Source: Halieaceae bacterium (lineage in GTDB: Bacteria; Pseudomonadota; Gammaproteobacteria; Pseudomonadales; Halieaceae). Taken from it: a stretch of DNA of 38,913 nt. Positions 1-38,913 of the stretch are shown one piece after another. The stretch lies in NCBI GenBank assembly GCA_028282105.1, contig JANQIO010000246.1:1-38913 (forward strand), written 5' to 3'. Numbering within the stretch: position 1 is the stretch's first letter; each line of letters starts with the position of its first letter. The position numbers and the translations under genes are program-made. The notes beneath the pieces are model-generated. The model worked only from the letters and a program-made list of their open reading frames with translations, ran no database searches and was not told where the DNA came from.

Positions 1-51
1 CTCTTCCTTACGACGGATTACTACACGGTCGTACAACGGACGGATATTCAT
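1..51 (-). CDS. groES: Co-chaperonin GroES, N-terminal fragment
   Basis: Only the first 17 codons lie in the window; the gene runs off the left edge. Read leftward they give MNIRPLYDRVVIRRKEE, the characteristic opening of GroES, the heptameric lid of the GroEL folding chamber in the cytoplasm. The ATG at 51-49 is preceded by a purine-rich GGAGAG about 8 bases upstream, which supports this start. groEL is expected next, outside the window. The 5' region (52-261) holds a promoter and two CIRCE operators, so this is a heat-shock operon under HrcA-type repression. The upstream neighbour is fxsA on the same strand, a common arrangement in Gammaproteobacteria. Confidence 0.93.
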   Translation of the reverse strand, partial: MNIRPLYDRVVIRRKEE

Positions 52-161
52 CTGATTTACTCTCCAAATGACGGTTTGTTATGCCGAAGATCCGCGGAAC
101 TCCGCCGAATCTGCCGGTTGCACGCTGTTCTGGGGACAGAAACGGCGAATTCAACCCTGGA

Positions 162-188
162 TTAGCACTTTTACGGGGCAAGTGACAA
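162..188 (-). promoter_or_regulatory. Second, degenerate CIRCE-like operator
   Basis: TTAGCACTT, nine bases, then AAGTGACAA. The left arm matches the CIRCE arm at eight of nine positions. The right arm differs from the perfect complement of the left arm at two positions, and the 9-base spacer is exact. Its start is 31 bp from the start of the perfect CIRCE at 193, about three helical turns, so both would face the same side of the DNA. It lies in the transcribed leader of groES. The identification is inferred from spacing and arm similarity. Confidence 0.6.
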
Positions 189-192
189 AAAA

Positions 193-219
193 TTAGCACT
201 CTCCTTCAGGGAGTGCTAA
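193..219 (-). promoter_or_regulatory. CIRCE operator (HrcA binding site)
   Basis: Perfect inverted repeat TTAGCACTC-N9-GAGTGCTAA, the canonical CIRCE element bound by the heat-shock repressor HrcA. It begins about 15 bases downstream of the -10 hexamer (234-239), so it spans the start of the transcript, the usual repressing position. It controls groES and presumably groEL leftward. hrcA itself is not in the window. Confidence 0.95.
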
Positions 220-233
220 TCCAGGGGTGGTCA

Positions 234-261
234 ATGATAGTCACGAATTGTGACAGGTCAA
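234..261 (-). promoter_or_regulatory. Promoter of groES
   Basis: On the minus strand TTGACC (261-256), a 16-base spacer, then TATCAT (239-234); each hexamer matches the sigma-70 consensus at five of six positions. The -35 also reads as CTTGACC, partly like a sigma-32 -35. The spacer contains a small inverted repeat GTCAC-GAATT-GTGAC (240-254). Predicted transcription starts near 227, placing both CIRCE elements in the leader and giving about 175 bases of 5' UTR. Confidence 0.7.
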
Positions 262-310
262 GGGGGTCCGCAGGGTCGCCGGCGGGCCCACTCAGGGGAC
301 GGCGTCAGCC

Positions 311-790
311 TCAATCGCGCGGATTGCGATCCTCGACACGCTGAAAATCGCCCTCCAGGGTGACAGGGTCGCTCGAGGATTGGGGGTCGCTGCCGGTGCT
401 GTGGGCGCGATACTCGGCCCGGAACGTAGCCTGGCTGCGGTATCGGGCCGGGGCGATGCCCAGCAGGCCGCGCCGCAGGGGGCCAACCAGCACAATAAGC
501 GCCAGGGTGTCGGTCACCAGGCCGGGCACCATCAGCAGAAAACCGGCAGTCACCACCGCCAGATCGTCGCCAAGGAAGCGAGGCGTGATAAAGCCGCCTG
601 CAGCGCTCTGCTGGGCGGCATCCCGCTGGGCCTGGCGAATCATGTTGAGGCCCTGACGGCGAATCATGCTCATACCCAGCACGATCCCCAGCACCACCCA
701 GCCAATGGCCAATAGCGGGCTGGTGGCGGCGCCCAGTTCAATCAGGGTCCACAGTTCGAAAAAAGGGAACAGCAGGAAAAACCATTGCAT
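311..790 (-). CDS. fxsA: FxsA family membrane protein
   Basis: A 159-residue protein starting MQWFFLLFPFFELWTLIEL. It has two hydrophobic N-terminal segments (roughly residues 3-20 and 28-42), a charged loop with RRQG, a further hydrophobic segment near 80-105 containing VPGLVTDTLAL, then a polar tail. This is the FxsA (YtxA/FxsA) architecture; in E. coli overexpressed FxsA relieves F-plasmid exclusion of phage T7, and its normal role is unclear. I chose the ATG at 790 over an in-frame ATG at 853 because family members begin directly with the first membrane segment. No clear ribosome binding site precedes 790. It lies upstream of groES on the same strand, the conserved gammaproteobacterial arrangement. 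Confidence 0.88.
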   Translation of the reverse strand: MQWFFLLFPFFELWTLIELGAATSPLLAIGWVVLGIVLGMSMIRRQGLNMIRQAQRDAAQQSAAGGFITPRFLGDDLAVVTAGFLLMVPGLVTDTLALIVLVGPLRRGLLGIAPARYRSQATFRAEYRAHSTGSDPQSSSDPVTLEGDFQRVEDRNPRD

Positions 791-799
791 CACCGGACT

Positions 800-825
800 A
801 TGGGGGCGGCTGACACCGCTTTCAA
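800..825 (-). promoter_or_regulatory. Possible sigma-32-type promoter of fxsA
   Basis: Minus strand reads GTTGAAA, with TTGAAA at 825-820, then 14 bases, then CCCCAT (805-800). The heat-shock consensus is CTTGAAA, 13-17 bases, CCCCAT. The -10 ends nine bases before the chosen fxsA ATG, so the transcript would have almost no leader. Either fxsA is read from a near-leaderless message or the match is chance in GC-rich DNA. Confidence 0.4.
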
Positions 826-882
826 CCGGGCTGCCGGCTTTTTGGTGTACCATCCCCCGCCACAGTCATAAGGAGCAGCAAC

Positions 883-1644
883 ATGGATTTGAAAGACAAG
901 GTGATCGTGGTCACCGGCGGCGGCCAGGGATTGGGCCGGGCAATCGCCGTGGGACTGGCTGCGCGCGGCGCGATACTGGCGCTGGCAGACCTCAACCAGG
1001 AGCGCCTGGATGAGACCGTCGAGATGTGCCGTGAAGCCGGCGGCGATGGCCGCGCCTATATCGCCAATGTGGCCTCCGAAGACGAGGTGGTGGCGCTGTT
1101 CAACAGCGTGGTAGCCGATCTCGGCCGGCTGGACGGCCTCGTAAACAACGCCGGCATCCTGCGGGACGGCATGCTGGTGAAGGTGAAGGACGGCGAGATC
1201 GTCAAGAAGATGAGCCTGGCGGAGTGGCAGGCCGTCATCGACGTCAACCTGACCGGCGTGTTCCTGTGCGGTCGCGAAGCCGCCTCGCATATGATCGAAC
1301 TGGGCAATGGCGGGCTGATCATCAACATCTCTTCCGTGTCCAAGGCCGGCAATATGGGCCAGACCAACTACTCCGCCGCCAAGGCCGGTGTCGCCACCAT
1401 GGCAGTGAGTTGGGCCAAGGAACTGGCGCGCTTCGGCATACGCGCCGCGGCCATCGCCCCGGGCTTCGTGGGCACCGAGATGGTCGCCAGCATGAAGCCG
1501 GAGGCCCTGGCCAAGATGGAGTCCCAGATTCCCCTGGGCCGCGTTGGCCAGCCGGAGGAGATTGCCCACACGGCGGTGTTCCTGTTCGAGAACGATTACA
1601 TCACCGGGCGGGTGATCGAGACCGACGGTGGTATCCGGCTCTAA
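883..1644 (+). CDS. FabG-like SDR oxidoreductase (3-oxoacyl-ACP reductase family)
   Basis: A 253-residue classical short-chain dehydrogenase/reductase, predicted cytosolic. Visible motifs: cofactor loop TGGGQGLG (11-18), NNAG (88-91), active-site Asn122 in VNLTG, Ser151 in the NISS strand, and Tyr163-X3-Lys167 (YSAAK). All four catalytic residues are present, so it should be active. D36 at the end of the second strand (LADLN) suggests NAD rather than NADP, an inference. It starts with ATG after AAGGAG. Length is typical of FabG, but FabG-like SDRs act on many substrates and this gene is not among other fatty-acid genes, so the substrate is open. It overlaps the following alkyltransferase-like gene by 17 bases and probably shares its transcript. 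Confidence 0.85.
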
Positions 1645-1984
1645 AAAGACAGCGGCAGAAAAAGCTGAGGCTGCCGAAGAGCGGCGCCAGCGCATCTGGC
1701 AGGTGATTCTGGCCATACCCCCAGGCCGGGTCTGCAGCTACGGCGGCGTCGCCAAACTGGCGGGATTGGCCAACGGCGCCCGCCAGACCGCCTGGGCCCT
1801 GCGCCACCTGCCGCGGGACACAAAAATCCCCTGGTTCCGCGTCATCAATAGCCAAGGGCGAATCGCCATGCCCGAGGGCTCCCGGGGCTACCGCGAACAG
1901 CGCAAACGACTAAAAGCCGAGGGGGTGACGTTCAACGAGCATGGCCGTCTCAGTTCCAAATCGTTCTGGTGGGACGGCAGTTGA
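1628..1984 (+). CDS. Alkyltransferase-like DNA repair protein (MGMT/ATL family)
   Basis: A 118-residue protein matching the C-terminal DNA-binding domain of O6-alkylguanine-DNA alkyltransferases: [17 protein letters not shown] forms the first helices, followed by the ARQTAWALR recognition helix. The alkyl-acceptor motif PCHRV is replaced by PWFRV, with Trp in place of the reactive Cys. That defines ATL proteins, which bind and flip alkylated guanine and recruit nucleotide excision repair instead of repairing directly. The GTG start lies inside the 3' end of the SDR gene (17-base overlap); no in-frame ATG is available. A short Lys/Glu/Ala-rich tail (residues 1-22) precedes the domain. It converges on the ampG-like gene. 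Confidence 0.85.
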
Positions 1985-1989
1985 TCACT

Positions 1990-2021
1990 GGCCAGGCGCG
2001 GCCGGCCAGGCGCTGCCGGCC
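1990..2021. terminator. GC-rich hairpin with direct repeats between convergent genes
   Basis: GGCCAGGCGC occurs twice, at 1990-1999 and 2004-2013. Bases 2000-2021 form a 7-bp stem (GGCCGGC / GCCGGCC) around an 8-base loop. It sits between the converging ATL and ampG-like genes. No T-run follows on either strand, so a role as a bidirectional transcription barrier is only a guess. Confidence 0.4.
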
Positions 2022-2033
2022 ACGCGCGGCTGG

Positions 2034-3293
2034 CTAGCTACCTTCCTTTTCGCCACCCCGCCAGGGCGCTACCCAGAATAGCAGCACCATACCCGGCAGC
2101 GCGATCAAGGCGCACAGCAGGAAAAAGTCGGTCCACCCCACCACCTCGACGATGAAACCGGTGGACGCATTGACGACCGTCCGGGGTATCGCCGTGATGG
2201 CAGTAAACAGCGCAATCTGAGTCGCGGCATAGGTTTTGCTGGTTTCCCGTGCGATAAATGCCACAAAGGCGGCCGTACCCAGACCGACACCGAGGTATTC
2301 GAAGCACAACACGACCGCCAACAGCCACAATACCGGGCCGGCCTCCGCGAGCACTGCGAAGCCCAGTATGCTCACCACCTGCACAACGCCGAACAACCAA
2401 AGCGCACGATTAATACCAATGCGCAGCATCAGCAAGCCGCCAAACAGGGCCCCCACGATGGTGGGCCACAGCGCGGCATTCTTCGCTACCAGCCCAATCT
2501 GCGTGCCGGTGAAGCCGAGGTCGTTGTAGAACACCGTCGACAGGGCCGTCGCCATGCTGTCGCCCAGTTTGTAAAAGAACAGAAAGCTCAACACCAGCAC
2601 TACCGACTTCCAGCCGCGACGATTCCAGTATTCCAGGAACGGCTCCACAAAAGAGCTCAGCAGAGGTAGTTTCGGCGGCGGCTCAGTGTCCGGCTCCGAG
2701 ACAGCCAGACAAAGGGCCAGGCCGAAGCCCATGAAAGCCGCGGTAATCAAGAACACGCTGCTCCAGGGCAGATGATCGGACATGATGAACGACAGCCCAC
2801 CCGGGATCAGGCCGGAAATGCGGTAAGCCTGCACGTGGATCGCGTTGCCCAGCCCCAGCTCGCGATCCGGCAGAATCTCCCTGCGGTAGGCATCCAGCAC
2901 CACATCCTGACTGGCACTTGCCACAACCAGTACCACCGCCAGTGCAATAATTGAGGTGAGCGCGTCCGCGGGGGGAAACAGGCCCATTGCACCCATGCTG
3001 ACAATCAGCAACAGCTGCGTAATCAGCATCCAGCCCCGCCGCCGCCCCAGGAAGGGTGGTACATAGCGGTCCATCAGCGGCGCCCAGAGAAACTTGAGAA
3101 TGTAGGGCATACCCACCAGGGAAAACAGGCCGATTTTCGCCAGGCCCACGTCGTTGTTGCGTAGCCAATAGGGAATCAGCTGCAGGATCACATATAGCGG
3201 CATCCCGGAAGAAAAGCCGGTAAACACGCAAATCAGCATGCGCTTGTTGAGTATCGCTTCGCGCCAGCCCGGCGCCTGCTCAGCTTGCAACAT
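2034..3293 (-). CDS. ampG: AmpG-like MFS permease
   Basis: A 419-residue, roughly 12-helix major facilitator protein of the inner membrane. AmpG permeases import anhydro-muropeptides (GlcNAc-anhMurNAc peptides) for peptidoglycan recycling. Family signatures: FTGFSSGMPLYV at the start of helix 1, WAPLMDRY in the first loop, LGRRRGW after helix 2 and ASQDVVLDAYRRE in helix 4. Shorter than E. coli AmpG (about 490), as in many non-enteric homologues. An in-frame start exists at 3596 but would lie wholly within the preceding glycosyltransferase; the ATG at 3293 gives a 14-base overlap with its stop and begins MLQAEQ. It is thus the last gene of a glycosyltransferase operon, an unusual place for a recycling permease, so a different sugar-conjugate substrate is possible. 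Confidence 0.82.
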   Translation of the reverse strand: MLQAEQAPGWREAILNKRMLICVFTGFSSGMPLYVILQLIPYWLRNNDVGLAKIGLFSLVGMPYILKFLWAPLMDRYVPPFLGRRRGWMLITQLLLIVSMGAMGLFPPADALTSIIALAVVLVVASASQDVVLDAYRREILPDRELGLGNAIHVQAYRISGLIPGGLSFIMSDHLPWSSVFLITAAFMGFGLALCLAVSEPDTEPPPKLPLLSSFVEPFLEYWNRRGWKSVVLVLSFLFFYKLGDSMATALSTVFYNDLGFTGTQIGLVAKNAALWPTIVGALFGGLLMLRIGINRALWLFGVVQVVSILGFAVLAEAGPVLWLLAVVLCFEYLGVGLGTAAFVAFIARETSKTYAATQIALFTAITAIPRTVVNASTGFIVEVVGWTDFFLLCALIALPGMVLLFWVAPWRGGEKEGS

Positions 3294-4422
3294 CGTCGAG
3301 ATATCTGTGTCGATAGGCGCGAGGCACGTGATCAGCCAGGGTGGCCTCAAACAGCGCCAGCGTCTCCTCTGCCGCACGCTGCCAGGAAAACTCCCTTGCG
3401 CGCTGCGACGCACGTCCGGCAAATCCGGCGTGTAGTTCGGGCTCATGCGACATGCGCTGGATAGCCTGCGCCAATTCCTGCTCCGAGTAAGGGTTGACCA
3501 GCAGGCCCGCATCGCCAGCCACCTCCGGCAGGGAACTGGTTGAGGACACAATGGCCGGCACGCCATGCTGCATGGCTTCCAGCACCGGCAGGCCAAAGCC
3601 CTCGTACAGAGACGGCATCAGCAGGCAGTGAGCCCCGGCATAGAGGGCCTGCAATTCGGCATCGCTGACGTGACCAAGCATTGCTACCCGGTCCTCCAGC
3701 CCCAGTGTCGAAATCAGCGCCGGCAACTCCAGGCTGCCCCAGCCCCTGCCCCCTACCAGTACCAACGGTGGTACTGCGGGATCCTCCTTGAGGCGGGCAT
3801 AGGCGCGCAGCAGTCGCGGCAGGTTCTTGCGCGGTTCCAGCGTGCCCACAAACAGGTTGTAGCGGGTCGGCAGGTCGGCGGGCACCCGATCGACGGCGAC
3901 GTTCTCTTCCGCGGCCTCGTGGATCACCGTGCATTTGCCAATGGCGCTGGGGTAGTAGCGGGATACCTCGCTGGCTGTAAAGCGGGACACGCAGATCACC
4001 CGATCAGCGCTGCGCACCGAGGGGCCCATCAGGGCGCGCTCCAGCCACAGCCTGCGGCGTGGCATGGTGCCCGGGAACTGCCGCCATACCATATCGTGAA
4101 CCGTCACCACCCGCGGCATGTTGCGCGGCAGCAGAAGTGGCAGGTGGTGGCGCGGCGACCAGAACAGGTCCACCACATCTTTCACCGCCCAGCGCTGATA
4201 GCCCAGCTGAGACCAGCGCAAGCCTCGCAGGGAGCCCTCGGCGGCATCACCAAATCGAGCCAGCACCCGGGGCGAGTCCAGCAGGGAGCTATTGAAAGGC
4301 CGCTCGCTGTACAGCAGCCACTGGTGACCCATGGGGATCATGTGCGACAGCAGGGCCGTCGTATAACGCCCGATGCCACTGCCCGGATTGGCCAGGAGTT
4401 TTGCGTCCACAGCGATGCGCAC
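3280..4422 (-). CDS. GT4 family glycosyltransferase
   Basis: A 380-residue GT-B fold retaining glycosyltransferase. N-terminal half begins MRIAVDAKLL with the glycine-rich GSGIGRYT acceptor loop. The C-terminal half carries YNLFVGTLEPRKNLPRLL, the opening of the nucleotide-sugar domain (about 190-205), and EGFGLPVLEAM (about 275-285), the E-X7-E signature. The closest described class is the WbaZ/mannosyltransferase-like GT4 group; donor sugar is not readable. GTG start at 4422, three bases after the stop of the upstream GT4 gene, so the two are probably translationally coupled. Likely a cytoplasmic enzyme of lipid-linked glycan assembly. Confidence 0.88.
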   Translation of the reverse strand: MRIAVDAKLLANPGSGIGRYTTALLSHMIPMGHQWLLYSERPFNSSLLDSPRVLARFGDAAEGSLRGLRWSQLGYQRWAVKDVVDLFWSPRHHLPLLLPRNMPRVVTVHDMVWRQFPGTMPRRRLWLERALMGPSVRSADRVICVSRFTASEVSRYYPSAIGKCTVIHEAAEENVAVDRVPADLPTRYNLFVGTLEPRKNLPRLLRAYARLKEDPAVPPLVLVGGRGWGSLELPALISTLGLEDRVAMLGHVSDAELQALYAGAHCLLMPSLYEGFGLPVLEAMQHGVPAIVSSTSSLPEVAGDAGLLVNPYSEQELAQAIQRMSHEPELHAGFAGRASQRAREFSWQRAAEETLALFEATLADHVPRAYRHRYLDDVAS

Positions 4423-4425
4423 GGT

Positions 4426-5580
4426 CTAGGCGATGCTCCCACTGTGTTGTGAGCCGGGAATGGGGCCGGCGAGCACATCCTGGTAGATACGGGCATAGGC
4501 CTTGCCCATGGTCTCACCGGTAAACATGGCCTGAAAACGCTCGCGTGCACGCTCGCCCAGCTCGCCGGCATAGCCCGGGTCGGCATGCAGCCGGTCCATG
4601 GCAGCGCGCAGTGATACCGGGTCCCCAGGGGTAACCACCAGGCCGGTATGTTCGTGCAGGTTAATATGGCTGGACCCGGAGCCCACCTCGGCCGAGATCA
4701 GGGGTTTGCCGCTCATGGCGCCTTCCAGCAGCGTCACGCCGAAGGCTTCTGAACGCAAATAGGAAGGAAACACCACCGCCCGGCAGGCTTCCAGCAGGGC
4801 CATCTTCTCCTCGTTCGGCAGATAGCCAGCAAACACCACGTTGTCGAGCCCGAGCTCCCGGGCCCGACGTCTAAGTGCGGCCTCCTCCGGCCCCTTGCCG
4901 ACGATTACCGCACGGTAAGCCGCGCCCTGCATCGCTTCCAGCAGGATATGCAGACCCTTGTAATAGCGCAGTACGCCAACAAACAAAAAGAAGGCTTCGC
5001 CAAAATCACGCGCCACTCTCTCCCTGGCGACCCCCAGGTCGCTCTCGTCGGGATAGGAGGTCGGCGACAGGCCGATTGGCACGATTTCCACGTCGCCCCC
5101 CACCCGCGACAGGACGTCGCTGGTGGCCAGGTAGTTTGGCGACGTGGCCACAATGCGATCCATACGCTTGAGGAAGCGGCGCATCAGCGGCCCATACATC
5201 CAGGCCAGGACTTTCTGGCGCACAATGTCGGAGTGATAGGTAAGGATTGAGGGCCGGGTGCGGCCGTAGAGGCTATACATCACGTCCGCATAGGGCCAGG
5301 GAAAGTGATAGTGCACCAGGTCAGCCCACTCAACCTGCTGCCTGAACTCCGCCAGGCCGCCAAAGGTGAAGCCGCAGGAGGCAATCTCGAAGTTCTGCTT
5401 GACGCGCACCACTCGGCCTTCCGGCGCGTCTATGACCGGCGGGACCGGGTCCTCGCTCAGGGTAAACACCCGGCTCTCGATGCCGTGGCCTCGCGTATTC
5501 AGGCATACCTGGCGGATTACTTCCTCGAGGCCGCCCTGGGAATCGGGAAAGTAGGTTCTGTAGACGTGAAGTACTTTCAA
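4426..5580 (-). CDS. GT4 family glycosyltransferase
   Basis: A 384-residue GT4 enzyme opening MKVLHVYRTYFPDSQGGLEE, the typical start of this group with its Gly-Gly acceptor loop. Further marks: LTYHSDIVRQ (about 125), FFLFVGVLRYYKGLHILLEA (donor domain start) and SEAFGVTLLEGAMSGKPLI (E-X7-E motif). The first codon is TTG at 5580; I accept it because it places the family's conserved first strand exactly at residue 1. Predicted cytosolic or membrane-associated; donor and acceptor unknown. It is 96 bases downstream of the GT2 gene and just before the next GT4 gene. Confidence 0.87.
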   Translation of the reverse strand: MKVLHVYRTYFPDSQGGLEEVIRQVCLNTRGHGIESRVFTLSEDPVPPVIDAPEGRVVRVKQNFEIASCGFTFGGLAEFRQQVEWADLVHYHFPWPYADVMYSLYGRTRPSILTYHSDIVRQKVLAWMYGPLMRRFLKRMDRIVATSPNYLATSDVLSRVGGDVEIVPIGLSPTSYPDESDLGVARERVARDFGEAFFLFVGVLRYYKGLHILLEAMQGAAYRAVIVGKGPEEAALRRRARELGLDNVVFAGYLPNEEKMALLEACRAVVFPSYLRSEAFGVTLLEGAMSGKPLISAEVGSGSSHINLHEHTGLVVTPGDPVSLRAAMDRLHADPGYAGELGERARERFQAMFTGETMGKAYARIYQDVLAGPIPGSQHSGSIA

Positions 5581-5676
5581 TTGAAACTACCGGGCTCCGT
5601 GTGCGGGCATTATCTCCCAGCACCCACCGGCCAGGCCACGCCGGCGGGCAAAATGCCGAAAATCCGCAGCTCGGCG

Positions 5677-6618
5677 TTATCGATAGCGCCTGGCCGGCTT
5701 ACCGCACAGATAGTCAGCCAGGGCGGCGGCAAACGGGGCGTAGAGCTGCCATTCCCCGCGCAGCGCGAATAGCAGCGGCTTTAACACCAGCCGGGAGCCG
5801 AACACCCAGGGCAGCAACCAGGGATAGAACCTGCCAGTAAATCGCAGAGTACTGAGGTTCTCGTAGTACTGCTGCATTTGGCTGCGCCCCACACCCACGC
5901 CGCCTGTACTGGCTGCGCCAACGTGATACACCAGGCTGTTTCGGCACCAGCCCAGCTCGACAGGCTGGGGCAGCCGGCGCACCAGGTCCTGTTCTTCAAA
6001 ATAGAGAAAATAGTCCTCGCACAAACCACCTGCAGACGCCAGCACCGACGTGGGGATGAACATCGCCGCACCGTGGACGTAGTGCAGGGGTTCCGCCGAC
6101 AGGTTTTCCAACTCTGACAGCGGCCTGGCGGCATGAATGCCCGCATTGCGGGTAGTCAGCGGGTTATAGCGATAGCCGCCGGCGCATTCGATGGTCTGCC
6201 CCTGGATGCCTGCGACCACAGTACTGCCCCAGATAGCGACCTGCGGCTGCTGCTCGGCCGCCGCGATCAGTGCCTCCAGTGCGCCCGCATCGAAGCGCGT
6301 GTCGTTGTTCAGGACCCAAAGGAAGTCCGGCGCAAAATCCCGCAGGGCGGCAATCCCGCGGTTTACGGTGGCCGCGTAGCCAGAGCGCTCGGCGCCGCGA
6401 ACCAATGTCACCTCATCTGCCATGGTGGTGATGGCCCCGCCCAGGTCCTCAAATAGCTGGGCCGAGGAAGCATCGTCGCTGACGACCACCTTCAGCTCGA
6501 ACGCACGCCCGGCGCCCTGCAGGTTCAACAGGGATCCCAGGCAACCGATGGTCTGCTCGGTATCCTCCCAGGTAGCCACCACCACGCCGATGCGGAGGGG
6601 CGACTCAGCCAAGGGCAC
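5677..6618 (-). CDS. GT2 family glycosyltransferase (rhamnosyltransferase-like)
   Basis: About 313 residues. GT-A fold motifs: VVVATWEDTEQTIGCL (first strand and loop), VVSDDASS (metal/nucleotide site), WVLNNDTRF (the NND variant of the DXD motif), YVHGAAMFI and YFEEQDLVRRL (catalytic-base region). The layout resembles WbbL-type rhamnosyltransferases, but the sugar is not proven. Start is uncertain: GTG at 6618 lies 8 bases after an AGGCGGA ribosome binding site and overlaps the sulfotransferase stop by 14 bases; GTG at 6624 is the alternative. Codons further upstream lie wholly within the sulfotransferase. Coupled translation with that gene is likely. Confidence 0.82.
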   Translation of the reverse strand: MPLAESPLRIGVVVATWEDTEQTIGCLGSLLNLQGAGRAFELKVVVSDDASSAQLFEDLGGAITTMADEVTLVRGAERSGYAATVNRGIAALRDFAPDFLWVLNNDTRFDAGALEALIAAAEQQPQVAIWGSTVVAGIQGQTIECAGGYRYNPLTTRNAGIHAARPLSELENLSAEPLHYVHGAAMFIPTSVLASAGGLCEDYFLYFEEQDLVRRLPQPVELGWCRNSLVYHVGAASTGGVGVGRSQMQQYYENLSTLRFTGRFYPWLLPWVFGSRLVLKPLLFALRGEWQLYAPFAAALADYLCGKPARRYR

Positions 6619-7429
6619 GCTCACAGTCCGCCTGCGTGTAGAAGTCTCGCCAGGCCGTTGGCCCGTCAAACAGTGCCTGCAGTAGACCGTCGAGATCAAG
6701 GCCCCGGTAACGCTCGGTCAGCGGTGCAAGTTCAAGCGGCACAGCGTCTTCCGCGCGTTCGCCGAGCGCCCGCGCCAGTCCGGCAACGCCACCTGTGGCC
6801 ACGTCTTCGAAGCGAAGTACACGGGTATTCGGCAAACAGCTATGGAAGCGACGATAAAACCAATCGAGAATACAAAGCTGCCTATGCAGGCAATCCTCTT
6901 CAGCACTCAGTATATTGGCGAGTTGGCTGTCGTAACGCTCCCCACCCGGCAGGCGACCCCGGTTGACTGGCAGATCCACCGTCTGCCAGGAAGCCAGCAC
7001 GTCGAGCGGATTGCGAATCAACGCCAGGCACTCAAACTGATCGACGAGCCGGTGCAGCAAGGCGGTAAACAAGGCGTTCTGCTTAATCACCAACCGAAAG
7101 CCCGGCGACGCCGATACCTCAATATCCGACACCTCTCCCTGTGGTCGCCTCAGCCCCGTCTCGCTATCCGCCATCACCCGAGCGTCACTCTGCGCGCCAG
7201 CCACGTTCACCGCGGGCGCAGTGCTGGAGGAAGTGATTTGCTCACGTATCTCCCGGAATCGCTCCACGATACGCTCCAGCGCAGCGGCGGCGTCAGCGCA
7301 GTCTTCAAAGTCGGTCAGCTGCAGCGGTTCGTTCAACGCCACCGTGTCCGGCAAGCTGTTGAGTAAGCGCGTACTGACCGATGTGCCAGCGCGCGGTATG
7401 CCGGTGAGCAACCAATTGGAGCCACTCAT
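6605..7429 (-). CDS. Sulfotransferase family protein
   Basis: A 274-residue soluble protein with the two PAPS-binding signatures of P-loop sulfotransferases: GIPRAGTSVST near residues 10-20 (5'-phosphosulfate loop) and ALIRNPLDVLAS near 136-147, with Arg139 and Ser147 contacting the 3'-phosphate. Such enzymes transfer sulfate from PAPS to hydroxyl or amino groups, here plausibly on a sugar given the surrounding glycosyltransferases. Residues about 65-110 form a variable, low-complexity insert (SSSTAPAV...). ATG start at 7429, first gene after a 133-base gap, with the GT2 gene overlapping its end. The gap contains a 14-base perfect palindrome at 7499-7512. PAPS synthesis genes are not in the window. 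Confidence 0.78.
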   Translation of the reverse strand: MSGSNWLLTGIPRAGTSVSTRLLNSLPDTVALNEPLQLTDFEDCADAAAALERIVERFREIREQITSSSTAPAVNVAGAQSDARVMADSETGLRRPQGEVSDIEVSASPGFRLVIKQNALFTALLHRLVDQFECLALIRNPLDVLASWQTVDLPVNRGRLPGGERYDSQLANILSAEEDCLHRQLCILDWFYRRFHSCLPNTRVLRFEDVATGGVAGLARALGERAEDAVPLELAPLTERYRGLDLDGLLQALFDGPTAWRDFYTQADCERALG

Positions 7430-7562
7430 AGCCGACCGGATCGCTGCGCCGGGCAGATGATAAAGAGTAGTGTGCCGGCCGGGTTTGACCGAGAGCCAGG
7501 TGCGGCCGCACCCTCCATGCGACGGCTCGAGACGCCCCTGTATGCTATTGCGCTGGGCCCTG

Positions 7563-9800
7563 TCATTTCACCGTGAAGCGCGCCGGGTAACCGTACTTGC
7601 CTGGATCAAGCGCCGCCCCTTCCAGGTAAACGTTGATGTAGCGCTTCGACATAGTCACCTCGCGAATACGACGCGCCTCGCCATCAGCAAACTCCACCAC
7701 GGCATCAGCCTGGTAAACACGGCGATTGCCCGGCGTATTGTCAACAAAGAAAGCCGTGTCGAAGTTCGCTATGCCCCTGGTCCAGTATTTGTCAGTCAAC
7801 GGGTAAGGCTGATACTGGGCGCCCCCGGTAATCAACGCATCCGCAGCAATAAAGGGAAGCGCGCTGAAGGTACACGTCTGCAGCAGCCCGCTGGGTCGGG
7901 GATTTCCACTCTCATCGAGCCTCCCGAGCGCAAACAGTTCATTCTCGGCGGTGACTCTGACCGGTACCACGTGATTGTCCCGGGACGTATCCAGTGACAA
8001 AAAGCCGTCTGCCGTATCGATGGAGTTGAGGTTGTTCTTCACCATAACGAGGCCTCGCGATGGCACCAGCGACATGTCCACCGTCAAGGCGACTTCGTAA
8101 ACGCCTTCCCGAGCCCCGGGCAAGCGAAAGAAGTTGTCAGCCCGGGACACTTCACAGCTCTGCGGTGGTCCGATTTCAGCCGCCACCGAGCGCTTCTCCC
8201 AAACCAGCGTCATCGGTGAAAAGTCGACAACCTGATAGTCAGTGAGCAGTCTGCGATAGAACCAGTAGTTGGCGGAGAAACTCCACTGCTGCCAGAGCGA
8301 CACGCTGCCCCGGGTGGTAGTCACAATATCGCTGTTTGCAAAAAACTCTTCCCGCACTCCCCCAAGTGCATGAATCACCGAATCTACCCGGGGCGAAAAA
8401 TCCCGCGTTATTGCGCTCCACAGCCCCCAGTACTCTTCCTGAGTTGAACGTTCCCGGCTCGCCTTCGCCAAAGCAATATAGTGCTGCCAGTCAGTGGTGA
8501 GGTAGCCACCAAGCGCGGGTTCGAAGTACCTTTTCGGGTCGTCCTCGAGCCGACGTTTGACAGTTTGATATTCAATGAGGTTGTTGAAGAAGAAGTACAC
8601 CACCAGAACCGCAGCGGCTGCGCGCACCACCCGGTCGGCGATGTCTAGTTGAGCACTCAACTGAGCTCCATCGCGCGCTGCATTGGCACGCAGTGCAGAG
8701 CGAACCAGCGCCCACAGGCCTGCCCAGAACACCAGGAATACCCAATAGTGGAAGGCGGCATGATAGGTGTCCAGATGCCCCCCTACCGTCGCGATCGCGC
8801 CTCCGAGAAAGCCCGCCAGACCAACAAGTGCCAGGCAGAACAGTTCGAACCGACGAGTATAGGCAGCGACCCCAGCCACAATAGGGATGAATACCAGCGT
8901 CCACCCAAAGTCAGGCAGCAGCTTCGTCCATAGATCGCCGATTCCAAAGATCCTGGCACTGGGATTCCATGGGCCAAAGTACCAGTACTGATCTCTGCGA
9001 ACGTCTTGAAAACTGTATCCCAGGACATCAATCGGGTGACCGGAGGAGGAAAGCACCAGCACGATGCAAACGCCAAGCACAAACACGCCGGCTGTCAAAG
9101 CGAGGCGAGGCCAGGAGAACTCGCCACAGCAGACCATCCAGCACACCAGGCCGAAAAGGACGACGGTTGCTGAAGGCAATGCGTAGTCATTTGACCAACT
9201 GAAGCAAATCGCCGCCAGTACGGCGATGAAGCACAGCTTCCCTAAGATGGGTAGCTTGCTCTGCAATAGCGACACCATGGCAAACACTGCCGCATAGGGC
9301 AGGAAAGCGCGTAAAGGTCGCAGGCTGTTACCCGGCAAAGCCCGCTCTTTGAGTATCGGAATCTCAACAATCGGTATCAACACCGATGCTATTGCCAGTG
9401 CCGCAATCAGGAATGCCCAGAACCGGCTGGCGGAGGGATCCATGAGCCGGAACACAACATAGGTGGACAAAAACAGCGAGACGAAAGAGGCAAAATACGT
9501 GGTGGTGACGCTTGAGGCGATATTGTCACCCAACAGGGCAAACAGCGGATACAGCACCCCCAGCACGCCCACACCCAGGTAGGTAAAGAAATCGCGCCCC
9601 GGTAACTGCCCCTCTGACAATCGGAATAAACCACTCGCCGTCTGAAAGGCCCCGTCCAGATGAAAAGTAGGAATCTCAAGGGCTACTGCCATGGCCTTAA
9701 TGAGCAGGGCAAGAAACAGGGTACAAAGCAGGGCAAGCGCCAGCAAAAGTCTTGGCCTGGCCCAGCCCCGCCCGGGCTTTGAAATTGTCGAGTTAAGCAA
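7563..9800 (-). CDS. Large integral membrane protein, GT-C glycosyltransferase-like
   Basis: A 745-residue protein with about ten predicted membrane helices in residues 18-410 and a soluble, probably periplasmic, C-terminal domain of about 330 residues. The first external loop has FHLDGAFQTASGLFRLSEGQLPGRDF; an acidic residue in this loop is typical of GT-C enzymes using polyprenyl-phosphate sugars. No strong family motif is visible beyond that, so the assignment is by architecture. The start is TTG at 9800, with AGAGAG about 8 bases upstream. It stands between a GT4 gene (259-base gap) and the sulfotransferase (133-base gap). The C-terminal domain may bind the glycan acceptor; an alternative role is a polymerase- or ligase-like glycan protein. 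Confidence 0.6.
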   Translation of the reverse strand: MLNSTISKPGRGWARPRLLLALALLCTLFLALLIKAMAVALEIPTFHLDGAFQTASGLFRLSEGQLPGRDFFTYLGVGVLGVLYPLFALLGDNIASSVTTTYFASFVSLFLSTYVVFRLMDPSASRFWAFLIAALAIASVLIPIVEIPILKERALPGNSLRPLRAFLPYAAVFAMVSLLQSKLPILGKLCFIAVLAAICFSWSNDYALPSATVVLFGLVCWMVCCGEFSWPRLALTAGVFVLGVCIVLVLSSSGHPIDVLGYSFQDVRRDQYWYFGPWNPSARIFGIGDLWTKLLPDFGWTLVFIPIVAGVAAYTRRFELFCLALVGLAGFLGGAIATVGGHLDTYHAAFHYWVFLVFWAGLWALVRSALRANAARDGAQLSAQLDIADRVVRAAAAVLVVYFFFNNLIEYQTVKRRLEDDPKRYFEPALGGYLTTDWQHYIALAKASRERSTQEEYWGLWSAITRDFSPRVDSVIHALGGVREEFFANSDIVTTTRGSVSLWQQWSFSANYWFYRRLLTDYQVVDFSPMTLVWEKRSVAAEIGPPQSCEVSRADNFFRLPGAREGVYEVALTVDMSLVPSRGLVMVKNNLNSIDTADGFLSLDTSRDNHVVPVRVTAENELFALGRLDESGNPRPSGLLQTCTFSALPFIAADALITGGAQYQPYPLTDKYWTRGIANFDTAFFVDNTPGNRRVYQADAVVEFADGEARRIREVTMSKRYINVYLEGAALDPGKYGYPARFTVK

Positions 9801-10059
9801 GTGTTCGCTCTCTTACTGTGATGCAGGTTTCCATCGTCAACGCTCATGCCCTGGGCCATTGACCCCGTGGCTGCGGCTTTATGGCAGCTTCACGCGCCAA
9901 ACACAAGGCGTTCCGTAGTCCACGGAGATTTTACAGATTTCCAGTTGCCTGGCAGGCATAAACCTGCCGGTACAGTCGCCCATACTTCATTTTTGCTTAA
10001 GTCAAATGTGGCCACAACTCCAGGCCGCGGCCTGACGCAGGGTTGTGCCAGGCGTGTGA

Positions 10060-10995
10060 TCAGCGAACACGCTCAATATCGTCAAGCAACTTGTAAAACT
10101 CCTCGCGCTCACGCTGCAAACTGTGCATCTTCACCGTACTGCGCGCGCTCTCCAATAAACCCTTTTCACCACCCTCGAGCCGCAGTCGTCTGGCCTCATG
10201 AAAGGCCGCAGATAAAGCCTCAACAGTTAAGGCAGGCATCAGACAGTTGTCGCGATCTCTACAAAAACTGCGATTGCCTACACAGTCGGGAACGATGGTA
10301 AGCGCCTCCAGTGCCATGGACTCCAGGGCCGGCAGGTAAAATCCTTCCGTGGTATTGGGCAGGAGAATGCATATCTTGCTAGCCGCCATAGCTGCCAGAA
10401 CCTCTTGGCGTGGAACATGCCTGTCATGTACCAGCAGGTCCAGCCCCGGAGCCTGAATCCGTTCCGCCAGCGCCGCTGCAAGCTGTGGTTGCTTGGCGCC
10501 AAGAATGTACAGATCCCTGGTCTTTGGCAGCGTGACGTAGTTGCGCAGGATGGACTGGTCGATACCATTTGGAATGCAGTAGGTCGGCCCGTTCACGCGG
10601 CCTGTCCCAAGTATCGCCTGCTCTACTTCCGGACTGACACAGATTCGGACTGCTCGCTCCGACAAGAAGGAATAAACGTTGCTGGAAGGGTCAGCATGCC
10701 GCACATGTTGGATTAGATTGATTACTGGCTGATCTTCCCTGGAACCCGCTGCCAGATAGGGTTTCCAGTCAACCCCGGCCAGAAATGCCACATCATAGTT
10801 AGCGGGCAGATATGACGAAACGCTTGCCTCCCGCCATTGCTCCCAGGGGTTATCGGCGACGCCGTCCAGCCCCCCCTCCAGGTAGATGCTAGGCGTCCAC
10901 TCCGGGCGTGCATCCAGATGGTCAAAATAGTCGAGCACTTTCTGATGACCACCGGAGTAGCGCAGGTAGTTTCGATAAAAGATCACTGAGCGCAT
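10060..10995 (-). CDS. Short GT4-like glycosyltransferase
   Basis: A 311-residue protein with a GT-B layout. MRSVIFYRNYLRYSGGHQKVLDYF supplies an acceptor loop with Gly-Gly; INLIQHVRHAD and YCIPNGIDQSIL are typical mid-protein strands; LPNTTEGFYLPALESMALEA is the E-X7-E donor signature (about 215-230). It is shorter than usual GT4 enzymes (350-400), mainly in the interdomain region. ATG at 10995. It follows the secreted paralogue gene by 97 bases on the same strand and may be cotranscribed with it. After it a 259-base gap (9801-10059) precedes the GT-C-like gene; I see no confident promoter or terminator there. Confidence 0.78.
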   Translation of the reverse strand: MRSVIFYRNYLRYSGGHQKVLDYFDHLDARPEWTPSIYLEGGLDGVADNPWEQWREASVSSYLPANYDVAFLAGVDWKPYLAAGSREDQPVINLIQHVRHADPSSNVYSFLSERAVRICVSPEVEQAILGTGRVNGPTYCIPNGIDQSILRNYVTLPKTRDLYILGAKQPQLAAALAERIQAPGLDLLVHDRHVPRQEVLAAMAASKICILLPNTTEGFYLPALESMALEALTIVPDCVGNRSFCRDRDNCLMPALTVEALSAAFHEARRLRLEGGEKGLLESARSTVKMHSLQREREEFYKLLDDIERVR

Positions 10996-11092
10996 AGCTA
11001 CGCCTTGTATTCACTCGCGCGGAAGAATCAGCAGGGTGGCTTGCATCGCACAGCAAGTCGAGACAGACACCGGACCAGGAAGCGGCGCCCTG

Positions 11093-12475
11093 CTAATAAA
11101 CGACCGTGTCGGTGCTTCCGTCGAGCAGATTTACCTGCGTAGTGGAAACACTGATTGAACCGACTCTGGCATCTGCGGATAAATTTGCCGAGCACCGACT
11201 TCCCCCGGACAGGCTGACAACTTCGTCTGCCTGCAACACTAGAGTGGTGTTCGGTAACAGCGTACCGCTGGCCGCATCAAGTGGGGTAGCCACAACGCCG
11301 GCCTCTGTTATGAAACTGAAGGCGTAGTCGACAGTTAAATCCCGATGGTTGACCAGAACTATCCTCTGCCGATAGTCGCTAAAAGTCGTGATCTGGGGAA
11401 TCTTCACCACCGTTCCGTTTTGCTCCAGCAGGCCGATGGCCCCGCTGAATTTGGAGGCGCTAAACAGCTGTGAAGGGAACAACGGTTCAGGAACAGCTGA
11501 GGCAAAGTACTCCTCTGACGGAATGACATCAGATTCTCCATCTACCTCCACGCAAAGATTGCTGTAACCCAGGCTACCAAAATCGGCCAGCGTTGCCGTG
11601 GCCGAATCGTAGCTATCAGGATCAATGGAAAGGCTGATGTCCGGGCTGCCGCAATTCGGGTCATCGTCCAGAGTCCAGACACCGAAACTAAAATCGCCCT
11701 TCAGAGCCACCTCCGTGGCTGATTCGTTCACAATGTCCGGCAGTTCCACCTGCGCCCCGTCGCCTGCCGCCAGGATTCCGCTGGTAACCTTGTACTCAAG
11801 GGAGCCGACATTGGCTCGAAGCTCGCCGATACTCGCGGACGTAAATCCTGAAAAGCCCTTGTCGACGTCTGCGGTATTGGTTCCAGGGGTAAAGGAGGCA
11901 GAGGCGCTGGCCGCCGTCCTGATATACGTGGCAAGCTCCCTGCGGTAAAAGCTTGAGTTTTGATACAGCGCATCAGATGGCGTTGAATACAGCTCATAAG
12001 CTATACCTACGGCACCGCTGGCGGGGACGGCCAACTGTCCCAGCGTCAACTCAGCGGTAGCGGTCTGATCGACGGCACTGGTCGCGGTTACAGCAAAGAT
12101 GATGAAGCTGTCCCCGACAGACCCTCCCAGGGAAACAATCACGTCAGCGCTTCCACTATCCACCACCAGTGCTGCCGCGTGGCCCTCCGCAAGAACACCG
12201 TTGGTTAAGGTGTATCTCACATAAAAGCGACTATTCGCCACAAAACTCACGCCCAATTTCGAAACCACGTCGTTGGCGGAACCCGGATCACTGACGTTGT
12301 AGTAGTCCACACCATCTTCCGCACCCTGTGTGATGGCCTTGTCAGAAAGAGTCTCGCGCGCATAGACCGGTGCAGTGGGCACAGCTTCATCGAGGTCTAC
12401 CACAGCAAGAAGCTGGTTCGAGAAAAGCGCATAAAAAGCGCCAATAGCAACCACCGCAAGGGTTCTGGTTCGCAT
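11093..12475 (-). CDS. Secreted Ser/Thr-rich protein, paralogue of the 27485-28882 surface-protein candidate
   Basis: A 460-residue exported protein with no family I can name. Residues 1-24 form a signal peptide (MRTRT, hydrophobic core, cleavage near LLA-V). The rest is beta-rich, acidic and rich in Ser, Thr, Ala, Val and Gly. It is clearly related to the protein at 27485-28882: the shared C-terminal third includes NGT(V/T)V, TTF(S/A)DY(R/N)QR, AASGTL, GGSR and TTQVNL-DxSTDTV. Both have a Cys pair before and inside C-x-VDG (Cys275 and Cys308 here), suggesting a conserved disulfide. A third Cys (428) is unique to this copy. It has more Lys and ends VVY without the other copy's WSVK tail. ATG at 12475, GGAG nine bases upstream. 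Probably a cell-surface or extracellular structural protein, perhaps a variant subunit. Confidence 0.8.
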   Translation of the reverse strand: MRTRTLAVVAIGAFYALFSNQLLAVVDLDEAVPTAPVYARETLSDKAITQGAEDGVDYYNVSDPGSANDVVSKLGVSFVANSRFYVRYTLTNGVLAEGHAAALVVDSGSADVIVSLGGSVGDSFIIFAVTATSAVDQTATAELTLGQLAVPASGAVGIAYELYSTPSDALYQNSSFYRRELATYIRTAASASASFTPGTNTADVDKGFSGFTSASIGELRANVGSLEYKVTSGILAAGDGAQVELPDIVNESATEVALKGDFSFGVWTLDDDPNCGSPDISLSIDPDSYDSATATLADFGSLGYSNLCVEVDGESDVIPSEEYFASAVPEPLFPSQLFSASKFSGAIGLLEQNGTVVKIPQITTFSDYRQRIVLVNHRDLTVDYAFSFITEAGVVATPLDAASGTLLPNTTLVLQADEVVSLSGGSRCSANLSADARVGSISVSTTQVNLLDGSTDTVVY

Positions 12476-12626
12476 TTAGCTCAACTCCGCAATTACTGTC
12501 CCTGGCCAATCGTCAGGCCCCGAAGCTTTGACTACAAAAACGTCTCGGGTCACCTGGCGCTGTATCCGACAATGGACCACCCGTGGGCCCACTGCGACGA
12601 AACGGAGGACGGGTCTGTTGGCCGCC

Positions 12627-12650
12627 AGCTCAACCCAAAAAAGCTCAACC
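12627..12650 (-). repeat. Nine-base direct repeats in the leader of the secreted-protein gene
   Basis: AGCTCAACC occurs at 12627-12635 and 12642-12650, 15 bases apart, immediately downstream of the TATAAT on the minus strand. A third, near-identical copy (AGCTCAACT) is at 12478-12486, overlapping the ribosome binding region of the gene. On the transcript these read GTTGAGCT. They could be an operator or a target for a regulatory RNA or protein. Confidence 0.45.
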
Positions 12651-12654
12651 TACG

Positions 12655-12685
12655 ATTATATACGACCGGGCTGCATAGAAGTCAG
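12655..12685 (-). promoter_or_regulatory. Possible promoter of the secreted-protein gene
   Basis: Minus strand perfect TATAAT (12660-12655), with CTGACT (12685-12680), four of six to the -35 consensus, at a long 19-base spacing. It would give a leader of about 170 bases before the ATG at 12475. The weak -35 suggests dependence on an activator, an inference. Confidence 0.4.
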
Positions 12686-12792
12686 GGGCGCGCAGACCCT
12701 GGCACCGGAGGCGATACCCGGGGGAAAACCTATTTTTCGCACATCATCAGCACTATACTTGCCCGCTCGATAGGTGGGTAACAACTTCAGGC

Positions 12793-13524
12793 ATGCGCGA
12801 GAGCACTCCCGTGGAGCCGAGCCGTCGTATTGGCAAGCTGGTTCATGGCAATCCCAGCCATGAAGACTATTTGCAGCGGTGGGCAGAGCTGTACGAAGAC
12901 ATGAACTACAACCAGGGGCTGGCTGGGTATTTCCTCCAGAAGAGCCATGCCTGGGCGGAACAAAGGTGGGGACCGGAGATTCATTTTGGCAAGGTGCTGG
13001 AAGTTGGCGCCGGTACCGGCGTGCATATCGAGCACGTGCGGCACTCCTTCGACCAATACGTCATGACCGACCTGAATCCCCCGCTAATGAATAGAATTGA
13101 CGGCGTACACGGCCGTGTGGGCGGCGCAATAAGCACGGAAATCCAGGACGCCACCAGCCTGTCCTACGATGGCGAATCATTCGACCGGGTTATCGCTGCA
13201 CACGTTCTGGAACATCTGCCGAATCCGCACGATGTGCTGCTAGAGTGGACGAGGGTTCTAAAACCCGGCGGTGTACTCACACTCGTACTGCCCTGTGATC
13301 CGGGGCTGGCCTGGCGACTGGGGCGCTATGGCTTCGCGAGGAAGAAGTTCATCAAAGCAGGCATCGATTATGACTACTGGATGGCGCGGGAACATATCAA
13401 TGCGATCAACAACCTTGTCTCTTTTACCCGTCATTTCTTCCCCAGGATGAAGGAGCAGTGGCTGCCGTTTCGTATTCCTTCGATGGATCTCAATCTCTTC
13501 TACATCGCCCATATCGAGGTTTAA
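12793..13524 (+). CDS. Class I SAM-dependent methyltransferase
   Basis: A 243-residue cytosolic protein of the Methyltransf_11 type. The SAM-binding motif is VLEVGAGTG (68-76), followed by Asp93 in MTDLN (ribose contact), IQDATSLSYDGESFDRVIAAHVLEHL (motifs II-III) and LKPGGVLTLVLPCDP. The acceptor is not readable; its place beside a small transporter and a GT-C-like protein suggests a lipid-linked sugar or glycan intermediate. ATG at 12793, weak ribosome binding site. First gene of a rightward trio; the next gene starts 9 bases after its stop. Confidence 0.82.
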   Translation: MRESTPVEPSRRIGKLVHGNPSHEDYLQRWAELYEDMNYNQGLAGYFLQKSHAWAEQRWGPEIHFGKVLEVGAGTGVHIEHVRHSFDQYVMTDLNPPLMNRIDGVHGRVGGAISTEIQDATSLSYDGESFDRVIAAHVLEHLPNPHDVLLEWTRVLKPGGVLTLVLPCDPGLAWRLGRYGFARKKFIKAGIDYDYWMAREHINAINNLVSFTRHFFPRMKEQWLPFRIPSMDLNLFYIAHIEV

Positions 13525-13533
13525 ATCAGCGCC

Positions 13534-13896
13534 ATGACCATCGGTCAATTCCTCCTTTGTTTAGGCTGCGTCTGCGCTATTTCGGCGGGACAGCTGCTCT
13601 TCAAGAAGGCTGGCATACTACTTTCAACTGATCACGGCTGGCTGGACTCGCCCGTGCTATTGACAGTGGGCCTGGCTGCGGTCATCTACGGCTCAGCCAC
13701 GCTGCTTTGGATCTACCTGTTGAAGGACGTTACGCTAAGTCGGGCATACATGATATTTGCGCTGAGTTTTGTGCTGGTGCCCATTGCCAGCGTCTATTTT
13801 TATGGAGAGAAGCTCGGCTGGGGTTATGTTGTGGGTACCGCATTGATCCTGCTCGGATTACTCGTCATCTTCCAGAGCGAAAGCCCAGTTCAATAA
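13534..13896 (+). CDS. EmrE/EamA-like small membrane transporter
   Basis: A 120-residue protein with four predicted helices, in the small multidrug resistance / DMT fold: CAISAGQLLFKKAG in helix 1, YGSATLLWIYLLKDVTLSRAYMIFAL across helices 2-3 and GTALILLGLLVIF in helix 4. Helix 1 lacks the Glu14 of EmrE drug pumps. In glycan loci such proteins, like ArnE/ArnF, are thought to flip undecaprenyl-phosphate sugars to the periplasm, which suits the GT-C-like protein encoded next. Starts 9 bases after the methyltransferase stop. Confidence 0.75.
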   Translation: MTIGQFLLCLGCVCAISAGQLLFKKAGILLSTDHGWLDSPVLLTVGLAAVIYGSATLLWIYLLKDVTLSRAYMIFALSFVLVPIASVYFYGEKLGWGYVVGTALILLGLLVIFQSESPVQ

Positions 13897-13918
13897 GGTT
13901 TAGCAGAGAGTCGCCACG

Positions 13919-15937
13919 GTGACAGCCATTTTTCTACCTTCCCTATGCCTCGCACTGTTTACCCTGTCGCTGTTCGGATGGGGCAAGGCCGGCCTGCGAA
14001 TTACAGGAGCCACGCAGCAAGCGTATCCAGCATCCTACGTAGTCGCGTTCGGTATGGCTATGATCGTGTTGTTCGGAGGTGTGCTCAACGCAGCCGACCT
14101 GGCCTATGGCTACGTGCTGCTGGCGCTACTCACATTCGGCTTGATCATTTCCTTTTATATCCTTGCCGCCGCCGTGCTCGACAAAGAGCGAGGCGACGCC
14201 GCATGGCACAAGTTCTCGCGCTTGGCGGATTCTCCTCCTCCGGAATTGCTTTCTTACGTTTTGCTGGCTGGCCTGGCTACATACCTTGTCGTCTTTCTGC
14301 TGCCTTCAGACAACTACAATTTCCACGACGATTACCACTCTTACTTCCCCCGCATAAGCTCGATGCTGGCGACAGGCTCGCTTGGAAACAATCCTCTGGC
14401 GCTAATCGGTGTCGATAGTCTCGGCGCACAGCAGTTCCTGCAAGCCTTTGTCACCAGTCTTTTTGGATTCAAGTACATCAACGCATTTGACGCTGTTTTC
14501 TGCATGATCCTGTGCTGCGCACTGATTATCAGGCTGGCAAGGCTGGCAGCGGCCCATTGGACGCTAGGACTGGCCGGTGTCATCGCAGCCGCCCTTATCA
14601 ACGCTCAGCAGGTCAATGTGTCATCTGTTTTCTCCAGCTCCGCCATGTGCGTTGCGCTTGTCTACGGAGCGCTTGCAGCCGAGGGACAGAGCTACGAAAG
14701 CATACGGCAACGTATATTGCAGTTAGTACCAGTACTCCTGTTTTGCTCTGCCTTGATCGCCCTGAAGCTAATGTCAGCGGTCTTTGCAGCCATGTTCTTT
14801 CTGCTGTTTATGTTTGTATCGGCTCCGGGAGAATCATCTAGATCAGTGTTTCGCTGGCGCGTGTTCGTGGCAGGGGGCTTTTCCGTGACTGCCATCACCG
14901 CACCTTGGTTTCTGGTTCATTGGGTGAACTACAAAACCGCGGTGAAGCTGCTGCTAGACAATCAGCGCTCGGCCTTCTCGGGCAGTGTTGATGTTTCGTC
15001 GAACCTCAGCAGTCTTTCACTTAAGCAATTCTTCTCTGCGCAGGAACTATTCTGGGGGGGAAGCTATCTCGGCTACAACATACTTTTCCTGCTACTCACC
15101 GCTGCCTTTGTATGGCTGGCAGCCGCAGCCATCGTCAGACGGCTCTCAGCACACGAGCGGGTTGCGCTCTCCGTTACCGGCGCTACGGCGCTATCCTACT
15201 CTTTTGCTCTGCTCGTGTTTGAGCCGGACATGGCGCTACGCTACTGCGTACCTTTCCTGATCGCCGCAATCGCCGTGACACCCATCCTGCTATTTACTTC
15301 GGTCACGAGTGTCTCCAGCAGCGGTGAGAAAGCCGAGGCAACAGGCAATCGGAATCTCGCTGCAGTGCTGTCGATAGTGGTGCTGCAGATGGTACTGATC
15401 TACTCGTTTTCAGATTCCTTTGTGAGACGCTTGAAGGTCATGCAGGAAACAAGATCCACGCTTATGTTCCCACTGACAGAGAACTACAAGAACTACACTC
15501 AAGCTACATTTTCACCGCAAAGGGAAACAGCACACAAAAAGATCCAGGAACTCTGTCGACCGGAAACAGGAGTCTTTACCTGGGTCTCAACTGCCTTTCT
15601 ATTCGATCACAGGCGCCACACCATAGTTAACTTCGCCGACCCGGCCACTATGACACCGTGGTTCAACCTACCCACCTCCGGTGACACAGAGTCTCTTCGC
15701 AGGGCGCTACTGGACATTGGCATAGAGTGCATCATTTGGGAGTTTGCTGGTTATGGAATGAAAACCGGCCAGCAGCACCTGGAGGCAGCCAGCTCGCCAA
15801 TCTACATACAGCGCCGACTGGGAGAAGCAGTACTTGCCTTGCGCAGCTCACTCGAAAGCCTGGCAAACGCCAGCACGCTAAAATACAACCGAGACGGACT
15901 CGTTGTCATGGATATTGCCGAACAACAATCACCATAG
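13919..15937 (+). CDS. Integral membrane protein, GT-C-like
   Basis: A 672-residue protein with about 11-12 predicted helices to residue ~505, then a soluble tail of about 165 residues. After the fourth helix a loop with DNYNFHDDYHSYFPRIS carries several acidic and aromatic residues, as in periplasmic GT-C glycosyltransferases and mannosyltransferase-like proteins. The C-terminal soluble part contains ELCRPETGVFTWVSTAFLFDHRRH, resembling the periplasmic domains of such enzymes, but I recognise no defined family. GTG start at 13919, 22 bases after the small transporter stop. With that transporter it could form a lipid-sugar flip-and-transfer pair. A glycan polymerase (Wzy-like) is an alternative. 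Confidence 0.6.
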   Translation: MTAIFLPSLCLALFTLSLFGWGKAGLRITGATQQAYPASYVVAFGMAMIVLFGGVLNAADLAYGYVLLALLTFGLIISFYILAAAVLDKERGDAAWHKFSRLADSPPPELLSYVLLAGLATYLVVFLLPSDNYNFHDDYHSYFPRISSMLATGSLGNNPLALIGVDSLGAQQFLQAFVTSLFGFKYINAFDAVFCMILCCALIIRLARLAAAHWTLGLAGVIAAALINAQQVNVSSVFSSSAMCVALVYGALAAEGQSYESIRQRILQLVPVLLFCSALIALKLMSAVFAAMFFLLFMFVSAPGESSRSVFRWRVFVAGGFSVTAITAPWFLVHWVNYKTAVKLLLDNQRSAFSGSVDVSSNLSSLSLKQFFSAQELFWGGSYLGYNILFLLLTAAFVWLAAAAIVRRLSAHERVALSVTGATALSYSFALLVFEPDMALRYCVPFLIAAIAVTPILLFTSVTSVSSSGEKAEATGNRNLAAVLSIVVLQMVLIYSFSDSFVRRLKVMQETRSTLMFPLTENYKNYTQATFSPQRETAHKKIQELCRPETGVFTWVSTAFLFDHRRHTIVNFADPATMTPWFNLPTSGDTESLRRALLDIGIECIIWEFAGYGMKTGQQHLEAASSPIYIQRRLGEAVLALRSSLESLANASTLKYNRDGLVVMDIAEQQSP

Positions 15938-15940
15938 CGC

Positions 15941-15970
15941 AGGTGGCTCCAGGTGGCTCCAGGTGGCTGA
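15941..15970. repeat. Short tandem repeat, 10 bp x 3
   Basis: AGGTGGCTCC is present twice in tandem (15941-15960) and followed by a third copy with changed last bases (AGGTGGCTGA). It lies in the 48-base space between two convergent genes. Probably slipped-strand expansion; no function is evident. Confidence 0.7.
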
Positions 15971-15985
15971 AGCCAGATACAAAGG

Positions 15986-16450
15986 CTAGAGCTGGCGCCC
16001 GGAAACGGACTCGTTAGAATGGGGCGGGACGTCAGACCGCCCCGCGCGGAACACGAGTGCCCTGCTAAGAGAAAACGAGAACAGAAAAGACACCACTGCC
16101 GCCAGGCCGAGCCGCAAGGGTGCATTCAGGCCGGGCCCCGGCAGCAGTGGGCCCAGAACATGCAAGGCTAGTAGCCGAACGGCCAGGGACACCAACACCA
16201 CCGCAAAAAAACCCAGGAAGCGTTTTAACGAGAGTGAAGAACCCTCGTCCCTGAACGTCCAGCGTTGGTGGCCAACATAGTTAGCGCAGGTTGCGATCGA
16301 AAAACCGGCAATGGCAGCAATGCTGTCCGCCGCAGCAAACGCAGCGATGAGTATCCAGGCCACCGCGATATCAACAACCAGCCCGAACAGAGAGACCAGA
16401 AAAAAGCGACGTAGCTCCCTGAAACGGTTGTCAGGCCTGACGACCCGCAT
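15986..16450 (-). CDS. GtrA family flippase-like membrane protein
   Basis: A 154-residue protein with four predicted helices and GtrA hallmarks: RRFFLVSLFGLVVDIAVAWIL in helix 1, ATCANYVGHQRWTFRDEG after helix 2 (the conserved N-Y-X-X-X-R-X-W-T-F block) and FLFSFSLSRALVFR at the end. GtrA proteins are thought to flip polyprenyl-phosphate-linked sugars across the inner membrane for periplasmic transferases. I place the start at the ATG 16450 (MRVVRPDNRF); an in-frame TTG lies 15 bases upstream. It is the last gene of the seven-gene leftward operon, 26 bases after the stop of the GT2 gene that probably makes its lipid-linked substrate. Confidence 0.85.
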   Translation of the reverse strand: MRVVRPDNRFRELRRFFLVSLFGLVVDIAVAWILIAAFAAADSIAAIAGFSIATCANYVGHQRWTFRDEGSSLSLKRFLGFFAVVLVSLAVRLLALHVLGPLLPGPGLNAPLRLGLAAVVSFLFSFSLSRALVFRAGRSDVPPHSNESVSGRQL

Positions 16451-16476
16451 AGCAGAAATTCTCAATCAATCACTGT

Positions 16477-17292
16477 CTACGGATGGTAGCGCCGTAACAG
16501 GGTTGAGAACAGCGTCTTGAGGAGATCAACGTTTCCGCCGAAGGAACTAATCTTGGTAGGTACCGCACCTTCATTCGGGTAGGTGCGAATGGTTGGGATT
16601 TCTAAGACACTTAGGCCAAGCTGGGACGCTCTTACCGTTAGATAAGCGAGTAACTCGTAGTTTACAAATACATCGCGGAATGGGCATACCCGTGCATCGA
16701 GCAGGTAACGGGAAGAGTAGGCCCGATAGCCCTGGGTGGTATCCGTCAACCACTTACGCGCCGCCAGGCTTAGTATCGGCGCATGGATAAAACGAACGGC
16801 AAACCAGCGAATTAGAGGGGTATTGATACCTCGACCGCCCCTGATAAATCTTGAGGCCTGAACATAATCGACGCCTGCATCAAGCGCCGCGGCGAACCGG
16901 GGAATTGTCTCGACCCCGTCTTTGCCGTTTCCGTCTATCGTTATGACACCCGTGTACCCCGCCTCCAGCACCCAAGCATAGGCCATGCGGAGCTGGGCAG
17001 AGAGCTTTCCCGGGCCTCGCTTCACAAGCAGGGCACTGACGCCGAAGGATTCAAGCAAGCCAGGTTCTGTGGAGCCGTCCGTAGAGCCTCCATCGGCTAT
17101 AACAACATCAACTGCGCTCATATGGCCCTGCTCAGCCATTTGCGCGAGCTGCCGGGTCAACCGCTCGCCTTCGTTAATGACTGGAACGACCAGGCAGTAC
17201 TTGCTGCTTTTCGCACGAATACGGAGGCAATCAAACTCAGGTACGCTCCAGTCGACACGATCAATTCGGCCCGGTTGTAAGTTGTTGCTCAT
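16477..17292 (-). CDS. GT2 glycosyltransferase, polyprenyl-phosphate sugar synthase-like
   Basis: About 271 residues without an obvious membrane helix. GT-A motifs: YCLVVPVINEGERLTRQL, VDVVIADGGSTDGST (metal and nucleotide site), ITIDGNGKDG, which replaces the usual DXD/DADGQ motif, and DTTQGYRAYSSRYL, matching the dolichol-phosphate mannose synthase region. It resembles DPM1/GtrB-type enzymes without their C-terminal helices. ATG 17292 overlaps the preceding stop as ATGA, indicating coupled translation; an upstream in-frame codon at 17316 would add only eight residues. It probably loads a sugar on undecaprenyl phosphate for GtrA to flip. Confidence 0.8.
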   Translation of the reverse strand: MSNNLQPGRIDRVDWSVPEFDCLRIRAKSSKYCLVVPVINEGERLTRQLAQMAEQGHMSAVDVVIADGGSTDGSTEPGLLESFGVSALLVKRGPGKLSAQLRMAYAWVLEAGYTGVITIDGNGKDGVETIPRFAAALDAGVDYVQASRFIRGGRGINTPLIRWFAVRFIHAPILSLAARKWLTDTTQGYRAYSSRYLLDARVCPFRDVFVNYELLAYLTVRASQLGLSVLEIPTIRTYPNEGAVPTKISSFGGNVDLLKTLFSTLLRRYHP

Positions 17293-18113
17293 ACCAGCTC
17301 CGCATCCCCATAGCAACGCGAGGCATAAGCGAGAGCGCGCTCAATATTGGGAAGCGTCGCCTCACCATCGTCCAACATCTCAATCGTCACCACCCGGTCA
17401 GGGCAATGCTTGCGAATAGCTGCAGCCACACCGGCATGTTCGGCGCCATGGTCTCCCAGCACCTTCAGCCCAGGCTCACTGGCATGAATATGCGCGACAA
17501 GCTCAGCACAATCCGCCAATACCATTTCGGGGTCCTCACAGTTTAGCGTCAATGCGCCTACGTCCAATTGCATTCGAATCGCAGGGTGATTTGTCGCGCG
17601 CACGATTTCTGCTGTCGATGCCGCATCAGTCATGAAGTTTGCCCCGTACTGCACAGGGTTCGGCTCGAGACAGATCACGGTGTCGTACTGTATTGCGAAG
17701 TCGCCCAGCCTCCTGAAGAAATCGCAGGCAAGCCCAGAGACTTCCGCATCCTCCAGACCGCTGCGGTCTCTATTACGTGGAGACCCGAAGACAAGATATC
17801 GAGCACCCAGACCGCCTCCCACCCGGCAGACCTGCTGCAGGTACGCCAACATCCGTTCCTGTGTGGCGGCGTCTCCAAAAACGTTCAAACCTTCGGTGCC
17901 AAACAGAAGCGATTGCATGCCAACTATCTCTACGCCTCTGTCAGCCCAGGTTGCCCGCACCCTGGTGATACCGTCGTTGGTCGCATCGGGGATACTGTCA
18001 AAGTACTTACCTGGCGCAACGTCGATCGCATCCGCACCGAATTCAGAGAGCAATTGAGCGACTTCGCCGTCATACTCCGGCGACCAGGCGATGTTCGAAA
18101 TCGAGATACGCAC
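17289..18113 (-). CDS. Sugar phosphate isomerase/epimerase-like TIM barrel protein
   Basis: A 274-residue protein of the xylose-isomerase-like TIM barrel family. Candidate metal ligands at strand ends are Glu150 (ICLEPNP), Asp184 (MQLDVGAL), His210 (AHIHASEP) and Glu245 (VTIEMLD), the usual four-ligand divalent-metal pattern. Members act as isomerases, epimerases, dehydratases or endonucleases, so the substrate cannot be named; an operon with an SDR and an FAD oxidoreductase points to sugar remodelling. GTG start at 18113, five bases after the SDR stop; its stop overlaps the GT2 start. Cytosolic. Confidence 0.8.
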   Translation of the reverse strand: MRISISNIAWSPEYDGEVAQLLSEFGADAIDVAPGKYFDSIPDATNDGITRVRATWADRGVEIVGMQSLLFGTEGLNVFGDAATQERMLAYLQQVCRVGGGLGARYLVFGSPRNRDRSGLEDAEVSGLACDFFRRLGDFAIQYDTVICLEPNPVQYGANFMTDAASTAEIVRATNHPAIRMQLDVGALTLNCEDPEMVLADCAELVAHIHASEPGLKVLGDHGAEHAGVAAAIRKHCPDRVVTIEMLDDGEATLPNIERALAYASRCYGDAELV

Positions 18114-18118
18114 CCTGT

Positions 18119-18898
18119 CTATCGGTCCCGGGGTTCCGACTGCGCGTAGGCGCGAACAGCCTGCAGCGACTCGCGTCGGCTGTATTGGTAATCTCCGGTT
18201 CCCCCCAAAACTTCTGCGTAGATGCTCCGCATATCGTAGGTCGCCGGATTGCCGTCCAGGACATTCTCAAAGCGCATATTGAATCCCTCGACTGCAAGGT
18301 CCGCCACACTCACCGGCTCGGACGTGAGGTGCAGAAGCCGCAGCCCGCAATCAACTGCGCGGGAGATGTCGAAGAACAGATTGATCATCGGGTAAAACTG
18401 GAACACGCCACGCGAATCAATAAGCTGAACATTATTGTCATGCAGAAAATCGTAGATGACGTTCTTCTTCAAACCCGGGCCCACCAGCCCGGGTAAGCGC
18501 ACGATTAGGTGCTCATCAAAACGATCAGCGACGAATCGCTCCAGCAGGCGTCGGTGGAGTCCGTAGCTGTGCAGGCCTACCTCCTCCACAGCACTGTTCT
18601 CATCGACACCCACAGGGCTGAGGAATACATCAACGGTGCTAATAAGTATGAACCTGCGGGTATCCAGTGAATCGAGGCTGGAGATAAGGGTATCGATGTT
18701 GGCGCGGTCGGCTATGGGATCCCGATTGGCAATCCACTTCGCGGCCGGAGCCGCGGCGCAATAAACAGTATCCCAGGACTGCCCACGCAGTTCTGTCATA
18801 TTGTTAGAGCGAAAGTACCCGGCAAACTCCGCCTGCCGCTGTAACATGGAGCCGACGAATCCGCTGTACCCAATCAGGGCGTCTTTATTACTGGCCAT
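18119..18898 (-). CDS. Atypical extended-SDR (NAD-dependent epimerase/dehydratase-like)
   Basis: A 259-residue Rossmann protein, shorter than most sugar epimerases (300-340). It has GYSGFVGS (10-17), the G-X2-G-X2-G cofactor loop, ISTVDVF (86-92) for the active-site Ser/Thr, and LPGLVGPGLKKNVIYDFL in the substrate region. The usual Tyr-X3-Lys is Tyr112-X3-Arg116 (YGLHR), an unusual replacement of the catalytic Lys that could lower or alter activity. Candidate roles are reduction or epimerisation of a nucleotide sugar or free sugar. ATG at 18898 overlaps the GT-C-like gene stop by 11 bases. Confidence 0.75.
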   Translation of the reverse strand: MASNKDALIGYSGFVGSMLQRQAEFAGYFRSNNMTELRGQSWDTVYCAAAPAAKWIANRDPIADRANIDTLISSLDSLDTRRFILISTVDVFLSPVGVDENSAVEEVGLHSYGLHRRLLERFVADRFDEHLIVRLPGLVGPGLKKNVIYDFLHDNNVQLIDSRGVFQFYPMINLFFDISRAVDCGLRLLHLTSEPVSVADLAVEGFNMRFENVLDGNPATYDMRSIYAEVLGGTGDYQYSRRESLQAVRAYAQSEPRDR

Positions 18899-20366
18899 TG
18901 CTGTTACACGCCTTCTCTTGAAAGGAATCGTCCATCACCAGATAAGGCTGCATATACGCCAGGTAGGCCTGCTTCCCCTCCTGGCTCATTCTTGCAAAAT
19001 TCTCTGGCAGCAGCGCCGCCTTCATACCCGTAGTTGCACCATACCGTGCAGCAAAGGTCGGCTGTGAAAGAAAAATAAGAGTGCTATCAGGATGCAGTAT
19101 GTGACACTTCTGAATAGCTTCCAGGAGCCAGGCATTGCGATCAAACTCACCTGCCTGAATGCGCTGGTAGTTGCCCCACGCTGCCTTCCCCAGGTCCGCA
19201 CCGCCGGTGAGCAGGCTTCCAAGCAATGCGACCACCATGATCGCCTGCATTACTGGTCTGGCATCAGGAGAAAACGACAGCGCAACGACGTAGCAGCTCA
19301 ACAGCAGGAATGCTGAGAAGTAGCGCTGGTCGAAGTAACCGGTCAGCAAGTAGGGTGCCAATGAGGCACCCGCCAAAACCAGGGCAAGTCCGCTCCATGC
19401 CAGACGCGTCAGGATCATGTGTCGAGCTGCGAGCGGGACCAGCAGTAGCAGACCTAGTATGGGCGGAAAACTCGACATGGAACTGTACAAGGCGCCAAGC
19501 AGGCCCGGCACATTACCAAAGACGCGCAGTAACCACTGACCTGGCGCGTCGAAGGCTGTCGCGACCGCGCTGGCAGGGTAATCTGTGACAAATGCAGGCG
19601 AGGCCGAGAGTGCCACCCAGCTGTTGTCCGATGCCCAGAATCTACCGAAATGCAGCAGGGAGAACGCTATCCAGGGCGACGCTCCGATAACAAGCCCAGC
19701 GACCCAGCGAGCAGCGTTACGCCTCTGGCTTGGATCCAGCAGAGTCATACCCAGGACGAACAGTATCGACACCACCAGATAATCAAATCTCGTCAACGCA
19801 GCGAGGCCAAGACAAACGCCGCCGAGCAAAGGACGACTGCCCTGATAGCACGTCAGAGCGAGTACTATCCAGAGCAACGCCAAAGGAATAGAGCGGCCAG
19901 CGAACACTTCCGTCATGTACGGCGGCCAGAGCACAAGTCCGGTGCTGATCACGATAGCCGTAAGCGCCGGAACCCCCATACGGATTGCCTGCTGGGCGCT
20001 GAGCAGCCAAACCACCGCCACCAGAAAGACATTCATCCAGATCGCCGCCAGAGGGGAGGCGCCAAATACCTGGTGCAGAAACGCCAGCGCTACCGGATAG
20101 GCAAAGGGGAAGGAGACGGAGTGGGTATCGGACACGTAGCTCCGCCAGGTATTGAAGACGTAAAAATCACCACCGAATATGGTCTGCGCCAATTCGTAGT
20201 ACGCCCAACTGTCTGGGGTAAAAAACGAGATGTTGAGGGCATATGCCGCCATAGCAAACAGCAGCAAAATCGAAAGACTACCGGAAGCCAATATCACCCT
20301 GACCGATAGCGGCGTGCTGCGCGCCTCCAACCATCGATCAAAGGTCTGCAAGTATTCAGCCGGCAT
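18888..20366 (-). CDS. Integral membrane protein, GT-C / ArnT-like
   Basis: About 492 residues with 10-11 predicted helices to residue ~405 and a C-terminal soluble domain of about 85 residues. The loop after helix 1 contains FFTPDSWAYYELAQTIFGGDFYVFN, with an acidic residue where GT-C enzymes keep the catalytic Asp, and YMTEVFAGRSIPLALLW recalls GT39/ArnT-type transferases that move sugars from polyprenyl phosphate in the periplasm. The ATG at 20366 has GAGG six bases upstream and overlaps the FAD oxidoreductase stop by 11 bases; an in-frame TTG at 20393 is less likely. Within the operon it is the probable transferase for the sugar loaded by the GT2 genes and flipped by GtrA. Confidence 0.7.
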   Translation of the reverse strand: MPAEYLQTFDRWLEARSTPLSVRVILASGSLSILLLFAMAAYALNISFFTPDSWAYYELAQTIFGGDFYVFNTWRSYVSDTHSVSFPFAYPVALAFLHQVFGASPLAAIWMNVFLVAVVWLLSAQQAIRMGVPALTAIVISTGLVLWPPYMTEVFAGRSIPLALLWIVLALTCYQGSRPLLGGVCLGLAALTRFDYLVVSILFVLGMTLLDPSQRRNAARWVAGLVIGASPWIAFSLLHFGRFWASDNSWVALSASPAFVTDYPASAVATAFDAPGQWLLRVFGNVPGLLGALYSSMSSFPPILGLLLLVPLAARHMILTRLAWSGLALVLAGASLAPYLLTGYFDQRYFSAFLLLSCYVVALSFSPDARPVMQAIMVVALLGSLLTGGADLGKAAWGNYQRIQAGEFDRNAWLLEAIQKCHILHPDSTLIFLSQPTFAARYGATTGMKAALLPENFARMSQEGKQAYLAYMQPYLVMDDSFQEKACNSNGQ

Positions 20367-21474
20367 GGATGTCCTCGAGCGACAGCTTTTCAATTACGTC
20401 ATATACGTTATCGATCTTTCCACCGAGGATTGAGTAATACCCCGGCATACTGGCACTTTTCTCAAATAGTATGGGCCGGCCATCATTACCTTCGTTTTTT
20501 ACCAGCACAGTCTTTACTTCAAGCAGCGAGTCTTTCTGTGTAGAGTCGACAAGAGTCGGTATGTAACGCGAGGCGTCACGGAGCATGCGATCAACACGGG
20601 AAATCCCCTGGTAGCTCTGTAGCCGCGCGTAGGGATCTTCCCCCGCCCGGTCATACCAAAAAAGGTGCGGCGTATAGCGCACGTGAGACAGAGAATGATA
20701 ACCGCTCGGGGGAAACGGCATTACCGAAAAGTAGGGTCCATCCATGACGGTTACACCAATCGACCGCAGGGCCGGTGGCACCTTAATAATGCCCATTTCT
20801 GCGATCTCATGCTTGAGCTGCACTGAAACGGGTTGCGCGTCGCCACCCACCTGATTGAGACCGCTGTAGGTGCAATTAAAGATATAGCGGGCCCTTAATG
20901 GCTCCAAGCTATCTCCACGGCCGGTCTCCACTACCTCGGCAGTAGTCCCGCCATCAGCGGGCCGGCATGCCACAACACGCTGATTTAACCTTACCTCAAT
21001 CTCCAGGTCCGCAAGCCGCTGCATTGCCCAGGATTGCAGCTGGGCCGCGTTGAAAGCGAACTCTTCAACAGCAAAGACCGCCTCGATCAGCCTATTGTCA
21101 AACAGGTCAAGGTGTTCGCCGGACGCAGGCTCAAGACGGGCGCCAATCTCCTTGCAAAAGCGCTGGAACTGTCGCGCGTTCACTTTAGAACCCTGGCGGG
21201 CTATGGCATACAGCTTGGTGAACCCTGTCTCAACCGCAAACGGAAAATCAGCAACAAATTGGGGCAGGTTCACACGACTCCGGTATGCAGTGACAAAGCT
21301 CCGAGGGTAGTGATACCCATTGTGGATTCGCGCCTGATTATTGAATGACGCGCGCGATAACAGGCGGGACTCACGTTCCAGGATGCAAACGTCTCGCAAC
21401 CCTCTCGTTTCCTTCAGGTAGCACGCGATCGACACCCCAAAGAAACCACCGCCAATGACCAAGGCATCAAACAC
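20356..21474 (-). CDS. FAD-dependent oxidoreductase (DAO family)
   Basis: A 372-residue protein opening FDALVIGGGFFGVSIACYL with the Rossmann FAD-binding motif GGGFFG (8-13) and an acidic residue ending the second strand (ILERE). The rest fits the D-amino-acid-oxidase-like fold, with an ILGGKIDNVYDV segment near the C-terminus as the second FAD contact. Substrate unknown. Sitting between a lipid-sugar transferase and a GT-C-like protein, with an SDR and an isomerase downstream, it may oxidise a sugar or an amino-sugar substituent. GTG start at 21474, three bases after the GT2 stop. Cytosolic. Confidence 0.78.
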   Translation of the reverse strand: MFDALVIGGGFFGVSIACYLKETRGLRDVCILERESRLLSRASFNNQARIHNGYHYPRSFVTAYRSRVNLPQFVADFPFAVETGFTKLYAIARQGSKVNARQFQRFCKEIGARLEPASGEHLDLFDNRLIEAVFAVEEFAFNAAQLQSWAMQRLADLEIEVRLNQRVVACRPADGGTTAEVVETGRGDSLEPLRARYIFNCTYSGLNQVGGDAQPVSVQLKHEIAEMGIIKVPPALRSIGVTVMDGPYFSVMPFPPSGYHSLSHVRYTPHLFWYDRAGEDPYARLQSYQGISRVDRMLRDASRYIPTLVDSTQKDSLLEVKTVLVKNEGNDGRPILFEKSASMPGYYSILGGKIDNVYDVIEKLSLEDIHAG

Positions 21475-21477
21475 GAG

Positions 21478-22512
21478 CTAGGAACTCGAAGCTATCTCGC
21501 CTGCTTCGCCGACAGACTCGGGACTTGAAGCTGCGCTGCCAACCTCCACGTTTAGCCTTTCACGTCGCGTGATGACAGCGCTGGTGAACTCTTCGGAGAC
21601 ATAGTAGTCGGGCGCATTTGAAGCAAGCCTTGCCATATGGATCACGTACTCACCCAGCACAAAAAGCACCAGGGAAAACAGAAAGAACATTCCTGATTGC
21701 TGCAGGGATAGCGTCACCCAACCCGGAGCGACCTCCACCTTCAGCAAGGCCACCGCAACCACGTATATGGAATAGATGACATTGACGACCGCTCCAAACA
21801 GGCAGAGCAGAGTCACAGCACGCATGGGCCCCAAGGTGCTTGACACCAGGATTCTCACGCCTCGATCGATATCCTCAATCAGGCTGCTGCTGCGCTTCCT
21901 TCCAGAGCTTTCATAAAACACCGTAGACTTGCGGAATCCCGACGTCGCCGGCAGCCACGTGTAGGCCAGCCCGGACGCGGAGTGCTGCACCATGTAGTTG
22001 ACCACGGTTCGGCTCAATACTCTGAATACCGGCATTTCCCTGTTCGCGTCAATTCCCAGAAGTCTGCTTACCAGCACGCCGAACACCTTGCGCAGGAAAC
22101 TATAGACTGGCGATTTTTTGGCGGACTGGCTGCCCACGCCAAAGACAACATCCGCCCCCTCGACGGAGGCCTCCAGCAGCTGCGGTAGTGCCTGAAGGTC
22201 ATCGCGCGCGGGATCTACGACTGCCACGTAATCCCCAAGTGCATTCTCCACTCCGGCCCATGCCGCAAGATCTATTTCGACTCTCTTCGCAAGTCGGTAA
22301 ACCTGTAGATTGGGGACACCCTCTTCGCGGCACAGGGACTGGAGAAGCTCGATCGAATGATCCATGGATCCATTGTCGATAACGACGATCTCATGATCTG
22401 CCACACAGCTTTGGGCAATATCGCTGCAGCTTCGCAGGACGCGCTCAAGGTCATCATGAAGGTTATCGGCAACGAGAATGATCGAGAGAAATATTTCGTG
22501 TGGAGTACTCAC
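21478..22512 (-). CDS. GtrB-like GT2 glycosyltransferase with membrane tail
   Basis: A 344-residue protein: GT-A domain (IFLSIILVADNLHDDL, EIVVIDNGSMDHSI, VAVVDPARDD) followed by two predicted helices at about 233-265 and 275-300, the topology of GtrB/DPM-type polyprenyl-phosphate glycosyltransferases. The DXD motif is weak (VDPARDD), so catalytic competence deserves doubt. Residues 318-344 form a Ser/Glu-rich tail. GTG start at 22512 with AGG six bases upstream. First gene of the seven-gene leftward operon. Confidence 0.78.
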   Translation of the reverse strand: MSTPHEIFLSIILVADNLHDDLERVLRSCSDIAQSCVADHEIVVIDNGSMDHSIELLQSLCREEGVPNLQVYRLAKRVEIDLAAWAGVENALGDYVAVVDPARDDLQALPQLLEASVEGADVVFGVGSQSAKKSPVYSFLRKVFGVLVSRLLGIDANREMPVFRVLSRTVVNYMVQHSASGLAYTWLPATSGFRKSTVFYESSGRKRSSSLIEDIDRGVRILVSSTLGPMRAVTLLCLFGAVVNVIYSIYVVAVALLKVEVAPGWVTLSLQQSGMFFLFSLVLFVLGEYVIHMARLASNAPDYYVSEEFTSAVITRRERLNVEVGSAASSPESVGEAGEIASSS

Positions 22513-22994
22513 TGTCTACCTGACCCTTGGATGCTCTATCGCTGCCCGACTAACAATAAGCTAAACGCGAGGTAGCCCAGCGGATGCTGATGTCTCGATT
22601 GAGAGGTTGGGCGAATAGAATGTCTTGTATGCCTGTTGTCTGTGGGCATCCGCTTCTCGAACGGTGCCAGCGTGCCCTTTTCACCGGAGTGCCCTACCTC
22701 TCCGGGCAAGGCCTGGCCGGAATCGGGATGATAGCACAGGCCGCATTTCCTGACCTACGCCAGAACCCCGCGGCGCCCGGCGGATAGCGCCGCTGGTGTG
22801 CGCCGATGGCTTGGCATATATTAAGCCGCTGACAAGGCTCGGCTCTGCCGAGCACCCTCTAGTTGAGAACACGCCTAAACACCCATGCCCAGTGCAAACC
22901 AAAGAAGTGGCGGCCTAACAGGCCTGAACCGAAGCCGGGATGAGTCCGCAAGCAAAGGCTCATCCTGGCACTACCGTCGGAGAGGAGCGTCTCT
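22513..22994. other. Divergent intergenic region, 482 bases, with structured leader
   Basis: Lies between the leftward seven-gene operon and the rightward GtrB-like gene. The left half (22513-22800) shows no convincing gene or promoter. The right half has TATATT at 22817-22822 without a good -35, then hairpins at 22837-22853 (GCTCGG / CCGAGC) and 22912-22924 (GGCCT / AGGCC), and the long hairpin listed next. The ribosome binding region itself (22981-22994) can fold as AGAG / CTCT. Confidence 0.5.
22934..22969 (+). other. Long hairpin in the leader of the GtrB-like gene
   Basis: GCCGGGATGAG (22934-22944) pairs with CTCATCCTGGC (22959-22969) over 11 positions, ten Watson-Crick plus one G-U, around a 14-base loop. 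It ends 25 bases before the GTG start. Two shorter hairpins precede it. This may be a cis-acting RNA element or an attenuator; no T-run follows. It matches no riboswitch class I recognise. Confidence 0.45.
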
Positions 22995-23951
22995 GTGAGG
23001 GTGTATGTTGTCATACCTTGCTTCAAGGTCACGCAGCACATTCAGCAAGTTATTGAGCTTATAGGCGGCGAAGTTCAGGGAATCGTTGTGGTCGATGACT
23101 GTTGCCCTGACGCGTCTGGCGACTATGTCGCCGACAATGTTGAGGATCCCCGGGTGACCGTGCTTCGACACGATAGCAACCAGGGTGTCGGCGGCGCCGT
23201 TATGACGGGTTATCGCCACGCGTTATCAGAGGGAGCGGATATCTGTGTGAAAGTTGACGGGGATGGCCAGATGGACCCACGGTTGATCCCGGGATTGATC
23301 GCTCCTATCGTCAATGGGCTGGCCGACTATGTGAAGGGCAACAGGTTTTTCTCTCTCTCAGACGTCTCCACCATGCCGAAGGCGCGGCTGTTTGGGAATA
23401 CCGCTCTGAGCTTCCTCACCAAGCTGTCCAGCGGCTACTGGAGCATTTTCGACCCCACCAATGGATTCACTGCGATTCACCGGGCAGCACTGGGCACCCT
23501 GCCACTACACAGAATTGACCGCCGCTACTTTTTTGAGACCAGCATGCTTATTGAGCTTGGAGCTGCTCGCGCCAGGGTCGTGGATATGCCAATGAAAGCG
23601 GCCTATGGAGACGAGGTCAGCGGACTCAGGATCAAGGATGTACTGTTGGAGTTTGCCGGAAAACACGCCCGCGCCATTTTCAGGCGCACACTCTACCAGT
23701 ACTATCTTCGGGACTTCTCCCTGGCATCGCTGCACTTGCCACTGGGGATCCTGTTGACAGTGTTTGGGGTCGTATTTGGCGTTTACGCTTGGTCCGTGTC
23801 AGCAGATACGGGGGTGCCCGCGACCACAGGTACGGTGATTCTATCCGCCTTGCCGACTCTGCTGGGCGTGCAATTCATCCTCAGCTTTTTTGCCTTCGAT
23901 ATCGCCAGTGAACCGTCGGTTCCGCTGCAGTCATTTGGAGCAAAGGACTGA
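22995..23951 (+). CDS. GtrB-like GT2 glycosyltransferase
   Basis: A 318-residue protein with full GT-A motifs: VYVVIPCFKVTQHI, GIVVVDDCCPDASGDYV, a glycine-rich SNQGVGGAVMTGYRHAL, the DXD region VKVDGDGQMDP and a FDPTNGFTAIHRAAL block as in DPM1/GtrB. Two predicted helices at about 248-270 and 283-303 anchor it in the inner membrane. It should transfer a sugar from a nucleotide donor to undecaprenyl phosphate. GTG start at 22995 with AGAGGAG about 8 bases upstream. It is alone on the plus strand and converges on the sulfotransferase gene nine bases further on. Confidence 0.85.
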   Translation: MRVYVVIPCFKVTQHIQQVIELIGGEVQGIVVVDDCCPDASGDYVADNVEDPRVTVLRHDSNQGVGGAVMTGYRHALSEGADICVKVDGDGQMDPRLIPGLIAPIVNGLADYVKGNRFFSLSDVSTMPKARLFGNTALSFLTKLSSGYWSIFDPTNGFTAIHRAALGTLPLHRIDRRYFFETSMLIELGAARARVVDMPMKAAYGDEVSGLRIKDVLLEFAGKHARAIFRRTLYQYYLRDFSLASLHLPLGILLTVFGVVFGVYAWSVSADTGVPATTGTVILSALPTLLGVQFILSFFAFDIASEPSVPLQSFGAKD

Positions 23952-23960
23952 ATCGGTTCT

Positions 23961-24761
23961 TCAGCTAGCCTCCGGCGATTCCTGATAGCCCAGGAGCTCA
24001 AGACTGGGAACAAAGTCTGCGCAGGCCGCGAGGGCCTTCGCCAGCTCGACGCTCACAGAGTGCTGACGAGACTCGATTACCGTCGTTCGGGATTCCATGC
24101 TGCCGCCTTTTCCAGCGGCGTTATTGGTAACACTGGTAAAGTCCTTCCACCGCGACTCAAACGCAGGGTCATAGTTGATTTTCAACAGCCCACATAGAGT
24201 TTGCAGGTTTGACGCTGGATTCAGCGTGAACTCTTCGAAGCGAACAAAGCCAATGTCCGCGGCAAGTTCTGCGAAAGCCCTGTAGCCTTTCAAGAAACGG
24301 CGCACATCCAGCTTGTCCTCTATCTCAGGCTGACGCCTCAGGCTCTCCCACTGAGTCACCGGGTGCCTCACGATTGCGGCCTGGTTAAGATCAAAACTTG
24401 ATGCCAGGACCTCCGCGGTTGTTAGCTTATAGCGCGGCTCAGTAACCCAGGGAACGCCCGTGAAATCGAGGTGCGACCAATCCCTGACCACAAGCTGGTC
24501 ACCGCGTGAGCGCACAGAACGATGAATCAATTCAACAGCCTGCAGCCAGTTAAGATCATCCAGCCCGCTGGCTTTGGCCTCTGCCTGTACATCAATGCCC
24601 AGCCAGTCTCGCGCCTGAGCCAGCGGATTCGCCCTGCCACCGTTCGCAAAGGGGTGTATTTCACTGAGCAGCGCAATCCCCTGCATGGCGCCAATGCACC
24701 GCGCTACCAGCGTACCGCCGGCGCGCGCCATATGGTGAATGACGGCGATAGAATCACTCAT
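23961..24761 (-). CDS. Sulfotransferase-like P-loop protein
   Basis: About 266 residues. The N-terminus has IHHMARAGGTLVARCIGAM (8-26), a divergent 5'-phosphosulfate loop, and AIVRHPVTQWESL (129-141) fits the 3'-phosphate site with Arg132 and Ser140. Similarity to proven sulfotransferases is lower than for the gene at 6605-7429, so a related P-loop transferase is possible. I use the ATG at 24761, 25 bases after the OGT-like stop; an in-frame TTG at 24803 would overlap that gene. It probably shares the OGT transcript, suggesting that protein glycosylation and sulfation are linked. Confidence 0.65.
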   Translation of the reverse strand: MSDSIAVIHHMARAGGTLVARCIGAMQGIALLSEIHPFANGGRANPLAQARDWLGIDVQAEAKASGLDDLNWLQAVELIHRSVRSRGDQLVVRDWSHLDFTGVPWVTEPRYKLTTAEVLASSFDLNQAAIVRHPVTQWESLRRQPEIEDKLDVRRFLKGYRAFAELAADIGFVRFEEFTLNPASNLQTLCGLLKINYDPAFESRWKDFTSVTNNAAGKGGSMESRTTVIESRQHSVSVELAKALAACADFVPSLELLGYQESPEAS

Positions 24762-24786
24762 CTGCTTGTTCGTTCGGCATTGGGTG

Positions 24787-27357
24787 CTATCTCTCCACAG
24801 CAACCGTCAGATTTTCAGATCGCCACTGCTTCCAAACACCTTGCACCGCCTCATGAAACTGCTGCGCAAAGGCATCGGCATCCATCAGCGGTGAGGCGAT
24901 CAGTCGATCTCGCAAGCCCGCCCGGGTAGCAGCCAGAGATTTCGTGTCCGCGGCCTTCTCGGTGGCAACACGGACGTAGTCCTCAGCATCCTCTGCAATC
25001 CAGTCAGGCATGCCCAGGTTATTCATAATGCTCTCCCCCGCATGAGAGAGAAATCGCTCTCCGCGCCGGGTAAGGACAGGCACACCCATCCAAAGTGATT
25101 CAAAGCTTGTCGTACAACCGGTATAGGGGAACGGATCCAGGCCGATATCCACACGGCCGTATGATTCGAGGATATGCTCCCGGGACCGGGACGCCTCGAA
25201 CATAAGCCGTTCTTCCTCAACCCCCAGCGCCACAAAGTCGCCCAGCAGCTTGTCGCGGTATACCGGGTCGGTGAGCACCTGATTCTTGAGCAACAGCCTG
25301 GCGCCCTCTACGGACTTGAGCACTTCAGCCCACAACTCTATAACCTTCCGGTTTAACTTCGCGAAGTTATTGAAGCTGCCAAAGGTGATGTAGCTATTCT
25401 CTGCAGCCGGCAAGGTGGACACGTCCGGGGAGCCCTGGGGCTGCGAGAGGCACTGGTAGCTATGGGGAAGCACCAGGGGTTTCTCTACAAAATGGGCTTG
25501 CTCATCCGGCGGTGTCACCCATGGGTCGCCGATGATGTAGTCGATAGCGTCTAGACCCGTGGTCGAAAGATAGCCCAGCCAGGTAATCTGCACGGGTGCG
25601 GGCTTACGGGCGAAGGTGCCCATGCGGTTATGCGACGTGTGGCCAGATACGTCAAGCAGCACGTTTACGGCATCACCGTGGATCTTCGCCGCCAGCTGCT
25701 CAGGAGTATCGCGGTAACAAAGATCCCATTTGTCGGCCATTCTGGCGAAGCGCTTGCTGGTGTCATCCTGCACGACCACCGTGGAGTACAGGTAAAGTTC
25801 AACGCCCATGGCCGCCAGCTTGCCCAGCACGGACTCCAGGAAAAAACCAACCGGGTGATCCCGCATATCCCCGGAGACGATGCCCAGACGCAGGGGGGCT
25901 TCACTGTCTCGCGCAACTGTCCAGGAAGTATAGCGCGGCGTGTCGCTGTGGAACTTTGTCGCCCACCCCCTGGTGATATCCAGCAGCTCCTGGGCTGTGA
26001 CCTCAGGATTGTAGAGGTGGGCAAAGATCCAATTGCTGTGGTGCTCCGAGCTAGCCAGCGGAGACGCCAGTGCGCTGTCATAGTAGTGCATGGATTGGTC
26101 ATAGACGCCGGTCAGTGAACTGATACCGGCCAGGTTTAACTGGGCGGAAAAATAGTCGGGCGAAGACTCCAGAATCGACCTGTAGATGCCTATCGCCTCG
26201 GCAAAGCACTTGGCGTTCTGGTAGCAGATGCCCAGGCGATTCTTAATTGAAAGATCATCAGGCCTTTGCTGTGAGCCTGTCTTGGCAAACTCCAGGGCCT
26301 GGTCGATTTTCTGCTGCCCCATCAGGGCGTCAACCAGTGTGTTGTAGGCGCCGATCATGGACTTGTCCATAAGGATCAGCCGACGGCACTCCCATTCCGC
26401 CTGCTGCAACTCACCTTCCGCCAGCAACACCTCGGTCAGGGCCGTCATCGCGGGTTTGTGCCCGGGATTAATGCCTAGTGCTTTCTTCAGTAGTTGCCGC
26501 GCTTTTTCATAGTGACCGCTTCTGGCGGCAATGCGCCCCAGCAGGACGATAGCGGCCACCGCGTCACCCTTGAGCGACAGCGCCTGGCGGGCATGGCGTT
26601 CCGCCTGCATAACATGGCCAAACTCCATGCATGCCACGCCCGCGTTGATGTGGTGAACCGCTTCCGCGGGATTGACCAGCAGCGCCTTCTCGTGGGCGGC
26701 GAGACTGGCAGCCGCCATGGATTTCTCCATATAAACGACACCGAGCTGCCCCCAGGCCTCGTCGTGATGAGGGTCGAGATTGACCACCAGGTTAAATTGC
26801 TGGATGGCCTCATCCAGCGCCCCCAGGTTAGAGAGCGCCAACGCATAGTAGTAGCGTGCAGACAGGTTGGCATCGTCCTGCGTAAGTGCATGCTGGCTAC
26901 GCTGCTTCAGTTCAGCGTAACGCTCGGCGCTAGCGAGCTGACGAAGCTCCTCAATGCTACCCGCGGCTTTGGCCACAGGACCGCCAGCTTGCAGTGCAGA
27001 CTTGAGCTCCTGCAGCGCTTCCGAGCCTGGCAGTCTGGCGAGCCCGTCGCTGACTACGCCAAGCGCTTGTGATGGGCTACCACTTTGAACAAGGTGATTG
27101 GCAAAATAGCCGACGAAGTCGGCATTGTCCGGTTGCAGCCTAACGGCTTCCTGCAGCAACGGTGTCGCATGGGCCTGGTAGCCCGCGGCGCGGGCGATGC
27201 GACCCAGGTAGTGATAGGCGCCGGCATGTTCCCGATCCTGGGCAATAATCTCCTTCAATAGCCGCTCCGCGGTCGCGCTATCGCCAGCGTCGATAAGCTG
27301 GCGCGCCCGGGCGAACGCAGTATCAACTGGCTGCTTTTTACTACTCTTCTTGGGCAT
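24787..27357 (-). CDS. TPR-containing O-GlcNAc transferase-like protein (GT41 / SPINDLY)
   Basis: About 856 residues. The N-terminal half (about 10-430) is a run of tetratricopeptide repeats, for example LDEAIQQFNLVVNLDPHHDEAWGQLG. The C-terminal half (about 476-837) is the SPINDLY/OGT catalytic domain: MRDHPVGFFLESVL with His501 near the OGT catalytic His, GHTSHNRMGTFARKPAPVQ, WLGYLSTTG, FGSFNNFAKLNRKVIELW with Lys667 in the UDP-contact strand, and DPFPYTGCTTSFESLWMGVP. Family enzymes transfer GlcNAc or related sugars to Ser/Thr (or Asn, HMW1C-type) of proteins in the cytosol. The ATG at 27357 (MPKKSSKK) is preferred because an extended -10 overlaps the TTG at 27396; no clear ribosome binding site. 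It lies directly downstream of the Ser/Thr-rich exported protein, the obvious candidate target. Confidence 0.87.
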   Translation of the reverse strand: MPKKSSKKQPVDTAFARARQLIDAGDSATAERLLKEIIAQDREHAGAYHYLGRIARAAGYQAHATPLLQEAVRLQPDNADFVGYFANHLVQSGSPSQALGVVSDGLARLPGSEALQELKSALQAGGPVAKAAGSIEELRQLASAERYAELKQRSQHALTQDDANLSARYYYALALSNLGALDEAIQQFNLVVNLDPHHDEAWGQLGVVYMEKSMAAASLAAHEKALLVNPAEAVHHINAGVACMEFGHVMQAERHARQALSLKGDAVAAIVLLGRIAARSGHYEKARQLLKKALGINPGHKPAMTALTEVLLAEGELQQAEWECRRLILMDKSMIGAYNTLVDALMGQQKIDQALEFAKTGSQQRPDDLSIKNRLGICYQNAKCFAEAIGIYRSILESSPDYFSAQLNLAGISSLTGVYDQSMHYYDSALASPLASSEHHSNWIFAHLYNPEVTAQELLDITRGWATKFHSDTPRYTSWTVARDSEAPLRLGIVSGDMRDHPVGFFLESVLGKLAAMGVELYLYSTVVVQDDTSKRFARMADKWDLCYRDTPEQLAAKIHGDAVNVLLDVSGHTSHNRMGTFARKPAPVQITWLGYLSTTGLDAIDYIIGDPWVTPPDEQAHFVEKPLVLPHSYQCLSQPQGSPDVSTLPAAENSYITFGSFNNFAKLNRKVIELWAEVLKSVEGARLLLKNQVLTDPVYRDKLLGDFVALGVEEERLMFEASRSREHILESYGRVDIGLDPFPYTGCTTSFESLWMGVPVLTRRGERFLSHAGESIMNNLGMPDWIAEDAEDYVRVATEKAADTKSLAATRAGLRDRLIASPLMDADAFAQQFHEAVQGVWKQWRSENLTVAVER

Positions 27358-27395
27358 AACCGGAGGGAAAGAACTGAGGAACTTAAACGCCGCCA

Positions 27396-27404
27396 ATCAT
27401 AGCA
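27396..27404 (-). promoter_or_regulatory. Extended -10 promoter for the OGT-like gene
   Basis: Minus strand TGC-TATGAT: a TGn extension plus a hexamer matching TATAAT at five of six. No good -35 is seen, as expected for an extended -10 promoter. It lies just beyond the terminator of the surface-protein gene and would start transcription about 30 bases before the ATG at 27357. Confidence 0.45.
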
Positions 27405-27423
27405 GAACTCGGAAAGCGAATAA

Positions 27424-27460
27424 GGAAAAAGAAAAGAAAAAGGGGGCCGAAGCCCCCTTT
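27424..27460 (-). terminator. Rho-independent terminator of the surface-protein gene
   Basis: On the minus strand AAAGGGGGC-TTCG-GCCCCCTTT (27460-27439), a nine-pair stem closed by a UUCG tetraloop, followed by a T-rich run interrupted by single Cs to 27424. It ends 25 bases after the stop codon at 27485. A smaller hairpin (CGAAC / GTTCG, 27463-27478) precedes it. Very strong by sequence. Confidence 0.93.
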
Positions 27461-27484
27461 AACGAACAGTGATGTTCGACTAGC

Positions 27485-28882
27485 TTACTTGACGGACCAG
27501 TAAACCGTATCGGTAGAGCTGTCAGCCAGGTTCACCTGCGTGGTAGCCACGTCGATGTCTGAGCTGGGTGCTACAACCGTTACCGTAGCTGCGCCGCGGC
27601 TGCCGCCTTCGAACTCAACCAGGTCAGTCATACGCAGTACCAGGTTCTCACCCGCCGGCAGCGTACCAGAAGCGGCAGGCAGCTCAGTCGCCGTCACACC
27701 GTCTTCCGTGCGGAAGGTGATCTCGTAGGTAACGTCAACACCGCTGCGGCTGTTGAGCAGCAGACGCTGGTTGTAGTCAGCAAACGTGGTCACGTAAGCC
27801 ACTTCAACCGTGGTGCCGTTACGAACGATGTTACCAACACTGCTGGTCGCGGTGGTGGCGCTCGGGCTGGAGTTGGTCTCAGCATGAGTCAGCACAACCG
27901 TCGCGGTGTAAGCGGCGTTCGGAATCACTTCCTCGTCACCGTCAACCGTGGCACACAGGGCACGACCGTTACCGTCAGCCATATCAATGGTAGCCATTGA
28001 GAAAGACGCGGTATCCGGAACCAGCGCAGTGGAGCCTGACGGGTCACAGGTGCCGTCAGTAGCGCCACTCACGTAGAAGCCGGAAGACGTGTTGAAGCCG
28101 AAGTTGCCGCTGTAGGTCACGGTAGAGTTGGACGTAGCGTCAACCAGGTTTGCGAAGGTCGCCGCGCTCAGGTCAGATGCCAGCGAGAAACCGGTCAGCG
28201 CATCGGCAGTGAACAGGCCCAGAACACCAGTGGTGCTGGTAGAGGCGCCGTCGACAAACTCGGTGAAGCCAGTCTGTACTTCCGCCGTCGCGTTAGCAGG
28301 CGTGAAGTCGATATCCAGCGCGTCTGCGATGGACACCACACCACTCGCCGTCTGGTCGGACAGTGCGGGACCACCTGCCAGAGCGTTGCCCTGGTCGGTG
28401 TAGACACGCATGCGAACATCCAGGCTGGAACCGGTCAGGCCAATACCCAGGCTCGGGTTTTGGAAGTCGAGGGTTACGGAAGCCGTCTGGTTGAAACCAG
28501 CACCGCCGGCCAAAACACCGAATACTGCGCTGGTATCGCCGGTCAGGCCGTCGGTCAGAGACGTGCTGGCAGTACCATCCACGTCAACCGCGCCCTGCGG
28601 CAGATCAGACAGCAACGTGCCGCCAGTCCAGTCATAACGGATATAAATCTGGTCGTTTGCAGGGACACCGACCTGAATGAGGCCTTCCACGTCCAGCGCG
28701 CCCGTAGTATCGCCCACACCTACCGGCAGAACACCCGTGGTAGTCGGCGCAATCGACTCGTTGGCGATCGCGATTTCAGTCGTCAGATCGTCGTCGGAGA
28801 CGTTGAACGCAGCCATCGCGCTCACAGAGATGCCAGTCGCCGCGCAGGCCACCGCCACACTCAGTACCTTTTTATTGAACAT
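27485..28882 (-). CDS. Exported Ser/Thr-rich acidic protein, candidate S-layer or surface-coat protein
   Basis: A 465-residue protein with no family I can name. Residues 1-24 are a signal peptide (MFNKK, hydrophobic core, cleavage at AMA-A). By hand count Ser plus Thr make up about 23% of the protein; the mature part is acidic, has one Lys (the last residue) and only two Cys (279 and 310), which fit a conserved disulfide shared with the paralogue at 11093-12475. Sequence alternation suggests a beta-rich fold. Expression looks high: AGGAG seven bases before the ATG, its own promoter (28973-29000), a strong terminator and a biased codon set. The type II secretion operon lies directly upstream on the same strand and an OGT-like gene directly downstream. 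I infer an abundant, possibly glycosylated surface protein. Slr4-type S-layer proteins of marine Gammaproteobacteria are a natural comparison, but homology is untested here. It could instead be a secreted matrix or adhesive protein. Confidence 0.75.
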   Translation of the reverse strand: MFNKKVLSVAVACAATGISVSAMAAFNVSDDDLTTEIAIANESIAPTTTGVLPVGVGDTTGALDVEGLIQVGVPANDQIYIRYDWTGGTLLSDLPQGAVDVDGTASTSLTDGLTGDTSAVFGVLAGGAGFNQTASVTLDFQNPSLGIGLTGSSLDVRMRVYTDQGNALAGGPALSDQTASGVVSIADALDIDFTPANATAEVQTGFTEFVDGASTSTTGVLGLFTADALTGFSLASDLSAATFANLVDATSNSTVTYSGNFGFNTSSGFYVSGATDGTCDPSGSTALVPDTASFSMATIDMADGNGRALCATVDGDEEVIPNAAYTATVVLTHAETNSSPSATTATSSVGNIVRNGTTVEVAYVTTFADYNQRLLLNSRSGVDVTYEITFRTEDGVTATELPAASGTLPAGENLVLRMTDLVEFEGGSRGAATVTVVAPSSDIDVATTQVNLADSSTDTVYWSVK

Positions 28883-28889
28883 ATTGTTA

Positions 28890-28894
28890 CTCCT
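28890..28894 (-). promoter_or_regulatory. Strong ribosome binding site of the surface-protein gene
   Basis: Minus strand AGGAG, seven bases before the ATG at 28882-28880. It is among the best Shine-Dalgarno sites in the window and fixes the start codon. Confidence 0.85.
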
Positions 28895-28972
28895 AACTTT
28901 TCAGTCCAAATCAACGTTGATGAGCCTATGCAATGGTGTGGAATCCCCGACCCCCTGAATAAGCTATTCCGA

Positions 28973-29000
28973 ATTATCCACGCGAACGCCCGATAATCAA
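28973..29000 (-). promoter_or_regulatory. Promoter of the surface-protein gene
   Basis: Minus strand TTGATT (29000-28995), a 16-base spacer, then GATAAT (28978-28973). The -10 matches consensus at five of six, the -35 at four of six. Expected transcription start is near 28966, giving a leader of about 85 bases. It lies in the 276-base gap after gspD and makes the gene independent of the secretion operon. Confidence 0.6.
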
Positions 29001-29158
29001 GCGCTGCGCGATAAACATACCGCACACAGTACATGCCAAAAATAGCACCTCAGCGGAGAGATTCAACCAAATTAGCGATCTTTTGCGGCATTGTGACGGA
29101 ATTCACACAAATTCTGCTCACAATACGCTCCAGCTCTGCAGCCATACCGTCAGCGGGC

Positions 29159-31324
29159 TCAGCGGTCGGTAAAACCGGCCCCGGAATTGGCCCGAAACAC
29201 ATCGGTCAGCTGCTTGGTCAGGTTCTCGGAATCCGCCGGCGTTTCCATAATGTAGGGAATGATCATGACCAGCAGTTCCCGGCGTTCTTCAAGCTCACCG
29301 TCCGACCGAAACAGGGCCCCCAGACCAGGCACTCCACCCAAAAAGGGTACCCCGGTTTCGGTATCGCTGGTAGTGCTGGAGATGAGTCCACCCAGCAGAA
29401 TCGAGCCGCCATCCCGCAGGGTCACCATCGTGGTCAAACTGCGGTTCCGGATGGTGGGGGAGTCAATGCCGCTGGTTTCGTTGACTTCCGCCTCACTGAG
29501 TTCCTGGGTAACCTCAATATCTACAAAACCGGAGTTATGCACTACCGGGCGAATCTGCAACTTAACGCCCGTGCTACGGTAGACCACCTCGGTGACAATG
29601 GGCGCATCGGGATTATTGGTGGATTGTGAGGCCGTGGTGAGCACAGGAATCTCATCGCCGACGTCGATGGACGCTGTTTGGCCACTTTTGACCATCAGTC
29701 GAGGCCGAGACCGAATCTCGGCCCGGCGGTTCTCGTACAGCACCTTGAGAATGGCGCGCACATCACCTGCTTTGTCCAGTGTTGCTGAAAAAGCCGACCT
29801 TCCTGAATCGAGGAATTCCAGTGTCTGGGTCGTCAGGTCGTAACTGTTGTTCAGTGATGATCGGGTCAGGAACTGGAAACTGGACGAATCGGTGTCAGTG
29901 AGCGAAATCTCCGCCAGCAGCACCTCCACCAGTACCGAGGGCGCTACCTGGTCCATTTCCTGTATCACAGGCAGCAGTTCTGCCCACTGCTTACCTGAAC
30001 CACGGAAAATGATGGCATTGCGATTGGTGTCTACAACAAACTGGTTTACGCCCCGATTCCGGCTGATATTTCCGCTCCGTCCCCGCGGCCCCGCCGGATT
30101 GCTTGCGCCACCCTCGAACTCGAGCTCTTCCGCATCTTCATTGCCCAACTGGTTCAGCAGATCGACAATGTAATCGGCCTGGGTATTATTTACCTCGTAG
30201 CTGAAGATGCCGTCCTCAACCGCCAGCTGCTGGCGCCGGTCGATAATCCTTGCCCAGTTTGCAACATGCTCCAGCGTTTCCTCTGACGCGGCGAAAACGA
30301 CAATCTGGTTAGTGCTCTTTAATGGGATGACCATGATGGCGCCATTCGGCGGCCGCGTGCTGACGTCATAGCCCTCGGATTGCAGAATCGATACCAGGTC
30401 AGTTGCGAGATCGGCTACACGCGCATGGGCGGGCTCTATGCTAATGGAGAACCTGCCCCGCATCTGCGGCTGATCCAGCACCTCAATCATGGCCAGCGCT
30501 TGCTCGACAACGCTGACCTTGCCAGTTAGCACCATGGCGTTACGGGAAGGGTCCATCTGTACTTTGAGATCCTGCCCTTTCAACCCCGTTCTTAGCCAGT
30601 TATTGACCTTGGAGGGTTCGACCGCCTTCAGCGGCACAAACACGAATACGGGGCGATGGCTCTCGGGCACTTCCGGCAATGCCAGACCGGTGACCAGGAT
30701 AGGCACATCACTGCTGCCGATGTTCTTGTCGACGGTGAAGACGAACACGCCCTGGTCGTACCGGGTTCGAACACCGTAGTCGACCAGCGTTCTACGCGCG
30801 ACGCGAAACAGCTGCTCCGGCTCAATCGGAGCCGTCAGGCGCAAAGTGACCAGATCAGACAGCGCAGTAACCGATGTATCGAGTGAATAGGGCAGACCGA
30901 GTTGTTCGCCGAAAACGAGGTCGATAAACGCTGGAACCGGGAGGTTGCTATAGCTGGCCTCAATATCCTCGCCGTCCAGTTCGGGAACGTAATCCTGATC
31001 TACCGTGACCGCGATGTTCTTGAGCTTGGGCAGACTGGCACCCGATCCCACCCGTGTTTCGGGGTCAACCAGCTCGGCGTCGACGGCTGTAGCCCCGGCT
31101 CCTTCGGCCTGCGCATTGACCTCGGCACGTCTTTGGGTCGCGGAACCTTGTGCCTCGTCGACGCCTTCCGCGTTGTAGAGTCCCGGATCGCCCTGCCGGT
31201 TGTAGTCGCGCATCGCGGTGCAGGAGACCGTCACCAGCGAAATCAGGGCCGCAAGGCATACTGAGCGCAAGCAACAGGGCGCACTGTTCACGTCAACAGC
31301 GACGGAATTGCCGACTACTCCCAT
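29159..31324 (-). CDS. gspD: Type II secretion outer-membrane secretin GspD
   Basis: A 721-residue secretin forming the outer-membrane channel of the type II secretion system. The hydrophobic N-terminus ends TVSC (Cys35), a near-lipobox, so it may be a lipoprotein like XpsD and need no separate pilotin. A low-complexity Gly/Ala/Glu/Gln linker (about 40-85) precedes N0 (SYSNLPVPAFIDLVFGEQL) and the N1-N3 modules. The C-terminal secretin core has VEVLLAEISL, SGQTASIDVGDEIPVL, SLTTMVTLRDGGSILLGGL and the signature VPFLGGVPGLGALFRS. The ATG at 31324 overlaps the gspN stop by 10 bases; a GTG 33 bases downstream is possible. Last gene of the operon. Confidence 0.95.
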   Translation of the reverse strand: MGVVGNSVAVDVNSAPCCLRSVCLAALISLVTVSCTAMRDYNRQGDPGLYNAEGVDEAQGSATQRRAEVNAQAEGAGATAVDAELVDPETRVGSGASLPKLKNIAVTVDQDYVPELDGEDIEASYSNLPVPAFIDLVFGEQLGLPYSLDTSVTALSDLVTLRLTAPIEPEQLFRVARRTLVDYGVRTRYDQGVFVFTVDKNIGSSDVPILVTGLALPEVPESHRPVFVFVPLKAVEPSKVNNWLRTGLKGQDLKVQMDPSRNAMVLTGKVSVVEQALAMIEVLDQPQMRGRFSISIEPAHARVADLATDLVSILQSEGYDVSTRPPNGAIMVIPLKSTNQIVVFAASEETLEHVANWARIIDRRQQLAVEDGIFSYEVNNTQADYIVDLLNQLGNEDAEELEFEGGASNPAGPRGRSGNISRNRGVNQFVVDTNRNAIIFRGSGKQWAELLPVIQEMDQVAPSVLVEVLLAEISLTDTDSSSFQFLTRSSLNNSYDLTTQTLEFLDSGRSAFSATLDKAGDVRAILKVLYENRRAEIRSRPRLMVKSGQTASIDVGDEIPVLTTASQSTNNPDAPIVTEVVYRSTGVKLQIRPVVHNSGFVDIEVTQELSEAEVNETSGIDSPTIRNRSLTTMVTLRDGGSILLGGLISSTTSDTETGVPFLGGVPGLGALFRSDGELEERRELLVMIIPYIMETPADSENLTKQLTDVFRANSGAGFTDR

Positions 31325-31854
31325 TGGAACAGCCGATACTCAACAATTTCGCCGCTCTCTGCGCCGGTAATCTGTAGGTAAGTGTCCGATATTCCCGACA
31401 CAACCCAGCCTTCTGCAACCACGGTTTCCAGCTCCACCTCAATTAAACCCGCATCATTAGCGGAGGATATCATGAGCGCACGTTGATCATCCGGCATTTT
31501 TACTGGCTTCAACATGGCTGCCAACCTGGGCTCACGCAGGATAGCCACCAGTTGGAGATGCTTGAACACTCCGGGGCGGCCCTCGGTTTCCGGCTCCGGT
31601 TCAGGCTCAGGCTCCGGTAGTTCATCCTCAGCCGGCCCCTCGCCACGGCGCCACTGTTCGCTGGCCATCAGCACCGCCATCAAATCATCGACCGGCGGCG
31701 CGGTCAGCGCCCAGGATTCCCCGAGCCTGAATGAATTGCTGCCAGGCGCCGGGCTGCCGGTCAGCGTACCCAGCAATATCCCAACTGCCAGACCGCCTCC
31801 CGCAGCTGCCGCCGCCAGCCTCAGAGGCAATGGAAGGTTCAGGAAAGCATTCAT
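31315..31854 (-). CDS. gspN: Type II secretion protein GspN (XpsN-like)
   Basis: A 179-residue bitopic inner-membrane protein: short cytoplasmic tail, one helix (about 12-30), a proline-glutamate linker (PEPEPEPEPE, about 80-90) and a periplasmic domain of about 90 residues (GVFKHLQLVAILREP...YLQITGAESGEIVEYRLF) resembling the homology-region domain of GspC/PilP-type proteins. Its place between gspM and gspD matches xpsN of Xanthomonas, whose product bridges XpsL/XpsM to the secretin XpsD. No separate gspC is visible. The ATG at 31854 overlaps the gspM stop as ATGA; longer in-frame starts would intrude into gspM. Confidence 0.75.
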   Translation of the reverse strand: MNAFLNLPLPLRLAAAAAGGGLAVGILLGTLTGSPAPGSNSFRLGESWALTAPPVDDLMAVLMASEQWRRGEGPAEDELPEPEPEPEPETEGRPGVFKHLQLVAILREPRLAAMLKPVKMPDDQRALMISSANDAGLIEVELETVVAEGWVVSGISDTYLQITGAESGEIVEYRLFQWE

Positions 31855-32471
31855 CGTTCCGCCACCCGCTCGGCACCCTCGATAATGAAATCCGCGGCCA
31901 GTTGCATACTGAATCGGTCGCCCCTCAGCGGTGAATAGGAGAGATCTTCCACGGTGACAGCTCTCTCCGATCTCGCCAGCAAATCGAGAAGTGAACGCAC
32001 ATCGCTGGGCTGGATGCGGCCACTCAGCTCCGCCTTGATCTGCCATAGGGGAGGCTCCACCCCCTGCAACGGCCGCAATTCGGACAAGTTGAGACGCACC
32101 TGCTCGAGCCTGCTCTCGGTGGCAACGTACCGTAACCAGGACTGGAATTCAGCTCCGGCGAGGCCACGGCTGCTTGCCTTCCAGAAGCGACCCAGCAAGG
32201 CAGCATTCTGCTCGCGCTCAGCCGCCAGAAAAGACTCAAAACTGGCCTGCTCCACCTCCTGCAGGGAATCCAGCTTTGCCGATCGGGCGGCGATGCGTTT
32301 AAAGTCCTGTGCGGATTCCGCGCGCCAGTCATCCAACACCAGAGTCAGGTAGCACACGAAGATCATCGCCACCGCATATACCATCCAGCGCAACCGCGGT
32401 GTTGTATTTAGTTGGCGCTTCAGGTCCAGCACCAGGCTGTGCTCAGCCAGTTTCGCCAGCGACGGGTTCAT
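31851..32471 (-). CDS. gspM: Type II secretion inner-membrane protein GspM
   Basis: A 206-residue bitopic protein: cytoplasmic segment to residue 28, one helix (about 29-46, MVYAVAMIFVCYLTLVL), a coiled-coil-like stretch rich in Ala, Glu and Arg (about 48-95), then a ferredoxin-like periplasmic domain. This is the GspM/PilO layout. GspM partners GspL in the inner-membrane platform. ATG at 32471 overlaps the gspL stop as ATGA, and its own stop overlaps the gspN start the same way. Assignment rests on architecture and operon position. Confidence 0.8.
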   Translation of the reverse strand: MNPSLAKLAEHSLVLDLKRQLNTTPRLRWMVYAVAMIFVCYLTLVLDDWRAESAQDFKRIAARSAKLDSLQEVEQASFESFLAAEREQNAALLGRFWKASSRGLAGAEFQSWLRYVATESRLEQVRLNLSELRPLQGVEPPLWQIKAELSGRIQPSDVRSLLDLLARSERAVTVEDLSYSPLRGDRFSMQLAADFIIEGAERVAER

Positions 32472-33580
32472 GAGCGCACCTGGTTTATCACAAGAGAGAT
32501 GTCGTGTTCGCCGTCTCGAAGCCCGGGCTCAATGCGCGCATCCAGGAAAAAGCTGCCTGACTCCAGGCGACTCACAACCTCCCGGCTATCCAGCTCGGGG
32601 TTCTTGACCACCACCTGCAAGCTGCCCTGCTGATACTCCCATTCCACGAGTTCATAGGGCTGATCGGCCAGCAATCGGGTGAATTCCGCCACCACTTCCA
32701 ACTGCGTATAGGCGGGAAGCTGTGCAGCAAGCGCCCGATTCGCCGCGCTAAGACGCTCTGCGTCCAGCCGATATTGCAGCTTCTCACCCAATGACGCCTC
32801 AAGGTCGGCAATATTGCCCTCCAGGTAACTGGTTCGAATTGCAAAGGCTGCCAGAACTCCCAGCTCCAGGCAGAACACCATGGTCGCAATCAGCGCGCCG
32901 CCCCACATCAGGGCCTTTTCGTCCCTCAGAAGCTGGCGCCAGTCCAGCGCGGGCTCACTCCATGGCTCTGGTTGCCACCGGGGGGCCGCCTGACCAACTT
33001 CCGGCACGCCCTGTGTTCGTGCGCCGCGCTGCCAGGCGCTCGCGGCCTCTTCGCTGAAGGGCTGCCGGCACCATCGGGACTCAACAAGGCGGCCGCCCTT
33101 CCATAGCTGGTAATCGATTCCTTCCAGACAGGCACAGGCCTCAGGCCCATCCCTGCCCGGCGCGAGCATTACCGTCTCGGGAAGTAGGCGATTCTTGCCA
33201 GCACCGGCCGGCAGGCCGCCTCTTGCCTTCTCGAGCCACTCCGAATCCCATATCCATACCGCCGGCGCCGCAGATTCAGGGTCGGCAACGTAATGCCCCG
33301 GCCTGGGCCAGGGGCTGTGTTTGCGGACCTGCTGCTCAATATAGGGGCGTCGCGCCGCGGACGGCACTTCCTTCAGGTCTACGGTAAAAAACAGACACTC
33401 ACTGCGGGCGATAAGCACACACGCCGACCGCGCTGGTACCTCTATCGACTCTATGCTGTCCCCGGAGAGGATGTGGTATGTCCTAGAAGACACTTCCTTC
33501 GACACTGAAGGCAGTTTCAAATGCCTGCCTTTCTCCACTGTTTTCCGCCAGGTGGTTGTAGTCCATCTGCCAAGGTCCAT
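32468..33580 (-). CDS. gspL: Type II secretion assembly protein GspL
   Basis: Up to 370 residues: an actin-like cytoplasmic domain (to about 225) that binds GspE, one helix (about 226-250, LMWGGALIATMVFCLELGVLAAFAI), a coiled coil (about 252-295) and a ferredoxin-like periplasmic domain. The start is uncertain. ATG 33580 has AGGA eight bases upstream but overlaps gspK by 98 bases; GTG codons at 33538, 33505 and 33493 would shorten the protein by 14-29 residues with weaker ribosome binding sites. Ends in an ATGA overlap with gspM. Confidence 0.82.
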   Translation of the reverse strand: MDLGRWTTTTWRKTVEKGRHLKLPSVSKEVSSRTYHILSGDSIESIEVPARSACVLIARSECLFFTVDLKEVPSAARRPYIEQQVRKHSPWPRPGHYVADPESAAPAVWIWDSEWLEKARGGLPAGAGKNRLLPETVMLAPGRDGPEACACLEGIDYQLWKGGRLVESRWCRQPFSEEAASAWQRGARTQGVPEVGQAAPRWQPEPWSEPALDWRQLLRDEKALMWGGALIATMVFCLELGVLAAFAIRTSYLEGNIADLEASLGEKLQYRLDAERLSAANRALAAQLPAYTQLEVVAEFTRLLADQPYELVEWEYQQGSLQVVVKNPELDSREVVSRLESGSFFLDARIEPGLRDGEHDISLVINQVRS

Positions 33581-34505
33581 AAAACCCGTCCTGAGTCATG
33601 GTCAGGCTCTGCACGATAAAATAAGAGCAGGCACTGCACCAAATCTTTACATTGAAACTGTCTGAGGGGAAAAACCGGAATTCGTTCTCTTCCCACACGT
33701 TGATTACACCCACCGCATCGGCAACGCCATCGAGGGTTCTGAAGGCATGACTATTTCTGGCTGCAATCAGCTCCTCGACCTCTCCAGGCGTCAGGCGAAG
33801 GCGCATGCGTAGCAAGGGCGCAGGGGCGGTATTCACATTGAGCGCATTTGCATAGGCAATGGTGAAGAGCTCCCGCCAGCGCTCCCGGGTATCTCCCTCC
33901 AGCAGCGCCTCCCAACCCAGCACATTGAAGAGCTCTTCTTCCGAGCGCAGGTACCAATTGGTAGGACCGGGCAGCCCGGTATTTTCATATTGCAGCAGCT
34001 CGGCACCATTGAAGCGGCGGTTTTCGTTTTCATCAATGTAATCTGCCAGCGCCGCTGCCAGCTCCTGGGCTTGCTGGGTACCTACCTCGGGCTTTAACAC
34101 TTCCGCCAGCAACTTCTGAGTGGATTCTGCGTTTACGGCCAACAGCCCCGCCTGATCCTGAATGCTGAAAAAGGCGTTGCCGACCCCTCGATACAGAGCT
34201 CCGTCCAAACGAATCTCATTACCTACCGGCGTGAGGGTTGAGACGCTCTCGTCTTTGGGGACATTCTGATCTTCCTGGTAGACGGTCAGGCCGGCCAGCG
34301 TTCGTCTGCGGGTAGCGAGCATGTAGTGAACGCTGGCTGCTGTCGAAGCCATGTCCAACTCGGTATCTACGCGCTGTTTTAGCGCAAGCGCCTGCAGTAC
34401 CTGTTCCTCAACATAGCTGTGAAACAGGCCGGCGAGGACGACCAGTATTGCCACCATCCATATCGTTGCAGCGAGTACGAAGCCTTCTTGCCTAGTCGCG
34501 ACCAA
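33483..34505 (-). CDS. gspK: Type II secretion minor pseudopilin GspK
   Basis: About 340 residues, much longer than other pseudopilins because of the inserted alpha domain typical of GspK. The leader MVATRQEG is cut before Phe (G-F), followed by FVLAATIWMVAIL; position +5 is Ala, not Glu, the usual GspK exception. GspK caps the pseudopilus tip with GspI and GspJ. The helix-hairpin-helix-like VNTAPAPLLRMRLRLTPGEVEELIAAR is a family mark. The TTG at 34505 gives the normal eight-residue leader and a 14-base overlap with gspJ; ATG 34529 is the alternative. Confidence 0.85.
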   Translation of the reverse strand: MVATRQEGFVLAATIWMVAILVVLAGLFHSYVEEQVLQALALKQRVDTELDMASTAASVHYMLATRRRTLAGLTVYQEDQNVPKDESVSTLTPVGNEIRLDGALYRGVGNAFFSIQDQAGLLAVNAESTQKLLAEVLKPEVGTQQAQELAAALADYIDENENRRFNGAELLQYENTGLPGPTNWYLRSEEELFNVLGWEALLEGDTRERWRELFTIAYANALNVNTAPAPLLRMRLRLTPGEVEELIAARNSHAFRTLDGVADAVGVINVWEENEFRFFPSDSFNVKIWCSACSYFIVQSLTMTQDGFYGPWQMDYNHLAENSGERQAFETAFSVEGSVF

Positions 34506-35124
34506 AGAGCACCACCTGGCTGGGCACATATTGACTTTTGCGGATGGAAATCACCGCGGTTAGGGATTCGGCCAGACGCCTGTCATCAGCATCTCTAGTG
34601 AACAAGCTGAGCCGTATCGCCTGTGGAATCTGACGGTCCTCACCGACCACCCAGGCCTGCTTCCACTGCCCAGACTCCGACAGATACTCGAATGCCGCCT
34701 CGACACTCACCGGCCACTCCCGCACCACTACTGGCGCATGGGGCGGTTCCTGGTAGATCAGGCGCCTGTGGACGTCATCGGCCGCCAGCCCCCAGCGGAA
34801 CTCAGTGGCGACGCCGGAGCGACCCCAAAGCGGTGAAAAACTGGCGCCCCGCAGATTGTCGGGTGATCCGGTGAACGCCAGTTCGTCATCGAAATACGGC
34901 ACTACGGACTCCAGGCTTGAACGCCACCAGCCGGCCACCAGCGCTTCCCGTGTCTCCACCAACTGTCTTTGTTTGAGGCGTTGGTAGGAACCCAGCATGT
35001 AGGCATAGCCCTGAAACATGACGGAGCTGATCATGCCGATAAGCGTCAATACGACCAGCACCTCCAGGAGCGTCAGACCGCCCTGCCGCACGCTACTGGA
35101 TTTCAAGGTTCCGGACCCTTTCAT
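34492..35124 (-). CDS. gspJ: Type II secretion minor pseudopilin GspJ
   Basis: About 210 residues. The prepilin motif is RQGG-LTLLEVLVVLTLIG: the first mature residue is Leu rather than Phe or Met, with Glu at +5. GspJ binds GspI and GspK in the tip complex. I use ATG 35124, which overlaps gspI by 32 bases; earlier in-frame codons lie deep in gspI. The body is aromatic-rich as in GspJ. Confidence 0.85.
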   Translation of the reverse strand: MKGSGTLKSSSVRQGGLTLLEVLVVLTLIGMISSVMFQGYAYMLGSYQRLKQRQLVETREALVAGWWRSSLESVVPYFDDELAFTGSPDNLRGASFSPLWGRSGVATEFRWGLAADDVHRRLIYQEPPHAPVVVREWPVSVEAAFEYLSESGQWKQAWVVGEDRQIPQAIRLSLFTRDADDRRLAESLTAVISIRKSQYVPSQVVLFGRD

Positions 35125-35518
35125 ACTGAGCGACGCGAAACGTCCAGTTGCCAAGCGGACGGGATTTGGAGAACAGCGCGAGGTCAACCGCGTAAAGCCC
35201 ATGGTCGTAGGCACCGACACTTCCTACCCTGCCGCGACCCACCGTGACGGGCTCGACCAGACTTGCTGTCCAGGCGCAGTCATAGCCATTGATCTCAAAT
35301 CTACCGCTGGCGCCATCAGCCAGGGTCAACAGCTGCACCTGCCGGTAAGCTTCCAGCAGAGTATTCTGCGACGCTACTACCGCTTCCGCCCTGCGCAGCG
35401 AAATTAAATCGGTGTTGACCAGGCCGAACAAACCGGCCAGCGAAAGGCTCAGTATCACCATAGCCACCATCGCCTCCACCAGCGTGAATCCGCGGGAAGC
35501 GTGCGCTCTAAGTCTCAT
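35093..35518 (-). CDS. gspI: Type II secretion minor pseudopilin GspI
   Basis: 141 residues with leader MRLRAHASRG and mature start FTLVEAMVAMVILSLSLAGL, Glu at +5. GspI starts pseudopilus tip assembly. ATG 35518 overlaps the gspH stop by 11 bases. The length is slightly above the usual 120-130 residues. Confidence 0.87.
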   Translation of the reverse strand: MRLRAHASRGFTLVEAMVAMVILSLSLAGLFGLVNTDLISLRRAEAVVASQNTLLEAYRQVQLLTLADGASGRFEINGYDCAWTASLVEPVTVGRGRVGSVGAYDHGLYAVDLALFSKSRPLGNWTFRVAQYERVRNLEIQ

Positions 35519-35930
35519 CTTCCTTAAGCTCCGGCTCGCAGAAAGGTGCCGCCAGGCTATAGTTCCAGACCCGATCCGACTGATGGGAAAGCGTGATCAC
35601 ACCACCTGTGCAGAACCCATTGCTTTTGAATACCAGGCCGTCCGAAAAGGCGACGTTCCAGCCATCGGGTACGCTCATAACTTGCGCCCCAGTCGCCTGC
35701 ACAACGCCAGCTACAATATCCGACCGCCGGGTATTGGCGTCAATTGAGAGAAGGTGGATATCTCGCAACAACTGATCGCGCTCGCCGCGGAGCACCAGGT
35801 TGTCATAAATAAGGCCCACTCGAGGTACGATCAGGCTGCTGACCAGACCCAGCAGCACGAGCACCATAAGAATTTCGAGCAGAGTGAATCCGCGCGACCG
35901 ATTACTTCGTGTCTGGGACAAATCCAACAT
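35508..35930 (-). CDS. gspH: Type II secretion minor pseudopilin GspH
   Basis: 140 residues. MLDLSQTRSNRSRG is the leader, cut before FTLLEILMVLVLLGLVSSLIVPRVG; Glu at +5. GspH links the tip to the GspG shaft. ATG 35930 overlaps gspG by 29 bases; upstream in-frame codons are within gspG. Two Cys (FCTGG and PFCEPE) near the C-terminus could form a disulfide. Confidence 0.85.
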   Translation of the reverse strand: MLDLSQTRSNRSRGFTLLEILMVLVLLGLVSSLIVPRVGLIYDNLVLRGERDQLLRDIHLLSIDANTRRSDIVAGVVQATGAQVMSVPDGWNVAFSDGLVFKSNGFCTGGVITLSHQSDRVWNYSLAAPFCEPELKEDET

Positions 35931-36351
35931 CTGCGTCCAGGCCCTCGCCGCCGGGCTTACCATCAGCCCCGAGCGAGTACAGGGTAAAGTCCTGTAGCCC
36001 AGCAGGCTCCCTCGCATACTCGTAATCACGTGACCAGGGATCCAGTGGCACCTCGTCGTCAAGATACGGGCCCTGCCAATTGCTGGCAGCGCGCTCATCC
36101 GAAGGCGCGCGAACCAGAGCCTCAAGACCCTCGTCCGTTTCCGGGAAATCACCGACGTCCAGCCGATAGGTCAGCAGTGCCCCCTTGAGCATCTTTACCT
36201 GGGTTTCCGCTGTCTTCACTTTGGATGAGTCCAACTTGCCAAACAGGCGTGGCCCTACCAGACCGGCAAGCATGCCGAGAATCACCAGCACCACCAGCAA
36301 TTCGATCATCGAAAAACCAGCCTGCCTGACCTTAAAAACACTCATTTTCAT
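35902..36351 (-). CDS. gspG: Type II secretion major pseudopilin GspG
   Basis: 149 residues; the main pseudopilus subunit. Leader MKMSVFKVRQAG is cut before FSMIELLVVLVILGMLAGLVGP, with Glu at +5. The C-terminal SLGADGKPGGEGLDADVGFVP is the conserved calcium-binding loop of GspG. Start at ATG 36351 or 36345; a TTG lies just upstream. It follows gspF by 26 bases. Confidence 0.93.
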   Translation of the reverse strand: MKMSVFKVRQAGFSMIELLVVLVILGMLAGLVGPRLFGKLDSSKVKTAETQVKMLKGALLTYRLDVGDFPETDEGLEALVRAPSDERAASNWQGPYLDDEVPLDPWSRDYEYAREPAGLQDFTLYSLGADGKPGGEGLDADVGFVPDTK

Positions 36352-36377
36352 CAATTAACCACTTAACTATCCGGCTA

Positions 36378-37568
36378 TTAGAAAGCAACGTCGTTGACGC
36401 TGGTGATGGCGAGAATAACACCGAGAATCATGACTCCAATAACCGCTCCAATGATCAGGATCGCCGCCGGCTCAATTAGGGCCAACACCTGCGCGGTACG
36501 GGTCTTTCGTGTTTTTTCGCAGATACTCGACACAGAGCTCATCATCTGCGGCAGGCGGCCGGTCTTTTCCCCGACTCTCACCAGGTTGTACGCCGTCGGA
36601 GACAACACGTGATTTTCCTTCAGGGCGTCAGACAGGGCATCGCCGCCGCGCACCGCCTGCTCAACGCGATAGAGGCGCTGCCGGCGAATCTCCAGCTGTA
36701 CATTATTGCGTGACAGTGCCAGCGCTGACACTAGTTCCACGCGATTGTTGAGCAAGGCGGCCATTGAGCTGGCCCAATTCCCTATGTCCCGCTCATGAAG
36801 CCAGCTGCCGATCAAAGGCAATCGCGCGGAGAAATTAAGCATGCGCGTTCGAAACCCGGCATCGCGCAAGCGTACAGTAAGCAACGCCGCCAGACCGCCG
36901 AGCCCGGCGACCAGGAAGTACCAGTTTTCGTTGAACCAGAGGCCACCGTTGATCACGATGTTCGCCAGCAAGGGCATATCGTCATTGCCCTGCACAAGAT
37001 TGGCGAACTTTGGCACGACAAATGCGAAGATCAGTACGATGGCTCCGATTCCCGAAAACACCAGGATGGCCGGATAGATAAGGGCGCTGCGAAACTCATC
37101 GCGCACCGACTCGGCGTAGTGCAACTGATCGACGGCCTCGCGCAGGGAGGCGGACAGTGCGCCAGTCGCCTCGCCGGTTTCGACAAGTTGCAAAACCACT
37201 GGAGGCAGTACCAGCTTGCCTTTGCGAATGGCGCTGGAAAGGCTTTCCCCACTCTGGAGCTGCTGGCCAATCTGAGTGAAGAACTCGTTGATTTCAGGGT
37301 GATACTCGCCCTGCTGCAAGGCATCAACTGCTTCGGCGATGCCTACCTCAGATTCCAGCAGGGTACAGAACTCATCCAGTGCCTGGATAATGTGCTCGCT
37401 GCGAAGCCGGCGCCTGGTGGCCCTAGAGGCAGTTTTCGCCGGTGAAAAATCAAACGGCGCCACACCTTGGGCTTCCAGAACGCGTTGCGCCTCTCGCTCG
37501 CTGGGTGCATCGATCAACCCGCTGACTATCTCACCGTCGCGAGTAAACGCCTGATAGCTGAGCTTCAT
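36378..37568 (-). CDS. gspF: Type II secretion inner-membrane platform protein GspF
   Basis: 396 residues, the standard GspF size. Two cytoplasmic helical-bundle domains (about 65-165 and 265-370) alternate with three predicted helices (about 170-190, 220-240, 370-392). Motifs: FCTLLESEVGIAEAVDAL in the first repeat and ALAL-SRNNVQLE in the second. GspF forms the rotor-like platform driven by GspE. ATG 37568 overlaps the gspE stop. Confidence 0.93.
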   Translation of the reverse strand: MKLSYQAFTRDGEIVSGLIDAPSEREAQRVLEAQGVAPFDFSPAKTASRATRRRLRSEHIIQALDEFCTLLESEVGIAEAVDALQQGEYHPEINEFFTQIGQQLQSGESLSSAIRKGKLVLPPVVLQLVETGEATGALSASLREAVDQLHYAESVRDEFRSALIYPAILVFSGIGAIVLIFAFVVPKFANLVQGNDDMPLLANIVINGGLWFNENWYFLVAGLGGLAALLTVRLRDAGFRTRMLNFSARLPLIGSWLHERDIGNWASSMAALLNNRVELVSALALSRNNVQLEIRRQRLYRVEQAVRGGDALSDALKENHVLSPTAYNLVRVGEKTGRLPQMMSSVSSICEKTRKTRTAQVLALIEPAAILIIGAVIGVMILGVILAITSVNDVAF

Positions 37569-38913
37569 CAGGCCGCCTCTGCTTCCATGCCCGTCACTCT
37601 ATACACTTCTTCGACAGACGTTATGCCCTTGGCCACTTTGAGCAGGCCATCCTGCCGCAGGGTCCGATTACCCTGCCTGGCGGCCAGCTGTCGCATTTCA
37701 TGGATTGGCCGGGAGTGGACAATCATGTCATGCAACTCGGGCGTCACAGAGATGAGCTCGTAAATGCCGCTGCGGCCCTTGTAGCCGGTGCCCTGACAGC
37801 GAGGACAACCCACCGCCTTGCGCGCAGCGATCTCAGCTCCACTGTAGCCGGGAACGGACGCAATCTCCCCTCGCATCTGCTCACCGAGCTCTACCGGTTC
37901 AGCGCAGTGATCGCATAGTGAACGCACCAGCCGTTGGGCCTGGACTCCCAGCATCGGGGCTGCGACGAGGAAAGGCTCTACACCCATATCGACCAGGCGG
38001 GTAAATGCAGATATCGCGTCATTGGTATGCAGCGTGGAGAGTACCAGGTGCCCCGTTAGCGCCGACTGGATAGCAATTTCTGCGGTTTCGAGATCACGTA
38101 CCTCACCGATCATGATGACATCTGGATCCTGGCGCAGGATGGCCTTAAGCGCCCTGGCAAAGGTGTAGCCAATCTCGGCGTGTGCCTGGATCTGGGTAAT
38201 CCCATCCAGCTTGTACTCCACCGGATCTTCTACCGTAATGATTTTCTTTTTTCCGTCATTGGAAGAATCCAGTGCGGAGTAGAGCGTAGTGGACTTACCC
38301 GATCCGGTGGGCCCGGTCACCAACACAATACCATGGGCTTCGCCCACCCATCGCTGCATCAGCTCCAGGTGATCCGCTTCCATGCCCAGGGTGGCAAGCG
38401 TCACTTCGTCTCGCTGCTTGGGCAGCAGACGCATGACAATGGATTCACCCTGCACGTCAGGTACCGTTGACACGCGAATGTCCATCTCCCTGCCACTGAC
38501 GCGGGTTGTTAATGAGCCGTCCTGGGGCAGGCGCCGCTCGGCGATATCCAGATCCGCGATCAGCTTGATCCTTGAAGCTATGGCGGCAAACCGATCCTGT
38601 GGCTGCTCCAGCCGCGTATGCAGCACGCCGTCGACGCGAAAGCGGACGGCAAAGTTTGTTTCTCCGGGCTCAACGTGTATATCCGAGGCGCCGGCGTCCA
38701 GGGCCTGGGACATCATATTGTTTACAAACTCAATAATTGGCGCCTCTTCCGCCAGCTCTGCCAGCGCTCTCGCACCTTCCCCTCCCTGGAACAGATCCTC
38801 TACGGCGTGCTCACGCCGCAGGTAATCAGCGTAACCATCTACATACTGCTGATTGGCGAGAAAGTAGCGAATCTCAAAATCAGAATAAAAACGATCAAGC
38901 ACTTCGCGAGCGA
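37568..38913 (-). CDS. gspE: Type II secretion ATPase GspE, N-terminus missing at the right edge
   Basis: The last ~448 codons; the reading frame continues to the window edge (an in-frame GTG at 38902 is internal, not the start). Visible: the N2-domain end, Walker A GPTGSGKST, the Asp-rich region VEDPVEYKLDGI, Walker B VIMIGEVRD after QDPD, the His box TGHLVLSTLHTND and a tetra-cysteine zinc site (CDHC...CPRC) as in GspE rather than PilB-like relatives lacking it. GspE is the cytoplasmic hexameric ATPase that powers pseudopilus growth. The operon promoter is outside the window. Confidence 0.95.
   Translation of the reverse strand, partial: AREVLDRFYSDFEIRYFLANQQYVDGYADYLRREHAVEDLFQGGEGARALAELAEEAPIIEFVNNMMSQALDAGASDIHVEPGETNFAVRFRVDGVLHTRLEQPQDRFAAIASRIKLIADLDIAERRLPQDGSLTTRVSGREMDIRVSTVPDVQGESIVMRLLPKQRDEVTLATLGMEADHLELMQRWVGEAHGIVLVTGPTGSGKSTTLYSALDSSNDGKKKIITVEDPVEYKLDGITQIQAHAEIGYTFARALKAILRQDPDVIMIGEVRDLETAEIAIQSALTGHLVLSTLHTNDAISAFTRLVDMGVEPFLVAAPMLGVQAQRLVRSLCDHCAEPVELGEQMRGEIASVPGYSGAEIAARKAVGCPRCQGTGYKGRSGIYELISVTPELHDMIVHSRPIHEMRQLAARQGNRTLRQDGLLKVAKGITSVEEVYRVTGMEAEAA

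Follow-up and report, generated by a model that had tools for sequence, protein, structure and literature searches.

The window, a contig of 38,913 nucleotides from a Halieaceae bacterium, contains two full-length homologous genes, slpA and slpB, that probably encode an abundant S-layer subunit exported through an adjacent type II secretion system (T2SS) and a much scarcer relative that enters this coat or assists it, a reading to which a probability of roughly 0.6 is assigned. Homology, gene order, the differences in codons and terminators, the recurrence of the pair and the remote link to Slr4 are observed directly, whereas secretion, the formation of a lattice, protein abundance, the incorporation of SlpB into the SlpA coat and sulfation are predicted from the genes. 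SlpA would be the dominant building block of a coat on the cell surface, in all likelihood an S-layer, and would pass first through Sec and then through a dedicated T2SS encoded directly upstream. SlpB, which shares the C-terminal domain and the cysteine pair, would be far less plentiful and probably enters the coat as a minor subunit, sitting at edges or defects or serving as an anchor or glycan-binding site. This asymmetry is written in the DNA: slpA has codons of the highly expressed type and its own terminator, and slpB, whose neighbours include a glycosyltransferase and a sulfotransferase, has neither. The coat probably carries glycans or is held in place by a sulfated one.

Both open reading frames lie on the minus strand with the lengths originally given, 460 amino acids for slpB (P0001; 11093..12475), proposed as the minor paralogue based on BLASTP, codon usage and the lack of a terminator behind it, and 465 amino acids for slpA (P0002; 27485..28882), the proposed major coat protein, directly behind gspD. 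The two align at 31% over 417 amino acids (BLASTP, E 6e-42) with a Smith-Waterman score of 448, against 60 ± 10.5 for 500 shuffles (37 SD above), so the similarity is not composition bias and the proposed paralogy is upheld. The C-terminal part scores 288 (shuffled 34 ± 5.8; 44 SD) and the N-terminal half alone 137 (shuffled 44 ± 7.8; 12 SD); the C-terminal third is therefore the most alike and common to both proteins, as had been noted, but the similarity is not confined to it. The motifs NGTxV, TTFxDYxQR, AASGTL, GGSR and TTQVNL were recovered, as was the cysteine pair at a spacing of 31–33 residues (C279/C310 in P0002, 31; C275/C308 in P0001, 33), the second cysteine of which falls in CATVDG and CVEVDG, respectively. 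A third cysteine (GGSRC) is present in P0001 only. The pair is kept in more than 90% of a 35-member family, and the slpA product of one genome (G490) has neither cysteine, a joint loss that would fit a disulfide. By inspection, both N-termini resemble signal peptides cut near residue 24, and the mature proteins are acidic (pI 4.05 each) and rich in serine and threonine.

Upstream of slpA, likewise on the minus strand, the gene order is gspE-F-G-H-I-J-K-L-M-C-D, with slpA 276 bp behind gspD. The cluster consists of gspE (37568..38913; match to gspE of related loci), truncated because the window is one entire contig of a fragmented assembly, gspF (36378..37568; TIGR02120, E 1.2e-72, below the curated cut-off of the model), the pseudopilin genes gspG, H, I, J and K (33483..36354; each matched to its counterpart in related loci), gspL, M and C (31315..33580; assigned by matches and gene order), and the secretin gspD (29159..31324; PF00263, 2.9e-43). 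As the genome encodes three secretins, gspD among them, the T2SS next to slpA is an additional and probably dedicated system. The slpA gene is directly behind the T2SS cluster in the window and in two sister species (G001 and G002), homologues in the distant loci examined are also behind T2SS genes, and those of the Alteromonadaceae directly follow gspK of a divergent T2SS cluster. The slpB gene by itself is not adjacent to the cluster.

The description of the family as unnamed agrees with the lack of a Pfam or NCBIfam match for either protein. At E 1 neither P0001 nor P0002 matches the Slr4 model (PF19526) or any other Pfam family, which counts against the main reading, and sequence and profile searches returned no match to either among PDB chains. 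Over the 35 aligned members, the Pfam Slr4 profile matches none except the protein of genome G973. This T2SS-linked protein is found at 1.1e-37 by a family profile that does not contain it, matches PF19526 at 5.5e-14 and aligns with the window genus at an hhalign probability of 97 over 374 columns. A second protein, from genome G452, matches PF19526 at 1.1e-57 and is found by another family profile at 2.7e-4, with hhalign giving only 1.2% against the window genus alone. Because the G973 protein is matched by both the family profile and PF19526, the slpA/slpB family is taken, on these profile matches, to be a remote relative of Slr4 beyond the current model. The comparison with Slr4 thus gives a remote relation and not a direct match of the window proteins, and no resemblance to RsaA was seen by sequence, RsaA being absent among the PDB chains that the family profiles found with cut-offs of E 10 and E 1. 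The coat role itself is supported by the T2SS linkage, the remote Slr4 relation, the acidic Ser/Thr-rich composition and the conserved cysteine pair.

Carriers within the taxonomic family of the window number 4 of 140 genomes, all from the window genus. Orthologues of both genes are present in the two sister species, and a third relative (G003, a genome 86% complete) yielded slpB alone, truncated by a contig end. A class-wide profile search of 369 genomes added two carriers, and starting from these the family was found in Alteromonadaceae and neighbours, including Paraglaciecola, Bowmanella, Aestuariibacter, Lacimicrobium, Neptunicella, Alteromonas, Agaribacter and Neiella; the collection scan for members used a pattern from a nine-row alignment. 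Beyond the G973 bridge, an order-wide search gave just weak chance matches (porins and others), and a search of the plasmid collection gave no family match. Additionally, the N-terminal domain (profile 58-171) is met again at the C-terminal end of a 1440-aa protein that is different in its remaining parts, where it forms a module of its own (E 9.8e-20; L008 / L163, G003:C159:4269-4613).

Gram-negative S-layers have mostly been described as consisting of one protein. RsaA of Caulobacter is, like the coat proposed here, placed on the outer membrane of a Gram-negative bacterium, but is exported by a T1SS, whereas the neighbours in the window are T2SS genes. Slr4 of Pseudoalteromonas tunicata is an S-layer protein encoded by a single gene adjoining a T2SS, with Lacimicrobium named among the carriers of homologues (PMC7821379). 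The family resembles Slr4 in a signal-peptide-like N-terminus (seen here by eye), the length class, the placement directly beside a T2SS cluster, the remote relation in sequence for which the G973 and G452 proteins form the bridge, and a Lacimicrobium locus among its own loci, and differs in that SlpA and SlpB fall outside the Pfam Slr4 model and that the lattice here is predicted from genes. NpdA, an S-layer protein of Paracidovorax/Delftia and some Gammaproteobacteria, is also the product of a single gene adjoining a T2SS (PMC10765051); by description it is alike in having about 50 kDa, no named domain and a gene behind 12 gsp genes (PMC10765051), slpA having gspE (truncated by the contig end) to gspD directly upstream. 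The text of the Slr4 paper makes no mention of paralogues, sulfation or glycosylation (PMC7821379), and that of the NpdA paper no mention of paralogues (PMC10765051). Tannerella forsythia, also Gram-negative, is reported to have a coat made of two different S-layer glycoproteins (PMC3354324), a likeness drawn by description.

Codon usage and terminators, both of which are proxies for expression, support the proposed division into a major and a minor subunit. With the S10-operon ribosomal genes of its own genome as reference, slpA has a codon adaptation of 0.707 (rank 2 of 33 genes) and the sole clearly positive log ratio (+0.120), while slpB has 0.477 (rank 17 of 33; log ratio -0.169). For the nine other pairs, slpA takes the first or second rank among the genes of its region, with log ratios of +0.05 to +0.24 against -0.12 to -0.27 for slpB, such that all 10 intact pairs combine ribosomal-protein-like codons in slpA with ordinary codons in slpB. 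Directly behind slpA lies an intrinsic terminator (27439..27460, minus strand; AAAGGGGGC-TTCG-GCCCCCTTT and a T-rich tail), held in a 51-nt stretch that folds at -22.2 kcal/mol (z -5.35). A strong intrinsic terminator follows the stop codon at a distance of no more than about 50 nt in 24 of 24 slpA or single genes and in 0 of 10 slpB genes, compared with 0.15 and 0.1 of ten in shuffled sequence and 5 of 121 other labelled genes. The counted genomes share ancestry, so that the pair and terminator counts are not independent trials, and the split is present on both sides of the tree. Based on these differences SlpA is predicted to be abundant and SlpB scarce. A promoter scan performed no better than chance, and an Rfam search gave no match.

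The same asymmetry bears on the possibility that SlpA and SlpB are alternative coats, each sufficient alone and switched by conditions, with no mixed lattice. The similar length, pI and domain plan of the two proteins would suit such a role, as would the separate intergenic stretch, some 317 bp long, that precedes slpB in the window and the solitary slpB of G002 and G003. However, slpB lacks high-expression codons in ten genomes, though these would be expected of a coat that forms the sole layer, and in seven Alteromonadaceae it lies directly behind the slpA terminator, making a switch between two coats unlikely.

Two adjacent paralogues occur in at least seven Alteromonadaceae (G427, G439, G485, G490, G537, G603 and G636). 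In a 33-row tree the second copies of the Alteromonadaceae form one clade (support 100/100) and slpA and slpB of the window genus are sisters (100/99). Forcing a single slpB clade was rejected with 22 rows (p-AU 0.009) and not with 33 rows (p-AU 0.13), and an origin of the pair by more than one separate duplication is favoured by these trees, if not proven. Many related genomes have a single gene, indicating that slpB is dispensable in general. This absence counts against an abundant SlpA with a scarce SlpB in the same coat, as do the broken second copy of one Neiella coat gene (L112 7304-8658; split over two frames by assembly error or decay), the placement of slpB away from the T2SS in G002 and G003, and the G003 slpB for which no slpA was found. 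The recurrence of an abundant and scarce pairing in a second bacterial group suggests that a coat of a known type also exists in a form with two components.

The genes around the pair look like two modules, T2SS-slpA-GT41-sulfotransferase and slpB-glycosyltransferase-sulfotransferase, with a glycan cluster between them (12793..23951, no strand assigned) that comprises GT2s, a methyltransferase, an FAD oxidoreductase, a TIM barrel protein and membrane proteins. The four enzyme genes of the modules are on the minus strand. Next after slpA is a TPR + GT41 glycosyltransferase (24787..27396; PF13844, 2e-44), kept behind slpA in G001 and G002, and then a sulfotransferase-like gene kept in the genus (23961..24803; assigned by inspection with no Pfam match, orthologues in G001 and G002). 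Directly behind slpB is a glycosyltransferase of the SGGHQKV type (10060..10995; PF13692, 5.2e-7; 8e-57 to a gene of locus L028), with a sulfotransferase close by (6605..7429; 2e-42 to a gene of locus L027, itself PF13469/PF00685). An orthologue of this last sulfotransferase is within a few genes downstream of the coat gene or genes in all 20 Alteromonadaceae-type loci, most of which also have an orthologue of the SGGHQKV-type glycosyltransferase following. The claim that the pair flanks the glycan cluster applies to the window and G001 and fails in G002 and G003, where slpB is elsewhere. The conserved neighbours suggest a sulfated glycan as partner of the coat, and the inference of sulfation also draws on sulfate adenylylation and APS kinase genes near the T2SS/coat locus of G973 (L135). 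Sulfate adenylylation and APS kinase supply PAPS for sulfotransferases. The TPR-GT41 enzyme, which has a weak similarity to protein N-glucosyltransferase (E 2e-6), may take part in glycosylation in the window genus and might glycosylate the coat protein before export.

It was also considered that SlpB is a secreted glycan helper that receives, carries or anchors the glycan of the neighbouring enzymes and is no lattice subunit. The conserved glycosyltransferase directly after slpB in the window and G001, the nearby sulfotransferase, and the sulfotransferase or TPR-sulfotransferase after slpB in Alteromonadaceae are consistent with such a helper. Yet the same sulfotransferase also follows single-copy slpA loci without slpB, both enzymes remain in place in G002 with slpB elsewhere, and SlpB is best conserved in the domain that it has in common with SlpA; a helper role is accordingly judged improbable. 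A comparably low probability is given to SlpA and SlpB being adhesins or matrix proteins that the T2SS exports but that do not assemble into a regular layer: the lattice is predicted here from genes and Slr4 is also a matrix component (PMC7821379), but Slr4 and NpdA, whose genes are placed in the same way, build lattices (PMC7821379, PMC10765051). The original suggestion of a phase- or antigen-variable set, for which the less similar N-terminal halves could speak, is very improbable, since the two genes share no DNA tract of 12 bp or more, contain no homopolymer of 7 or more and no short tandem repeats, form stable branches in the tree and are both kept in sister species at 46-67% identity.

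For the reading of an abundant SlpA and a scarce SlpB in one coat, the repeated major/minor pair opens a direct test of how a closed lattice handles edges, curvature, anchoring and glycan attachment. Sulfated glycans are known on archaeal S-layers, and the conserved sulfotransferase and glycosyltransferase would bring them into a bacterial S-layer system. A tentative and rather doubtful extension is that T2SS-exported S-layers of the wider Slr4 group exist as two-component coats, in which a minor paralogue accompanies the major lattice subunit, that arose through repeated separate duplications, with a sulfated glycan made by adjacent genes decorating or anchoring the coat. Within the part of the literature covered, work on S-layers with sulfotransferases and type II secretion is represented by the O-antigen/A-layer of Aeromonas salmonicida, and work on sulfated S-layer glycoproteins and sulfotransferases foremost by archaeal Halobacterium.

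Several other features of these loci may be noted. The glycan genes at 12793-23951 differ among the window, G001 and G002 (L010, L011, L012 and L013) with the flanks kept, similar to a glycan-type exchange site. In G002 and G003 (L014 and L015) slpB is beside a GGDEF-type protein, away from the T2SS locus, and in G003 also beside a very large protein. Further, a membrane protein with a PFYLDD motif, which by eye resembles O-mannosyltransferases of the TMTC/PMT type, is encoded beside either gspD or the coat gene at several of the loci (L027 3064-4848, L117, L118 and L086).

Follow-up and report, generated by a model that had tools for sequence, protein, structure and literature searches.

In the GtrABC systems for side-chain glucosylation of the Salmonella and Shigella O-antigen three genes suffice, specifying a GtrA flippase, a GT2 enzyme that loads polyprenyl phosphate and a GT-C transferase. 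Change of a sugar already on its carrier is exemplified by the epimerisation of decaprenyl-phospho-ribose to its arabinose counterpart by the oxidase DprE1, a VAO-type flavoprotein, and the reductase DprE2, with the small flippase Rv3789 and GT-C arabinosyltransferases in attendance. A study of Citrobacter youngae O1 and O2 (PMC11127046), which covers DprE1/DprE2 and the pairing of a small or MATE flippase with a GT-C, both precedents for the present case, describes three-component pentofuranose systems (ORF12-ORF15, GT136) with a loader, a flippase, a GT-C and an auxiliary SDR epimerase. Its authors state that, to their knowledge, side-chain glycosylation of the O-antigen involves no further epimerases. 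A precedent of another kind is the 3-keto-glucoside pathway of Escherichia coli YcjQ/YcjR/YcjS (PMC11543891), in which a TIM-barrel keto-sugar epimerase accompanies two oxidoreductases. It belongs to a carbohydrate import and metabolism cluster and is not tied to a lipid carrier. These two papers, the latter for YcjR, are the closest literature; a search of titles and the starts of abstracts in open-licence literature found no published description of the gene set considered here, which is weak evidence of absence.

The window analysed, 38,913 nt of contig JANQIO010000246.1 from a Halieaceae bacterium, has seven tightly packed ORFs, all on the minus strand, at positions 15986-22512. With the first start taken for each, successive genes, read from GtrA towards the membrane GT2, are separated by +11, −28, +5, −11, −38 and +3 bases, confirming the original prediction of seven close or overlapping genes, the exact overlaps being uncertain because the true starts are. 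Five of the identities then proposed (genes A, B, C, F and G below) are borne out by Pfam. In the Pfam scan of the seven proteins D and E gave no match, and for them the support is of other kinds, motifs and a weak RmlD match for the SDR (D) and a low-confidence model for the GT-C-like protein (E). Nor did any of the seven match a polyprenyl phosphoribose synthase or MATE flippase in Pfam, those slots being held by GT2 proteins and GtrA.

Five of the genes, G, F, D, C and B, constitute a core, all of it together in 42 of the 50 loci that were found with F and have full flanks (58 of 80 when those with incomplete flanks are included), so that the clustering is not chance. Since F was used to collect the loci these counts are conditioned on it, and the gene-by-gene surveys of plasmids and genomes given below serve as the independent check. 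As a control, seven other genes of the window (H, I, M, N, O, P and Q) were compared with the sequence up to 8.5 kb from F in the 80 loci, and none had a match reaching E ≤ 1e-10, the strongest being 5e-10 (H in L078); an eighth control gene (7563-9800) had matches by the same measure in six of the 80. One or more core genes are absent from eight of the 50 full-flank loci. C and G are present in L102 at below cut-off strength, and the incomplete cores of L051, L054, L085 and L100, where neighbours were partly scanned, are without explanation. When D is absent beside F-G, a different NAD(P)-type enzyme is nearby in four inspected cases, namely an aldo/keto reductase (L110 and L067), a Gfo/Idh/MocA protein (L104) and an NAD-epimerase type (L079). 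When loci are ranked by similarity, the ranking for B is nearly uncorrelated with the rankings for the rest of the core (Spearman 0.03 to 0.12). The core is often completed by a small flippase, either GtrA or SMR/EamA in type, and by a multi-TM protein that diverges fast. Among the further neighbours the scan took in 64 proteins, 58 from a list of 88 and six of L110, and these have mixed glycan and other functions that give no clue to the sugar.

When F and B were each searched separately against 72,556 plasmids they matched exactly the same 10 records (E ≤ 1e-30), which are not all independent because three are Cereibacter; D and C matched those 10 together with the same two Mesorhizobium plasmids (E ≤ 1e-10), on both of which an FAD oxidoreductase gene, F by profile in the first, adjoins D. 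On one Psychrobacter plasmid of 10.8 kb, genes for D, C, an SMR protein, F, a fused G-B and a 7-TM protein sit alongside mobilisation and replication genes. Sagittula and Roseobacter plasmids have all seven gene kinds in an order that differs from that of the window. The set is not unique, which amends the original prediction; scattering of the genes in relatives, the outcome it had named as telling against it, is mostly not seen. Among 369 genomes of the host phylum F is in four and B in five, the four being within the five; in G758, a genome of this survey, F-G lies on one contig and D-C-B on another, both about 7.5 kb long. Exceptions in the class survey are F without B (G271) and B without F (G150), with weaker matches to F in G265 and G355 and a weak one to D in G163; inspection around the weak matches in G265 and G163 revealed no partner genes. 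Only one of 144 related genomes (G024) has a strong F match, with the order G-F-G on a 6.9-kb contig. These genome surveys score few candidates per genome and so absences from them are soft. When 5.1 kb of a Citrobacter cassette (L069) was compared with 5,426 E. coli genomes for near-identical DNA there was no match, and 50,697 phage records contained no relative of F at E ≤ 1e-20. For the host lineage the cassette is atypical; it is found scattered through bacteria of many phyla and is probably self-contained and horizontally moving.

The motif counts that follow come from alignments of each window protein with 37 of 61 C, 40 of 81 F, 36 of 63 D, 33 of 50 B and 33 of 67 G proteins, hand-picked for spread before any motif was counted, from lists prefiltered by length and score. 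F (20356-21474), a proposed sugar oxidase, is a DAO-type FAD oxidoreductase (PF01266, E 3.3e-20) with an N-terminal GxGxxG (G8, G10 and G13 in 41 of 41) and an invariant NQxRxHxGxHYP (41 of 41). The best fold match of its model (pLDDT 91.8) is E. coli glycerol-3-phosphate dehydrogenase GlpD (2r45; Z 31.8, rmsd 2.9, 350 aligned), a membrane-bound enzyme. UDP-galactopyranose mutase was considered for F and set aside, its matches being short, N-terminal and of E about 6e-4. C (17289-18113) is a xylose-isomerase-like TIM barrel (PF01261, E 2.9e-15) in which E150, D184, H210 and E245, invariant in 38 of 38, align with the metal ligands of solved ketose 3-epimerases. Its PDB matches include those epimerases (best 7.5e-15) and the 3-keto-D-glucoside 4-epimerase YcjR (6wn6, 3.6e-10), and it is proposed, from sequence, to be a metal-dependent keto-sugar epimerase. 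D (18119-18898), the proposed keto-sugar reductase, is a divergent SDR with no TM segment, a weak RmlD match (8g22, E 5e-5) and GxxGxVG, ST, YGxxR and KN invariant in 37 of 37. Its Arg stands where classical SDRs have Lys, which makes reductase activity uncertain and, with the lack of a Pfam match, tells against an ordinary extended SDR.

Which protein loads the carrier? G (21478-22512), a GtrB/ArnC-like membrane GT2, was the obvious candidate: it matches PF00535 at E 2e-10 and, over its whole length with the TM region included, aligns with ArnC and with the GtrB of Synechocystis, sll0501 (5eke, profile E 1e-51). In contrast to these, however, it has lost the DxD metal motif, present in none of the 34 aligned members, while R231, G264 and W265 in its C-terminal part are invariant. 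Loss of DxD disfavours G as an active GtrB; D104, close to the lost motif, is nearly invariant however (31 of 34), so that G is not proven inactive. All 58 five-core loci have G and F as neighbours in the core order, and from these sequence features G is probably a scaffold, or non-catalytic membrane partner, of F. Because of the missing DxD the likelier loader is B (16477-17316), a soluble GT2 with no TM segment (PF00535, E 2e-5) whose profile matches are DPMS (5mlz, E 4e-15), ArnC and sll0501; seven of the eight PDB sequences matching it at E ≤ 0.01 are one of these three. It is not a textbook GT2, since its D128-G-N130-x-K132-D133, invariant in 34 of 34, has DGN where DxD is expected. B is fused to a multi-TM region in five loci (L050, L083, L093, L085 and L117), one of these membrane partners having homology to E, and to G in L108.

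A (15986-16465) is a small GtrA-family protein (PF04138, E 8.1e-20, 71.6 bits against a cut-off of 26.1) with four hydrophobic segments by simple hydropathy scan, the source of all TM counts here, and a proposed flippase of lipid-linked sugar. Among 31 small membrane proteins scanned and aligned, the window's and all 30 small membrane neighbours from other cassettes, 22 match EamA and eight GtrA, suggesting a flippase slot exchangeable between GtrA and SMR/EamA types; several cassettes have no flippase-size gene next to the core. E (18888-20393), the proposed periplasmic transferase, has 10 hydrophobic segments and a model of pLDDT 57.5 with no PDB match at E ≤ 0.001 (best 1.7e-3). At that low confidence its best 23 matches comprise two GPI-transamidase chains and 21 proteins that are either oligosaccharyltransferase chains or GT-C enzymes, among them ALG12, ArnT, PimE and AftD. 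Relatives of E are present in L042, L066, L069, L085 and L089; the alignment of large membrane proteins comprised 37 of 73 listed large membrane neighbours, three relatives of E and the window protein.

We see about an even chance that this is a surface-glycosylation cassette that edits its donor sugar while the sugar is attached to the lipid carrier or immediately before. Sequence and structure establish the gene set and its linkage, the folds of F and C, the intact metal ligands of C, the loss of DxD in G and the fusions of B to membrane proteins; from these we infer the order of the reactions, the lipid-linked stage of editing, the redox direction of F and D and the part played by G, as follows. 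B would use a nucleotide sugar as donor and place a hexose, or similar sugar, on polyprenyl phosphate. F, kept at the membrane together with the degenerate GtrB-like G, would turn one ring hydroxyl into a ketone, passing electrons to quinone or oxygen; the metal-dependent C would invert the carbon adjacent to the ketone and D would then reduce the ketone with NAD(P)H. One or two stereocentres would be altered, yielding a rare epimer. GtrA, or SMR/EamA in most other cassettes having such a gene, would flip the lipid-linked sugar, and E would attach it to an extracytoplasmic glycan or protein. The load-flip-transfer frame of the original prediction, with three extra enzymes that are conserved, is retained, with the soluble GT2 as a better loader than the membrane GT2, the obvious GtrB; of its suggestion that the three might build or oxidise the sugar, oxidation survives and building gives way, since F, C and D look like a set that oxidises, epimerises and reduces an existing sugar.

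Relative to GtrABC the cassette adds conserved F, C and D, has a GtrB-like G without DxD and brings in a second, soluble GT2. Its chemistry would parallel that of DprE1/DprE2 and YcjQ/R/S with differing enzyme families: unlike DprE1, F is DAO-type and GlpD-like, there is an extra metal-dependent epimerase, and the loader is a GT2 in place of a phosphoribosyltransferase. In the position of the SDR reductase DprE2 stands D, SDR-like by its GxxGxVG and YGxxR. YcjQ and YcjS belong to families other than those of F and D. Compared with the auxiliary SDR of the Citrobacter pentofuranose systems, the cassette splits epimerisation among F, C and D.

Editing could alternatively be completed in the cytoplasm: F, C and D would have a nucleotide sugar or sugar phosphate as substrate, B would load the finished rare sugar and G would be an accessory. 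Most bacterial sugar-editing pathways do run on nucleotide sugars, and D lacks a TM segment and weakly resembles a dTDP-4-dehydrorhamnose reductase. Nevertheless the constant adjacency of F to membrane-bound G, the top fold match to GlpD and the lack of a nucleotidyltransferase in the conserved set (NTP_transferase is in two of the 64 neighbours scanned) make this unlikely, though far from negligible. We consider it distinctly less probable that the product is an oxidised, branched or ring-altered sugar and not an epimer, C being an isomerase or lyase and D a dehydrogenase or dehydratase. The TIM-barrel family has other activities, with IolI and AsbF also on the match list of C, and some of its enzymes carry out beta-elimination on 3-keto glycosides; the YxxxR of D is non-classical too. 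Against it, epimerases of ketoses or keto-sugars predominate among the relatives of C with solved structures, and the simplest view of an oxidase with a linked NAD(P)-type enzyme is that one oxidises and the other reduces, as DprE1 and DprE2 do. Ordinary GtrABC side-chain glucosylation, with G as GtrB and C, D and F strays from an unrelated nearby pathway, would account for GtrA, the GT-C-like protein, the whole-length GtrB match of G and its one nearly invariant Asp, but is very improbable given the absence of DxD, the co-occurrence of C, D, F and B on plasmids and in loci and the fusions of B to multi-TM proteins and to G. That the lipid carries another polyprenyl-phosphate adduct, for instance one derived from glycerol phosphate, is suggested by the GlpD match of F and is scarcely credible when the identity is only 16%, other DAO-fold enzymes (glycine oxidase, L2HGDH) come within a few Z units and both the TIM barrel and the SDR point to sugars.

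Returning to carrier-bound editing, a wider version of it, tentative and in our estimation more apt to be wrong than right, is that what DprE1/DprE2 do for one sugar is done in general for others by a comparable line. These sugars would first be loaded on polyprenyl phosphate; an oxidase, an epimerase and a reductase, docked together on a dead GtrB (a pseudo-glycosyltransferase), would then rewrite them, and flipping and transfer would come last. F-G (oxidase and scaffold), D-C (reductase and epimerase), B with a GT-C (loader and transferase) and a GtrA or SMR flippase would be exchangeable units that many phyla may combine for rare surface epimers.

Why does a GT2 bereft of DxD stay beside a flavoenzyme in every five-core locus? 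If the proposal is true, F plus B would be a search signature, and rare lipid-linked sugars could be made with the enzymes. An editing set of three enzymes, larger than the Citrobacter one, would be travelling as one cassette across many phyla, on a small plasmid too, and the acquisition of a rare surface sugar by unrelated bacteria via a few genes would thereby be explained.

Seven minus-strand open reading frames with intergenic gaps of -38 to +11 bases occupy positions 15986-22512, and the seven-gene cluster of the original prediction is real. As transcribed, the order is G (a membrane GT2), F (an FAD oxidoreductase), E (a GT-C-like membrane protein), D (an SDR), C (a xylose-isomerase-like TIM barrel), B (a soluble GT2) and A (GtrA). 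Pfam matches were found for A, B, C, F and G and were absent for D and E, and no NCBIfam model reached its cut-off with any of the seven proteins. D is a weak match to dTDP-4-dehydrorhamnose reductase, and its motifs GxxGxVG, ST, YGxxR and KN are kept in all 37 aligned proteins. E has 10 hydrophobic segments; its predicted structure is poor (pLDDT 57.5) and found no PDB match at E 0.001 (the top match being at 1.7e-3), with 21 of its 23 best PDB matches being GT-C enzymes or oligosaccharyltransferase chains (ALG12, ArnT, PimE, AftD and others) and the other two GPI-transamidase chains, which are GT-C-like.

How far do these genes travel together? When F was searched in one genome per species (84,980 species), the best 80 of 87 relatives gave a set of loci whose hosts, going by their record titles and with many metagenome bins among them, include Pseudomonadota, Cyclobacteriaceae, cyanobacteria, Anaerolinea, Gemmataceae, Ignavibacteria, Lentisphaerae, Parcubacteria and a TM7 single-cell genome. 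All five core genes (B, C, D, F and G) lie within 8.5 kb of F in 58 of these best 80, and in 42 of the 50 that span 17 kb or more. The exceptions among the latter retain C, F and G (L051, L067), B, F and G (L054), F and G (L079), B, C, D and F (L085), C, D, F and G (L100), D and F with weaker C and G matches (L102), or F at cut-off followed by a GT2 (L104). Relatives of E at the linkage cut-off (E<=1e-10) were found in 4/80 loci, and none of seven further genes of the window, taken as controls, had a relative near F at that cut-off in any of the 80 (best 5e-10). F and G adjoin in core order in 58/58 five-core loci, and D and C in 57/58.

In C, residues Glu150, Asp184, His210 and Glu245 are kept in 38/38 proteins and align with the metal site of ketose 3-epimerases; among its relatives in the PDB are D-tagatose 3-epimerase (best 7.5e-15) and YcjR, a 3-keto-D-glucoside 4-epimerase (6wn6, 3.6e-10). 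The model of F (pLDDT 91.8) has as its top fold match Escherichia coli glycerol-3-phosphate dehydrogenase GlpD (Z 31.8, rmsd 2.9, 350 aligned). Glycine oxidase, L-2-hydroxyglutarate dehydrogenase and further proteins score only a few Z units lower, and the substrate of F is therefore not fixed by fold. G aligns along its length with sll0501 (GtrB) (E 1e-51) and with ArnC; it has DxD in 0/34 proteins, with R231, G264 and W265 invariant and D104 kept in 31/34. For B, 7/8 PDB matches at E<=0.01 are to DPMS, ArnC and sll0501, and DGNxKD, not DxD, is present in 34/34. From these matches and motif states we infer that B would be the enzyme that does the loading, with G serving as a scaffold.

The most likely scheme, and the one we favour, is that a sugar would be loaded by B, oxidised at the membrane by F, epimerised beside the ketone by C, reduced by D, flipped by GtrA and transferred by E. 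If lipid-linked glucose were the substrate and were oxidised at C3, one may speculate that products of gulose, allose or altrose type would result. The scheme has precedents: PMC11127046 has a lipid-linked pentose as the substrate of the oxidase DprE1 and the reductase DprE2, after which a small flippase (proposed) and GT-C enzymes act, and PMC11543891 describes YcjQ, YcjR and YcjS as two dehydrogenases and a TIM-barrel epimerase. In working outline the cassette resembles the GtrABC, DprE1/E2 and pentofuranose systems alike; it departs from DprE1/E2 in one tested feature, the enzyme family of F, and from the pentofuranose system in its loader and flippase families. The original likening to GtrABC with three extra enzymes is partly supported; the cassette differs from GtrABC itself in two tested features.

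By a crude, reference-based measure (Spearman correlation of similarity to the window over the 58 five-core loci), C and D are correlated at 0.87 and F and G at 0.65, pairs across these units weakly (0.23 to 0.43), and B with no other core gene (0.03 to 0.12); in 15 loci D has at least 52% identity while F has at most 49%. This suggests that F-G, D-C and B have been swapped as units. Each of four inspected F-G loci without D has another NAD(P)-type enzyme near: an aldo/keto reductase (L110, L067), a Gfo/Idh/MocA protein (L104) or one of NAD-epimerase type (L079). This fits oxidation then reduction in which one reductase can stand in for another, although glycan clusters often contain enzymes of these types; no substitute was identified among the partly scanned neighbours in L051 and L054. 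In L110 (6777-11343) the aldo/keto reductase accompanies G, F, a GT2 and a GtrA-like protein, and D, C and B are absent; this variant could be a pared-down epimerising set of two enzymes.

EamA accounts for 22 and GtrA for 8 of the 31 small membrane proteins scanned, with two flippase families occupying a single slot. Large partners are barely alike (mean column identity 9%), as expected if acceptors differ, and Pfam recognised PMT_2 in one and an acyltransferase domain in two of 41. In L050, L083, L093, L117 and L085, B and a multi-TM region share one reading frame, the region in the last being homologous to E.

The eighth control, a minus-strand gene at 7563-9800, encodes a protein of 745 aa that has 10 hydrophobic segments and lacks any Pfam match. 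It has relatives near F at E<=1e-10 in 6/80 loci (L037, L078 and L074 among them), that in L037 lying between F and D with 33% identity over 725 aa; because of this proximity it may be a second GT-C using the cassette's donor. Plus-strand genes at 13534-15937 (an EamA-type small protein, then one of 672 aa with 14 hydrophobic segments) and, on the far side of the cassette, at 22995-23951 (an AglJ/PpgS-like GT2 with two TM segments) may form a second three-component glycosylation system, of the ordinary kind, flanking the operon. Beside the cluster, a minus-strand TPR protein with a GT41 domain (24787-27396; Pfam Glyco_transf_41) suggests protein glycosylation, and minus-strand type II secretion genes (29159-38902; secretin, T2SSK, N-methylation-motif proteins, T2SSF and T2SSE) adjoin the region.

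As an independent test, each core gene was also searched separately in 72,556 plasmids (F and B at E<=1e-30; D, C and G at E<=1e-10). F and B match the identical 10 records, three from Cereibacter; D and C each match these and two Mesorhizobium plasmids, in both of which an FAD oxidoreductase gene adjoins D. That of the first matches the F profile; in the second, a Mesorhizobium huakuii plasmid (L124, 5925-9990), C is inverted and cut off by insertion elements from the FAD oxidoreductase gene and D, perhaps a decaying copy. A single-sequence search with G found two of the 10, and a profile detected it in Roseobacter, Cereibacter and Sagittula plasmids. In the Sagittula and Roseobacter plasmids all seven kinds of gene in the cassette recur in a different order: D, C, G, F, GtrA and B, plus one multi-TM protein, of 12 segments in the former and 9 in the latter. 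A 10.8-kb Psychrobacter plasmid combines D, C and F with an SMR protein, a G-B fusion and a 7-TM protein, its other genes being for mobilisation and replication; the fusion is an open frame at 5410-7188 of L108, its first part unannotated in the incomplete PLSDB gene table.

Among 369 genomes of the class, F was found in three at E<1e-100 and more weakly (1e-49 to 1e-56) in G265 and G355, and B in three, two of them shared with F; D is strong in those two and weak in G163, and no cassette partners were seen in G265 or G163. One class genome (G150) has B without F, and in another (G271), G and F occur with a different GT2, a GtrA-like protein and an aldo/keto reductase, with D, C and B absent. 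Among 369 genomes of the phylum, F was found in four, all among the five with B; G-F and D-C-B are split over two contigs of ~7.5 kb each in G758, and in G628, the one genome with B in which F was not found, B shares a contig of just 3.5 kb with D, C and a 4-TM protein, so the lack of F may be no more than an assembly gap. A strong F match turned up in just one of 144 genomes related to that of the window, G024, where the arrangement is G-F-G. The distribution of the cassette is sporadic, and it was probably gained by acquisition.

Follow-up and report, generated by a model that had tools for sequence, protein, structure and literature searches.

Gene content and expression signals of the locus

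The window analysed here is the whole of a 38,913-nucleotide contig (JANQIO010000246.1) from an uncultured marine bacterium of the Halieaceae. Its minus strand carries a T2SS operon in the order gspE-F-G-H-I-J-K-L-M-C/N-D, with the 5' end of gspE cut by the end of the contig, followed by the gene of a surface-layer-like protein (SLP1), a GT41 glycosyltransferase gene and the sulfotransferase-like gene ST1 (Table 1). This is the gene content, order and strand that a sequence-only reading of the same DNA had described. GspE, GspF, GspG and GspD could be assigned clearly through NCBIfam, GspK through Pfam and GspH, GspI and GspJ through their prepilin motifs; GspM is a weak assignment, and GspL and the GspC/N-like gene were assigned from their position, size and conservation in two congeners.

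Table 1. Features of the window, in order of position
Feature	Coordinates	Strand	Evidence
ST2, sulfotransferase-like	6605..7429	-	family members match PF13469/PF00685, up to 1e-6
GT4-type glycosyltransferase	10060..10995	-	PF13692 above cutoff; accompanies SLP/ST2 genes in other genomes
SLP2, SLP1 paralogue (32% identity)	11093..12475	-	sequence comparison
Surface-glycan cassette	12793..23951	.	GT2 genes, GtrA, possible GT-C-type membrane proteins, isomerase, oxidoreductase, methyltransferase
ST1, sulfotransferase-like	23961..24758	-	ortholog above PF13469 cutoff; AF2 model matches 4gox, TPST2; most likely start 24758
GT41 glycosyltransferase with TPR repeats, SPINDLY-like	24787..27357	-	PF13844 E=2e-44, 152 bits vs cutoff 25; most likely start ATG 27357
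Strong intrinsic terminator after SLP1, before GT41 gene	27437..27460	-	stem in two congeners, sequence changed
SLP1, signal-peptide, Ser/Thr-rich, acidic, all-beta surface-layer-like protein, 465 aa	27485..28882	-	CAI, composition, family of 19 sequences, AF2 model
Promoter-like site TTGATT-16-GATAAT and near-invariant leader with RBS	28883..29000	-	conserved in three species
12-bp palindrome ATCAACGTTGAT in SLP1 leader	28921-28910	-	leader near-invariant across three species
gspD, secretin	29159..31324	-	PF00263 E=3e-43; TIGR02517 E=9e-77, under TIGR02517 cutoff; tree
gspC/xpsN-like	31315..31989	-	position, size, conservation in two congeners
gspM-like	31851..32471	-	weak PF10741 E=0.0076; conserved in two congeners
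gspL-like	32468..33580	-	position, size, conservation in two congeners; no Pfam match
gspK	33483..34529	-	PF21687 and PF03934, both above cutoff
gspJ-like minor pseudopilin	34492..35220	-	prepilin motif; kept in congeners
gspI-like minor pseudopilin	35093..35518	-	prepilin motif
gspH-like minor pseudopilin	35508..35954	-	prepilin N-methylation motif; weak TIGR01708
gspG, major pseudopilin	35902..36354	-	TIGR01710 E=3e-50, above cutoff
gspF	36378..37568	-	TIGR02120 E=1e-72
gspE, T2SS ATPase, 5' end cut	37568..38911	-	TIGR02533 E=4e-168

SLP1 (S+T 23%, pI 4.05) had also been described as strongly expressed-looking, and its CAI of 0.70, calculated against ribosomal genes, indeed falls within the range of the ribosomal genes themselves (0.49-0.80), the gsp genes lying at 0.39-0.52. 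With its own promoter-like leader and terminator the gene is predicted to be a separate transcription unit, and because the terminator stands between them, SLP1 and the GT41 gene are not simply one operon. No family was found for SLP1 in Pfam or NCBIfam, a PDB sequence search with a profile of the SLP family returned only a cadherin at E=0.26, and tblastn of the SLPs against plasmids found nothing. The AF2 model is all-beta; its Foldseek/VIA matches to Ig-like and adhesin structures are weak (TM <0.3, Z <8) and indicate a common arrangement only; none is a confident fold match.

A further part of the locus, SLP2 and ST2, is absent from the sequence-only account: the SLP1 paralogue SLP2 sits with a GT4-type glycosyltransferase gene and this second sulfotransferase-like gene. 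The gene content of the surface-glycan cassette differs in congeners (compared with L013 and L015).

Linkage of the secretion system to the SLP family, and known S-layer loci

With respect to export, the genome carries a second, canonical T2SS in a separate gsp operon. The order T2SS-SLP1-GT41-ST1 is common to the three congeneric MAGs for which there were data, whose SLP1 proteins are 54-64% identical, and a T2SS adjoins SLP relatives in Alteromonadaceae, in Cellvibrio, in one Pseudomonadales MAG and in three further genomes. In the GspD tree, which includes long branches (L104, L105, L108), the secretins beside this SLP family form an 11-row clade (support 100/100) that extends across host families and stands apart from the GspDs of the other Halieaceae sampled; the secretin appears to be co-inherited with the SLP family and not with host taxonomy. 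The second T2SS, the T2SS-SLP linkage in relatives and the secretin tree all support the dedicated export that the sequence-only reading had proposed, and it is very probable that this T2SS exports SLP1. This export half of the reading is well supported, but it is of a kind already known from Aeromonas Sps/VapA, Slr4 and NpdA. The proposed adjacency of gsp, surface-protein and OGT-like genes in relatives held for gsp and SLP, beyond the genus, while its GT41 part was, among the loci examined, confined to one genus.

Among the known systems, the Aeromonas Sps T2SS/VapA locus shares the E-F-G-H-I-J-K-L-M-orf-D-SLP order of the window, and in A. salmonicida a sulfotransferase-domain gene, ORF19, lies two genes after vapA (PMC4413209, PMC4483657). 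This locus differs in having no GT41 listed, a single SLP and a position inside the O-antigen cluster, the comparison being made at the level of gene content and order. Slr4 of Pseudoalteromonas tunicata (EAR28894) resembles SLP1, as judged from descriptions, in having a T2SS immediately upstream, a signal peptide and no Pfam domain, and its hosts, like that of the window, are marine Gammaproteobacteria; Slr4, with a coding region of 1,737 bp, exceeds SLP1 in size, and glycosylation goes unmentioned in its paper (PMC7821379, PMC11094555). Lacimicrobium is listed among the Slr4 carriers (PMC7821379, PMC11094555), and the T2SS-linked SLP of Lacimicrobium is 30% identical to SLP1. The S-layer/nanopod protein NpdA, reported in other Halieaceae, likewise has a gsp cluster upstream of its gene (PMC10765051, PMC3110197), but the GspD of the Halieaceae NpdA-like loci belongs to a different clade, and hhalign comparison of SLP1 with four NpdA-like Halieaceae proteins gave no detectable similarity (probability 10%, with only the signal peptide aligned). 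We regard it as likely that SLP1 forms an S-layer and, a little less confidently, that the whole locus is a Slr4/VapA-like S-layer locus.

The putative modifying enzymes

The closest solved relative of the GT41 enzyme is the SPINDLY O-fucosyltransferase (7y4i, E=4e-96). Both SPINDLY (PDB 7y4i, 8dtf) and the window enzyme combine TPR repeats with a GT41 domain, a catalytic Lys (K667, equivalent to SPY K665) and a Tyr donor gate (Y745, equivalent to SPY Y744, a Cys in human OGT), the latter also kept in the congeners; D497, H501 and T749 are also present. They differ in that SPY Ser496 is a Pro here and in that the window enzyme is bacterial and linked to a secreted protein. The gate is not decisive for fucose, since the bacterial XcOGT and TtOGT also carry Tyr; nevertheless, a SPINDLY-like GT41 with this gate makes a hexose or deoxyhexose likelier than a hexosamine. 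The Tyr gate also led us to give less weight to a plain O-GlcNAc transferase, and the hexosamine that had been expected on the protein is probably the wrong sugar. That the OGT-like enzyme decorates the surface protein is only plausible: the GT41 gene adjoins SLP1 in three congeneric species, but at no other SLP locus examined was a GT41 found. The chance that it acts on SLP1 seems to us about even. It is the sulfotransferases and the GT4-type glycosyltransferase, and not GT41, whose conservation beside SLP genes runs deeper.

ST1 and ST2 themselves score under the Pfam cutoff and only their relatives score above it, the ST1 ortholog in G037 for example reaching 30.2 bits against a cutoff of 27. 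The AF2 model of ST1 has a sulfotransferase fold (4gox, 2e-6; TPST2, 2.2e-6; prob 1.00, TM about 0.5-0.6), no PDB match to ST2 was found by sequence, and profile comparison revealed no link between ST1 and ST2 beyond an N-terminal motif. Taken with an APS kinase for donor supply (PF01583, E=1e-70), the relatives' scores and the ST1 fold predict that both are PAPS sulfotransferases. Where ST2 has relatives, in Alteromonadaceae and elsewhere, they occur as single copies linked to an SLP gene, which they adjoin in most genomes. Sulfotransferases of other, unrelated subfamilies lie beside further SLP loci, NpdA-like ones included. This association in distant relatives suggests that such bacterial protein coats may be sulfated. 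Sulfated S-layer glycans are known in archaea.

Proposed pathway and its alternatives

The modification half of the sequence-only reading is partly supported, and in our reading glycosylation and sulfation would probably fall on the coat or on the glycan that anchors it. We envisage that the strong transcription unit of SLP1 would yield the protein in bulk, that Sec would carry it across the inner membrane and that the adjacent SLP-specific T2SS would export it to form a surface lattice. The SPINDLY-like GT41 could act as HMW1C does, adding sugar in the cytoplasm to SLP1, or to a different envelope protein, ahead of passage through Sec. The Haemophilus influenzae HMW1A-B-C system, in which a GT41-type enzyme modifies an exported surface adhesin, is a precedent, although it employs two-partner secretion and an Asn-linked hexose (PMC2877744). 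Finally, the layer, or a surface polysaccharide that anchors it, may carry glycans built or sulfated by PAPS-dependent ST1 and ST2 together with the GT4-type enzyme and the products of the variable cassette. We put sulfation by ST1 and ST2 of glycans on the coat or its anchor slightly below an even chance. More speculative still is the generalization that sulfation is common among the S-layers that Gammaproteobacteria export by a T2SS, unrelated sulfotransferase subfamilies having been repeatedly recruited beside unrelated S-layer genes (the SLP family here, NpdA-like and, by literature, VapA), with a SPINDLY-like GT41 priming the layer protein with a sugar in the present case; a narrowly targeted literature search turned up no report of a sulfated S-layer. 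S-layer chemistry is poorly known in Gram-negatives. If the coat or what anchors it is indeed the target of the linked sulfotransferases, the orphan sulfotransferase gene of Aeromonas salmonicida would be explained, marine bacteria would gain an anionic protein shell, and S-layer anchoring, phage reception and the biofilm matrix would become accessible to genetics.

The strongest competitor, which we hold to be a serious but lesser possibility, is that the glycosyltransferases and sulfotransferases make or sulfate an S-layer-binding LPS O-polysaccharide or exopolysaccharide, the SLP staying unmodified and GT41 having some other protein target. Gram-negative S-layers bind LPS, the Aeromonas S-layer genes lie within the O-antigen cluster and the cassette includes polyprenol-type glycan genes (GtrA, GT2). 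In the same direction, LPS is required for layer assembly in Delftia (PMC3110197), and a lack of glycosylation has been reported for the A. salmonicida SLP (PMC3958437). Nevertheless, ST2 stays with the SLP gene in genomes that differ in their other glycan genes, and no sulfate was found in the A. salmonicida O-antigen despite the sulfotransferase-domain gene near vapA. The GT41 enzymes whose function is established are known as modifiers of proteins, which also counts against this alternative. A regulatory role for GT41 in the cytoplasm, with its place in the locus owed to chance or hitch-hiking, is rather unlikely. In favor of such a role, SPINDLY and OGT have regulatory functions, the gene is cut off from SLP1 by a terminator and the linkage is restricted to one genus; yet that linkage survives the divergence of SLP1 across three species while the adjacent cassette turned over, and ST1 begins only 28 bp downstream. 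Less likely again is that SLP1, instead of forming a crystalline S-layer, is built of stacked Ig-like domains and serves in abundance as an adhesin or a protein of the biofilm matrix. Its all-beta model, which weakly resembles adhesins, integrin legs and RbmA, might suggest this, but its expression signals, its 465 aa size, its linkage with an S-layer type T2SS and its relative in Lacimicrobium, a genus of Slr4-homologue carriers, favor an S-layer protein. Although T2SSs commonly have many substrates, a general secretion system that exports many enzymes and merely neighbors the SLP gene is improbable here, as the genome already has a canonical T2SS and this GspD groups with secretins that track the SLP family, away from those of the other Halieaceae sampled.

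The probable layer-protein locus and its secretion system

The window spans contig C6 completely and derives from a 4.1-Mb metagenome-assembled genome (MAG), whose closest relatives in a named genome collection are the Halieaceae MAGs PL25a_bin.6, PL23b_bin.40 and MO_074.B9, corresponding to the same-genus genomes G038, G037 and G039. The proposed succession of secretion operon, surface protein, OGT-like gene and sulfotransferase-like gene is present in its entirety on the minus strand: gspE (cut), F, G, H, I, J, K, L, M, a C/N-like gene, D, the layer-like protein SLP1, the SPINDLY/OGT-like glycosyltransferase GT41 and the sulfotransferase-like ST1. This order is retained in the two congeners with long enough contigs for comparison (SLP1 identity 62-64% and 54-56%). 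Beyond the genus, SLP1 relatives occur in Alteromonadaceae (Bowmanella, Lacimicrobium, Aestuariibacter, Alteromonas), a Cellvibrio MAG, a Pseudomonadales MAG and three further genomes. Type II secretion (T2SS) genes adjoin the SLP gene in all the named loci, and in each locus read further among those three genomes.

Dedicated export, as the sequence-only reading had proposed, is favored by this linkage, by a second, canonical gsp operon elsewhere in the same genome (contig C230; the third secretin is PilQ-like) and by the GspD phylogeny. In that tree, which contains three long branches, the secretins beside the SLP1 family form one clade (support 100/100) spanning host families, while the GspDs of other Halieaceae, many of them encoded ahead of NpdA-like proteins, group in a separate one. 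The T2SS thus tracks the layer protein rather than the host, and of all the sequence evidence this co-inheritance speaks most strongly for a dedicated exporter. We favor an Slr4/VapA-like S-layer locus with its own T2SS; export of the layer protein by that system is well supported by analogy with known systems.

The T2SS-SLP arrangement as such is already known: the Aeromonas sps-vapA gene order is identical to that of this T2SS and SLP1 (PMC4413209), and the Slr4 and NpdA genes are likewise T2SS-linked. SLP1 showed no detectable relationship to the NpdA-like proteins found elsewhere in the Halieaceae. A relationship to Slr4 is more probable, indirectly through Lacimicrobium, since that genus is among the carriers listed in the Slr4 paper and the T2SS-linked SLP of L. 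alkaliphilum is 30% identical to SLP1. In many other Halieaceae (loci L041-L054), a small lipoprotein-like gene (~140 aa) lies between gspD and the NpdA-like gene.

Expression of SLP1 and the neighboring modules

SLP1 (465 aa, Ser+Thr 23%, pI 4.05) has a signal peptide recognized by eye. Its codon adaptation to ribosomal genes, 0.70, lies inside the ribosomal range (0.49-0.80) and above the gsp genes (0.39-0.52) and its paralogue SLP2 (0.46), bearing out the earlier impression of strong expression. Upstream, three species share the promoter-like TTGATT-16-GATAAT and, after it, a near-invariant leader that includes a ribosome-binding site (RBS); a terminator follows SLP1 in 3/3, its stem altered in one. 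Together these features mark SLP1 as a discrete high-expression unit. Two congeners likewise have SLP2, and in a third it is partly present.

Features of the layer-protein locus
Feature	Position	Description	Remarks
ST2	6605-7429	second sulfotransferase-like gene	after GT4-type gene, one membrane-protein gene between
GT4-type gene	10060-10995		follows SLP2
SLP2	11093-12475	second copy of layer-protein family, 32% identity	ordinary codon usage
Glycan gene cassette	12793-23951		between GT41/ST1 unit and SLP2
Perfect 12-bp palindrome ATCAACGTTGAT	28921-28910	in near-invariant SLP1 leader, downstream of promoter and upstream of RBS; possible operator or RNA-stability element	shared by three species

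Proposed modification of the layer or of its anchor

Our reading is that the linked enzymes probably modify the layer or its glycan anchor. The main rival reading has the enzymes for glycan and sulfate acting on the anchoring polysaccharide. The cassette has GtrA/GT2 genes in the window, and its counterparts differ in two congeners (L013, L015: DegT-, FkbM- and PhyH-like genes, by eye), a turnover that resembles that of variable surface-glycan islands. The claimed gsp-surface gene-OGT adjacency holds for T2SS and SLP within and beyond the genus, and for GT41 in the two congeners; among the SLP loci examined outside the genus, no GT41 was found beside the SLP genes. Decoration of SLP1 by the OGT-like enzyme is accordingly favored by the one observation and disfavored by the other, and we advance GT41 action on SLP1 as a hypothesis. 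The closest solved structure to GT41 is Arabidopsis SPINDLY (E 4e-96). The active-site Asp, His, Lys, Tyr and Thr are retained in the present enzyme (as D497, H501, K667, Y745 and T749), whereas SPINDLY Ser496 is Pro502 here. The donor pocket is narrowed by the Tyr (PMC9715652), which would make GlcNAc a less likely sugar than fucose or a plain hexose; as other bacterial GT41s have this Tyr too, several sugars are possible.

Sulfation at the locus is likewise hypothesized. The predicted ST1 model matches the sulfotransferases 4gox and TPST2, one ST1 ortholog exceeds the Pfam cutoff, and the genome encodes an APS kinase. ST2 relatives are single-copy in 11/14 SLP genomes, and in ten of these the distance to an SLP gene is no more than a few kb; in G037, ST2 lies ~15 kb from SLP1 on one contig, with SLP2 on a different contig, and in the Cellvibrio MAG it is split across contig ends. 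The two SLP genomes without ST2 have other sulfotransferase types beside SLP: a PF13469 protein at 0.27 kb (G205) and an HxPKTAG-type protein (G497). The latter is homologous (E ~1e-69) to genes immediately downstream of gspD in six further, NpdA-type loci of Halieaceae (L057, L061-L065); in the single locus read throughout, an NpdA-like gene comes next. A PF13469 match lies ≤5 kb from SLP in 9/9 tabulated genomes (random placement would give 0.01-0.04 such matches near an SLP), a crude figure, as six are Alteromonadaceae, only genomes with a listed match were tabulated and positions came from tables. A sulfotransferase-domain gene reported two genes beyond vapA in A. salmonicida, in whose O-antigen no sulfate was seen (PMC4483657), agrees with this linkage pattern. 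In a class-wide sample, strong ST2 matches occurred in only 4/369 genomes. Two were SLP genomes already known; in the others (L117, L118), the GT4-type gene recurs alongside proteins with signal peptides and several further sulfotransferase-like genes, though their possible layer proteins gave no match to the SLP profile. The window's genome has ~15 PF13469 sulfotransferase matches (on contigs such as C38, C50, C184 and C196), one of which adjoins the APS kinase on C196.
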